Source: Crambe crambe | Taxonomy: Eukaryota; Porifera; Demospongiae; Poecilosclerida; Crambeidae | Direction of reading: 5' to 3' | NCBI GenBank assembly: GCA_963924555.1 | Contig: OZ004586.1 | Coordinates: 6,716,501 to 6,780,500 of the forward strand | DNA length: 64,000 nt | Shown: piece by piece, positions 1-64,000 of the stretch | Position numbering within the stretch: the stretch's first letter is position 1 | Layout of the letters: each line of letters opens with the position of its first letter | Notes under the pieces: generated by a model | Databases searched by the model: none | What the model saw: the letters and a program-made list of their open reading frames with translations, nothing else | What the model was told of the DNA's origin: nothing | Program-made: the position numbers and the translations under genes

Positions 1-130
1 GTCCTAGCTGGAGATGGATACATGTAGCTCTGCTTGAGTGGCATTCACATATCTAATCAGATGTTGTAATGCCTGCTCCACCATGTATCACATCTCCCTG
101 TGTGTAAGACTATGTCCAAAAGAGGGTTTG

Positions 131-472
131 CCGGGGCAGATCTAGCCCTTGAAATTGATAGTCTTCCTCACTTGCGTGCAGGGAAAATTTATCTGACCAC
201 GCCCACACCTTTGCTCAGCCATGCCCATTTCGAAGTTGGTTGATGAAGAATTCTGATGGCCCAGCTATCTAAAGCTTCATAACATTCAGCTGTAGTCTGT
301 AGCTAAGCTTCAGTATCTGTAGCTTGTAACTAGCTGCTAGCAATAAACTGTACTGGCTGAAACCTAACCAAATGCGGATCAGTCTGCGCATGCGCTGACG
401 ATCTTTACCTAATATCAAAAATATTGACCGTCTTCCGGAACACAGAAGAAGACTGGCTAAATCCGCCCCTGG
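131..472. mobile_element. MITE-like element with GGGGC(A/G)GATC / ATCCGCCCC ends
   Basis: The left end reads ccggggcagatctag and the right end atccgcccctgg, forming short imperfect terminal inverted repeats. The first ~55 bases match the sequence at 34808-34866, where another copy truncates a CARD exon. There is no coding capacity. Ends of the CAGGGGCGGATC type are common among hAT-like non-autonomous elements; the superfamily is an inference. Confidence 0.55.
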
Positions 473-835
473 TTATGTACTCATGCACTAATTTTCGGTT
501 ATCCCCAAGGTGAGGGATAATTGGAAACGAGTGAGTTACATGGATCACATAACCCACAAGTGGACATACGCAGCTTATCTAACTAGCTAGTACTTGGAAA
601 GGGACACATTCCCCACATATATCACCTTGCTATATTGCCTAATCACCCCTACTAATCTACCGTATAGCGGGTTATTTTTGAGGGGTAATATTTTCATGAT
701 TTTGTGGGGAAAAAACCACGAATTTACAACCCACAGATTCACTCGAGGTGCGAATGCGCACGCCCGTAGTGAGCAGCTGTGCCATGTAGTATATTGTAAC
801 AAGCTAGCCATCGAGTCTATAGCTACAACTCAGAA

Positions 836-1031
836 GATGGCCCTGTTTTGCTACTTTGAAAAGAAGAAGGATAACCAACCTAATGGCTCAATAGCTGAGA
901 CCATGCCATCGACTTCAATTTCTGCTGCAAACAGCGAAGTTCTTGAATCAGCACCACCAGGAAATAAAAAGAGGGGACTGTATGCCAAGTACACACCTCA
1001 ACAGAAGGCTATGATTGGAAAGAGAGCAAGG
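836..1031 (+). pseudogene. Isolated first exon of a transposase-like protein
   Basis: The frame starts MALFCYFEKKKDNQP and runs to KYTPQQKAMIGKRA, after which a plausible donor (AG|GTGTTT) occurs at 1031/1032. The arrangement of a short hydrophobic start, a Ser/Thr/Pro linker and a basic KRGxYxKYTPxxKAxIGKRA block resembles the N-terminal regions of DDE transposon-derived proteins of marine invertebrates. No downstream exon was found before the minisatellite at 1.7 kb, so it is read as an orphan exon. Family assignment is from memory of the motif style and is tentative. Confidence 0.4.
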
Positions 1032-1052
1032 TGTTTGAAGAACAGCTCCTAG

Positions 1053-1694
1053 AAAACTCCAGGTAATGTCCATTAGCGTTTCAATTTTTAGAGAAAAGGC
1101 TGAATAAACAATGTAAACATTAGATCCGTTCACACCTGCGCACTACTAAAAATTGAGTCGGTGGGGTTTCAAACTAGAATCAAAGAGAAGCTACTTTCTC
1201 ACTTCCTGATGCTACAAAGCACTAACTAAAGCCAAGTGGAGAGCAACAAGGTACCGAAGTTAGCTTAGTTTGTTCATATTTCAAGCGTATAAGCTACTAT
1301 CTTACTTCTGGTGATTTTCCACATGACTCTCTGCTCTGTTCACGACTGGCTAACTAGTTTAGACTAAGCTCTAAAACTTTGTCAGATAAATTATTTAATT
1401 AGTGATCATAGTACAGGTAGGACTCACTAAAACTACTCCTACATAATGATTAATTATCACGCTACAATGTGGGTTTTCACAAATCTTGTCACATAATAGC
1501 GTAAGTCATCAATATTCGACCATCTAACTTTACTACGTCTTTAGCTAGTAATTCATCTTCCTTTTTCTTTGCTTTCATTTCCATAAGTGCTATAGCATCC
1601 GAGCTAGTCAGTACACGAGCACTTGCATTCACAGCTGAGGAATTCGACTTGGCTTTATTTGAAGTTACATTGGGGCAAGATAAAAATTGAGTTA
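1053..1694. other. Gene-free stretch
   Basis: AT-rich sequence without an exon, domain or repeat that I can recognise. Confidence 0.5.
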
Positions 1695-1734
1695 TCAGGG
1701 ATAAAACCTTCCTTTTACCTGAGGTGGTTGATAT

Positions 1735-2200
1735 TGTACGGTGAGGAGTATCAATGATACTGAGTGTGGGAGGTGAGATTGCTGAACTGACGGCAGAGTC
1801 TGTACATTGAGGAGTATCAATGATACTGGGAGTGGGAGGTGAGATTGCTGAACTGACGGCAGAGTCTGTACGTTGATGATACTGGGAGTGGGAGGTGAGA
1901 GCGTGGCAGAGCCTATGCGGTGAAGAGTATCGATGATGGGAGCAGGAGGTGAGATTGCTGGGCCTGTTCGGTGAGGAGTATCGATGATATTGGGAGTTGG
2001 AGGTGTGTAGTGAAGAGTATTGAAGATACTGGGAGTGGGAGGTGAAATTGCTGGATAGAGGGCAGAGCCTGGAGTATTGACAATACTAGAGATTGCTGGA
2101 CTGATGGCAGAATCTGTGCAGTGAGGAGTATTGGTGATATTGGGAGTGAGAGGTGGGTATGATAGACCTGTACGGTGAGGAATATCAATGATAGAAGTGG
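1735..2200. repeat. Minisatellite of ~60-bp degenerate units
   Basis: Units built around gaggagtatcaatgatactg, gggagtgggaggtgagattg and ctgaactgacggcagagtct recur about eight times with indels. On the minus strand both open frames give Pro/Ile/Ser-rich repeats, because the unit has no stop in two frames. It follows directly on the acidic C-terminal coding segment of the transposase relic. Confidence 0.8.
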
Positions 2201-2239
2201 GCATTGAAACTGTACTGTTGTCAGAGGAAGAGGAGTACT

Positions 2240-4165
2240 GAACCCACAAGAAGTGGAAAGCTCAAAGGGACCATATGGATCAGATCTATCAAAAATAAAA
2301 TCATCGTCATACAAGTAACATTCTGCATTGGGGTCTGAGTCATCCTCCAATCTACATCGGGATTATTCTGTCTGCCTTCTATCTCGATTCACATGGGGTA
2401 GACTTTCAGGATAGTTGTTCTGTATAGCCATGCAACATATTTTGGGTCATCATACAGGTCGTACCTAATAAAGAGTACAGTATTCTGTAACAGTATATAC
2501 AAAGCTGTACATAGTAAAGTACATAGTAAAATACACACAAGTTACTTCTAATTACAGCACACCATCATTATAAAAGATAGTACCTAGCTACATACCCATT
2601 TTCATAGTGAGTGCTGAATAGTTCCTGTTCTTCTTGACTGAAAATGATGTCAGAATTGGGACATGGTAGACTTTCTGGATGGTTACAACAACATATTGCA
2701 CATCATCATACAGGTCATACCTAATGCACATGTGTATACAAAGAGGACAATAGCAATGGTGAAACAAGTACATACGAAACATTTCTAATTATAGCACACC
2801 ATACTTACCCATTTTCATAGCGAGTGCTAACTCTTTTCGACTGAAAGTAACATCTTCAGGTTGATTTGATGATCCAGGTGTACTGCTGGTATCAGTATCT
2901 GCTATAGATGAAGATGGCACAACAATAGCTTCCGCATTGAAAGGACATATTCCAACCTTCTGAAATCCCGACAGTATATTCTTTGGTTTTATTGCCTTGT
3001 ACCAAGCCGCTGAAACGAGCGATGAAAACTGATATTAGTGATAACCCGACCTGGATTATATCCATGACAAGCTTCAGACCAATATACTTTTAAGGGTCGG
3101 AAAAAGCTGACATCTAAAGGTTGAGATACATGAGTGGTGTGGGGTGGAAGGCATAAAATAATAACTCCTTGCTTTGCTGCCAAACTAATAATGAGATGAA
3201 TGACCATCAAGAAGTAATAGGACGGGCTGGAGGAATATGAGCAATAAATAAGTCAGATATCCAGTAACTAAAGAGTTCCATATCTGTCCAACCTTTGTCA
3301 GACATCCCATACAGGGTATCAGGGACTTCTCCCTTTGTCCATTCAGGGTTAAGACGTTTTCCTTCAAAAATCACCATTGGGGGGATCGTACAACCTGCAG
3401 CATTACCACAAGCCAAGACTGTTATTTGAGCTTTATTGCCAGATGTCCGACAATGAACTTTTTTTCTTCTTTTTTGAACTATAAATTTGGGGGGCTTATG
3501 ATGTTCCAAATGCGATTTGGAGAATTAAATATGCCATTCTTTTTTAATATCTCTTTTAATAGATCATAATATTGCTTTATATTTGCAGCATTAACAGCAT
3601 TTGCATGAGGCTGTGCTAGAGGATCACCTTTTCGAAGGGCTAACTTGGGCCACCGTTGCATGAAACGTAACCATCACCCTTTCCCATTAAACTTAACTGG
3701 ACCACCATTTTTCTCTTCCAGAGTCTTGCGTACAATGCTTAACACATCTGCCGCCTTTTAGGATAGCCAATATTAGCACATGTAATAATATAATTTACAA
3801 GCTCTTGTTCTTCACTAGCTGATAAATATGGTACTCTCCCCAGATTGGTTCCGTGCTCAACTCTCCCTGATATTCTATCTTTTGGGAAGGCCAAATTCAA
3901 CTGCTGCCCTGTTTATTCCCATACCTTCAGTGACTGCTTGCATTGCCCCAAGCATCGACTCTTTGTTCCATTTTCTGTACTTTTTCGGGCGATTCGATAT
4001 TTCTTTTTCAGCTAGAGGTCTCTTTCTACTGGCTGGAGGCTTCTTTGTTTTCTTCTTTTTACTTTTAGGCATATTAACTCTGCTGACATGTGGCGGCAAA
4101 ATGGCAGTTTCCTGTAAATTTACGTATAACCGTGTGTTATGTTGTATATCTTCATGCTCCTCCAT
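2240..4165 (-). pseudogene. Pogo/Tigger-like DDE transposase relic
   Basis: Read on the minus strand from 4165. The N-terminal part has a basic region and a psq/CENP-B-type helix-turn-helix segment (KYRKWNKESMLGAMQAV, about 3.90-3.98 kb). The catalytic core at 3.0-3.5 kb carries GNKAQITVLACGNAAG, PMVIFEGKRLNPEWTKGEVP, LLLLDGHSSHY (second catalytic Asp) and CLPPHTTHVSQPLD. The segment that should hold the first catalytic Asp is deleted near 3505, where NRIW joins directly to EHHKPPKF. Further frameshifts lie near 3875, 3665 and 3205. The C-terminal part (2390-2830) has a tandemly duplicated exon encoding YENG and YDLYDDxxYV-type modules. It is inactive. The DDE motifs make the class secure; exact subfamily is inferred. 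Confidence 0.75.
2390..2830 (-). repeat. Tandem exon duplication inside the transposase relic
   Basis: Two diverged direct copies (about 2393-2625 and 2665-2830) share the GGGTAGACTTTC, CATCATACAGGTC, ATAGCACACCAT and CCCATTTTCATAG blocks. On the minus strand each copy encodes a short acidic module (Glu-rich, ending YENG) followed by a GT donor and then YDLYDD. The order and spacing show an exon-plus-intron unit duplicated in tandem. Confidence 0.55.
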
Positions 4166-4172
4166 ATACTAA

Positions 4173-5283
4173 AGTGGTCGATTTCAGGTAACTGTGGTCG
4201 ATAATGGTGGTGGACGATTATTGATGACTTACGCTATAGCTTCCTTCGCACATGACAAACGTGGAGTAGAATCGATCCTTATAAATGACCAAAATTTAAT
4301 TATCACCTTCTCTGATCAGTTAATTTGTCATGCTCTCTTTAAAGAAAAGCAGTGAAGTGCACATGCACTGTTAGTAAGATAGCAAGATCATTATGATTAT
4401 CTAGGTCTACACTCCAAATGCATCCACTTAGATAAGCCTAGTGCCCATACAATCCACTTAGCTGTGCTGATACCACATAGCACTTATATCCACTTAGCTA
4501 CTACCCATTATGACAAAAGTTTGTAGAAATCAATCAAGGCTATATAATTGGAGCATGCAGGTGCTACAATTGCACAGTATCTAGCTAGCCCATACCAGCA
4601 CTGCCTGCCACAGCTACATAACTCAACAGCAAAATCTTCTAGGTATTGAAGTACAAACGGATATCAGTTCTAAAAGCCTATAGAAGTACTTGCTCACTCA
4701 CTGTGACTCAAACGTTGCACATTGCCCTATGCACTCCAAAATACCCCAGGTGTACATACTTACATGACATCACAAGCATTGAGGGAGAGTGTTCCTCAAC
4801 TCATAGCTGTAAGCTGTAGCTGTAGCTTCTGTGTAGCTACAGTTTGGATTTCAAAAATGCATGGGTTTAAAGTCACTGCTATATTATTACTATGCCCACA
4901 ATTATGGTGTACTGTACCACACATTAATTTTAGTATTACTAGGGCAATGTGACAGCGAGCGAGCAATCAAGTGTATTTCTATGCTGATAGGCTCTATAAA
5001 TGGTTCTAATTCATTAATTTTGTGCTTCAATTCATTCTTTGCTGTTGAGTTAAGTGGCAGGCAGCTGCTAGAAAGCTGTAATACTTACCGGCTTATAACT
5101 ATCCACCATGCTATATAGCAAAATGATATAAATCAATCAAACAATTATAATTGGAGAATGTGCATATAGATACATACATAACTGGTAAAGTAGTCTTTTC
5201 ATAGACTAGCCCTGCCAGCAAGGTGTGGTTACGTTTTTGAGTGATGTTGTTCCCAGTTTAGTGATGTTGTTATCACTCTAGGT
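4173..5283. other. Gene-free stretch upstream of the kinase-like gene
   Basis: About 1.1 kb without exons that I can support. It contains repeated tccacttag motifs (4380-4500), which look like a short low-order repeat, and presumably the promoter of the gene at 5284; no convincing TATA element was identified. Confidence 0.5.
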
Positions 5284-6939
5284 ATGTCATTTTCACTCCA
5301 CCATTGTTTGAATTTGTTTGTAACTAGGAAGGACTGTCCAATGACATTAGCAGAAATAAAATCGTTATTGCATGTTAATTGCCTTGGAAATTATGGCCCT
5401 TCAGTTCTCAGGCTGCATGCATCCTTGGACTCAGGGATTGTGGACTATAGTTGCATGAGAAACACTTCACATGCTTTTTTTACAGTTTTAAGCATGCCCT
5501 ATTCATGGATGTATCATAAGAGATGCAAAAGTGATGGCCTGATTTATATACATTATACAGTTACGGAACTGAGAGAAGGGCGTCCATTATTGTGGAGGAA
5601 AGTCAAAAGAAAATCATCCGAAAGATCAATTTGGGACAGCTTTCTTACTACAGCACCATTGTACATACACTGGTTTCCTATATTTGCTTATGACATGTAT
5701 AAAAAGACAAAAGAAGAAAACTATTACACAGGGCAGGAGGGTCTTATTGAAGTGAAGATTTCTGACGGTACAGTAAAAGTTATTCCGACTGAAACACTGG
5801 AACAGTTTGTGAGTGTGTTACAATCTACAGGATTTCAAGACAGTAAAGCTGAACGAAAGACCCGTCTTACTCTGTTTACACAGGCTATTGACAAATTCTT
5901 GTTTGTGGGTTGTGATCCATCACTCTACCTGCTTCAAAGTGTAGATGATGCTTTTTTTCCTGCTCTTAATTTTTATAGCACTGCAGAGCAAGATCACCCA
6001 CCACACCCATTATTATTCTGCAGCCCATGCCTGGGTCCCCCCAGTTTTAATAATAAATCTGAACATACACAAGATATCTTGCAAACATACAGCTTAGAAA
6101 AGTCAAGTTTAATTCTTGTCCTCTCATATATAAAGGACAGTGTTGCACTGGATGTTATCATACGGGAACCTGGCAACAGAACTGGTAGGAAGGATGATAA
6201 TGGTGTTACCTATCTTGAAATCAAAGTGTGTGAAGTGCCAGTTATGTCCAATGAATTGAGACATCTATTAATTACACTCTATGGATGTGTACACTCCCTC
6301 ATTGTGCAACCAGTAAATGATCCAGATTCCCTGACGAGAAAGTGCTGTGATGGAGAGCATTCCCTGCTTAGCCTATCTGAAAAACCAGCTGTGATCCACT
6401 GCAAAGAAAGGAATATGGTATTGAAGTTTTATGATACTGATTTTGAGCAACCACCAAAGGAGGAATTACTGAAGGCAGTAGACTTGCCTCGTGCTTCACT
6501 TCGCTCTCTTAATGACCGAATTAAAATTTTGGAGTGCGAGTATGTACGTGGAGTGAACTATCCATGGAATATTCATCAGGTTACAGCTTTACTTCAAAAA
6601 ATACATCAGCTCCACTCCCTGGGGTTTGTGCATGGTGATATTAGATATATCAACCTCATTTTTACTGAAGATAATGCATACATACTTGATCTTGATATGG
6701 CAGCTGTGGAGAATGAACATTATAGAAGTGGGTACAACTCCGACATAAAAGAGCGCCATCCTGAAGCTATGGCAGAACAGCCTATGAAGAAATCTCATGA
6801 TCGGTACTCTCTTCACTTTATCATAACCAGGAGCCACCTTCTACACCTGAGCTTGGTCCAGAAAGACATCGTGGAAAAGCTTCTTTCTTGTGAACAAATC
6901 GGACTGGATGCCATAGAATTGGAACTTGAGAAGTCCTGA
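5284..6939 (+). CDS. Protein-kinase-like fold protein, intronless, 551 aa
   Basis: An uninterrupted 551-codon frame with no introns. The C-terminal ~190 residues show protein kinase landmarks in order: a beta3-type lysine in MVLKFYD (K381), the catalytic loop HGDIRYIN (H450, D452, N457), a DFG-equivalent DLD (469-471) in YILDLDMA, an APE-like RHPEA, and HDRYSL (D506), which fits the conserved helix-F aspartate. The N-terminal ~370 residues match no domain I know. The kinase lobe is divergent, without an obvious glycine loop, so activity and substrate are unknown. Kinase-like proteins with an HGD loop occur in large lineage-specific families in sponges, cnidarians and fungi, sometimes near mobile elements (general recollection). 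The start is the first in-frame Met after a stop at 5279. An upstream exon joined at the AG before it cannot be excluded. Confidence 0.75.
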   Translation: MSFSLHHCLNLFVTRKDCPMTLAEIKSLLHVNCLGNYGPSVLRLHASLDSGIVDYSCMRNTSHAFFTVLSMPYSWMYHKRCKSDGLIYIHYTVTELREGRPLLWRKVKRKSSERSIWDSFLTTAPLYIHWFPIFAYDMYKKTKEENYYTGQEGLIEVKISDGTVKVIPTETLEQFVSVLQSTGFQDSKAERKTRLTLFTQAIDKFLFVGCDPSLYLLQSVDDAFFPALNFYSTAEQDHPPHPLLFCSPCLGPPSFNNKSEHTQDILQTYSLEKSSLILVLSYIKDSVALDVIIREPGNRTGRKDDNGVTYLEIKVCEVPVMSNELRHLLITLYGCVHSLIVQPVNDPDSLTRKCCDGEHSLLSLSEKPAVIHCKERNMVLKFYDTDFEQPPKEELLKAVDLPRASLRSLNDRIKILECEYVRGVNYPWNIHQVTALLQKIHQLHSLGFVHGDIRYINLIFTEDNAYILDLDMAAVENEHYRSGYNSDIKERHPEAMAEQPMKKSHDRYSLHFIITRSHLLHLSLVQKDIVEKLLSCEQIGLDAIELELEKS

Positions 6940-7063
6940 TTTATATGGATGCCAGTGAGCTATGACTTGATTACTAGAATGTTACAATAATAATAGTTTT
7001 GTTTATTGTTGATTTGCCATTAATGTTACAATAATTATATATAACACAGACATCATGATCATG

Positions 7064-7147
7064 TAAGATAATACTTCATAACTAAAGTAGCTACAATGTC
7101 AGATATCATAACATAATACAGTACTTTAGTTATGAAGTATTGTCTTA
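7064..7147. repeat. Inverted repeat (26-bp arms)
   Basis: Arms at 7064-7089 and 7122-7147 read taagataatacttcataact... and its near-exact reverse complement, with a 32-base spacer. It is a small fold-back element. Confidence 0.8.
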
Positions 7148-7774
7148 TAAATGTGTTAGCTAAGTGACTTGTGAGTGATTAAGTCATGGCCAGACATCAT
7201 TTCTAGCCTCCCCTTTGCATGTGTAGCTATCACAGTGTAGCACTGTAAAAAAATTAAGTAGGGATGGTACGGATTGCCCCATTGGATTAATAGCTACTTG
7301 GTATTTTCTCATAACTCCAGAATACTTCCCCTCCTACAGTCAGCAACTCCTAACTTGAAGACAGAACACCTTCAATGTGCTAGGACTAAAGTATGAAAAA
7401 CAGAAGAAAAGCAGTATCATTTTACAGTGACATCTAAAATTGCTCATCATCATCATCATCAATGGTTCATTCAATTCGATCAAATGCTATACCACACTAC
7501 TCAAAATTGACTGCGCTATAATCCTTTACCTTTAACTCGACATGTTCAAAAATAGCATGTCATTTTCCAATTTGACCTACAATGTGGCAGACATTTTTAT
7601 GCCCCACCCCATACATGTGATTCTTGGACCTTGACCTCACAACTTACTAGCAAATCTGTCATTAGCTCTCTCTCTTGATGTTGGTCTCTTGATGCTCAGA
7701 GCGTAAACCCTAGGCACTAGTCTGGTGCACAAGTCACAACAGTAGCTACGTACCAATGCATGCAAACTGCTACA

Positions 7775-7834
7775 CAGCAGGGGTTAAGACAGCAGGGGTT
7801 AAGACAGCAGGGGTTAAGACAGCAGGGGTTAAGT
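7775..7834. repeat. Four tandem copies of a 15-bp unit
   Basis: The unit acagcaggggttaag is repeated four times without substitutions, suggesting recent expansion. Confidence 0.9.
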
Positions 7835-8955
7835 GATCAGTCATGGTGTAGCTAAGCTATCATGATAATATAAATTGAGTACACCGTCTTGAAATAATCA
7901 TTATCGAGTCTCCATTATGACAGCAGAAGACTTGTACGTAGCTACCCAAAAAAGCAACCTCAATAATAAAAACTCCAGGCTTCATGGCTATACGTACCAT
8001 AACCTTCAGCCTTTCACTTTCATTGATTGTATAATTATTATGCTGATGAAAGTCTTGGTTATTACTTTGTGCCGTTAATTTGTTAGGCACATTCAAGTGA
8101 GTCTTGCATGTGATGGATCAAACTCAAAATACTTCTGAATCATGTTGTTGAACTATCGGAAGATTATGTTCAAGTAACTTTCCAGTGGAGTACTGTAGGA
8201 AAATGAAAAAATGTGCATGCAAAGAACTTGGAATCACGTCATATCACTAAATAACTAGCTAGTAATGTCCAAAAAAGTTCTTCCTTAATAAGTAGCTGGG
8301 CAATTATTGAGGGGGAGGGGGGCCTGGCCTCCCCTGTTCCTATATCACTCCAATGCTTTCTGGACAAATTAACAATGAAGAGATGATGAGATCACCTTGT
8401 CAATTTTAGAACTCGTTTTTTTTTTCTCTTATGTTAGCGAATGAATTTTTGGTTTTTGAACATTCTCCTCTCTTCTTTGTAGATGTAATAATTCACTGTA
8501 GCCTTCTGAGAACCTGTAGAGTAAGGGTAGAAGAGAAAGAAGAGTTTTAGTTTATGCAGTCTTATGACCTTTGACCCACTTAGAGAGTGCTAACGCACTC
8601 TCAATAGGCAAATTAACGATGATTTTACACATGAACACTATCAGGTATTATCAGTATAATTACAACCAAATATTTTGTAAGGGACGCCAAGGGATGTGGA
8701 AAGTAGTAGTGTACAGTGCATACCAAGTTGCAGCCCACAGCATAAAATAGGGTCTCATTCAGTGGACACTTGCTTGGCTTATAAGCGAAAAGTGGTCTGG
8801 TCAACATGATAACTGATACAATGCAAATGCAGCAGCTATAATAATAAATAGGCAAGGTGAGTGGGGTGCCTCTATTAAATAACAGCAATTAGATAGCCTC
8901 ACCTCTTCATGTAGTGTTTATTTAGCTGATGTCATTAGTAAAACTTTTAAGGGTC

Positions 8956-8983
8956 GGGGGGGGGGGGGGGGGGGGGGGGGGGG
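8956..8983. repeat. G homopolymer
   Basis: About 28 consecutive G in a gene-free region. Comparable G or C runs occur at 25395-25420, 41753-41775 and 43636-43663. Confidence 0.95.
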
Positions 8984-9943
8984 TGGGAAGGTAAAGGGTC
9001 GATGCTGCTACCACGCCCTCGAATTTATAAATGGCTTACACATGGCAAAAAAACAACAACAAAAACAGGTGAGCTGTAATGCATGCCCAGTAGCCAGAAC
9101 TTGTTCATTACACGCATAATAAAAAGGAAGAACAACTGCAAATTCATCTCAAAAGATTTTGCTATTTTTATCAGTTGGCCACTAGATCTGCAAGTTCTTT
9201 TAGCTTTGTTTCCTCCCAGTACAGCAACTCGAGACAGAGCTTCAGAAAGCATTGTGGGTAAGTTGTCATGAAAGTAGCTGCTGTGATATTGGGGCACTCC
9301 TTAATATAGCAAGCACAGGCAGTAAATTGCTAAATTAGCAGCACTGTACATTAAGTAAATTCATTTCCAACCTAGCAATTTACATGCAGGCAGCTGTGCA
9401 TACTTATTGTACCCGACTGTGTTCAGTTTAATAATGGCTAGCTATTTAACTGGTTAGATTTCAACAATATAATGCTCTTGCATGTCCATAAAGAAAAAAA
9501 CATAATTTATAGACCTCGATGCCATAGCTAGCTAATAAATTCATAGCAGTATTATGATAAAGAAAAACTTTGGTGTGATCAATAATAACTAATCTTCCAT
9601 AATGTTGTTTGTACATATATTTCACTGTACAATGATGCGAGTGCCCCCTCAGTAAAAAATAGTCATGTCTGCTATGAGATAGCAGATAGCTAATCTTATG
9701 TAGCCTTTTGATACAAATGTACGAGCATAATTAAAAGAATAATTAATAATAGGAGCATGAGATGCTTGTGGGTCCCTATACCTTAACCTAAGCCAAATGC
9801 TGACTCAGCATAATTCTAGTGCATTTTTGGAGCGAGTCCCATTCAAGAAATATAGACAGGGTTTCTTTGTTGTTGCTGTTGTTGTTATTGTTTGTGCATG
9901 ATGGCTGTCTTGTACGTTACCCTCTCTCTCTCTCATTCCACAC

Positions 9944-10210
9944 AGGGGAAGGCATTCTGGCAGAGGAACATAGAGGTACTATGAACAGGTGAGTGATGAG
10001 GATAGGGCATGTGGCCCAGTCCATACCTGGTATGTGTTCCATGTGTGCAGCAATTGTCTGCTGCTCAGAAGGGACTCAGTCAACCTTCCCTTAGTAAAGC
10101 GAAGAAGTCTGAGCTTGAAGAGGATGTGAAAAAGTATGAGAGATTGATCCAGATAGATAAAAAGAATCTCCTTGATAAAGAAAAAACGAATAAAGATGCT
10201 TCAAAATGCC
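9944..10210 (+). CDS. Two exons of an unrecognised coiled-coil protein (partial)
   Basis: A polypyrimidine tract and acceptor (cacacag) precede an exon encoding GKAFWQRNIE, ending at a GT donor (GAG|GTACTA, about 9976). After a short intron a second exon starts at CAATTG (acceptor gtgtgcag, about 10051) in the same phase 0 and encodes a Lys/Glu-rich heptad-like stretch (KSELEEDVKKYERLIQIDKK). The joined frame is open and reads as a coiled coil. Neither the start nor the end of a complete gene was found. It may be a decayed copy. I do not recognise the protein. Confidence 0.4.
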
Positions 10211-10239
10211 ATAGGGCAACTTACTTGTTAAGATTTTAG

Positions 10240-12854
10240 ATATGAAATGTACATGTGTCCACTAATAGTATAGACAATCCCACCAAACAGAATATAAATT
10301 AATGATACATGGTGCAGGATAAGTAATTAAAATAGTGTTCACTAAGCTGGGAGGTGTAAAGTCCACAAGGTTTATATCATTATTGATTGCACTGAAGTCC
10401 AAGGGCCACAGGCCCGAAGGGCTCTGAGTACAGAAAATTTAGAGAACAGCAATGAATGGCAAGAGTAATAATTTGCTTCCTAAGGAAATTTTCTCTCTCT
10501 AATGGTTAGTGGACCAGACCAGATGATCTTAAAAGTCGCTGTAAATGATATCTTCTACTCTTCATACTTGAGTCCTACCACATTGAAGGCATTCTTCAGG
10601 TCAGGATTTGCTGACATTAGAAGAGAACTATTCCTGCACAATGAAAGAAAAGTAGCATCTGTGCCGTGCTCTCTGATACAAAATATAGGTAGTGTCAGCA
10701 ACAGTGATGACCTTTACCGAGGTGTACGTAACTGTAGCTTGAGTAGAGGCATATGTAAACAAGCAAACAAGCATTGATTTATGACACATGAGCACAGTTA
10801 GCTGCATACAACAAGAACAGCAATTAAGGGTCATCAGTTCAACAGGAAATTTGACCAAAATTAATGATAGTGGCTTTTGATAGGGAAATAGGTAAATAGT
10901 TGGAATTAAAAACTTGAATATTTCTGATCTAGTCTGGGGGTGGTTCTGGAATACGAGGAGAAACATTATTCAAGGAAGATACAAAGAACATGATAGCATT
11001 CCACCATAAGTGCCAACCTAGTCAATCCAATTAAGTTACAATCATCCAAATCAAACTTGGCAGCCGTATTTTGTATCAGTCCTATGGAGGATCGTAGGTC
11101 ATCCCTAGATAGAGAGCACTATCACGCTCTTTTTTTTTTTTTTTTTTTTTTTTGGTTTTTGTTTTGGTTTTATCTTGACCAGAATAGCTATCCTCATAAG
11201 GGCCTATTCATAGTGACTGGTCTATTCCAACACAAAATTAGCATAAGAGGACATAGGTTCACCAACCATGGAAAAGAGACTCTGAGAAAACCAACCCCAG
11301 ATGGAGCATAGAGCATGAATTTCATTCTCCAAACCTTGAATCTACTTCTGAAGATTCTCAATGTCAAGGGATCAAAGAAGTAATCTTCTTGAAATGTTTA
11401 GTGTCATCGACAAAGGCATGTCACTAATGGTGAGGGAGATGAATTAGTGATATGATTCAATGACTGTGCCCAACTTTAAGATCATAATTTGGGGGAAGGG
11501 GAGGGCAATGCCTCCTTGCCCCCTTACTATAAAAATTTGGGGAGGGGCATTTTCCCCTGTGGACCCTCTCCTGACATAAAATAAACCAAATAGCTATAGC
11601 TAGCTAGCAATCTAAATTACACAAATTCTTGCATATTAGTGTGCAGATAACACATTAGGTCAATGAAATAGTACTCTGCTCACCACATTAATACAGGTGG
11701 TTATACCAACATGTAATTAATTATCATAGGTTGCATATTATAGCTTGAAGCCATATCCATGGAATTGGAAATCACACCTAAGTTAATTCACATAGCTATG
11801 TAGCTCAGGACTGTTACATAGCTCCAACTCCTCCACATTTTCTGGATGTAACCAGATCAGATCCATCTCAACTTACCCAAAAAGTTTCCCTCATAGCTCT
11901 CTTGTTAATTATATATCTTCCCTATAAGCAGACAGTGGACAGCTCCACTGAATGGTGCATGGGAACTGACTTGTTTTGAACATGTATTGTATACTGCTCA
12001 CCATGCATGCGTGATCACTCTTATCACCTTCACTATACTGTCACCACCCTTCAGACTGATCATGTAGATGTTAGTAAACAGTGGAAAAATTATGCTAAAA
12101 AAGCATGCAGTTAATTGTTTGACTAGCCACAGCAGACTAATTAAATAGCCATGCAGAGGGGGATGCTCCAACGCCCCTGGATGAGTGTATGGTAGTCCAT
12201 ATGCAGTTATACTTCAAGATGTTACCTAAAATACACCTATTAGCAAAATAATTATGTTTTTATAGCACCAGGCTTGCATGCTTGAGTAGCATAATCTACC
12301 TCAGGCTAGTGTATGGTTCACACTCCGACATGACATTGTTTGTTATTCACATTTGAAGTGAATTTTAGAATTGATTTTAATGTACATGGTACATTACCCC
12401 ATTGTACTTTCAGTATCACCGTGTGCATGCCTATGCAGTGTCCATGCATTTCATGATACCATGTATAATAAGCTAATTAAATTTTTGCAGGTGTACAACT
12501 ATTCAGATAATGATAGCTCACATAGCTAATAACTATGCTGTTAGCAAGTTGCAATGGGGATGTAGTCACCACCCCACTTTTGCCACCCTGGGAATTACTG
12601 CATACCTATGGTACTTATATCTATACAATTGATAATTAGCTAATACATCTTGCATCAGTTCAGAAATTCATACCTAGTTGGCTAGCCATAATTGATGTGG
12701 GATTCGTGACAAATCATGGGATTAAAATTTAATAATACAAAGTTTGTCTGAATAATAATAAGGGTTATTACAAGAGTGGCTATAGCTTTTAGTATGAAAG
12801 TATAGCTAGCTATAGCTGTGTTTGTTCTGTGTTTCAGGCCATGACAGCACTGAT
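10240..12854. other. Gene-free stretch
   Basis: There is a T homopolymer (about 11130-11153) and G/C-rich repeat scraps at 11490-11575. An open frame at 10502-10777 has no recognisable motif or splice context. I see nothing else that can be supported. Confidence 0.45.
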
Positions 12855-13181
12855 CTATAGCACGGTACAGCAAACTGGCAAAAGAACACAGGTGAAAGTC
12901 TCATCATCTTTCATCAAATCAGCAGCATTATAATTTGCCAGGTCCTGGCGAGCTAAATCATGTCCACGCACTCTGATACGACCTATCCTTATATTACCAA
13001 TTGAAGGCTCATTTTCAAGGGTAGTCGCTACATCTTCTAATGTCATTGGGACGCTGGGATTGAAATAGAACATGAACATACTTGCACTGCGACCACCTTG
13101 ACCGTACATCGTCTCCTTAGTAGCCCACGCATAGGTAGCATCCGAAACGTGACGAACTTTGATGGTCAGATTGAACGACAT
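12855..13181 (-). CDS. Unrecognised 108-aa protein, single exon
   Basis: A complete Met-to-stop frame that begins MSFNLTIKVRHVSDATYAW and contains a charged, Gly-rich middle (IGNIRIGRIRVRGHDLARQD). The composition looks like real coding sequence rather than AT-rich noise, and there is no repeat content. No signal peptide or membrane segment is apparent. No splice partner was identified. The function is unknown. Confidence 0.45.
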   Translation of the reverse strand: MSFNLTIKVRHVSDATYAWATKETMYGQGGRSASMFMFYFNPSVPMTLEDVATTLENEPSIGNIRIGRIRVRGHDLARQDLANYNAADLMKDDETFTCVLLPVCCTVL

Positions 13182-13299
13182 CTTTTATTCTTTATCTTAA
13201 TTCAGGTGATAGAGTCTTAGCTAACTGGTTATTCCGTAGCTGAAATATTAAATTGTAGCGATTTATTTCTAACCGGAAGAGGCGTGGTCTTTAGAATTA

Positions 13300-13390
13300 A
13301 AATAATAATTTCCGTGAAATGATTGCTCAAAAAAGTAAGGAAACAAGGGTAGGGATAAAGGATGGAAATGGGATCAGTCTCGTTCTGCCA
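13300..13390. repeat. Fragment related to the 34.5-kb fold-back element
   Basis: The block ctcaaaaaagtaaggaaaca followed by ggatgga-like sequence is shared with both arms of the palindrome at 34456-34737, showing a dispersed family. Confidence 0.5.
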
Positions 13391-13653
13391 ACAGCCAATA
13401 TTATAGTTAATACAAAGATAAAACATGTAGCTATCACTGAAACTACCCAAAATGATATTAAATTGTGGGGAAAATAGTTACAACTTATGACAGCAACATT
13501 TCTGCATTATAATAGTCAAATATGTAGCTACTTACTGCATAAAAAAGCAGTTCTCTTTGTATCTTACTTTTATAGCTTATGGTAGCTACAGGAATGATTT
13601 TGTTAGCTAGCTACCATCCAGAAGTTAATCCATTATTGGTCATGGTGAGTTCA

Positions 13654-13945
13654 CTAGATAGAGGTGCAGTTGACTTTCCCTGGGATCATATTCTTCGCAC
13701 CACATGCTGAAGTATAACATACAGCACAGGGAACATTATCGTCTTTCCGGTCAGTAGCTAAATGCTGGAGAATTTTCATATTCAGCACCATACACTCTGC
13801 TACAAATTGTTTGGTGACCGGGAGTAACTTGCACAGAAACTCTGATTCATCAGGTGAAATTTCTTTTAGGCACACCAAAAGTAGATTCAGCTCATTTAGT
13901 ATAGCTGTAAGTGCAGCTTGAAGCTTTTCAGGTGTCCAATCCCGT
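13654..13945 (-). CDS. Terminal exon of an unrecognised protein
   Basis: On the minus strand an acceptor (tatatatag|ACGG) at 13945 is followed by an open frame RRDWTPEKLQAALTAILNEL and onward for 97 codons to a TAG at 13654. The middle is rich in charged helices and the C-terminal third has cysteines (CAVCYTSACG). A possible short first exon (ATG GAC AG|gtcaat, near 14.03 kb) would fit, but I cannot confirm it. The family was not recognised. Confidence 0.4.
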
Positions 13946-14463
13946 CTATATATATATTAGCTATATGATCCAGTTTTTTGCTTGCCATCAAAATTAATAT
14001 CCTGTTAAAATATTGACCTGTCCATTATTTGGTACAAGCTATACTCTTATATATTATAATATATATATATATAGAATGGAGTAAGCTAATAAAAATGTAT
14101 ATGAGTCTAAATGAACACAGACTTTTTTGTTTTTTGTGGTTAGTCCCACGTCTTGGCTTTAAATAACACTCACACTTAGCTATGTAAACAAAAGCTCAGC
14201 TACTTGTTTTTATTTCTCAGGTTTCAAAACAGATAACACTGCAAGAAAACTGATAGGATGAGAACTTAAAACGTGTGGGCTGGCTCAGTGCTTTTATTAA
14301 TGTAATGAAATTGCCATGGCCAATATTAGGTACTGGGACCCCTTACCTTAGCTACTAATATAAAATGGTCAGTTTGCTAGTATTTTTTGAATATTATTTG
14401 GTCACTATGGTTTGAGGCTCTGATAGCCATAGGTCACCTTGTTTTTAATGACATGAAGCTATG

Positions 14464-14545
14464 TAATAGTTATAGCATGCCTTCGCCCTCAGGCTCAGGT
14501 GATAAATTACATACTGCCCAAGGTAAAGGCTTGCTAGAACTATTA
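14464..14545. mobile_element. Palindromic MITE (copy 1)
   Basis: It begins aatagttatagcatgcc and ends ggcttgctagaactatt, with an internal tgataaattaca/cctcaggctcagg core. A fuller copy lies at 18549-18669. Confidence 0.65.
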
Positions 14546-15050
14546 CAGCCAGCTAGTACATCTGCTAAAAAGGTAGCTATGCAACTAGCTGTATCTAGGC
14601 AACTCAATGACGTCTGTAAGGTTACAGTAATTTTAGGCAAGCAGCTAGCTAGGATCTATATAGATGTTGAGATTGAGAAGCTACCACCGCTCATATAGAA
14701 GCTACATAAGACTGTTGAGAACCAATTTTGCATACAATGATGTGACAGTGCACACTTGACGTGAGCACATGCACACAAGGTTGCTAACTAGCTAACCTGG
14801 TATAGCTAGGTCTAGGCACAGACTCAGGCTTGCAGTCATAAGCAGTGATCAACAAATCTTTTTCTCATCCATAAATTTCCAGGGCTGATTAGAAGTGTCT
14901 AGACAGGCAGGCCTAATACATTTTAGGAAACTGTTGTTACATATCACAAACCATAAAATTCAATGTAGGCACTTCATATCAATTGTCTGGCCTTTGAAGT
15001 AGCCACAATGTACTAGATTATACAACTGGTGGCTTCCCTTTGATGTAGGC
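14464..15050. repeat. Left arm of a ~0.6-0.7 kb inverted duplication
   Basis: From the small palindromic MITE at 14464-14545 to ctttgatgtag at 15050, this sequence is found in inverted orientation at 17944-18669. Shared blocks include gtctagacaggcaggcctaa, tctggcctttgaagtagcca and ctgtatctaggcaactcaat. The arms differ by indels, so the event is not recent. Confidence 0.8.
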
Positions 15051-15639
15051 TGAGACATTCTCTTAATGTACATACAACCTTCATTGTTATGCAATGATGA
15101 GGAATGCATAAATGCCATGCATAATTGGTGCTTACAGAACTTGTGGAAGGCTGATATAGCCAATTCAATCAGCAGTGGTAAGAAATTAATTGTTGAGTGT
15201 GTACTTGTGGGATACACCCCTAACAGTTACATAGGACAGAATGCAAGACATGGACAAACAACATTAACACACACAATCATCACATTTTGAGTGCTCATCC
15301 TCACATGATTCTATGATGAGATCATCTTGCTAATATGCCAGGATTTGGCCCCATAGCAGGTGGCAGTTGGTTGACTATCAATGGCACTGGATTGGACATT
15401 GGAACCTCCATAAGAATCACACTAGATGAAGCAAGGGAACTTGAATGCAGAGACATGTGAGTCGTTGAGTTTGTGGCTTGCAGTTTGTTAGTGTTTATCA
15501 CTGCGCAATTTCAGAGTAAGAGAGCAAATTCATTCTTTTGTTTTCTGGTTCACTTTGTTTGAAAAAGATATTTATTCTCAAAACTTGACTATTGTTAGTT
15601 TCATAGCCAGTCGACAAGTGGACCCATTGTGATAGGGGT

Positions 15640-16700
15640 AGTAGATCCCTAACATTTGGTGGCAGCGATTCGGGACTTGTGTCTGCCGAAGAAACGAGAT
15701 CTAGAGGTATAGCTAACTCACCTTTTTGTATGAGAGAGGATTATGTCGGAGAACCAAGCAGCAGAGCTCCCCCGCAGATCTAGCCTCAGGACAGCCAAGG
15801 CCAAAGGTGGACAGGAGGAGGCAGCACCACAACCTGTTGGTATGGAAGCTGTCCTCAGACTCTTTCAAGAGTTTCGAGCAGATGATGCCAGGAAAGAGGA
15901 GACAAGGCGTGAGGAGGAAAGACTCAGGGAGGAGCAGAGACGCCTAGATGACCAACGTAGACGTGAAGAAGAGGCTGCACGGAGACAGCAAGAGGATGAA
16001 CGAGCAGCTCAGGTGCAGCAGACAATCCTAGCTATGTTGGCAGCACAGACTGAGAGAGAAGAAACCTGCTGTGTGCAAGATGCCGAGAGGCAGCGCCTAG
16101 AGGAAGAATGAAGACAACAGGAGCTGGTACGCAAACTCCAGGAAGATGAACGGAGACGCCAGGAGGAAAAAGCGCGGCGAGAAAGAGAAGCTGAGCAGAG
16201 AAAGCAAGATGAAGAAAGATGAGAGGCAGACAGAAAAACAGCTCTGAGGCAAAGAGATACTCCGAGGATGTCTGCCATGACAGAAGACGCAGATATTAAG
16301 GACTTCATAGCAAACTTTGAAATACATATGGAAGAGATCCAGATGGAAGCAGATAGGTGGATGAGTTACCTGAGACCACTTCTCAACAACAAGGCCAGGG
16401 ATGCACTTGCCATGCTGAGTGTAAACGGCCAGCGGGATTACCAAACAGCCAGGAACAGGATCTTGGACTTCTGTGGCATCCGCCAAGAGCGACTGGGCGA
16501 CCAGTTCTGGAATGCCACAAGACCTAAGGGTGACTCCTATACAAGAGCAGCTAAGTTGCTCAAAACACACACACACAGCAAAAAAAAAAAACAACAAAAA
16601 ACAAAACAAAAACACCAAGTGAGCTTGCTGCAAGCAAGGCTTCTCCTCAAGCAATTCTCATTAGCTATGCACTCTCACTTGCATGTGTGCAGACTGCATG
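15640..16700 (+). pseudogene. Ty3/Gypsy gag remnant with primer-binding site
   Basis: The sequence tttggtggcagcgattcggg near 15656 looks like the primer-binding site just 3' of an LTR. A gag-like frame follows from 15743, with an Arg/Glu-rich coiled coil (to about 16.2 kb) and then a capsid-like helical segment (NNKARDALAMLSVNGQRDYQ, about 16.39-16.45 kb). It is broken by in-frame stops near 16109 and 16222 and ends in a CA/A-rich low-complexity run at about 16565-16610. No protease, RT or integrase follows and no matching 3' LTR was identified. This is a decayed element. Confidence 0.65.
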
Positions 16701-17080
16701 CATCCTAACAAACTCTGTGGAAATAATTATTACAAGAGCATGAGTCTTCAATGAACAAGATACAGCAATATTATATCATTAATCGTTGAGGGAGAATAAT
16801 TTTTGGTAATTTTTGGAGCCATAACTAATTTTTCTCCCCATCATTTAATGCAGAGAAGCAGTTAGCTACATTATGCATGCACTTGATGTATATAGCTAAT
16901 CTCTTCGCACAGGAGGGTTCAGCATTATTTAAAAGAATATGTGTTAGCAGCTATTGCTAGTTCTAAAGCTATCATGACTTAGAGGTGATTGAGCACCAAT
17001 TAGTGCATCAAAATCTAGCTACAGGTGTGAAGTGTGATGTGTCCATTCCTTTTCCACTTTAATACGCACACTGATAATGG

Positions 17081-17092
17081 AGGAGGGAGGGA

Positions 17093-17182
<90 letters not shown>
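17081..17182. repeat. (GA)n microsatellite in the last intron of S1
   Basis: About 100 bases of GA on the plus strand, i.e. a (TC)n pyrimidine tract just upstream of the last acceptor of S1. The same position is occupied in S2 and S3. Confidence 0.95.
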
Positions 17183-17186
<4 letters not shown>

Positions 17187-17943
17187 AGCCATTCATTAAA
17201 TGTAACAGACTATACCTGTTATAGTCAATTTGGGCAGCATCCAATGTCCTACGAAGGGCACGCTGTACAGCCTTTATGATGGGTTGTTCATCCTTTCCAT
17301 CTATGCCACTGAAAGTGATCTCAATGTAATAAGTCTCTTTACCGAAATTGTCCCATTCATATATAATCTTAGGATTAAATCGTCCTATACCAAGTTTCTT
17401 TATTTCCTATTATCAAATAATACTCAATTATTGACATGCTACCAATATAGCTACTGTAAGAAATACTTTATATAGCTAGCTACTTTAATTTTTGTTTCTG
17501 TGTTCAAATATTAAGTGCAGGTCAAGCACACGTACTCATTGAAAATTAATAAGTGCACACTGCCTTAGTCTTAGCATGACTCTCAGCTGTCCCCATGCAC
17601 AAAGCTGTCATGGCCGGACTAGCTATGTAGCTTTAGCATGCACCATTTCTACTTTATTCTAAGATACTGCTTTATTCTAAGCTCTAAGACTTGGTGATAT
17701 GGCTCCTCCTATAGCTAAGTGAAAATTATTATTTTAGCCAACACACACCATATTCACATGTAGCTATATATGCCTCCATTTCCCAGGCTTAGTTAGCTAA
17801 TTAGCTATATATTACGTAGCTAGATCGCAGCAAGTTATGCAATCAGAAGACTCCTAGTCCTACCAAATGATCAAGTTCAATCCTAAGCTTTGGACTGTGT
17901 TGTATCAGAGAGAGTATATATTATTATTACAGCCTATTTGAGT

Positions 17944-18669
17944 GCTACATCAAAGGGAAGCCACCAGTTGTAATTCTAGTACATTGTGGCTACTTCAAAG
18001 GCCAGACAGTTGATATGAAGTGGCTACTATTATAACATGTCCAATTGAATTTTATGGTTTGTGATAGTACATCTCTATACAACAACAGTTTCCTGGAATG
18101 TATTAGGCCTGCCTGTCTAGACACTTCTGTATCAGCCCTGGAAATTTATTGATGGTGCCTAAGTGTTGAGAAATATTGAAAGAAAAAATTTTTTTTAACA
18201 AGAGAAACATTAAAATTGAAGCTATAGGCCTATCAAAAAACGCAATTTACACAGAAATCTTTCAGTCCAATGCAGAATAGTCTCAGCTACTACTATATTT
18301 AATAAAGAAGGTGATATCACCGGCAGCTTCTCAACATCAATATCGATGATACTGTCCATTTAGCCAGCTAGCTAGTAGTCTGGCGGTGCAGCCCCGAGCA
18401 TGAGTTACTAGCTAGCTAGTAACCAAAATCTTTACAGAGGTCATTGAGTTGCCTAGATACAGCTAGTCACATAGCTACCTAGTACTTTCTAGACTGCAGC
18501 TGTAGACACGTAGCTGTAGCTATGTAAACATTTACCAGCTGGCTGTAAAATAGTTATAGCAAGCCTTTACCTCGGGCAGTATGTGATTTATCACCTTTGC
18601 CCTCGGGCTCCGCCCTCGGGCTCATGTGATAAATCACATACAGCCCTCGAAGGCATGCTATAACTATTA
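17944..18669. repeat. Right arm of the inverted duplication
   Basis: Inverted counterpart of 14464-15050. It is slightly longer because of insertions, and it ends in the fuller palindromic MITE. Confidence 0.8.
18549..18669. mobile_element. Palindromic MITE (copy 2)
   Basis: Near-perfect fold-back: the left part runs aatagttatagcaagcc to tgtgatttatcac, the right part gtgataaatcacata to ggcatgctataactatt, around a cgggctccgccctcggg core. Confidence 0.85.
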
Positions 18670-19699
18670 CTTATTATTCTCTCTATGTACGGAAATTGCC
18701 ACCAAGCACATTAGCTAAACTAATACCAAAGCGATCTTCCGGCCAGTTGGAGTACTGAGATTAAGGTATTGCTGCAATACAAGATAATCTATACACTCTG
18801 AAAGTGAAAAGTGTTTACTGCATATCCTTTGAAAGCTCTCTGTAAACTAAACTGTATAGCTACCTTTACTGTTATACTAGCTGTTTACAGTTTGTATAAA
18901 GTACATATTCTTGTTTTTCAGGTCAGAGATTGTCAACTTTTGATTGGGCCAAAAAGCCAAAATGCATGCTTGGCCACTTTGCACAGAAAATTGAGCGGTT
19001 ATATTTTTTAAACTCAGTTATTTGAATTCTTTAGTGAAGCTGGTAGACTCCTCCCATAGACAGTGGAGATTTAGGAACAGGCTTATAGGAACTAGCTTAC
19101 TAGAGAAACAGAAACAGAAAGTTAATTATTACATTCTAAGCATTCTATACAAGTGAGCGAGGATCGATCTGCACGTAGTACACCCTCTTGCTGCATAGCA
19201 GCTATTAACAGTCAACACCTGAAAAGTGTTGCAAACATAAGCTCTTGCTATTATAAATCAGCCCCAAATCATAACTCACATCATTTATTTCCTGGTTAAT
19301 GTTATGATTCTCTAAGCTTTCTTGCAAATTCGTTGATCCTTTGAAATGTAGCTAGAATTCTATCGATAAACTCCTGTGGATTATCAATACAATCATGTGT
19401 TAGCAGCATGCACTCTCTCTATCCATAGTGAAGGGAGGCTTGAGGAGCATGCAATATGTGCCCGAAGGCACTAGCAAGCAAGGATGTAGATAAAATAGGG
19501 GCTAAAGCCCATTCACTTTTATTGCATTAATTTTGAAGGTGTTATTTCAAACAGTAATTTACAAGACTTGGCTAGTGCGAATATCTGGGTGTTCAATAGT
19601 GACTATTACAGGCAGGTGCTGTGTAAAAAAGTTTATGAACAAGAGAGCCTTCCCCTCCTAATTTCAATAACCACACCTAACTACTCTATCCCTACTTCA

Positions 19700-20260
19700 T
19701 TCCCTCGATCATGAGTGCTCTCATGGAGAAAACAGCTGGAATAATAACACTTCTAGATGGAGCAAGCCAGACAAATCAACAAGCTGATGTACTGCTTTGG
19801 GGCTGGGGGCCGAATCAATGCTCAATACTACCAATCCCACCACAGCAGAAAAAGGGGAAATTATAAGGTACTCAAGAAATTTGACAGGTACTTCAAAGTT
19901 CGTAAGAACTTGTTTATGAGTGAGCGAAATTAAACTGGAGGATTCAATTACCAGGAGAATTAGTTGAATTAGATGCAGCTATATGAGTTAGCAGAAACCT
20001 GCGACTATGGGGACCTCAGTCATCTCACACCATGCAGAGATGATCTAGGATAGACTGGTAGGGATCAGGTCCTGGAATACTGCACTTTCAGAATGCCTAC
20101 AACTATAGATAAAGCGAAGAATGCAATAAGACAACAGGAACCACAGCAGGAAATACAGCTGAGAACAAAGGAGATGTACTACCAGCATTGTATTGGCATT
20201 GAAATCAATCTTCAGCAGCAGAATCAATCTGGTGGTCTGAAAACTGTGCTTGTGCGAGAT
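19700..20260 (+). pseudogene. Second Ty3/Gypsy gag relic
   Basis: Interrupted frames contain KKFDRYFKVRKNLFMSER (about 19.87 kb), then YELAETCDYGDLSHL and RDDL, then a Lys/Gln-rich stretch (20.1-20.2 kb). The order resembles the capsid region of Gypsy gag proteins. Several stops and frameshifts are present. Only gag-like sequence is seen. Confidence 0.45.
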
Positions 20261-20431
20261 CTTGTTTGGATCCTGTTGTAATGGTTGAGATTGTATCGCT
20301 TGTTGGGATGCCATTGATCTGTCCACAGTTTCTCTGGACTTGTCCATTGGGGAGTCCCCACCATCCAAACTTCTGTCATGGTATTCTATAATAGTTAGAC
20401 TATCTCTACACCAAATTTCTACTAGCTATAG

Positions 20432-20615
20432 TGTGGTATTTGTGGTTATTTGTGTAATTACGTAATTTTTGTAAGTTACATTCTGTGTGCACGTACTTAA
20501 AGGGACCTTTTAATTTGATGTATCATTGGTTTTCAATCAGTCAGTGTATTGTCACCATTTGCTAAAAGTGTTCTTGAAGTATTACTAATTGTGGTGCTGG
20601 TGCTGCGATACCACA
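20432..20615 (+). repeat. 5' LTR (184 bp)
   Basis: It begins TGTGGTATTTG and ends GATACCACA. It is longer than the 3' LTR because of insertions of about 9 bp (near 20450) and 10 bp (near 20525). Confidence 0.95.
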
Positions 20616-20650
20616 TTAACTGGCGACGAGGTACGGGATCAGCTATATAA

Positions 20651-21911
20651 ATGGCTGCTTTACTTGGATCAATCGGAGCGTATGATGCAGACAAGGAGGA
20701 ATGGCCGCAATATGTGGAGCGGTTAAGTTTTTTCTTCGAGGCCAATGGGATCACTGGGGCAGACAAAAAGAAAGTATCGTTTTTGACGTTGATCGGACGG
20801 CCCGCTTTCAAGTTACTCTGGAGTCTTCTGCATCCGAACAAACCGGCAAATAAGACCTTTGATGAACTGACTCAGATACTTACCGATCACTACAAACCGG
20901 CACCATCGGAGATAGTGCAGCGTTTCAAATTCCACAGCAGATTTAGGAAACAAGGTGAGTCCGTAGCTACCTATGTATGTATCGGAACTCAGGGCCTTAG
21001 CCGAGTATTGTAATTTCGGGGAAACCCTCCAAGATATGCTTCGGGATAGACTAGTTTGTGGCATAAACAATGATAGAATACAAGGAAGGCTGCTATCTGA
21101 ACCCAAGTTGAAGTATGATAAAGCCGTAGAGCTAGCTACTACCCTGGAGACAGCTGCACACAATCTCAAGGAACTGACCGCTGGTCGCTTGGGCAACAGA
21201 CAAGACAGGGAGGGGCTTGAAAAATCCGAAAGTGTACACAGGATTCAGGACAAGGACAGATCAAAGGAAATAGTAGCTGCATGTTACAGGTGTGGAAATC
21301 CTGACCACAAAGCAGACAAATGCAAGTTTAGAGATGCCACTTGTCACTTGTGTGGAAAGAAGGGGCATCTGAAGAAAGTGTGCCGAAGTAAGAAGAGTAT
21401 GCCCAAGAAGAAAAAGCCAGCTCCTCCACAACCAGTACGCCGAGTACAAGAGGATGAAGAGACTGAAGATGAATACCCATTATACCACTTACACTCTGCA
21501 AGTCAAGATCAACCCATTGAAATTTCACTCAATGTGGGTGGATGTACCCTCTCCATGGAGTTGGACACCAGAGCGGCACTCTCATTGGTCTCCGAAACGT
21601 TGTTCAAGGAGATGTGGCCAGACCGGACAGTTTCAGAATCCACAGTAACACTCTCCTCCTACATACCTATGCTGGGAAGTGTTGAGATGGAGGTGAGATA
21701 TAAAGATCAAAGGGCTAAGTTATCCCTACTGATAGTAAAAGGGGCTGGACCTAGTTTATTGGGAAGGAACTGGTTGGGAAGCCTTAAACTACACTGGAAT
21801 GAGATTCACTGTATGCATAGTGGTGGGTTACAGGAAATATTGCTGAAGTATGACTCTGTTTTCCAAGATGGGTTAGGTACCCTAGGGACCCAAGGCCACT
21901 ATATCCGTTGA
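20651..21911 (+). pseudogene. Gypsy gag and protease region
   Basis: The gag frame starts at ATG 20651 and is interrupted by a frameshift near 20975; coding continues from 20973 in another frame. Two CCHC zinc knuckles follow, CYRCGNPDHKADKC and CHLCGKKGHLKKVC (21.28-21.38 kb). The pepsin-like protease motif reads ELDTRAALSLVS, with Arg where the D-T/S-G triad needs Gly, which should abolish activity. The frame ends at 21911, before the RT segment. No other gene overlaps it. Confidence 0.85.
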
Positions 21912-21984
21912 TGCTGGAGCTTGCCTGCGCTTCTGCAAAACCCGATCTGTTCCATATGCCCTGAGAGAGAAAGTCGAGGCAGAA

Positions 21985-23352
21985 TTGGAGAGGCTAGTTA
22001 AGGAAGGGACTCTAGAACCTGTACAGTTAGCTGATTGGGCCTCACCAATTGTTGCCGTGTTGAAAAGTGATCAAAAGTCAGTGAGAATCTGTGGAGATTT
22101 CAAGCAGACAGTTAATCCGGTATCTAAGCTGGACTGCTATCCTATACCAAAAGTGGAGGATCTTTTTGCTAGACTGGCAGGGGGAAAGTCCTTCACCAAG
22201 CTCGATCTTAGTCAAGCCTACCAGCAGCTACCCCTGGATGATCAGTCGAAGCAATACGTTGTGATCAACACACCCAAGGGATTATTCCGTTACACCCGGC
22301 TCCCCTATGGAATATCATCTGCACCAGGGATCTTCCAACGAGTAATGGACACAATTCTAAATGGAATCCCAGGAGTTGTGGTTTACTTGGACGACATTCT
22401 AGTCACTGGAGCCACAGCCCAGGACCACTTGAAGTCATTGGAAGAGGTCCTTAAGAGGCTGGAAAAAGCAGGCCTCTGGGCCAAGAAAAACAAATGCCAG
22501 TTTATGGCTCCATCAGTGACATATCTTGGTCATCTGATTGACTCGGAAGGCCTACATCCGTTACCAGAGAAAGTGAAAGCAGTGGAAGCAGCACCACAGC
22601 CACAAAATGTACATCAGTTGAAGTCCTATCTAGGCTTGCTTACTTATTACAGTAAATTCCTCCCGAATATGTCAACCGTTTTAGCTCCACTTTATCACCT
22701 GCTAAGGAGTGATGTAACCTGGGAGTGGAATGCCAAGGAGGAATCGGCCTTCAAAGCTTCAAAGGACCTCCTCACATCATCTGAGTTACTCGCTCATTTC
22801 GATCCAGAATTGAAGATTATGTTGGCCTGTGACGCATCAGCATATGGTGTGGGAGCAGTTTTGGCACACCGCATGCCAGATGGCTCTGAGAAACCTGTGG
22901 GCTATGCCTCCCATTCGTTTTCCAAGGCTGAAAGAAATTATTCACAGCTGGAACGGGAGGGTCTTGCCTGTGTTTTTGGGATCAAACGATTCCGCCAGTA
23001 CTTATTTGGACACCCTTTTGATCTCATCACGGATCACAAACCACTTCTTGCACTACTCAATCAGCACAAGCCAACATCATCCCAAGCATCCGGAAGGATT
23101 CGCCGTTGGTCACTATTCTTGTCTTCCTATGAATATACCATCCAATTCCGGAAGACAGGGGCACATGCTAATGCAGACGCATTGAGCCGGCTGCCGTTGC
23201 CTGAAGCACCTGCAGAAGTCCCTGAGCCACCTGAAGTAGTCCTCCTCATGGATCACCTAAGCGAGTCCCCAGTAACAGCACATTCAGTCATGGACTCGGT
23301 AAGACCCCATTTTATCCAGTATATTGCAGTTTGTCAGGCATGGATGGCCTGA
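21985..23352 (+). pseudogene. Gypsy reverse transcriptase and RNase H
   Basis: A 455-codon open frame. RT motifs include KLDLSQAYQQLPLD and the catalytic YLDD in VVYLDDILVTG (about 22.38 kb). Connection and RNase H follow (LACDASAYGVGAVL, TDHKPLLALL). The catalytic residues look intact, but the frame is separated from protease upstream and integrase downstream by frameshifts. The element therefore cannot make a normal polyprotein. Confidence 0.9.
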
Positions 23353-24586
23353 TAACACTGGAAAGAAGTTCTCTGCCTATGTAGGCAAGAAAGAGGAACT
23401 TTCCGTACACGAAGGTTGCATGTTATGGGGAACTCGGGTAGTCATCCCATTTCAAGGGAGAGAGGGAGTCTTGATGGAGTTACACCAAGGGCACCCAGGA
23501 ATGTCTCGGATGAAAGCCTTATCAAGAATATATGTGTGGTGGCCAGGGTTGGATAAAGCTATTGAAGAATGTGTGAATTCCTGTTCAGAATGTCAACAAC
23601 TGCAATCAGTACCACCAGTTGCACCGCTCCAACCATGGAAGTGGCCTACTCGGCCGTGGGCCAGGGTACATCTGGATTTTGCTGGACCATTGTTTGGACG
23701 AATGTACTTAGTGCTTATCGATGCTCACTCAAAATGGATTGAAGTGTTTCCCACACACTCGTCTACTTCAGCCGTAGTTATAGAACACCTCCGAACAGTT
23801 TTTGCACAGTTTGGTCTTCCAGAGGTGATCGTATCTGACAACGGGTCATGCTTTGTTAGTGAAGAATTTGCATCCTTCTTACTGGCAAATGGGATCAAGC
23901 ATATCACCTCTGCCCCTTATCACCCGGCAACCAATGGGTTGGCTGAGAGAGCGGTACAGATTATAAAGAAAGGGTTAAAGAAGGTGACGAAAGGATCGAT
24001 TCAGACCCGTCTTGCTAGAGTGCTGATGGCTTATCGAGTGACACCACAAACCACTACAGGAGTGTCTCCAGCTGAACTGTTACTTGGACGTCAACCCCGC
24101 ATTCGGTTGGATTTGCTGAAACCAAATCTAGGTGTTAAAGTGGAAGGGAAGCAGCAGAAATAAAAGCTGGAGCATGACAGTTCAGCTCGAGCTAGATCTT
24201 TTAGTATTGGAGACAAAGTCTATGCTCGAAACTTTGGTCAAGGTCAGAAATGTTTACCATGTCAAATACAGGAAATTACTGGTCCTGTATCCTTCTGGAT
24301 CAAGTTGGACAATGGTAGACTGATGCGACATCACCAGGATCATATCTGGATTCGTAAAGGACAGTTGGAGCAAGAACAGTCTCCATCATCAGAACAAATG
24401 TTGCAAGAGGAAGCTTTTATCGAATCTCTCGTTCCTATTGGAACTATTGAGCGGCCTACGGTGGAAGATACTCCTCCTATTCCACCGGTAGACCCACCTC
24501 CGGAAGTTGTTCCCCCAAGGAGCTCTCCACCACGTAAGGAGTACCCTAAAAGACATAGGAGGCCTCCAGACCGATTTTCCAAGTGA
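23324..24586 (+). pseudogene. Gypsy integrase and C-terminal tail
   Basis: The frame holds an HHCC zinc site (LHQGHPGMSRMK and CVNSCSECQQ) and the catalytic core with HLDFAG, EVIVSDNGS and NGLAERAVQ, giving the D, D and E residues. It overlaps the RT frame by 29 bases in a different frame and stops at 24163. The remaining tail is split over two more frames and ends in a Pro-rich segment at 24586. It is the 3' part of the broken element. Confidence 0.85.
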
Positions 24587-24636
24587 TTGTACACTTGACA
24601 ATTAGTATTTCCTTTTTCTTTTTAAGGGGGAGGAAG

Positions 24637-24801
24637 TGTGATATTTGTGGTTATTACGTAATTTTTGTAAGTTACATTCTGTGTGCACATGCTTAAAGGG
24701 ACCTTTTAATTTGATGTATCAATCAGTCAGTGTATTGTCACCATTTGCTAAAAGTGTTCTTGAAGTATTACTAATTCTGGTGCTGGTGCTGCAATACCAC
24801 A
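24637..24801 (+). repeat. 3' LTR (165 bp)
   Basis: TGTGATATTTG...AATACCACA, immediately after the polypurine tract and before the tatag target duplication. Confidence 0.95.
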
Positions 24802-25424
24802 TATAGTATAGTCATTATAGTTATGGTAAGTAAAAGTTTTAAAAAGTGGCGAAAAGTGAATGTGTCTAATATTTGATTTTTACTCAGGACTGTCACATCT
24901 GCAGACACTTATTTTTTTTTATCAGGCTGAGTTTTGATTTGTGTTGTGCCAGTGAGAATTTAGTTTCAATTAATGAAAATCTCAAAACACTACAAGCTGT
25001 GTCATTAATATAATGGATGGTATAGCTTTTACTTAGCTATAGCATAGTAAGGAAAGACACAGATTTCACTAGTCTTAACCAATAACCCATAAACTTAACC
25101 AAATCTTTGCATAGTAGAGGCCATGCACTCTACAGTAGTCTTATCTACTCAGAAGATGTGCCTCCTCCCATGCAGAATAGCTACACATGCACTTCTACCC
25201 TGGCAGCGTATAAAATGTAAAGGTTTTACTTACAAAAACAAGCTCTCAGGGACCTCATCAGATGTACATACTTTATGGCTTCTGCACTTTTAGCAGGAGG
25301 GGGCACATCCCCAAAGATAATTTTGATTTTGATTGGGGGGAGGGGGACAAATAATTTCCCTATACAGTAATCCCCTTGCCCCCTTGTTCCTATAGGGGGG
25401 GGGGGGGGGGGGGGGGGGGGTGTT

Positions 25425-25660
25425 ACCTACATAGAGTCTGTACTTCCACCCACAACTGGGGCCAAGAATTTTGACCATCCATTTTCCATCTTGACTCTTG
25501 ACTTTGGCTAAAAAATTACCTTGACACATACCTTTGTACCTAACTGTGCATGCACCTCTTCAAGTACCATGCCCCTTCCCCAACATTGACCTCCTGTTCT
25601 TCTAGTGCTTGATCATTGACCGAGAGTTTGTCACAGGTGGAAGTACAGACTCTATGTAGG
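25425..25660. repeat. Inverted repeat with 25-bp perfect arms
   Basis: cctacatagagtctgtactt ccacc near 25425-25452 is the reverse complement of the sequence at about 25636-25660. The interior is ~190 bases. A G homopolymer abuts the left arm. Confidence 0.85.
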
Positions 25661-25924
25661 TCACACCTCCCTGTAGCTTGACATTATTGTCATTGTTCGT
25701 TAATCTTCTATCCAAACCCCTCCATCAAAGTTATCTACACCACTGGCGAGTGGATGCTTTACTCACTGTTTATGTTTATGGCTCATTCTTTGATCGTCAC
25801 TTGAGTTGTATCATAGTTCTTTGGTTAATTAAGGTGGCGGGGGCGGGTAGTTTCAAGCCACACCCGGTACCCCCATCAACGTGCAACGTGCACATCTATT
25901 TCCTGTGTTTTCATGTGACTTAAA

Positions 25925-26075
25925 CCGCACGTGTACAGCGGTTTTCCAAAATCTTGCAACTGCAGAAAGCGAGTCACATGATCGATATGAGCAATCTGAC
26001 CAACCAGTTCGCTCCAATCACTTCCGCTTTCCACTTTCCTGTTGCAAGGTTTTGGAAAACCGCTGTACGTACGTT
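25925..26075. repeat. Inverted repeat with ~30-bp arms
   Basis: The arms read gtacagcggttttccaaaat and, inverted, attttggaaaaccgctgtac-like sequence at about 26043-26075. The interior is ~85 bases. It is a small fold-back element. Confidence 0.8.
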
Positions 26076-27037
26076 CGAATTTATTTGCAACCGGAAGTAG
26101 ATTAAAGTGGGCGTGGTTACAAAAATGGCTCGAAGCTGGAAAAGCGTTCTTTCTGCAGTCTCAAGACATTTCGCTTCCCTTTAACAGCTAATACTGTTTC
26201 TAAGGAGGGTATTCAGTATATTTATGGCTACTGCTTCGAGGAACTGGTAAAAGGAGTGCTGTGACAGTTAAAACTAAGACAGTAAGTGCAGGACAATCAG
26301 GATGCAGGATCTGTGGGTCATATTTTGCTACAATCATCACTGAACTAGTTTGCTGAGTTCTGGGGTTGTAGCCTTTGCGTTATGGTTATGTCCGGCGAAA
26401 GTATAGCTACATTTCATGTGGTGGGTGCCATATTTGCAAGAGATTGGAGCTCCACTTGGCCTCATGCCCTAGGCTAGGCGACATGCATGCCTAGGCTAGG
26501 CGACATGCACCCTCTCTCCTTGTTAGTTATGTATATAGTGAAAAGTAAATATGTAAGCTCAACATGGCCTCCCAGGATGATACTATACCAATAATTTACC
26601 ATCAAAGTAGCTACCTGTATGATTATTTCTTCCTTTAACTTGCAGGAACACAATTTCAGTCAAATCGTACCGTGTTGGAGTCTAGATTAAACAAAGTTCT
26701 ATGGTCTTGACAGCTGGTCATGCATTATGTCATGGAAATAAAAACGATCATGGGCAAATAAAGAAAACTATTGAACAAGAATTTGTTGAGTGCAGGCACT
26801 ACTACTGCCATGAAAGGCACACATTTATTCAACAGCTCATATGTACAAACACAGACATGGGACAATAAAGATCAATGGATAAAATCAAACACATTAGAAC
26901 TAAGCTAGATTACTTATGAATGGAGCAGGTTTGTGTTAAGGATATGTCCGGCGAAACTATGAGGCTAGTCAAATTCACTAAAATGCCTGTTCAAGCCAAA
27001 ATGATGTTCTCCTAATATCACTATTGTGAAGCCCCTA

Positions 27038-27304
27038 CTACAAATGCGTTTTCAATATCCAAGAGTCTCTGCTTCCGGTGTTAGCTATGCCAGTACAAGG
27101 AAATCCTGTCAGGACGCCATCAGTGCACCACCCCAGGTTGCTATGCAAATAATCTCTATTTTTCACACTCAATAATTGCAATGCAATCTTATCATTAGGC
27201 TGATAGGCTTTCTCATCACTGGTACAACACAGTGATGAACATTCTACCACTTCAGAACATTCTACTGCTTTAGAACATACCACTTTAGTGCCAAGCCTTT
27301 GCAC
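27038..27304 (-). CDS. Unrecognised Cys-rich open frame, 88 aa
   Basis: The frame MQRLGTKVVCSKAVECSEVV and onward has a cysteine-containing N-terminal half and a C-terminal half with LGWCTDGVLTGFPCTG. It is open for 88 codons in AT-rich DNA. No splice site, signal peptide or homologue is evident to me. It could be chance or part of a decayed repeat. Confidence 0.25.
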   Translation of the reverse strand: MQRLGTKVVCSKAVECSEVVECSSLCCTSDEKAYQPNDKIALQLLSVKNRDYLHSNLGWCTDGVLTGFPCTGIANTGSRDSWILKTHL

Positions 27305-28982
27305 AGAGAGCTATACCTATACCTATATGCTTTGCTCATAAAGCACTTGAATTTAATATTGCTAGTATTATTACTAGTCTATGTAGTTATTACTATTAAT
27401 AAGGTAACCTAACCTGTGATTTAAGTTCAGGCTCTTTTCTCTTGTGTATATCAAATACAGTGCCTTAATGGCATGATTGCACTTGTCATTTTAAACATAA
27501 TTCATAACAATAATAATTTTTAAAAACATCCATAAAGAATTATAAATAATAGCTAATGAGCGGTATTAGTGGACTGAAAACTGTGGCTACTGAATGATAG
27601 CTATAGCTAGCTACATGCAGTTGCAAATACCTTGGCACAAACTCTGGACACAATGTATATAGCTAAATAACAACATGATACTATAGCTACTGGTGGCAGG
27701 TTTAATTACTCAAGATAATGTTTTAAGTTCATCTACAAAAATAATGATAGCTATAGCAATTAATTTTACCAAGATGCATAATAGCTGCTGTAACTGATTA
27801 AAATTCACTGCATCTGAATAATAAAGTACTCTCTAGACACTCCATTAAAAAATTTGTCTTTTTTAGATGAGGCTGCATGGAATACTTTAAGTAATCTAGC
27901 CAGGTTCTTGAGATCATCCATTTTAGCAGTTTGTACTTGTAGCTAATGTAAATTCAGCTGGCACATGTCCACAACTCACATCAACTAGTACAAGCATTAG
28001 CTTCTAAAGGACAGGAGTATAGCTATCTTCTTGCTCTATTCAAGTTGCCACTGCTAAAGATGTGGTCTGATAGCTAGCTAGTTCCTCCTTTCCTGAGTCT
28101 GACTTTGAGCCACCATCGAGAAAAAAAAAGCACTAAACTATGAAGCAACAATGAAATTTTATTCCATAATGAGAAAATGTTCTCAGAGTTGGGAGAATTT
28201 AAGTTTAACTAGCTAGTTGGTTTATGTACGAATAAGATCATAGTGAAGGTGCCTTCTGTTATTGCATGCAATGAATCAGGGAGATCACTACAGCACACAG
28301 GAGTCAAGATGAGAAAACATGGAAAAAGCATGACCCATGCACATCCAAGCCAGTGAGGCTGTTTTGCTTGCTGCAAAAGCAGCCAAAAATGGAACTGTGT
28401 GTTTTATCATTGGGAGAAGGATGGAATAGTCCCACTGAAGAAAGTATAGTTAGATGTCAGTCAAGATCATATTGGAATGGCGCTTCTACTCTTTCTGGAA
28501 AGAAAATAGCTTGCAAGCTACTAACAGCACTGAAGGAATTTTTACCACCTTGACATCTCTGCGGGAAAACTCTCCAACAAGAGCAGAGAGTCTTTGAAGG
28601 AGATATGCTCTAGTAAGAGTTGTGTGTGTAGATCTTTATTGTTGTGCATTCATGTTAGCCTCGTCCCCAGGGGATTCCACGCGCAATAATGTGTCACTGT
28701 TTAATGTCTAGCTATGTGCTAGTTGTGTATGTGCTAAGTTACGTAGTTTTTTTTGTTGTTGTTTTTTTGTATGCAGTCCACACCCCTCCCCCTTCCCACC
28801 ATCCCCAAGTGTCTTGTATGGAGAGATAAAGGCAATGAACTAATGTGGGAAGGAGAATAATGATTTTTGGTGTAGTAGCTAGTGGTTTGAGACATGTACA
28901 GGTATACCATATAATTATTTGTATAGCAAAATAAAACATGTATAGCTATATAGCTGTAGAGAAGCAGTTGCATTATAATTAG
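27305..28982. other. Gene-free stretch
   Basis: AT-rich sequence. An open frame at 28353-28553 has no support beyond its length. A gcctcgtccccagg motif at 28660 matches the end of the MITE at 55664. Confidence 0.45.
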
Positions 28983-30717
<1,735 letters not shown>

Positions 30718-30889
30718 GGTCCAGCCGGTATGCCGTTATCTGCCCCGAATATGTTGTTAGAATAGATCTGAGGGGCGTAGCTGTTTTGCCTGCCAAAAAT
30801 ATAAAAAGAATGGGTGTGGCTTGTAGCACAAGATGCGGGTGGGTGTGGCTTGTGAGATAAAGTAGTGGTAAAGGGTCGACTTCGTCAAA
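30718..30889. promoter_or_regulatory. Putative bidirectional promoter between S2 and CARD gene A
   Basis: These 172 bases separate the two divergent start codons, so the 5' UTRs and promoters of both genes must lie here or overlap. Two copies of gggtgtggctt-type GC motifs and an aatataaaaag TATA-like stretch (about 30800) are visible. The A-proximal ~100 bases are conserved upstream of CARD gene B (37490-37588). Bidirectional function is inferred from the spacing. Confidence 0.5.
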
Positions 30890-33602
30890 ATGGCTGAAGG
30901 TGAGTAAGAGTATAATGATAGCTAGCTAGGCACATAATAATCACTTTAAAAAAAATACTATTTTCTACAAGATCCTATCCCAAGAGATGTCTGTGATACT
31001 GTTTTCAATGAGCTACATGATGAACTCCAGAGATTCCTCAACTTTGAAAAAATCTACCCTTTTCTAAACACCTACCACCTTCTTGACTCACTGGATCAGT
31101 CCATCCTGACCAACCCTAATACCACAACCGAAAAGAAAGTGGATGTCGTAATAGATTGGCTTCCCAGATGTAACCACTCTGACTATCTCACTCCTTTCAT
31201 AAAATGTTTGAGAGAGAGCTCAGAAGAGGCTGGGGATGCACACGCTGTATTGGCTGATGAATTCGAGAGGTTGTCCAGAGCAGAACTTCAAAAAAATACT
31301 ACAGGTAACCTCCCATATGCTATAGCTAATTGCCATCCAATTTTATAACTATCTGCATGGTCACTTCCTCTGAGGTCATTCCAGACAATATACCTGTAGT
31401 TATAATTACCAAATTAGGCATTCATCAGTGCATTAAGGAAATGTTGAACACAAGCCAGTGCTAACCCTTAGCAGGGTGCTGTACACCAGTCCACAGATGC
31501 AGAGCTCACCTTGTAGTCTCACACAGCCTAAAGCCTTTCTAGGTAATGGTCGTTCCAGAATGAAGCCCTTTTTGACTCTATAATTCTCATTCTGGCCATT
31601 GGGGTCCCCTATTTTGAAGAAGTAGCTACCCAAAACTTTATGACATCAGTTCAATTAAAAATAAAGACACTATATATAAATGAAAGTCATGTAAATTGAC
31701 TAATACAGTCAATAATAATGGCATATCTCGACTGCATGAGCATCAATATTATGAAGGGAATGCAACATTCACTTGAATTTACGATCATAATCATGCATCT
31801 GACCTGAATGAAGTAAGCAACTTTAATGGCACAATTTTATTGCTTATTGATGTTGATTGATGGATGTGGTTTCTTTATTATTGTTGTTGTTGTTGTTGTT
31901 GTCGTTGTTGTTGTTGTTGTGCAGTTTTTGTCACGAGCAACACTTACAACACAGAGAGCTTTAGAGCTACTACAGAGATGATACCTGTTTCTGGACCCAA
32001 TTATGAATTTACAAATCCAAAGAAAGGTATGCTCACTGTCCTTCTATGCCATGTAAGCATTGCAGAACATGAGTACAGTGCATGGATAATGGTCAGTATA
32101 AGCAGGTCACCTCTCAACAGCCGCAGGGATCCAATTAAATCCCAAGAGGTTTATTAGTGTACATTTCAACCTGAGTTAGCAGGCCACCTCTTTATAACAG
32201 CCATTTCTTGCTGGCCCAAGGGTGACCACTATAACCAGGTTCCATGGACTATAGTAGAACTGGTGGATCCACACGGTTTACATTTGTAGGTTTAAAGGAG
32301 TATATGTGTTGTCAGAGGCTGCTCCTATAAACATGAATGAAACCAGTTATGTGTAGCTATAGCATTTCATACACTATTTTTATTTGGTATTGGGGATGAA
32401 ACTTATAATTAAACCACTCTGTATTGAGACCATGCACTTTACCACTACAACCAGCAAAGGTTCCAAATTCTCCCCCTTTTTGCCTGGTCAATGAAACTTT
32501 GGAAATGATAGAACCATTGTATCAACGATTAATTTTACACTGATCTTCCCATTATGAGCTATGTCATGATAATGTATATGCATGCTTTTTGATGTTCATA
32601 GCTTTTTGGAAGAACAGAACATTCTATAGTTGTATATGTGCAACCACTTCCCTGGTCATCATTTCGTTCATATGGGTGATTCTCACCATTGTGTTTGAGA
32701 CAGCTACGCCATCAAACTTAGTCGCACACAAAATGTTAATTTTTGGCTCAGAAACCATTCCCTTGGAAACAGATGTCCCCCATCAACAGTGGCTACAGTC
32801 AATTGATGTACATTTTGAAAAATCTGATTGCTCAGGACAAGTTATAGTCATTGGATCAAAATGTTCAAGTTTGCCGACAAGAGAGAGCTTCATTCCCTAT
32901 ATAGACAATCCTGAATTCATCTATGCATTGCGTGGTTCCGAATTCAACATCACTGTTCCTGACACGGAAGATATCCGAACAGACCCTCCTAACCTGTGGT
33001 TCACTCATACCCTGGAAGCTTACCAATCACTAAACGAGCAATTGTCTCCAGGAGGATTTCATGAGTTTAGTTGCAATGGACCACTCCCTCAGGGTTTTTC
33101 ATGTTTTCAGTCAGAACCATACATTGGCTCATCCCTGATCTTCAACACTACTGACCCAGGCTACTACAGCTTCATATTGACTAATTCACAAGATAATGAG
33201 GTAGTACCAGTAAATGGGATTGAATGGTCTTATCACAATATCACGTATGACTTTAATGTCATATTATATACTTCAAATTACTCCTTCATTCAACCACGAA
33301 TATTGGTACATGGAACAAAGACCTCAACTGTGAAGTTATCTCATTTTTTTGACTTCAATACACCTTCATGTGCTCTTCTTAACTTCAAATGTCGTACTGG
33401 CTCACAGGATAGGAGTTCATTCACGTATAACGTTATGATTTCAAACCTGATTCATCGTGCTGATATTGTTGTGTTAATTTTGCTTCTTTATATATTCATA
33501 TCTTTCCTTATAGTGGGACTGATGACTCTGTATTATTGTAAAGTGTGTAAGAAAATTTCAGTATGTTTTAGTGGCCATGGTTATCTCTCTATTAATAATT
33601 AG
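30890..33602 (+). CDS. CARD gene A: CARD-TM-ectodomain-TM protein, 481 aa
   Basis: Four exons: 30890-30899, 30972-31304, 31925-32026 and 32602-33602; every internal junction is phase 1 with GT-AG sites and the frame is open (1446 nt). Exon 2 encodes a CARD (about residues 5-105) with the death-fold helix pattern, including YHLLDSLDQSILTNPNTTTE, KKVDVVIDWLPRC and DYLTPFIKCLRESSEEAGDA. Exon 3 adds a 34-residue Ser/Thr-rich juxtamembrane segment. Exon 4 has TM1 (about 158-180), a ~254-residue ectodomain with at least four N-glycosylation sequons, paired-looking cysteines and motifs LWFTHTLEA, YALRGS, PGYYSFI and WSYHNITYDF, then TM2 (about 437-463) and a short tail. Death-fold domains recruit signalling partners in the cytosol, so N-in, C-in topology is expected. 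The ectodomain fold is not recognised. This is the best intact plus-strand member. Confidence 0.85.
31876..31921 (+). repeat. (TTG)n microsatellite at the acceptor of CARD A exon 3
   Basis: A (TTG)n run ends directly in the acceptor tgtgcag, forming its upstream tract. Confidence 0.9.
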
Positions 33603-34455
33603 TATTTTTTGTACCTATTACACAATGAGTGATGACGATAATAATATTAATAGCTAAGCCCCAAGGATATGCACTGTAATGTCAGGTAGCTAATTGCCAG
33701 CTAGCTATAGTGACAGACACAGATAGTGCTCTCATCATGCTCTCGGAAAATTCCATTGAGCTGGGGATTCCATATTCCCTGAGGGGATGCAAAATACCCT
33801 GAGTGTATTTGGCTCAGGGATGCCAAATACCCTAGGGTATTTTACTTGGGGGTGCCAAAAACCGAGGATGCCAGATTCCCTGTGACACCGGGACTTTACC
33901 AATGAATTATTAGTAGCTATATGGGAGGTGGGAGCTTGTTTTATCATGTCCGGGCAGTCACTAGCTTGATAGCTACAACTCTGTCTCAGGCATGTGCTTT
34001 CCTAATGCAGTTAATTCAAATTGAAAGAATACAATGGTAGAAAATGTAAAATAATGTAGTGTCCTTAAAGGCTAATGACTAGTTGTGTTTTTGCACTGGC
34101 CAATGTGTTGAAGTTTGATCATAAAATGAGGAGTCATCTTGTTCAGTGTTTCACTAATGAAAATTTTTTTACCCCTTCCTTATACTGATCATTACATTTA
34201 TATTTTAAGATGCCCCGAGTTATGTATGATACTATGTTCTGCTGTGACCCCTTCCAAGCGTATTTTGCAATAAAAACGTCTACTGAAATTACTACTGGAC
34301 CTGTCCTAAGTGTGTGAATTCTATATAGTCAGTGTTATTACTCACCACCTATTTTGGTTTTGTCAAACTAGCTATAACAGTTGATTTTAGCTTTACTGTT
34401 ATTATTGTTATTCTAATGATTAATAATTCATCATGTGATCATGATTGTTATTAGA
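33603..34455. other. Gene-free stretch
   Basis: 3' flank of CARD gene A. Around 33770-33890 the motifs ttccctgaggg, taccctgagtg and taccctagggtat recur, a degenerate short-period repeat. Nothing coding is seen. Confidence 0.5.
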
Positions 34456-34737
34456 TAAGGGAAAAAGCATTTCGTGAAATGAAAAAAGATATAGGGATGA
34501 CCACTGCTCAAAAAAGTAAGGAAACAAGAAGGATGGAATCTTTGTTCTGTATATCCAGCCAACAATCCCTACATATACGTCGGGTAGCTTCAGATTATAG
34601 TGTAGTAATGTACATATATGTAGGGATTGTTGGCTGGATATACAGAACAAAGATTCCATCCTTCTTGTTTCCTTACTTTTTTGAGCAGTGGTCATCCCTA
34701 CATCTTTTTTTCATTTCACGAAATGCTTTTTCCCTTA
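34456..34737. mobile_element. Large palindromic fold-back element
   Basis: Arms of roughly 120 bases are almost perfect reverse complements (taagggaaaaagcatttcgt ... and the mirrored end ...tttttccctta) around a ~40-base spacer. TA flanks both ends, suggesting a TA target site. Confidence 0.9.
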
Positions 34738-34807
34738 CTTGTTCCTGGTCTTTTTTTCCTCTCTTTTATGGTTTTAGCTATGTATAGAGTTCATTCTTCT
34801 ATGTGTA

Positions 34808-34870
34808 CAGGGGCGGATCTAGCACTTGAAATTGATAGTCTTCCACCTGTCACTTGCGCGCGCGGAGCCA
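34808..34870. mobile_element. MITE fragment truncating CARD copy F
   Basis: It starts caggggcggatctagcactt and matches the left end of the element at 131-472. It abuts the broken CARD exon at about 34870. Confidence 0.6.
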
Positions 34871-35073
34871 AGGTAGTCAGACTGCTTGTACTTGGGGAGC
34901 CAACCTACAACAATGTCCACTTTCATTTCAGTTATGATTTTAATATCAGTTAGGATGGACTGATCCAGTGAGTCAAGGAGAAGGTAGGAGTTGAGCAATG
35001 GGTAGATGCTGTGAAAGTTGAGGTATGTCCTGAGTTTTTCATGCTGCATCACAGACATCTCTTGGGATAGAAT
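34871..35073 (-). pseudogene. CARD copy F: truncated CARD exon
   Basis: The exon 5' end at 35073 has the family acceptor (aataatag|ATTCTATCCC) and encodes PRDVCDA, then an internal 14-nt deletion causes a frameshift. The CARD is readable again as YLNFHSIYPLLNSYLLLDSL and VDIVVGWLPKYKQSDYL, and stops at a MITE junction. It is closest to copy C. No first exon or ectodomain is present. It lies head-to-head with the eIF4E pseudogene, mirroring the arrangement of E with intact eIF4E. Confidence 0.8.
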
Positions 35074-35267
35074 CTATTATTATAATCTCATTAGCTAGCT
35101 AGCAGGCAATACTATCCACCGACAAGGATAGGGATACATCAGTCGACATCTCTCCAGCACGGCGTCATTCGACGCGCGCGCGATAAAGTGTTTATGGACT
35201 TGATGTCCTTTTCCAAGTCTGACAGTTTGTAAAGTCTGTTAATTTATGCTATATCATTTATATGCTT

Positions 35268-36864
<1,597 letters not shown>

Positions 36865-36894
36865 GTATGTATTATCATGTAACTACCACCAATG

Positions 36895-37115
36895 GTAAAC
36901 ACCATCCATGCCATGCCACGCCCCTCACTTATTGAGCTGAGTCCAATGTAGACCATCCATGCCACACCCCTCACTTGTTGGACAGTTCTCAGTGAACTGA
37001 GTCCAATGGTGGGTGTATCACCACCATCCATGCCACACCCCTAACATTGGTACTCATTGGACAGCTCTGAGTGAGCTGAGTCCAATGGTAAACCTATCAC
37101 CATCATCCATGCATG
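36895..37115. repeat. Minisatellite, ~2-3 units, shared with eIF4E intron 5
   Basis: Units contain caccatccatgcca, cccctcac, tcattggacagctctgagtg and gagtccaatggt. They are homologous to the longer array at 59640-60440, which follows the same exon in the intact gene. Confidence 0.9.
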
Positions 37116-37134
37116 ACTAGTCTCATGAACCAGA

Positions 37135-37416
37135 CCTTTCACCTTTGATCCCTGCATGGAGGGAAAGGGTCTGGTCAACACTCCACACAAGTTTTGCACC
37201 CGTGGGATATACAAAATTAAAAATTGATGGGCGGGTGCAATTCGTGTGTGAATAATAATAGTATAACCCTTGGTGTATAATCGACAAATTTTCTCTTAGT
37301 AAATAATGATGTATTCTGACATAACGCAATCTGCCAAGATCCTGGCACTGACACAAAACTTGTGTGGATTGTTTACCAGACCCTTTCCCTCCCCGCAGGG
37401 GTCAAAGGTAAAAGGC
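37135..37416. mobile_element. MITE with ~65-bp TIRs
   Basis: The left arm contains acctttgatccctgcatgg, gagggaaagggtctggt and ccacacaagttttg. The right arm mirrors these with few changes, ending in ggggtcaaaggtaaaaggc. There is no coding capacity. Confidence 0.85.
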
Positions 37417-37588
37417 AAGTATGCAAGCAAGCATAGCAAAATGTCAAAGGTAACGTAAAGCAAGTATGCAATGCACTGAGGGGTTACCGTTTGCCTGCCA
37501 AAAATATAGAAAGAATGGGTGTGGCTTGCATTGCGGAGTGGGTGTGGCTTGTGAAATTAAGTAGTGGTAAAGGGTCGACGTCGTCAAA

Positions 37589-40500
37589 ATGGCTGAAGGT
37601 GAGTAATCATGATACATAGCTAGCTAGGCACATAATTATCACTTTTAAAAATACAAGATCCTGTTCCAAGAGATGTCTGTGATACTGTTTTCAATGGGCT
37701 ACATGATGAACTTCAGAGATTTCTCAACTTCGAAAAAATCTACCCTTTTCTAAACACCTACCACCTTGAGTCACTAGATCAGTCCATCCTGACCAACCCT
37801 AATACCACAATTGAAAAGAAAATGGATATCGTAATAGATTGGCTTCCCAGATGTAACCACTCTGACTACCTCACTCCTTTCATAAAATGTTTGAGAGAGA
37901 GCTCAGAAGAGGCTGGGGATGCACACTCTGTATTGGCTGATGAATTCGAGAGGTTATCCAGAGCAAAACTTCAAAAAATACTACAGGTTTCCATATGCTA
38001 TAATTGGTCTAATAATTATGGATTTATTGACCATCAAGTGATTAATGCAGTAGCTAGCTATCAATGAGAAGAGGATATGATTTTTGGGGTATTGTGTTGT
38101 GTTGGAAGCATTTTTTTTTTTATTAGTGAAGCTAAGCATATTATGGTAGGCTAGAAAGTTTGGCTGCATACACTTATCATCACTTGTTATTATTGTGGTC
38201 TTATGCAGTTTTTCTCACGAGCAACACAGAGAGATTTGGAGCCACTACAGAGATGATACCAGTTTCTGAACCCAAGTATGAATTTACAAATCCAAAGAAA
38301 GGTATCAAATAGCTACTAATAGTAGCATTTCATGCACTAAGATAATTTTGGTATCGTGGATGGGGCAAACATGAAAAATGGACAAGAAACTTCCACTCTG
38401 TATTGAGACCATTATTAACCACTGCACTACCACTACCAAATAATGTTCTGAATTCTCCCCCTTAATATTAGTTATTTCACAACCATGAAGGCTGGCTGTA
38501 TGGCTAGAGCCAAAGGGCCAGAGCAATGTAAACATACAGCCTAAGCCATTGTTACTAGAATTACAACCATGTAGCTAGCAGTGCACCACAAATAACTGTA
38601 AAAATCCATGTGTCATAATAATCCATGCATTCTGTTTGAATGTTCATAGCTTTTTGGAGGAACAGCAGTTGTATATGTGCGACCACTTCCCTGCTTATCA
38701 TTTCGTTCATGTGGGTGATTCTCACCATTGTGTTCGAGACAGCTACTCCATCAAACTTAGTCGCACGTAAAATGTTGATTTATGACTCAGAAACCATTCC
38801 CTTGGAAACAGATGTCCCCCATCAACAGTGGCTACAGTCAATTGATGTACATTTTGAAAAATCTGATTGTTCAGGACAAGTTATAGTCGTTGGATCGAAG
38901 TGTTCAAGTTTGCCGACAAGAGAGAGCTTCATTCCCTATATAGACGATCCTGAATTCATCTATGCATTGCGTGGTTCCGAATTCAACATCACTGTTCCTG
39001 ATACAGAAGATATCAGAGCAGACCCTCCTAACTTGTAGTTCACACATACCCTGGAAGCTTACGAATCACTAAACGAGCAATTGTCTCCAAGAGTATTTCA
39101 TGAGTTTAGTTGCAATGGACCACTCCCTCAGGGTTTTTCATGTTTTCGGTCAGAACCATACATTGGCTCATCCCTGATCTTCAACACTACTGACCCAGGC
39201 TACTACACCTTTATATTGACTAATTCACAAGATAGTGAGGTAGTACCAGTAAATGGGATTGAATGCTCTTATCACAATATCACGTATGACTTTAATGCCA
39301 TATTATTAGGCATGGGGCTAATATGCTCTTTTTTTGGCCTATTATTCTATTCTGCAGTGCTCCTCCAGCAGGCCCATTATTCTTTTCATAGTAGCCTATT
39401 ATTCTCAACAAAAATGTCCTGAGAGAGTACATTATATATTATTTTGAACTGTGTGTAGCATTTAACAGTTTTCCCAAAAGGATGTAAAAAAAATTTGTTC
39501 AGAATGCAATACTAGCACTCAAAAGCACCCATGTGTATAGGCATAGATATACTAGACTACGTACACAGGATTGGAAACAGGTCACGTGCGCCCATAACGA
39601 CAATACTGACAATCCGTGTAGGCAGCTGTTCGTGCTAAATTGCCCCAAACAAACAGGGGAGGAGAAGTAGTGTGCCAAATTTCTGCTAAACTATAGCCAA
39701 TTGGTAAGTTCAAAGAATGCAAAGAGTGGGCTAGTATAGTGCTAAACAAGCATAGTTCTTAAAAAGGCTGGTTTCTCAAGTGTTAGAGGGTATAATTGTG
39801 AGTAACAATGGTAGTTCGACTTTGTAGACCTCTGGAGCTAGAGTATAGTCTCTTTTTTTCCCACTAATCTGTTAGGTAGTGATCATTTATATGTACATAT
39901 GTACTTTTTAAAGGTGCCTGTAAAAAAATCATGTTGATGTTACTGTTTCTTCAGATTACCCATGGCTGGCTGTCAAGAAAAGCTATAGTAAAGAAGGATA
40001 CTATAATGTAACAACTAATACTGTCACTTTACACATATTTCCTTTCATATTATAATAAAAAAATAAGTACTGATAGTGCACTGCTGAACATCCAATTCAT
40101 CGAGAGATTTGTTGTGATATACTTGTTTTGAGGGATCAAGATGAAGAGTAAAGCTGCCCCAGTGTATCCTTTCCTGCCCCTGATACAAGAAGGTATCTCA
40201 TCTCCTCATATAAGAACAACAACATAGTGAAATGGCTTCTTAAACCATCAATGGCAAATGGCATGCCATCTCCAGCCCTGCACAAAATTAAAACTACTTG
40301 AGTACATATGGTCAACTAGTATCTTTCATTTTACACCAAAAGTAAGGCAGCTAGACTTCTATTTTAGTAGTAGGAGTGCCACAAAACTTTTCAGTCACCT
40401 GTTTCCACGTTTTTCTTCCATAGCAACAGTAAATAGACTAAACTGACATGATAAACTACTACAGCTATAGGTCATTGAGCCTTTTCACTTATAATCATAA

Positions 40501-40915
40501 TTATTGCTGCGCTAAATACCTTGCCTTTCATCCTCTTTCTTATTTTGTGTAAGATTTCTCTGTTCGCCAGGTACCTACACGGATGGTCTATAAATTCTAC
40601 GCGCGCATGCCCTGTTTCCAATCCTGTGTACGTAGTCTAGTATATCTATGGTATAGGCAAGGGAGCGAGCTATAACAATAACTGAAGCCTAATATTCTGG
40701 TCTTTTAGCCTATTATGCTGCTATTCCAGTGAGGCCCTATTATTCCCATTATCACGTATAACGTCATCGTGCTGATATTGTTGTGTTAATTTTGCTTATT
40801 TATATATTCCTATCTTTCCTTATAGTGGGACTGATGACTCTGTATCATAATTATTGTAAAGTGTGTAAGAAAATTTCAGTACGTTTTAGTGGCCACGACT
40901 ATCTCTCAATTGGTA
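37589..40915 (+). pseudogene. CARD gene B: disrupted paralogue of A
   Basis: It matches A from ~100 bp upstream of the ATG onward. Exons: 37589-37598, 37658-37986, 38209-38301 and from 38650. The CARD exon has lost one base of a poly-A run before the donor, breaking phase, and a 3-nt deletion in HLLDSLD. Exon 4 has TGG to TAG at the LWFTHT position (about 39036). From about 39306 the ectodomain is replaced by ~1.45 kb of inserted repeat DNA; only the last part, with the TM2 region, resumes at about 40753. The missing ectodomain third was deleted. The promoter and splice sites remain, so transcripts are possible. Confidence 0.9.
39306..40752. mobile_element. Nested repeat insertion in CARD gene B
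   Basis: Outer sequence (39306-39541 and 40658-40752) carries direct ~60-base similarity at its two ends, around gcctattattct and gcctattatgct. The inner element 39542-40650 has ~40-bp perfect TIRs (CATAGATATACTAGACTACG ...) flanked by the 7-bp direct repeat gtatagg. No transposase is visible inside. The TSD and TIR form suggest a hAT-like non-autonomous element (inference). Confidence 0.85.
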
Positions 40916-40919
40916 TTTT

Positions 40920-41400
40920 TTGTACCTATTTTAAATGAATGATTATTAATTTTAATAAGTGGACTGCAGCTAGGCTTCATGTGTATAACTAGTGAGTTTG
41001 CCTAAATTACAATATTTTTTGGTCAATTTTAGTGTGGTTGGAGGTTCTGGTAATAATTCTACCAAGACTCCCAATCTGTACGAACTATACGTACATATTC
41101 CCTATCTTCAAATAGTGCATTTAAACAAAAAAATTTTTGTAGTGTAAATTTGTTGTTTTTGTTGTTTTTTTTTGTTGTTGTTTTCATTTTTGTTGTTTTT
41201 CCCCATTGTTCTGTTTTCCTTTATTAGTTTGTATCCCTTGTCCTTATTGTGTATTTTGTGTTGTCATCTATGTGTGTGTGTAGGGCCATCTTATTATTAC
41301 GTATGTTAGTTGATGGTCCTGGTGTTGAACACCAAATCGTTTTACAAAAAAAAAAAAAAAAAAAAAAATACGCGTGTACTTTCTGCAGTGTCTCACTTCC
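40920..41400. other. Gene-free stretch
   Basis: T/G-rich runs around 41145-41205 and an A homopolymer (41346-41368). The 3' end may include the S3 promoter. No exon was found. Confidence 0.5.
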
Positions 41401-41528
41401 TGCACGGCCCGCAGTTTTTTTCTTCAGGAAGCGTTTGCGCATATAAAACCATAAACGCCACGGTGAACCGCACTTGATTAGGCTGGCTTAAAACATTGAG
41501 CCTCTGTCTTCGCGATCGCTGCTGAGCT

Positions 41529-43042
<1,514 letters not shown>

Positions 43043-43619
43043 TAGCTCTGGTTTTATGCAGGGTACCTCTGTAGTTGTCTATAGAATTTTTGTAGTTTAT
43101 TAATAATTCAGTAAGCAAGCGGAGCGAGTGAGCTGACTCTCAGGTCATAACTCATTGAAAAATATATCTAGGTCTACACTCCAAAATGCCCCAAGTGTGT
43201 TGTAGCACCCTGCATAGTTATGCATAATGCACATTGTAATTGCTTTCTACAGCTGAATTAGTGGATTATATAGGCTCTCGGCTTATCTAAGTGCTTTGTG
43301 GTAAGCATTACAGGTGGTACTTGCTCACTCGCTGTAAAAATAATGTTGGTATAATAAATTAATTTGGCATATGTATTTATTTTACAATAGATAATATATA
43401 ATGTGGGCTAACAGTGTAGGTATATTGTACATGCATGCAATCATTATAACAGATGCCGACACATGACCTAGCCTGATTATTAACACTACACCAGAATTAA
43501 TAATTCATGTTACTGTAGCTAAAGGGGTACAATTTTGAAGATGATAACACAGTTGAAATGATAAAGCACTGGGGTGATAATAAAGTAGTACCTAACAGCT
43601 AATTGTACCCTTTGAGAAG
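43043..43619. other. Gene-free stretch
   Basis: 3' flank of S3. AT-rich, with no exon or clear repeat that I can support. Confidence 0.5.
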
Positions 43620-43969
43620 CAGGGTTCTATCTACTGGGGGGGGGGGGGGGGGGGGGGGGGGGGAAGCTTCCCCCCCAAAACCTCCAGCTTCCACCCCAAA
43701 AATTTCCATTGCTAATACTATTATACATGTCCATTAACACCCCTAGGCATGATATGGCAATCACACACACCCATGCTATGTGGATTAACCATAAAGAGAG
43801 AGTGTCAGCTACATGTAGGAGTGTAATCTTAATCTCCTCATATCAAACTGCTAGGTAAAAGTATATATTTTTGCATGGTTGGCTGGTTTGATATCCAAAA
43901 GGGGTGTGGTTAGGCAAAAGTAGGCGTGGCCAAGGCAAAATTTTTCCAAAATTCTCAGATAGAACCCTG
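43620..43969. mobile_element. MITE with 13-bp TIR CAGGGTTCTATCT
   Basis: The ends CAGGGTTCTATCT and AGATAGAACCCTG are perfect inverted repeats flanked by the direct repeat agaag. A G homopolymer and C run form the left interior. No coding capacity. Confidence 0.7.
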
Positions 43970-44610
43970 AGAAGGCATGCGAAAGTTACTATATTTTGAT
44001 AATGAGGCATTATAACAACTGAGCCTTTGTGTCCCCCAGATATCCGTGGATGGGGTATACAGCTCTAATAGCTAGCTAGCTATAAGCTACCTCAAAAAAT
44101 CTGCCATGCCAGCATTTTAATGTTGCCAATTATTGAGGTGTAAATCATAATATGCAGAACTGATGCAGCTAACAGTCTAATTGGCCAAAGGACACTCCAT
44201 AGCCTATAATCTAGCCATACATGGTTATACTGACTACTAAATGATTTCCCTGTAGCTATAATACATGTATCATCTTATCTGGGTGTATTTAGGTGGGTCA
44301 GCCAAAGAGTTTGAGGGGGATTCTGATGCCAATTAATAATAAGTAAGGGGTTGGCATTATTATATGTATACGTAATTAAGCATTGTAACTAATAGTTGAT
44401 TTTCATTACTTAGTGGCCAAGATGTATGATGATAATTAGCTATTGCTTACAGTATAGCTAGCTAGCTATAATTTGTTTCTGTGATGTAGCTATAGCTAGC
44501 GTGCTTCATTTGGCAATTATAAACACTCCACTACGTAGCTACACCCCATAACTGTTCACAATCTTCAATTATTTTATTATCATTGTTATCATCCATTTAA
44601 TAGATAAATA
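43970..44610. other. Gene-free stretch
   Basis: Downstream flank of CARD gene C. Nothing beyond short tagctagc-rich low-order repeats. Confidence 0.5.
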
Positions 44611-47373
44611 CTAATTGTTAATAGAGTGATAGCAACATACTGAAATTTTCTTACACACTTTACAATAATACAGAGTCATCAGTCCCACTATAAGGAAAGA
44701 TAGGAATATATAAATAAGCAAAATTAACACAACAATATCAGCACGATGAATCAAATTTGAAATCACAACATTATACGCATATGAACTAGGAGCCTATGAG
44801 CCAGTAGGACATTTGAAGTTAAGGAGAGCACATGAAGGTGTATTGAAGTCAAAAAAACGAGATAACTTCACAGTTGAGGTCTTTGTTCCATGTACAAATA
44901 TTCGTGGTTGAATGAAGGAGTAATTTGAAGCATATATAGCATCAAAATCATACGTGATATTGTGATAAGACCATTCAATCCCATTTCTGGGCAATACATC
45001 ACTATCTTGTGAATTAGTCCATATGAAGCTGTAGTAGCCTGGGTCAGTAGTGTTGAAGATCAGGGATGAGCCAATGTATGGTTTTGACTGAAAACATGAA
45101 AAACTCTGAGGGAGTGATCCATTGCAACTAAACTCATGAAATCCTCCTGGAGACAATTGCTCGTTTAGTGATTGATAAGCTTCCAGGGTATGAGTGAACC
45201 ACAGGTTAGGAGGGTCTGTTCTGATATCTTCTGTATCAGGAACAGTAATGTTGAATTCGGAACCACGCAATGCATAGATGAATTCAGGATTGTCTATATA
45301 GGGAATGAAGCTCTCTCTTGTTGGTAAACCTGAACATTTTGATCCAACGACTATAACTTGTCCCAAGCAATCAGATTCTTCAAAACGTACATCAATTGAC
45401 TGTAGCCACTGTTGATGGGGGACATCTGTTTCCAAGGGAATGGTTTCTGAGTCATAAATCAACATTTTACGTGCGACTAAGTTTGATGGAGTAGCTGTCT
45501 CGAACACAATGGTGAGAATTACCCATATGAACGAAATGATGAGCAGGGAAATGGTTGCACATATACAAGCGTAGAATTTTTTATTCCTCTGAATAGCTAC
45601 ATGTATCAAACAGCATGCATTATCATGACATAATCATGGATCCATGGATGTTCTATGGTTCTATGACCAAATTATATAATAGAGCTGTGACAGTCACAGG
45701 TAGAAATCAAAGTATTGATTGACAACTTTCTGTCCATATTAATAGCTACTAGTGGCCTAAGTCTTGAAATTTACTATAGAGATAGTTCTCTTGTCTTTTT
45801 CCTCATTCCCCATTCCCGATACCACATCTCCAATACCTATCCCCGTACCAAAATAGAGCTAGCATGATGTTGTAGATTTAATATTGGGGGATGAAAATTC
45901 CTGAATGAGTTTACGACAACAATGGGATACCCGGGGGTCTGAACCATCTGATAATAATCTTGGGGGTGGGGGGTCCCAATATCAATATGGGAGTGGGGCT
46001 TGGTAAATTTTCCCATTCTCACACAGCTAATTCTATTATTCTCAATGTGTGGAATCGCCTGGGGACAAGGCTATACGTATGTTGTTGCACTATACACTAC
46101 ACACATTTTGTACATGTCATTCCTTTTATTAAGTTATCAACTATTCTACAAAATGTCTACCTTATACTATTCTTCATCTATACTGGGATGACCTCATAGT
46201 ACTCGTTGTCTATTGTTATGATTATTATGGTAACACTATAACCACTATCTGTTTATTCCACAACCTGTCTTCCATAAAAGAATTATCTTATAATGATGCT
46301 ATAGTAAATTAACAATGGCCTGGATCAGGATGGTTGACTCTCTGTAACAGTTATTGAATTTCAACCACTGGATCATTATGATCACCTTCAATGGAAGATA
46401 GACTAAAAGATTTCAGCCTTTCAGACATTTTACTGGTGCTGTGCTCTAGCTACAGTATCCAGCTGGTTGAATAGGGATGTAGATTCAAAGGCTAAGCCTG
46501 TAAAAATGACTCATTGGGCTCATGCACTTCTAATCACTACTGTGTGGCTGCAGAGTCGATGCACAGACATTTTTTAAGCTTTTAGATATTTTTAATGGTG
46601 GAGAAATAACGTCTAAACATTGTTGAGTGAAGTTGGAGCATTCTAATGGCTGCTAGCTACAGATAGCTACATGTACGCCCCTGTCCATGGTTATCCCCCC
46701 TACCCTTCTATGCATATTTATTGCAACTATACTCTCACAACACACCATACGTAGTTTTGATAATGGAACAATGCAAGTGCACCTTTTATGGTAGCTTCAA
46801 CTTAGAATTGACCAGCTTTGAAATATAGTATAAGCTAGGGGAAACTACATTGAATTTGTGGACGGTCTGTGTTTTCCAGACCACAACTTATAGTCAGGCC
46901 ATAATGTTTATGGTATAAACATCATCCACAGCACTACAGAAATGTGTATTACTATACTGAGTACAAGAATGACATTGTAGTCAATGCAGCTAGGCTATAT
47001 GGACTTTAAAATACCAAACCTGGACATGGATCTGGATGTATCCTCCTTTTCTTTCGAAGTTCTTCTTGAATCAACCTTTCAAATTCATCTATCAATTCCA
47101 AGTGTGCATCTCCAGCCTGTTTAGAGCTTTCTTTGAGACATGCTATGAAAGGAGTGAGGTAGTCAGACTGCTTGCATTTGGGGACCCAACCTATAACGAT
47201 GTCCACTTTCCTTTCAGTTGTAGTTTTAGGGTCAGTTAGGATGGTCTGATCTAGTGAGTCAAGGAGACAGTAGGAGTTGAGCAATGGGTAGATGCTGTGA
47301 AAGTTGAGGTATATCCTGAGTTTATCATGAAGCTGATGGATGACTGCATCACAGACATCTCTTGGGATAGAAT
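44611..47373 (-). pseudogene. CARD gene C: near-intact copy with one nonsense codon
   Basis: CARD exon 47020-47373 and ectodomain exon 44611-45596, both phase-1 junctions. The CARD exon is open (YPLLNSYCLLDSLDQTILTD, YLTPFIACLKESSKQAGDAH) and ends in a basic KKRRIHPDPCP. The ectodomain is very close to A (LWFTHTLEAYQSLNEQLSPG). An in-frame TAG at 44794-44796 sits 25-30 residues before TM2; the frame is open again through TM2 to a stop at 44611. The A-type juxtamembrane exon is absent. I could not recognise a first exon: the place corresponding to E exon 1 lacks an ATG in frame. It could be a recent pseudogene or encode a one-pass product. Confidence 0.75.
45597..47019. other. Intron of CARD gene C
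   Basis: 1.4 kb, AT-rich. Contains short open frames without support. No homologue of the juxtamembrane exon of A was seen. Confidence 0.55.
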
Positions 47374-47544
47374 CTATTATTAAAAACAAAAGTTACTTAT
47401 CATTAGCAAGCTAAATCAGCAATACTTTTAATAATTTCCACCGACGCTGACAGGGATTCATAAACTGCCATTTCAATGCTGCGCTGTGCTAGCTAGCTAA
47501 GTTGCGACTCGTATATTCTACGCGTGCGCGGTATACTGTCACGA

Positions 47545-48500
47545 AATATTTGGTCCGGGGAAATATTTTGTCCGGGGCGGACAAAAAATTTGTCCGGTGC
47601 TGCCATAAATTGTCCTCTTGAGAATATAAAACTGTGCTATCTTTTCCCTGATTGACCTCTTTGCATGCATTAGCTATAATAGCTACTAGATCACTGCATG
47701 CAGTCTTCTGGGTAACACAGTCAGCTATCATAACAGTTTGTTCAACCAACAAGTCCAACCCTTCCATACCAACTCTGGTTTTTATCATCTGTGCTCTAGC
47801 TAATGTCTGAAGGGGACCAAATTATCATATTGTCCAGTGCAGTAGGACAAAATACGGCAGCCATATTTTGTCTATATAATTATAAAGTAGCCATGCATAT
47901 CAGCTTCCATACATGGTTCCTGTCTCAGTTCCAAGAATTCAGTGGAGTAGCTATAGCTATGTCTTTTATGAAGGGGATATAAGTTAAAATGTTTGTACAA
48001 TAAATTTCACTTATCAAGTTTGCACATTGCCATCGATAGAATAACTGAATCTCACATTAGCTATAATGCCTTGCATTTATTGCAGAAATAGCCAGCTGCA
48101 AAACTTAGTTACTTTTATATGTGCATGTGATTTAACTGATAACTAGCTAGCTGCTATTTGTAGCTAATATAGTCCAGATAAAAAATGTCTGAGCATTATA
48201 GTCTCCTGGACAGATCGAATGTAGCAGTTATATTTTGTCCGAGCAAAATATAACTGCTTAGCTACATGTAGCTATAATTGTCTGGATGAAATTGCAATAG
48301 GTCTGGACAAAAAATAAGGGGATAATTATTGGGGGACAAAATATGGCAAGAGGGGACCAAATATTGCAACCAGATTTGGTCCATGAGGACAAAATATGGC
48401 TGTCATAATTATTTTATCCGGCTGCCATATCTTGTCCTCATGGACCAAATCTAGCAGGACCAAATAATTATGGCATGACAAGCCTATTAACATTACGTAC
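47545..48500. repeat. Fold-back region of tggacaaaat-type motifs
   Basis: Motifs such as tttggtccgggg, ttttgtccgg, gccatatttTGTC and ggacaaaatatgg recur in both orientations. The clearest pair is gatttggtccatgaggacaa (about 48379) and its mirror ending at about 48455. It lies between CARD genes C and D. Confidence 0.6.
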
Positions 48501-49682
48501 AACCGATGGTGTGACAGCCTTGACTGTTTGACCATAGTTGGCATAGATATAGCTAACTATGATTTGACATGATGTAATGATTAGAGTGCCATCTCAAGGT
48601 ATAAATCGCTTGGAAAGACATAATTGATAGACTTTTTTCTTCAAGCCTTGCAATAAAAAAATCAGAAAAAACCAAAAAAGAAAAGCAAGAAAATAAAAAA
48701 ATGTTAGAATAATGATATCAGCATGATGCTCAAAGTTTGATAACACAATAGTGTAGACATGATTATGACTACTTTCAACACATGAAAAATTAAGAAGAAC
48801 ACAAGATTTATTGTCATTGAAATCAAAGAAACAGGATAGCTTCACTGTCAATTTTTAAATTCCTTTCACAAGCACACCTGACTGCTGCATCACTGCTGAG
48901 TTATTTGACACAATGGCATCAAAGTCATATGTGATGTTGTAATCTAAATTGTTCCCATACGAAAACTTGGTGTCTTGTGGATTTGTTTGTATGAAGCAGT
49001 ATATACCATCCTGGCTTAGTTACATTGAAGATCAGAAAGGATCCTTTAGCTATGTGGTCCTGAGGGAAAACAGGAATAATCTTGCGGAAGTGATCAGTCA
49101 CTGCATTTAAAGTCTGGAAAGTTTCCAGGGTTTTTCATTTGCCGGTATAACTGTTCCTTTGCTTCTATTGTGTGAGTGAACCACAAATTGGGACGCTTAG
49201 GCAGATTTGTTGGTAGCGTAATGTTTATCCATGAGCCTGGTAAGGCATAAATGTAACATGGTCGATCCACTTCTCCTATGAGACTTCTTTTGACAGGCAG
49301 ATCTGAGCAGTCAGTCCCATCAGTTACGATAGTCCTTCCCCTGCACTTCTCTTCATTGAAATGTATATCAAATGACAGTAATTAGTGCTTATTAATGTTT
49401 GACACCAGAGGGATCGCTTCACTGTCAAATATCTTCACTTCATAATCTGTTGTTAAATTAGCTGTAAGTGCTGTTGCTAAGACAACTGTGATGATCAACC
49501 ATAAAATCAGACATAATGCTATGAGCATCCAATCAGAAACCGATACTTGCAAAAAAAATGATCCTGTGCATTTATATATTTATTAAGTAAGGTAATTATC
49601 TAATTCTTTGCAGAGTGGAATCTCTAGAAGTGCTCTTATTTCCAGGTCAAAAACACAAAGCTAAAGCACCTCATCTTATTGT

Positions 49683-49820
49683 ACAGTGGAACCTCCAATA
49701 AAGGACACTCTGAAAGAGGACTCAACAAACAAAATAACCTCTAAAAGAGGACAACTTGTCTGCAGAGGACAAAAGGCTGGGTCCCAAGTGAGTCCATTAT
49801 TTAGAGGTTCAACTGTAGCT
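49683..49820. repeat. Dispersed 'cagtggaacctc' repeat, copy 1
   Basis: acagtggaacctccaataaa and aggacac/ggacaa blocks. Related sequence lies at 56478-56560 and, inverted, at 61115-61217. All three carry the phrase for extra or missing 'aggaca' units. Confidence 0.65.
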
Positions 49821-49953
49821 ACGTATTACGTACATGGGACACACATGCACATGCAGCTTATGAAACCATGGTTTACATGCATTGATATGTTGGCATTGAG
49901 TCAATAATTGTGGTCATTGTAGATATGGAGGAAGGGGGCTAAAAACAGAAATA

Positions 49954-50221
49954 AAAAGTAATAGCTATGATTGTTTGTGCCTAAAACCATCCCATTGCAG
50001 CTGTATTATCCTTATTCCCTTAATAGGAATGCCGGGAGTTTACTGGACTATAAGATAGCAGCCATCAGTTCCAAAATCATAATGGTGGGGGTTGACTGTG
50101 GTTATAATTATGATTTTGGAAACTGATGGCTGCTATCTTAGTCCAGGCATTCTTATTAATATAAGGATAATACAGCTGCATGGGATGGCTTTTGGCACAA
50201 ACAATCATAGCTATTACTTTT
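49954..50221. mobile_element. Palindromic fold-back element in intron 2 of CARD gene D neighbourhood
   Basis: Arms of more than 100 bases mirror each other from aaaagtaatagctatgattg to ...caatcatagctattactttt, with a ~15-base centre. It lies within the long intron between the D ectodomain and CARD exons. Confidence 0.9.
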
Positions 50222-51778
50222 GGTTGGGTTGGCAATATAAAACAACCATTATATCAGGATCAACTCTAATAATAATAATCTAGTTTAGCTATAGCTACTC
50301 CTTTCATCCAATGAGCCAATGTAATCAGTAACTATACATATGGTAATTACACCATGAATAATGGATTCATGACACTTCCTGGTATCCTGAATTAGCTAAC
50401 CATCCAAATTTCAGCATCAAGGCTCAGTTGCTTATTGAGTTACCAAAATGCAAGTGAGGTAGCTAGCTATATGGAGCTAGAATACTGGTATGACAGAATG
50501 AGATAGCTATATCTTATATAATTGTCTATAATCTATTTTGAACATGAACTACTATGATTATGGCAGGCTACATAATATTAGTAGCTAAAGCTATTAGGCA
50601 TTCCTTCATTTCTTAACCCCTAAGTCATGCAAGTTCAATTCAATTCTTAATGTAGAGAGGTTATAAAGTGCATGCATAGGAGCTGATCAAGACCAGACCT
50701 GTCCTCTTCCTTTGAAGTTCTTCCTGGATCAACCTTTCAAATTCATCTGCCAATTCTAAGTGTGCATCTCCAGACACGCTATGAAGGGAGTGAGGTAGTC
50801 AGACTGCTTGCATTTGGGGAGCCAACCTATAAACTATAGTCTATATCTTTTCAGTTGTAGTTTTAGAGTCAGTTAGGATGGTTTGATCCAGTGAACCAAG
50901 GAGATGGTAGGAGTTAAGGTATGGGTATAGATGCTGTGAAAGTTGAGGTACATCATGAAGGTGATGGATAACTGCATCACAGACATCTCTTGGGATAGGA
51001 TCTAGCATTAATTATACATAAGTATAGTCCAGCCATTATTTATTAAAATACCTTGTTCTTCAGCAAGATCTACAGACATTACCTCTCTCAACTCATAAGA
51101 TAGTAGCTAGCTACACACAAAAAAATTCATCATGCAATGAATGACCTTACATAAGTTATGACATCACTTTTAATAGCTCTGATTGGTCAGCATCATCACA
51201 GCTAAATGACCATTGACCAATAAACATTTTAGTGTCTATTATAGTGTATCAATGTTTGCTCCTTTTCATAATAGCTGAACAAGGTCTGTTGTTAGTTTAT
51301 TTATTTGTTTGTTGACTCATTCCCAAGTATAGCTAGCTAATCCTGAAAACAATTGTAGTTACTTTGTATTCCCTGTTAGTCCTTCTTTCAGAAATAAAAT
51401 GTCACTCGCACTCCACTTTAAGAATTTGCTTTTCCAAATAATGGCAAAGAACTAGAACTGTACAGCATAGTTTAATAATTTTCCTGCTCTAGTTAATCAA
51501 GACCCCTCCCACTTTATCGCTCCATAATCTACATAATTATGGTCAATATGGTATTAACTCTGTCCCTGAGTAGCTATAGCTAGCTGGCTAATCCTAATGT
51601 TATTTATTGAGCTCTAAAAACAATAGCTTGCTACATATAGCTATAATGTTTAAGTTCAATTTATTTCTTCACATGCATGGTGGATCATCTTTCAGTAATA
51701 GTCCTTCAGAAACAAAGTCAATTTTCACTTTCCTTTGAGAATAAAATATAATAATGATGATTAGCTATAATTATAGGA

Positions 51779-54542
51779 TTACTTTTGAAGATGGTCTTGA
51801 TTATCGTCACTGAGGTCAAAGTCAGGTATTGCTTTTATCAATCCTTCTTTCACTCCTTCTTCAAAATGAGCCATACATTCTAGTTTTTCACTAGTTGAAT
51901 ATCGTACTTGAATACACAGTGGGCCCGGGAACCAGATATCTTTGAATTCATACAATATTGTCCAATTGTATGAAAGTCCTACCTTGCCATGTTTTATTTT
52001 CTGCATAATATTATGTGATACGATATAATTTTAGAAAAGGGACCACTTCACGCAGGATTTAGCTATGCACATTTAAAATTAGATTATTTTTATCCACTTC
52101 TTTTTTATTGCCTCCACAGTATCTTCAGTCCTTTGTCTAACTTCCTGCCAAATTTCAGGAAGTGGGAAGGTTTTGAAGTAGGCAAGCGCTCGAGTTGAAG
52201 CACTTCTAGCCACGGTGGTTTAAGATTGAGCTTCCAGAGGAGTAGCTACCATTAGGGCAACTGGGACACTTTCCCCAGTAAAATTTCATGGAAAAATGCT
52301 GTTTAGTTAATCTCGCGCGCACAGCCCCCTATAAAATTAATAGTGGTCTGGTCTAATCTGTAGGGTAGATGTGGGTCAGCTAGGTATTGTTGCTCTTTTC
52401 TTGGAAATGGACTATCTTAGAATGCTGAAAATTGCTCCAGATATAAAATAGGTTATGTAGAACTAATAATGTGGAGAAAGTAATAAAAATATTGCATCTT
52501 GTAGATAGGAGTCGCTAAGATTTCTACAAAATAAAAATAATTACCTTAGATTACTTTAAAATTCACCATCTTGTAGCATCATTGCTTCCTTGTGCTTTTT
52601 AAAATTCAGATTAGTCACGATTATACCCATTTTTAAAAGTTATTATGTTTATGCATGAATAAGGCATGATTTTATTTGATCAGTATCAACTCTTGTAGAT
52701 TCTTATCAAGTGGTGAACCCTAATAGAGACTGATTCATAATACCCACATCTACCCTAGCTTTCTCGCTCTCAAGGCGTGGTTTATTATGATGTAGCGTCA
52801 TTCATCAATTGTCGTCCGCAATCAAATGTCGGCGAAATTTACGATAATGACACGGAAATTATAATAATTTACTGAGTACCGCGTGTTAGCCGGGAAGGAG
52901 TGTTAGTGTAGAATCTGTCGTTTGTTTCAGTTAGCTATCTACTTTCTAGCTGTTTACTAATGCCAGCAAGGTCAAGAAGGGCCGAGGCAGCTTCTAAATC
53001 GTGGGGGAAGAGGAAAAAGAAGCAGGTGTCTGCCAACAGGCCTAAGAGATTGAAGACATGGTCCGATGAGTCCATGGTATCAGCCATAAACGCCGTCAGG
53101 GAAGGAAGAATGATCGCTAGTGTGGCTGCCAGGTCCTATGGTGTTCCTCCTTTCTGCAGCCAGGGCCAGTGCCATATTTAACTGAAGCAGAAGCTGCCTC
53201 TGGCCCAGTATGTGGTAGCATTTTCTCTTAGAGCATGCAAATCTTTCACTCTGATTTTTGATTTGTCATGATTATTGTAGATTTATAGGTTCATTTACTT
53301 TACTTTTTGATCATTTATTTTATTTTTCAGTTTAGTATTTCCCTATTAATAATTGGAACAAGAATTGCAAGTTGCCGACAATATATTAACGCGGTTCTAT
53401 TAGCATAACGACAATAGGTAAGAGGTCGCCGACTTTAGATCGTCCAGTTCCGGTTATAAAAAGTGATGTAACTTGACTTCCAATTGGCCCTATGGAATGA
53501 AAAATGCAATTTTAAGAGAGTAATGAATACTCTATCGATTGGACTTTGAACCAAGGTTATTGATGTGCGCGTTCGTGAGATAATAAGCCTGGCACAAAAC
53601 CTCACCGACTATTGATGAATGACGCTATGACTATCATTAAAAAGTGCGAGCATAAATTTTTAATTTGACTATAATAATAAAGCAGCTATGGAAGAGATGT
53701 CTCCTCAGAGGAGAAGAAACGGAGTGGCAGCTCTACATTGCAAGCAGTAGCCAGCAGTAGTCCAAACACTTCTCTCTTAGAGAATACAGCTATGGCTGCA
53801 ACTTGATCCTCCATTTACTGTAGTGATACTAGAGGAGACACTATTAATACAGTAGACTTCATGTCCATGGATCCAGGGGCGGATCCAGGAATATTTAGAA
53901 GGGGGGGTCAGTTGTATAGTGTTAGGCATATCCACACGGATAAGCGGGTACTCAATGCAGATGGCATTCCACATCTGCCACTGTGCTTGACCGTGTCCAA
54001 CGAGTTAATTAATAAAATCATAAATTGTTATGCTAAAATCGTATACCTTTTGAAATACTTGGTCAGTGGTTTGATGGCTGCTAGCTGCTCTCTTCATTGC
54101 TACAAACTCAGAAAGTGCATGTGCGCATGCTCAGTTTACCCAATGGTCGTCATCGAAAGAAATTGTAATCAAATCGCGCGCTTTCCAACTGTGCATGAGC
54201 TACTGCTACTAGGCAGAGGTTGGAGGGGGGGGGGGTCCTGACCCCCCTAGACCCCCCTCTAAATCCGCCCCTGGCCGATCTATCAAAGACACTAGAAAGT
54301 AATATATGATTTTCCATAGCCAGTAGGGAGTGACACAAAGACATCATGACAAGTTACAGAGCCCCCATACGTCCCTTTCTCTACTAACTTACATCATCGA
54401 TACAGTCTTTGAAGCATTCCAATTTGGATTTCAAATGCTTCTTCAAAGATAACGATAGGATAATATCAAGTCTGGCATATAGAGGAATATCAAAAGGAAC
54501 TGGATCAACTTTAAATTTCTTTACACCCGTACCCTGATCCAT
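51779..54542 (-). CDS. S4: orphan small-protein family gene, two exons, 123 aa
   Basis: Exon 1 54393-54542 starts ATG GAT CAG, has 50 codons, and ends at a strong donor (GAT|gtaagt, phase 0). Exon 2 51779-52000 follows acceptor ttatgcag in phase 0 and runs 73 codons to TAA. Total length is 123 residues, equal to S3. Exon 1 has DIILSLSLKKHLKSKLECFK, comparable with S3 IKIIASLELKEQGLKPGTLD. Exon 2 has LYEFKDIWFPGPLCIQVRYS, comparable with S2/S3 (YEWKDFGNKAYIEITFSG). The terminal intron of S1-S3 is absent. The 2.4-kb intron holds a MITE, a transposase fragment and a hAT-like element. Membership is supported by length, phase and motif order, not by high identity. Function unknown. Confidence 0.5.
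52075..52230 (-). CDS. Unassigned coding-like segment in the S4 intron
   Basis: The minus strand reads STRALAYFKTFPLPEIWQEV followed by a charged helix and a stop near 52073. It looks coding but no phase-compatible donor links it to the S4 second exon. It may be a further S-family exon or a fragment. Confidence 0.3.
52361..52757. mobile_element. MITE with TIR TAGGGTAGATGTGGGT
   Basis: The left end tagggtagatgtgggt is mirrored by acccacatctaccct a at the right end. It is ~397 bp with no coding capacity. TA flanks suggest a Tc1/mariner-type target site. Confidence 0.75.
52960..53181 (+). pseudogene. Pogo-like transposase N-terminal fragment
   Basis: The frame begins MPARSRRAEAASK, has a basic linker and a psq/CENP-B-type HTH segment (KRLKTWSDESMVSAINAVRE, then VAARSYGVPP). 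Coding is lost after about 53150. The DDE core is missing. It resembles the HTH of the relic at 3.9 kb but is a different subfamily copy. Confidence 0.65.
53874..54273. mobile_element. hAT-like MITE, CAGGGGCGGATCC ends
   Basis: caggggcggatccagg at the left and aaatccgcccctg at the right form the TIRs; a gggggggtc / gacccccc pair lies just inside. No clear target duplication could be made out. It sits in the S4 intron. Confidence 0.8.
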
Positions 54543-54630
54543 AATGTATCACCGCTCGCTGGGCATGGGGCGGAATCGAATCCGCGCCAAAATTTAAACG
54601 CCTTACTGCTGCGCATGCGTCAGTAAAGTA

Positions 54631-57600
54631 TTATATTTTTAATAAGCGATACAAACCAAACATTAAAAAACAACAAAAGAAAACTAAAAGTAAAAAAATA
54701 AAAAGAGTTACGGCAATGATATCAGCACGATGCTTAAAGTTAGAAAATACAAGTGTTTTGTCATGATGATACTCGTACTCACACAAGAAATTAAGAAGAG
54801 CACAAGTTTTTCTTTCAGTGAAATTAAAGAAATGAGATAGCTTTAATGTTGATTTTTCCATTCCTTTCACAGTCACACCTGACTGCTGCATCATCTTTGC
54901 TGAGTAATTTGAAACAATGACATCAAAGTCATACGTGATGTTGTAGTAGGACCAATCAACATACCCACTTGATAACTTAGTGTCTTGCTGATTTGATTGT
55001 ATGAAACAGTACCATCCTGGCTTAGTTACATTAAAAATTAGAAAGGATCCATTATATGGTCCTGAAGGAAAGCAGGAATAATCTTGCGGAAGTGATTGGT
55101 GACCACATTTAACGTCTGGAATATTTCCATAAGAGTTTTGTGATGGACATCTTACGCTTCCTAATTGACAGTACAATTGTTCCATTGCTTCTAGGGTGTG
55201 AGTGAACCACAAATTCCGATTATGAGGGAAATCATTTCGTAGTGTAATCTTTATCCATGAGCCGGGCAAGGCATAGATACGACACAGATTATCATTTTCT
55301 CCTACGTGACTTGTTTTTTTAGGCATATCTGAACAGTCGATCCCATCAACCACAACAGCTTTTCCTTTGCAACCATTTTCTTTGAAATGTATGTCTACCG
55401 ACAGTAACCACTGCTTATCGATGTTTGATAGCAGAGGAATTGTTGCATTGTAGAATATCTTCTCTTCTGTGGCAGTACCAGTTGGAAGCACTCTTGCAAA
55501 AACAATGGTACTGATCAACCACACAATGACAGTCAAGAACAGTATTAGAAAGGAGCATCCGATCAGAAAACGACGTTTGGCATTGAGAATTAATCCTGTG
55601 CAAACATATAAAAGTAGTTTTCTAGATTGTACAAGTTATTTCCCTAGCATTGTATGAATTAGCCTCGTCCCCAGGCTCTCGTGCACATGGAAGGGGGGAG
55701 GGGAAGAAAGAGAGCCTGGTACACACTGTTCATAAATTTCACGTGCGACTTCTGCTGCCCAGCGCGTTATCTCGTTATATAACACACGATGATACATACT
55801 TCAATTGAAAATGGAGGGGAGAAACTACCAGCACAGCACAGCTCTGGAAATCACCTAATTGGTTATCTACTGGTGTTCCACCACAAAAGGGATTAAGGAT
55901 TTGATAACACAGGCTCATCCCAAAGCCAGTACTACGCTGCTTCCTTCGTAAATGGCTCTGATAGACAGACGCTGCTCATCCTTCAAGGAAAGATTGCTAA
56001 AAACCTCATGCACCTTCCAAATCCGTACTGGCCGGCTTCTTCAAAACTAGCACTGCTACGAACACTAGACACTGACATTTGAATAATGACATCATTTTAT
56101 ATTACGCATTTGTACATAGAATGAACCAAAGAATTATGGAAGAATACAAATTCAAGATTTCTGTGAAAAACCTAAACATTCACAGTCAGTGTGTACCAGG
56201 CTCTCTTTCCTCCCCTCCCCCTTCCATGCACACGTGAGAGCCTGGGGATGAGAACCTGTATAAATGCCTGGACATAGGGTTGTGGCCAGCAACTAGTGCA
56301 CCGTACTTATCCTTATTGTCCTTATTCTCATTGCCACTGATTTCTTTGACTGAATTGTATGTGAAAGTTATGCATATTATGAAATATACAAAAAAAATTT
56401 TTTTTACTTTTGGTGTTGCAGCTTACATGTGATTAATTGACAAATCAACATTGAAAATTTACAGTATTCACCCATATTACAGTGGAGGTTCGAATAAAGC
56501 ACACTCCCAAAGATAAAAGGACACTCCCAAAGAGGATAACCAATGGAGGACACATGCATGACTCAAATTCTTATTCATTGGAGGGATTTTCCCAGGGGAA
56601 GCATTATTTCTGCATTTCACAAATTCCCCTGGGGAATCACCTCTGCCCTAACCACTGTAGTAGTAATAATTATTTGGATGTACATCAAAGCACCATGAAA
56701 GGTACACTAAAGTCCATTCATGGAAATATTATGGACAGCTGCTGTAACACCAATGCTCTCAGAGTCAGTTGCTATCATCATGAAGGACCAATTTTGGATA
56801 CTTCAGAGTAGTAAGCATTTTTGGCTTCGCACACATCCCCCTCCCCCTCACTAGCCATGCAAACAGTAAGCTTCCCCCCTAGATGAAACTCACTGTTAAT
56901 GTCTCACTGGATTGGACTGGAATACTGGAGTGTAAAATTACAGAGAGTGATAATACACATTTGAAAATTGCGTTTGTAGAGAGATATTATCTTACACGTG
57001 AAGGGGTTAAAAGGTGTAAACAGTACCCTCATACCATTATTATTTCCTAGTCCATACCAGTCTTCATTGGTTGTCACAACTATAGAAGTCTATACCCAGC
57101 CATCTTGCAACATAAAGAATGGACTCCCCAAGGGAAAGTAACGAAATTTTTAAAACGTGTGTAATCCTCTTTGTGTGTGGCATCGGCACCCAAACTTTAA
57201 TACATGCAGCCAATGTTGTTACAGAGATTGAGAACCAACTGACTCCAATTCACAAAGCACACATCATTTTCAGTGTAATTATACGATTCAGTAGTCCAGT
57301 CCAACAGTCCAATCCAGTGGATAGGGACACCCCAGTAGTTTTGCAGAACAATTGTCATGCATCAGGCAGGAATAGGTGGTGGCCTTGAAGTATTTGTGGC
57401 TGGGGAATAATAAAATTCATAGCAGTTTCTGAGTCTGTTTATCAAAGCACAATAATTAATGGCCAAATTTCATGCAGGGCTCACTATCATTGTCCAGACA
57501 TGATTATCTAATAGTTGAATAACTATTGGTCAGACAAAGGCAGAAAATGACCACACAAATTGATCGTCCTGTGACCAACTAACACCCAGCATTATAAAAT

Positions 57601-58080
57601 TGAGTGTTAAAACCAGACACCTGGACATTTCCTCCTTTTCCTTTTCTTTTGAAGTTCTTCTTGAATCAACCTCTCAAATTCATCTGCCAATTCCAAATGT
57701 GCATCTCCAGCCTGTTGAGAGCTTTCTCTGAGACACGCTACGAAGGGAGTGAGGTAGTCAGACTGCTTGCATTTGGGGAGCCAACCTACAACAATGTCCA
57801 CTTTCTTTTCAGACGTAGTTTTAGGGTCAGTTAGAATGGACTGATCCAATGAGCCATGAAGGAGCTGGTAGTTGTTAAGGAACGGGTAGATGCTATGAAA
57901 ATTGAGGTACATTCTGAGTTCATCATGAAGCTGATGGAATACTGCATCACAGACATCTCGTGTAATAGCTATTTTAATATAAAAAGGAGTTAGGATAATA
58001 ATAGCTAGAAGCCAAGTTATCATCTACAAGCACTAATTTTTAATACCTTGACTTTCACTTTCAGGAATATTCACTGACAT
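54631..58080 (-). CDS. CARD gene E: CARD-TM-ectodomain-TM protein, 448 aa
   Basis: Three exons on the minus strand: 58047-58080 (MSVNIPESESQ), 57621-57968 and 54631-55595. Both junctions are phase 1 with GT-AG sites and the total of 1347 nt is an open frame. The CARD covers about residues 13-105 (YPFLNNYQLLHGSLDQSILT, KKVDIVVGWLPKCKQSDYLT, ACLRESSQQAGDAHLELADE), followed by a basic RKRRK stretch. TM1 is about 138-162 and TM2 about 418-444. The ectodomain keeps the family motifs (YALPGSW, LWFTHTLEA, PGWYCFIQ, WSYYNITYDF, KLSHFFNF) and has six or more N-glycosylation sequons. It lacks the A-type juxtamembrane exon. It is only moderately similar to A-C in the ectodomain, so it is an older branch. 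A cytosolic signalling CARD and an external sensor domain are inferred. Divergent to eIF4E. Confidence 0.85.
55664..56252. mobile_element. MITE with ~65-bp TIRs in intron 2 of CARD gene E
   Basis: CTCGTCCCCAGGCTCTCGTG at the left and its mirror (CACGTGAGAGCCTGGGGATG) at the right, followed internally by GA-rich and cctggtacacactg blocks. 589 bp, non-coding. Confidence 0.9.
56478..56560. repeat. Dispersed 'cagtggaacctc' repeat, copy 2
   Basis: ttacagtggaggttcgaata followed by two acactcccaaaga units; related to the copies at 49683 and 61115. Confidence 0.5.
56561..57620. other. Remainder of intron 2 of CARD gene E
   Basis: About 1 kb with no supported exon. No counterpart of the A juxtamembrane exon is recognisable here. 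Confidence 0.5.
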
Positions 58081-58336
58081 GGACAGGGCCACATAAGTAG
58101 ACGTTGTCATAGCTAGCGTTCTTCTACCAACTTGTATATAATTTAATAGCTAGCCAGTCATGCAGCGCAGCTCGCTCTTCTATAATGATGACATCATGGT
58201 CGATATCAACGTTTATGGACTAGACGCTCCTTTCCAAGTCAGTTTGTAAGTACGTGTCTAGGCGCACCACTAGCTAAGTGTGCTGGTTCACTTTGTTTAT
58301 AGTGGCTCTGTGAATCTAGTAGCTACGCTGTATCTT
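58081..58336. promoter_or_regulatory. Putative bidirectional promoter between CARD gene E and eIF4E
   Basis: 256 bases between divergent start codons. The eIF4E-proximal part (tttatggacttga-like and cctttccaagtc) is conserved at about 35180-35220 upstream of the eIF4E pseudogene. Function is inferred from arrangement. Confidence 0.5.
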
Positions 58337-58715
58337 ATGGCTACTGCTGATTCAAAAACAAAGGTAAAAAGTATTAATATTAGTTTATTCCATATAATGC
58401 CCAGCATCATATCCCTTCACCTCGTGTTGTATAGGAAGATCAACAAGATCAGCAAACGGAGAAACCAGTAGAACCAGAGAAGCACCCTCTTCAGAATAAG
58501 TGAGTGAAGGTTTTTTTTCTGTTTCATAACGAAGGACTAATTGTATCTGATATTGTGTCATTGACTTGATGCTGCATTGTCTGTCTCTTCTTTTATGCTG
58601 TTAAGGTGGTCACTGTGGTTCTTCAAGCCTGACAAGGCCAAAAAGTGGATAGATAACTTCAAACTTGTCACTTCTTTTGCCACAGTGAGTTGGACAAGTG
58701 CTAAGTTTGGGACAT

Positions 58716-58778
<63 letters not shown>

Positions 58779-59216
58779 CCAATTCACAACAAAATTCTTC
58801 TAATCACTAAGCATTTATTGTGTGTGTGAGATGATGAGTGAGAGAGAGAGAGAGAGCAAATCATATCCTCAACATAAAACAAGTATCTGAAGACCATAGT
58901 AGGTTAATGTTGTCCAGACATACAATCAGGATAATCACCTGTTTCTAACTGACTGTACCATGATTCTTTGATTGTATTTTTTTCCCTTCATGTCATGTTT
59001 CTGTGACTGCAACACAAGGTGGAGGACTTTTGGGCGTAAGTTATGTAGTGAGCTTCTGAGCTTCGCTATGTAGTGTAATATTCTGGACATCCAATTAAGT
59101 AGATTCTGATTATTAATAGATAATTTCAGAAAATGTCCTCTATTCTATTCATACAATAGCCTGTGGGATTATTATCAGGCAAAGTATGACCTCTGACATA
59201 ATACTTGCCAGAATCC

Positions 59217-59248
<32 letters not shown>

Positions 59249-61496
59249 AAATTCCTCAGCATGTAACTAGAGGCTGTAATGCACTGTGAGACTTGTCCAT
59301 GAACATGAAAGCACACAGCATACACACTAGTGGAGTAATAACAGGTGGGGTATGGGTAGTTTTAATGGTTCACACCTCAGTTTTAGCATACAATTTTCAT
59401 GGGGAGGGGGAGGGAGCATACTCTTAGCTTAGGGTGGAATCATTATCAATGGTTGACTTCAAGCCAGAATGATGAAATGACAAAGTTGTCTTTCTCCCCT
59501 AACCATTTGTACAACATATAGCTTACTACATCTCTTCTCTTTCCTCCTTCTTCTAGGGTTTACAATTATATCAAACCTGCAAGTAGCCTGGAAGGAGGGT
59601 GTGATTACATGCTCTTCAAGGTATGGTGTTCACACCTCTCACATTAGTACACAGCTCTTGCCAATGGTCACCACCATCCATGCCACGCCCCTCACATTGG
59701 TACTCATTGGAGAGTTCTCAGTGAGCCAAGTACATTGTACAGCTCTCAGTGAGCCGAGCACCACCATCCATGCTACACCCCTCACATTAGTACTCATTGG
59801 AGAGCCGAGTCCAATGGTGGACCTAGCACCACCATCCCTCACATTGGTACTCATTGGAGAGCTCTCAGTGAGCCGAGTCCAATGGTGGACCTAGCACCAC
59901 AATCCATGCTACACCCCTCACATTGGTACTCATTGGAGAGCTCTCAATCAGCTGAGTCCAATGGTGGACCTAGCACCACAATCCATGCTACACCCCTCAC
60001 ATTGGTACTCATTGGAGAGTTCTCAGTGAGCCGAGTCCAATGGTAGACCTAGCACCACCATCCATGCTGCGCCCCTCACATTGGTACTCATTGGAGAGCT
60101 CTCAGTGAGCCGAGTCCAATGGTGGACCTAGCACCACCATCCATGCTACACCCCTCACATTGGTACTCATTGGAGAGCTCTCAGTGAGCTGAGTCCAATG
60201 GTGGACCTAGCACCACAATCCATGCTACGCCCCTCATATTGGTACTCATTGGAGAGCCGAGTCCAATGGTGGACCTAGCACCACCATCCATGCTACACCC
60301 CTCACATTGGTACTCATTGGAGAGCTCTCAGTGAGCCAAGTCCAATGGTGGACCTAGCACTACCATTCATGCTACGGCCCTCACAGCGAGAGCTCTCAGT
60401 GAGCCGAGTCCAATGGTGGACCTAGCACTACCATTTATTATAATTATTATGTATGTATCACAGGATGGTATTCAACCTATGTGGGAGGATCCAAGAAATC
60501 GTAATGGTGGTCGCTGGCTGCTTAGCTTTGATAGGAGAAGAGATGAGAAAAGACTAGATAATTGCTGGATGGAAACAGTGAGTATTTCCCGGGTACAAGT
60601 CTGTCTGTATATACACAGTTGAAGTCATCAATGTGGACTCCTTGTAGTAAGGACGTGGAGAGTAATTTTTGTGGTTTTAAGTAGGAATGCATTTTAAATC
60701 ATGATTTTTTCTAAGGAGAGGGATGCAGGAGATGTTTCCCCCCCCCCCCAAAAAAAAAAAAATCCCCCCATCTCGATATAGTTTCTTGAGCTATAACCTT
60801 TCCTATAGCCTCAAGAGCTTTTTCAAATCCTTTTACTTCTGATGTTTATCAGTATAACTGCTAGAGTTTGCCTACAGTCTACAGACATTGGAGCATACAC
60901 CAATGGGTCATTATACTTAATTGAGTCTTTGCTTGCTGAATAATCTTACATAACCCTCTGGTGCAGTTGATGTGTCTTGTGGGGGAAATCTTTGAGGACA
61001 GTTCGGATGATGTGTGTGGGGCGGTGGTGCAGATGCGACCTCGGGGGGACAAGATTGCCATATGGACTGCCAATTCTAAGAATAAGGATCAAATTATGAC
61101 AATAGGGTAAGAAAGTTTGTCCTCTGTAGAGAGGTTGTCCTCTACAAAGGTACTTTTAGATTGAGGGGTTATCCTCTGTGGAATGTCCTTTATTGGAGGT
61201 TCTGGTTCCACTGTACACCGAGCTTTCTGTTTAATGTACAATAGTTGGTAGTCGTCACTTCTATGACGTTCTTCTCCACTGCCCCACTTTAACTATGCCT
61301 ATGCTTTAGACTTAAAGAAATGATAATGGCTATTGTTATTATCATTAAACATTAAATTTTATCTTTCATTACATGTAGACGTTCTTACAAGGAGAAGCTA
61401 GAGTTGCACATGCGTGATCCACCATTGGCTTACGAATTACACAAGGACGCCATGAACAAAAGTGGCTCAGTCATAAAAGCTCTGTACACCCTATAG
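58337..61496 (+). CDS. EIF4E: Eukaryotic translation initiation factor 4E, 207 aa
   Basis: eIF4E binds the mRNA 5' cap and, with eIF4G, recruits ribosomes in the cytosol. Eight exons: 58337-58363, 58435-58499, 58606-58684, 59019-59035, 59557-59620, 60464-60577, 60967-61106 and 61379-61496; they total 624 nt with an open frame. Family hallmarks are HPLQNKWSLWFFKPDK, VEDFWA, the cap-stacking tryptophans W45 and W91 (PMWED) with E92, W155, SDDVCGAVVQMR for the fold core, and KSGSVIKALYTL at the C-terminus. The length is close to the usual ~215. Exon 4 is a 17-nt microexon. Intron 3 has a GT/AG tract and intron 5 a ~0.8-kb minisatellite. It is probably the functional housekeeping copy. Confidence 0.95.
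58719..58778. repeat. (TG)n(AG)n microsatellite in eIF4E intron 3
   Basis: Short compound tract homologous in position to 35824-35937 in the pseudogene, where it is longer. Confidence 0.95.
59219..59244. repeat. A homopolymer in eIF4E intron 4
   Basis: About 26 A residues, possibly the tail of a retroposed sequence; no SINE body recognised. Confidence 0.9.
59640..60440. repeat. Minisatellite in eIF4E intron 5
   Basis: About nine units of 80-110 bp with the blocks cccctcacattggtactcat, tggagagctctcagtgagc, cgagtccaatggtggaccta and gcaccaccatccatgcta. Units differ by a few substitutions and internal deletions. A shorter array occupies the same place after exon 5 of the pseudogene. Confidence 0.95.
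61115..61217. repeat. Dispersed 'cagtggaacctc' repeat, copy 3 (inverted), in eIF4E intron 7
   Basis: Contains tttattggaggttctggttc cactgta, the reverse complement of the copy 1 start, with several tgtcctct units. Confidence 0.6.
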
Positions 61497-62236
61497 CCCC
61501 TCCTCCCTCTCCTTGGCAACCTCCATTACACCCTATAGCCCCTCCCCCTCTTCCCTAACAACCTCTGTTAACCCCCCACCCTAGCACTCTTATAGAATAG
61601 CACACTTAGTGCTACATATAGCACACCATGGCTTAGTGCTATAATATTATAATTATTATACCGGTACACCAGTGATTAGAAGAAAATTCTTTTTTGTTGT
61701 TTTCGTGTGACCATTATATGAATTTTTGTATAAATCATTCATTATTATTATTATTATTATCAATTTTTATTATTATTATTGTTACTGCCATTCTTTCTCC
61801 TTCTTTGTAAGAGTGAAGCTTCTTTGTGAAGATGATACTTCATTACATATGATGGGTGATCCAAGATTCCCTTTGAACTAACCACATGGGTGTGAAATTG
61901 GGGGCGTGTCTAAATGTTCACACGTGAATTAATTGTAATTGTAGTAGCGAATTATGATGACGTCATTAAATTTTGGGTGGGTACAGCGCGCGTACGCGTA
62001 CAGTTTTACCTAAGTCATGTGACCTGCACTAGTGTGGGGGTGGGGCAGCTAACATAAAAAAGTAACTAGTTGTCTCGCGTGTGCTGTGTAAGAAAGTGGA
62101 AGCAGAAAGGCGAAGATAATAAGCTAGCCTATAGTCTGACAGGATAAGATTATGAAACTAAAGGAAATAAGTATAGCAGCTATAAACTGGCTGTTGGCTA
62201 GGTACCTCAGTGAGGAAGAAATATCATCTGACACTA
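61497..62236. other. Gene-free stretch downstream of eIF4E
   Basis: eIF4E 3' flank with an (ATT)n microsatellite (about 61740-61790). No polyadenylation site was assigned with confidence. Nothing else is seen. Confidence 0.5.
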
Positions 62237-63039
62237 TAGTCTGGTGAACCATCCCCGGCCACTTCCGCAGCACTGGATGTATTGCATCACCAGCACGCGG
62301 AAGGGGGGTCTGGCACAACGCGTATACTAAACTCGTTCTGCTGCAGCCTAGGCTGCAGTAGCATTGTGGTCTGTTGTGGTTTGGTCAGCTCCAACCTCTA
62401 ATTAGGTGTTATGTAAACTGCATGCTACACATAATATGGAGGGGACACTCTTACTACAAATGATATCTCTGCAACCGCTTTAGCTATGAACAAGCTTTAA
62501 GTTGCAAGAGATAGAGCAACTTTTCTAGTCCTAGAACTTTATGTGTGCAAAATAAGATCTTGAAACTCTTAAGCAAGATTGAAATATAACTTCAGTGTCC
62601 CAAGTTACCCCGTGTCCCAAGTCACCCTGCTTTACCTTAATACTATTTAAAAGTATACAGAAAGAAGGAGGTTACTTGGAGAGAGTGACTCTTCCAAGTG
62701 AGTACTTACTGCTTGGAAGAGCAGGTATCAAATAAAAGTGAAGAAGAACTATACAGGATAGCTAAATCACATGGAAGAATATGCAGGTATGCTATTTATG
62801 AAAGACAAGTTTAGCAGCAACAGCTATCATTTTCCGTGTGTGTAGCAGTTTACATAACACCTAATTAGAGGTTGGAGCTGACCAAACCACAACAGACCAC
62901 AATGCTACTGCAGCCTAGGCTGCAGCAGAACGAGTTTAGTATACGCGTTGTGCCAGACCCCCCCTTCCGCGTGCTGGTGATGCAATACATCCAGTGCTGC
63001 GGAAGTGGCCGGGGATGGTTCACCAGACTACTGACACTA
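62228..63039. mobile_element. Non-autonomous Mutator-like element with long TIRs and 9-bp TSD
   Basis: The element runs 62237-63030 (TAGTCTGGTGAACC...GGTTCACCAGACTA) with ~185-bp nearly identical terminal inverted repeats. The 9-bp direct repeat ctgacacta lies at 62228-62236 and 63031-63039. Long TIRs plus a 9-bp target duplication are typical of the Mutator superfamily. The ~425-bp interior has no coding capacity. High arm identity suggests recent activity. Confidence 0.85.
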
Positions 63040-63232
63040 ATGGCTGAGGGTAGCATAATAGCAATTTATAAAAGTGGTAAAGTGAGCTAAATCTGTCACA
63101 ATTATACTTTTAGTCATGTTATAGCTACTCACTCTTCCAGTGAGTATTCCATCATGCATCCTAGAAAATAAGGTTGCCATGATTTTAATATAAGATTCAA
63201 GATCATAACAACAGTTGACTTATTCATTGATT

Positions 63233-63320
63233 AATATTGGTGATGGGTAAGGGGTCACTTGACTGAAGTTCACTCTCTTGTTGCTGAACTTTTTTGAACC
63301 ATACACAGCCATCCTTTTTT
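63233..63320. repeat. Dispersed repeat shared with 29497-29562
   Basis: taatattggtgatgg, ttcactctcttrttgctgaa and tttgaaccayrcacagccatcc blocks occur in both places. The copy here lies just upstream of the TRIM start. Confidence 0.55.
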
Positions 63321-63361
63321 ATTTAGAATAACATTATAGGCTACATTGACTGAGAAGAATT

Positions 63362-64000
63362 ATGGCTGACGATCAAAATAAATTGATATTAAAAACGCTG
63401 AAGGAAGAACTTACCTGCCCACTCTGTCTTGATATTTTTGAAGATCCTAAAAGGTTACCATGTGAGCATATCTTCTGTAGACAGTGTCTTCATTCTTTGG
63501 CCCTAAGGAGCATCAGTGGATCGATCATTTGTCCAGAGTGTCATAGAAACATACCAGTACCCAACCATGATGTCAGCATCTTCTCCACACCTCACCAAAT
63601 CAACAGACTCAAAGAGACATATGAAAAGAATCTCAAGATTATCGAAACTGAGCAAGCAACACCGCTACCTGCCACTTGTGAGGTCCACAAGTCACAGCCT
63701 CTAGCACTGTATTGTGAGACATGCGAGAGCTTAGTCTGTCGAGACTGTCATTTCATCCTGCTTCAAAAAGAACCACACACATGGCTTTTTAGATGAAATG
63801 GTCAAGAAATATCAAACAGTTTTGGAAAAAGAGCTCGAGCCGATCGAAAAAAACTGTCAGCAAATGTCAAGTGCATTGAGAGCCATAACAGTAGCTGAGA
63901 GAGAACTACAGAATGAGAAAGTTAAGGAAAGTAGATACCACATTTGATGCTCTTTCAGAAATACTTGCTCAAGAAAGAAGGTATTTCACAGAAGTTGTTG
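63362..64000 (+). pseudogene. TRIM-like RING/B-box gene, frameshifted, runs off the window
   Basis: The frame starts MADDQNKLILKTLKEELTC. It has a complete C3HC4 RING (C19, C22, C34, H36, C39, C42, C57, C60; CPLCLDIFEDP, CEHIFCRQC, CPEC) and a B-box (CEVHKSQPLALYCETC, CRDCH). RING proteins of this type are usually E3 ubiquitin ligases. The frame shifts in or just after the B-box (stop at 63796) and resumes as a coiled coil (FLDEMVKKYQTVLEKELEPI). A second shift near 63945 follows, after which coding resumes to the window end. It could be a pseudogene, or sequencing errors could have broken an intact gene. The C-terminal part is not in the window. Confidence 0.8.

What the first reader, a model, noticed from the sequence alone, without database searches (positions are those of the whole stretch)
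30890..58080. A clustered family with CARD - TM - large ectodomain - TM architecture
Six copies (A, F, B, C, D, E) of one gene type lie within 27 kb. Two assemble exactly by splicing (A 481 aa, E 448 aa). Seen: CARD-like helices with DSLDQ(S/T)ILT, TTxEKKVD and LPxCxxSDYLTPF, two hydrophobic helices, and a sequon- and cysteine-bearing ectodomain with conserved FTHTLEA, YALxGS, WSYxNITYDF and HRADI. Known: CARDs act in the cytosol by homotypic recruitment (for example in MAVS, NLRs and caspase adaptors). I know of no described receptor with an N-terminal CARD followed by a two-pass membrane anchor around a ~250-residue external domain. It could be a direct outside-to-CARD immune or self-recognition receptor.
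Basis: partly seen in the sequence, partly recalled or inferred. Interest (0 to 1): 0.88.

Follow-up and report, generated by a model that had tools for sequence, protein, structure and literature searches.

The report
Sponge CARD-bearing two-pass membrane receptor family
A sponge genome carries a small gene cluster whose proteins join a CARD (a death-signalling domain that normally works inside cells) directly to an external-looking domain held between two membrane helices, so they may be a simple outside-to-inside immune or cell-death receptor; what they sense and what they do is untested.

The parts
30890..30899 (+). A exon 1 (MAE...), phase-1 donor
   Evidence: the same start context is found in F
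30972..31304 (+). A exon 2: CARD, symmetric 1-1 exon of 333 nt
31925..32026 (+). A exon 3: 34-residue hinge exon, symmetric 1-1; in the window found only in A and F
32602..33602 (+). A exon 4: TM1, ectodomain, TM2 and Cys-rich tail in one exon
34870..35043 (-). lone partial CARD exon, closest to B's CARD (81% aa over 58 codons)
37589..37598 (+). F exon 1
37658..37986 (+). F exon 2: CARD, no stop inside, 93% identical to A, but 329 nt long (one base short near its end), so its phase does not fit the next exon
38209..38301 (+). F exon 3: hinge
38650..40918 (+). F TM-ectodomain-TM exon, broken: TAG at 39036-39038 and an insertion of about 1.45 kb after about 39305
47020..47373 (-). B CARD exon, open, E-like (79% aa to E, 66% to A)
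44611..45596 (-). B TM-ectodomain-TM exon, A-like (88% aa to A, 47% to E), one in-frame TAG at 44796-44794
50699..51001 (-). C CARD exon with two in-frame stops
48597..49563 (-). C TM-ectodomain-TM exon, several stops and a frame change, E-like; outer limits approximate
58047..58080 (-). E exon 1 (an in-frame ATG also lies at 58110)
57621..57968 (-). E exon 2: CARD, symmetric 1-1 exon of 348 nt
54631..55595 (-). E exon 3: TM1, ectodomain, TM2

Best explanation
A demosponge family of surface receptors. The N-terminal CARD lies in the cytosol. TM1 carries the chain out to a disulphide-bonded, N-glycosylated, mostly beta ectodomain of about 230-260 residues, and TM2 brings it back to a short cytosolic tail. 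Ligand binding or clustering of the ectodomain would bring CARDs together at the membrane. They would then seed a CARD assembly with a cytosolic partner (a CARD-caspase or a CARD9/BCL10-type adaptor) and trigger cell death or a defence response without a separate receptor-adaptor step. Shown: the exons, the reading frames, the CARD identity, two hydrophobic helices, and the recurrence of the architecture in P0003 (joined in one frame) and in G (exon layout). Inferred: topology, disulphides and glycans, plasma-membrane location, ligand-driven clustering, the downstream partner, and any immune role.
Against: No expression, localisation or ligand data. None of the A, E and B CARD exons is reported as Pfam CARD. 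The single-sequence PDB search also lists the unrelated yeast Kar9 at almost the same E-value (0.0033), though Kar9 falls to 0.35 with the four-exon profile while CARD9 stays at 0.0036. Foldseek E-values for the model are 0.1 or worse. P0003's source is not stated to be cDNA. The ectodomain model is poor (mean pLDDT 45.6). TM2 flanks do not follow the positive-inside rule clearly, and A also has sequons in its supposedly cytosolic part. Three of five pairs in the window are broken, so this is not a large maintained repertoire. No MALT1 match was found, but the control rang nowhere, so that says nothing.
Confidence: 0.5

Rival explanations
1. A two-pass ion channel or channel subunit (same topology as PAC/TMEM206, P2X or ASIC: both ends in the cytosol, a beta ectodomain of roughly 230-400 residues; recalled) that has gained a CARD for assembly or signalling.
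Confidence: 0.15
2. A MAVS-like signalling platform or a decoy on an internal membrane: the ectodomain faces the lumen of the ER or endosomes and the CARD recruits or sequesters cytosolic CARD proteins.
For: MAVS shows that a membrane-fixed CARD can be a platform (recalled; MAVS CARD-TM papers are in the listing). Nothing found here tells surface from ER or endosome.
Against: An ectodomain whose four cysteines are invariant across A, E, P0003 and G is more than an anchor needs. This rival differs from the main reading chiefly in location.
Confidence: 0.2
3. A polymorphic self/non-self (allorecognition) receptor locus.
For: Clustered paralogs, faster divergence of the ectodomain (A-E 46% aa against 68% in the CARD), broken copies, and exon exchange in B.
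Against: Two A/E-type ectodomain records from a second source differ at only 3 of 333 and 6 of 297 compared positions (species not named there). Only two unbroken copies in the window.
Confidence: 0.08
4. CARD exons and TM-ectodomain exons belong to separate genes and the join is a reader's artefact.
For: No RNA evidence from this genome was available; the introns before the ectodomain exon in E and G are 2-3 kb.
Against: Same strand and order in five of five pairs in the window and in G; phase-1 borders in A and E and available in G; P0003 encodes the whole in one frame.
Confidence: 0.04

Closest known systems
MAVS (and CARD19/BinCARD-2), recalled
   Same: A CARD fixed to a membrane; CARD in the cytosol
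   Different: One C-terminal tail anchor on mitochondria, no ectodomain; here two helices enclose a large cysteine- and sequon-bearing domain
Sponge gene with Ig domains and a CARD, Dysidea avara TR154561_c0_g1 (PMC6208332, passages)
   Same: A sponge protein joining a CARD to a domain type usual outside cells; in that paper's list of genes responding to microbial patterns, with positive fold change
   Different: Ig domains are named there; the ectodomain here matches no Pfam family except below-cut-off chance hits. Whether that gene has a membrane helix was not seen
Putative membrane-bound sponge NLRs (PMC12909245, passages); CARD exon next to an exon with a hydrophobic start and NB-ARC on C9 of this genome
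   Same: N-terminal death-fold domain in a sponge protein with membrane helices; the CARD exon of this genome's example is the nearest relative of the exon-2 CARD outside the cluster
   Different: NACHT or NB-ARC as the sensor core; no NACHT or NB-ARC match in the family here
Death receptors (TNFR superfamily, p75, UNC5), recalled
   Same: Ectodomain wired directly to a cytosolic death-fold domain
   Different: Single-pass type I, C-terminal death domain, known ectodomain modules; here an N-terminal CARD and a two-pass hairpin
PAC/TMEM206, P2X, ASIC/ENaC and CD36 (two-pass hairpins; topology recalled)
   Same: Two helices around one ectodomain, both ends in the cytosol
   Different: No sequence match found (Pfam; PAC); none of them is known to me to carry a CARD

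Membership tests
CARD (death-fold superfamily) | Sequence homology to known CARDs | tested here: met
   CARD9 is the best PDB match, E 0.0025 over residues 7-80, with Kar9 at 0.0033 as the only unrelated chain below 0.3; with the profile CARD9 0.0036, IglF 0.049, Kar9 0.35. An exon with a Pfam CARD in the same genome, E 2.5e-7, hhalign 97%
CARD (death-fold superfamily) | Six-helix bundle of the death fold with a kinked helix 1 | tested here: met
CARD (death-fold superfamily) | Recognition by the Pfam CARD profile (a detection rule, not a definition) | tested here: not met
   No PF00619 match reported for the A, E or B CARD exons or P0003, asked up to E 10
CARD (death-fold superfamily) | Homotypic CARD-CARD recruitment | not testable with these tools
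   Needs biochemistry
NLR | NACHT or NB-ARC domain | tested here: not met
   None reported in the A and E exons or P0003
MAVS-type adaptor | CARD plus a single C-terminal tail anchor | tested here: not met
   Two hydrophobic stretches 258-264 residues apart
PAC/TMEM206 channel | Two TM helices around a beta ectodomain | tested here: inconclusive
PAC/TMEM206 channel | Sequence homology (PF15122) | tested here: not met
   No Pfam match reported; the genome's own TMEM206 gives hhalign 0.2% and -1.0 bits
P2X / ASIC-ENaC / CD36 | Sequence homology to the Pfam family | tested here: not met
   No such family reported in the A or E TM-ectodomain exons, asked up to E 10; weak matches can be lost to HMMER's filters
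Immune receptor | Binds a microbial or danger ligand, or is induced by it | not testable with these tools
   No expression or binding data

The most novel reading that the evidence does not exclude
A direct outside-to-CARD receptor in a sponge: an ectodomain of new fold whose ligand-driven clustering seeds a CARD filament at the plasma membrane, with exon exchange in the cluster pairing different ectodomains with different CARDs. It would be a surface receptor and a CARD platform in one polypeptide.
Probability: 0.35. Interest if true: 0.82.

Novelty: new variant of a known kind. Interest (0 to 1): 0.62.

Why it matters
As far as I know, CARD signalling is understood almost entirely from cytosolic sensors and mitochondrial MAVS. 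A surface protein with its own CARD in an early-branching animal would show another way to couple extracellular recognition to CARD assembly, and may bear on how sponges sense microbes. It is directly testable: two intact short genes, one obvious signalling domain, one obvious sensing domain. The CARD being better conserved than the ectodomain, and the natural CARD/ectodomain chimera (B), fit a modular receptor.

Tried and rejected
More relatives: three protein searches of about 5.8 billion sequences gave only P0001-P0003. The alignment search returned P0003 alone and missed P0001 and P0002, so these searches are not exhaustive. Within the genome, the ectodomain of E finds only the cluster (7 of 7 matches at E<=0.01 in the window); that of A finds 7 of 9 in the window at E<=10. 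The better of the other two (C20, E 0.08) was read and by eye looks unrelated; the other (C18, E 2.09) was not read. G's ectodomain finds only itself.

Other CARD loci: twelve loci (L002-L008, L024, L028, L031, L033, L045; about 1.5 kb on each side of the match; L006 and L033 are the same place) were looked at for a second TM-ectodomain-TM exon. The first look read the wrong strand for four of them (L003, L028, L031, L045); it was repeated on the right strand. None showed a long exon with two hydrophobic ends; L031 has one 127-residue ORF with two hydrophobic stretches. An exon more than 1.5 kb away would be missed. Of the other CARD and CARD-like matches, only those in L053 (C9), L049-L052 (C10) and L054 (C12) were read over 10 kb.

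MALT1: no match, but the control rang nowhere, so nothing is concluded. Rfam: no match in the window at gathering scores. NCBIfam: nothing above its cut-offs.

Full report
What is there. tblastn with both proteins maps the copies in the window: pairs of a CARD exon and a TM-ectodomain-TM exon for A, F, B, C and E, plus a lone CARD fragment at 35043-34870. F, B and C carry in-frame stops; F's ectodomain exon also has an insertion of about 1.45 kb and its CARD exon is one base short near its end (329 nt against 333 in A, of which three are a lost codon). A and E have no such damage. In A and E all internal introns are phase 1, and the CARD exon is a symmetric 1-1 module (333 and 348 nt); so is A's 34-residue hinge exon, which in the window only A and F have. 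E may start ten codons further upstream.

The rest is a two-pass hairpin. A, E and P0003 each have two hydrophobic stretches 258-264 residues apart, the CARD rather than a signal peptide at the N-terminus (by eye, no predictor was run), a basic flank before TM1, and 4, 6 and 5 sequons between the helices; A also has four sequons before TM1, and the flanks of TM2 give no clear sign. Across A, E, P0003 and G four cysteines and an R-x-D-I motif at the TM2 border are invariant. The ectodomain matches no Pfam, NCBIfam or PDB family above noise. The model of E's ectodomain exon is strand-rich but poor (mean pLDDT 45.6), so no fold can be named.

The pairing is real. P0003, found by searching with E, is a 458-residue protein from a 1,513-base contig that runs CARD - linker - TM - ectodomain - TM in one frame. 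It is 37% identical to both A and E over the alignment; its CARD is 59-61% identical to the four CARD exons without stops. Its last residues (EIGRAHV) look like read-through into a common sequencing adapter (recalled). Together with its size this suggests a transcript, though the collection does not say so. Beyond the window's right end lies G: a CARD-like exon about 9 kb away (29% identical to E's CARD, E 0.0017; hhalign 94%) followed by a 337-residue TM-ectodomain-TM exon about 12 kb away. Phase-1 splice borders are available among several candidate sites. G's ectodomain aligns with the family in hhalign (94.7%, E 6e-8) and scores 31.6 bits on a profile of A, E and P0003, above all 934 scored shuffles of 1,000 made (best 8.7).

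How it evolves. Between the intact A and E the CARD is 68% identical (dN 0.20, dS 0.96) and the ectodomain 46% (dN 0.49, dS 2.3, saturated); dN/dS is about 0.2 in both. B pairs an E-like CARD exon (79% aa to E, dS 0.34; 66% to A, dS 0.60) with an A-like ectodomain exon (88% aa to A, dS 0.14; 47% to E, dS 2.5). In 60-base windows B is nearer to E in 5 of 6 comparable CARD-exon windows (the first is 0.84 to A, 0.82 to E) and nearer to A in 18 of 18 ectodomain windows. So exons have been exchanged inside the cluster. Two proteins from a second source (P0001, P0002) match E at 291 of 297 positions and A at 330 of 333 compared positions.

Where it lives. The genome is 143 Mb in 119 contigs. A silicatein-type active-site pattern (CGASYAF, recalled) occurs six times in a tandem group on C15, with none for the reversed pattern. 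The locus read encodes SVDWRTKGAVTSVKDQ and CGASYAFSAMAALEG, with a papain-family Pfam match. Silicateins are known to me only from siliceous sponges, so I take the host to be a demosponge. The genome has 22 CARD and 46 caspase-domain matches (exons and fragments, not genes), so candidate partners exist.

What is known. In the paper listings seen (some searches listed only part of their matches, and titles and abstract starts were what I saw) nothing described an N-terminal CARD with a two-pass ectodomain; the library lacks most subscription journals. The nearest reports are a D. avara gene with Ig domains and a CARD that responds to microbial patterns (PMC6208332, passages) and putative membrane-bound sponge NLRs (PMC12909245, passages). 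In placozoans two TIR-CARD proteins and a SEFIR transmembrane protein are described (PMC6321704, passages). I also looked at passages of PMC11797021 and PMC11508797; they did not mention this architecture. I therefore call this a new variant of a known kind: a death-fold membrane receptor with a new arrangement and an unassigned ectodomain.

Noticed in passing
L048:1918-2928 (+) and L047:8519-8986 (+), 9-13 kb beyond the window: Paralog G: a very diverged TM-ectodomain-TM exon with a CARD-like exon upstream; extends the family outside the window.
   Followed up: yes
window 47373-44611 (-): B is a natural chimera: E-like CARD exon with A-like ectodomain exon.
   Followed up: yes
L053 (G000:C9:1425000-1434999): Two copies of a CARD exon followed by an exon that opens with a hydrophobic helix and continues into NB-ARC (over Pfam's cut-off in the one copy scanned; TPR below its cut-off) with further hydrophobic helices: a possible membrane-anchored NB-ARC protein with an N-terminal CARD.
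   Followed up: partly
L049-L052 (G000:C10:7186000-7225999): A tandem array of genes with weakly CARD-like domains (E 7.5e-4 and worse), other helical domains and long repeat-bearing exons; the two exons scanned gave no Pfam family over its cut-off (one weak hit, E 0.034).
   Followed up: partly
window 20651-24586 (+): LTR-retrotransposon-like ORFs; reverse transcriptase and RNase H confirmed by Pfam, zinc-knuckle and integrase-like ORFs by eye only.
   Followed up: partly
window 34455-34740: Long inverted repeat beside gene A, seen while reading the sequence; looks like a foldback element.
   Followed up: no
window 39306-40764: Insertion of about 1.45 kb that splits F's ectodomain exon.
   Followed up: no
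window 63350-63796 and L047:57-1337, 4742-6751: TRIM-type genes (RING and B-box, NHL, and RING/B-box/NHL respectively) lie to the right of the cluster, before paralog G.
   Followed up: partly
G000:C15:872855-884857: Six silicatein-type active-site motifs in a tandem, alternating-strand group; used to name the host as a siliceous sponge.
   Followed up: partly
L070:1399-2508 (-) (G000:C18:6504350-6505174): A TMEM206/PAC proton-activated chloride channel gene whose matched core (profile positions 15-288 of 296) lies in one open exon, in a sponge.
   Followed up: partly
window 3207-3524 (-): Fragment of a DDE_1 transposase.
   Followed up: no
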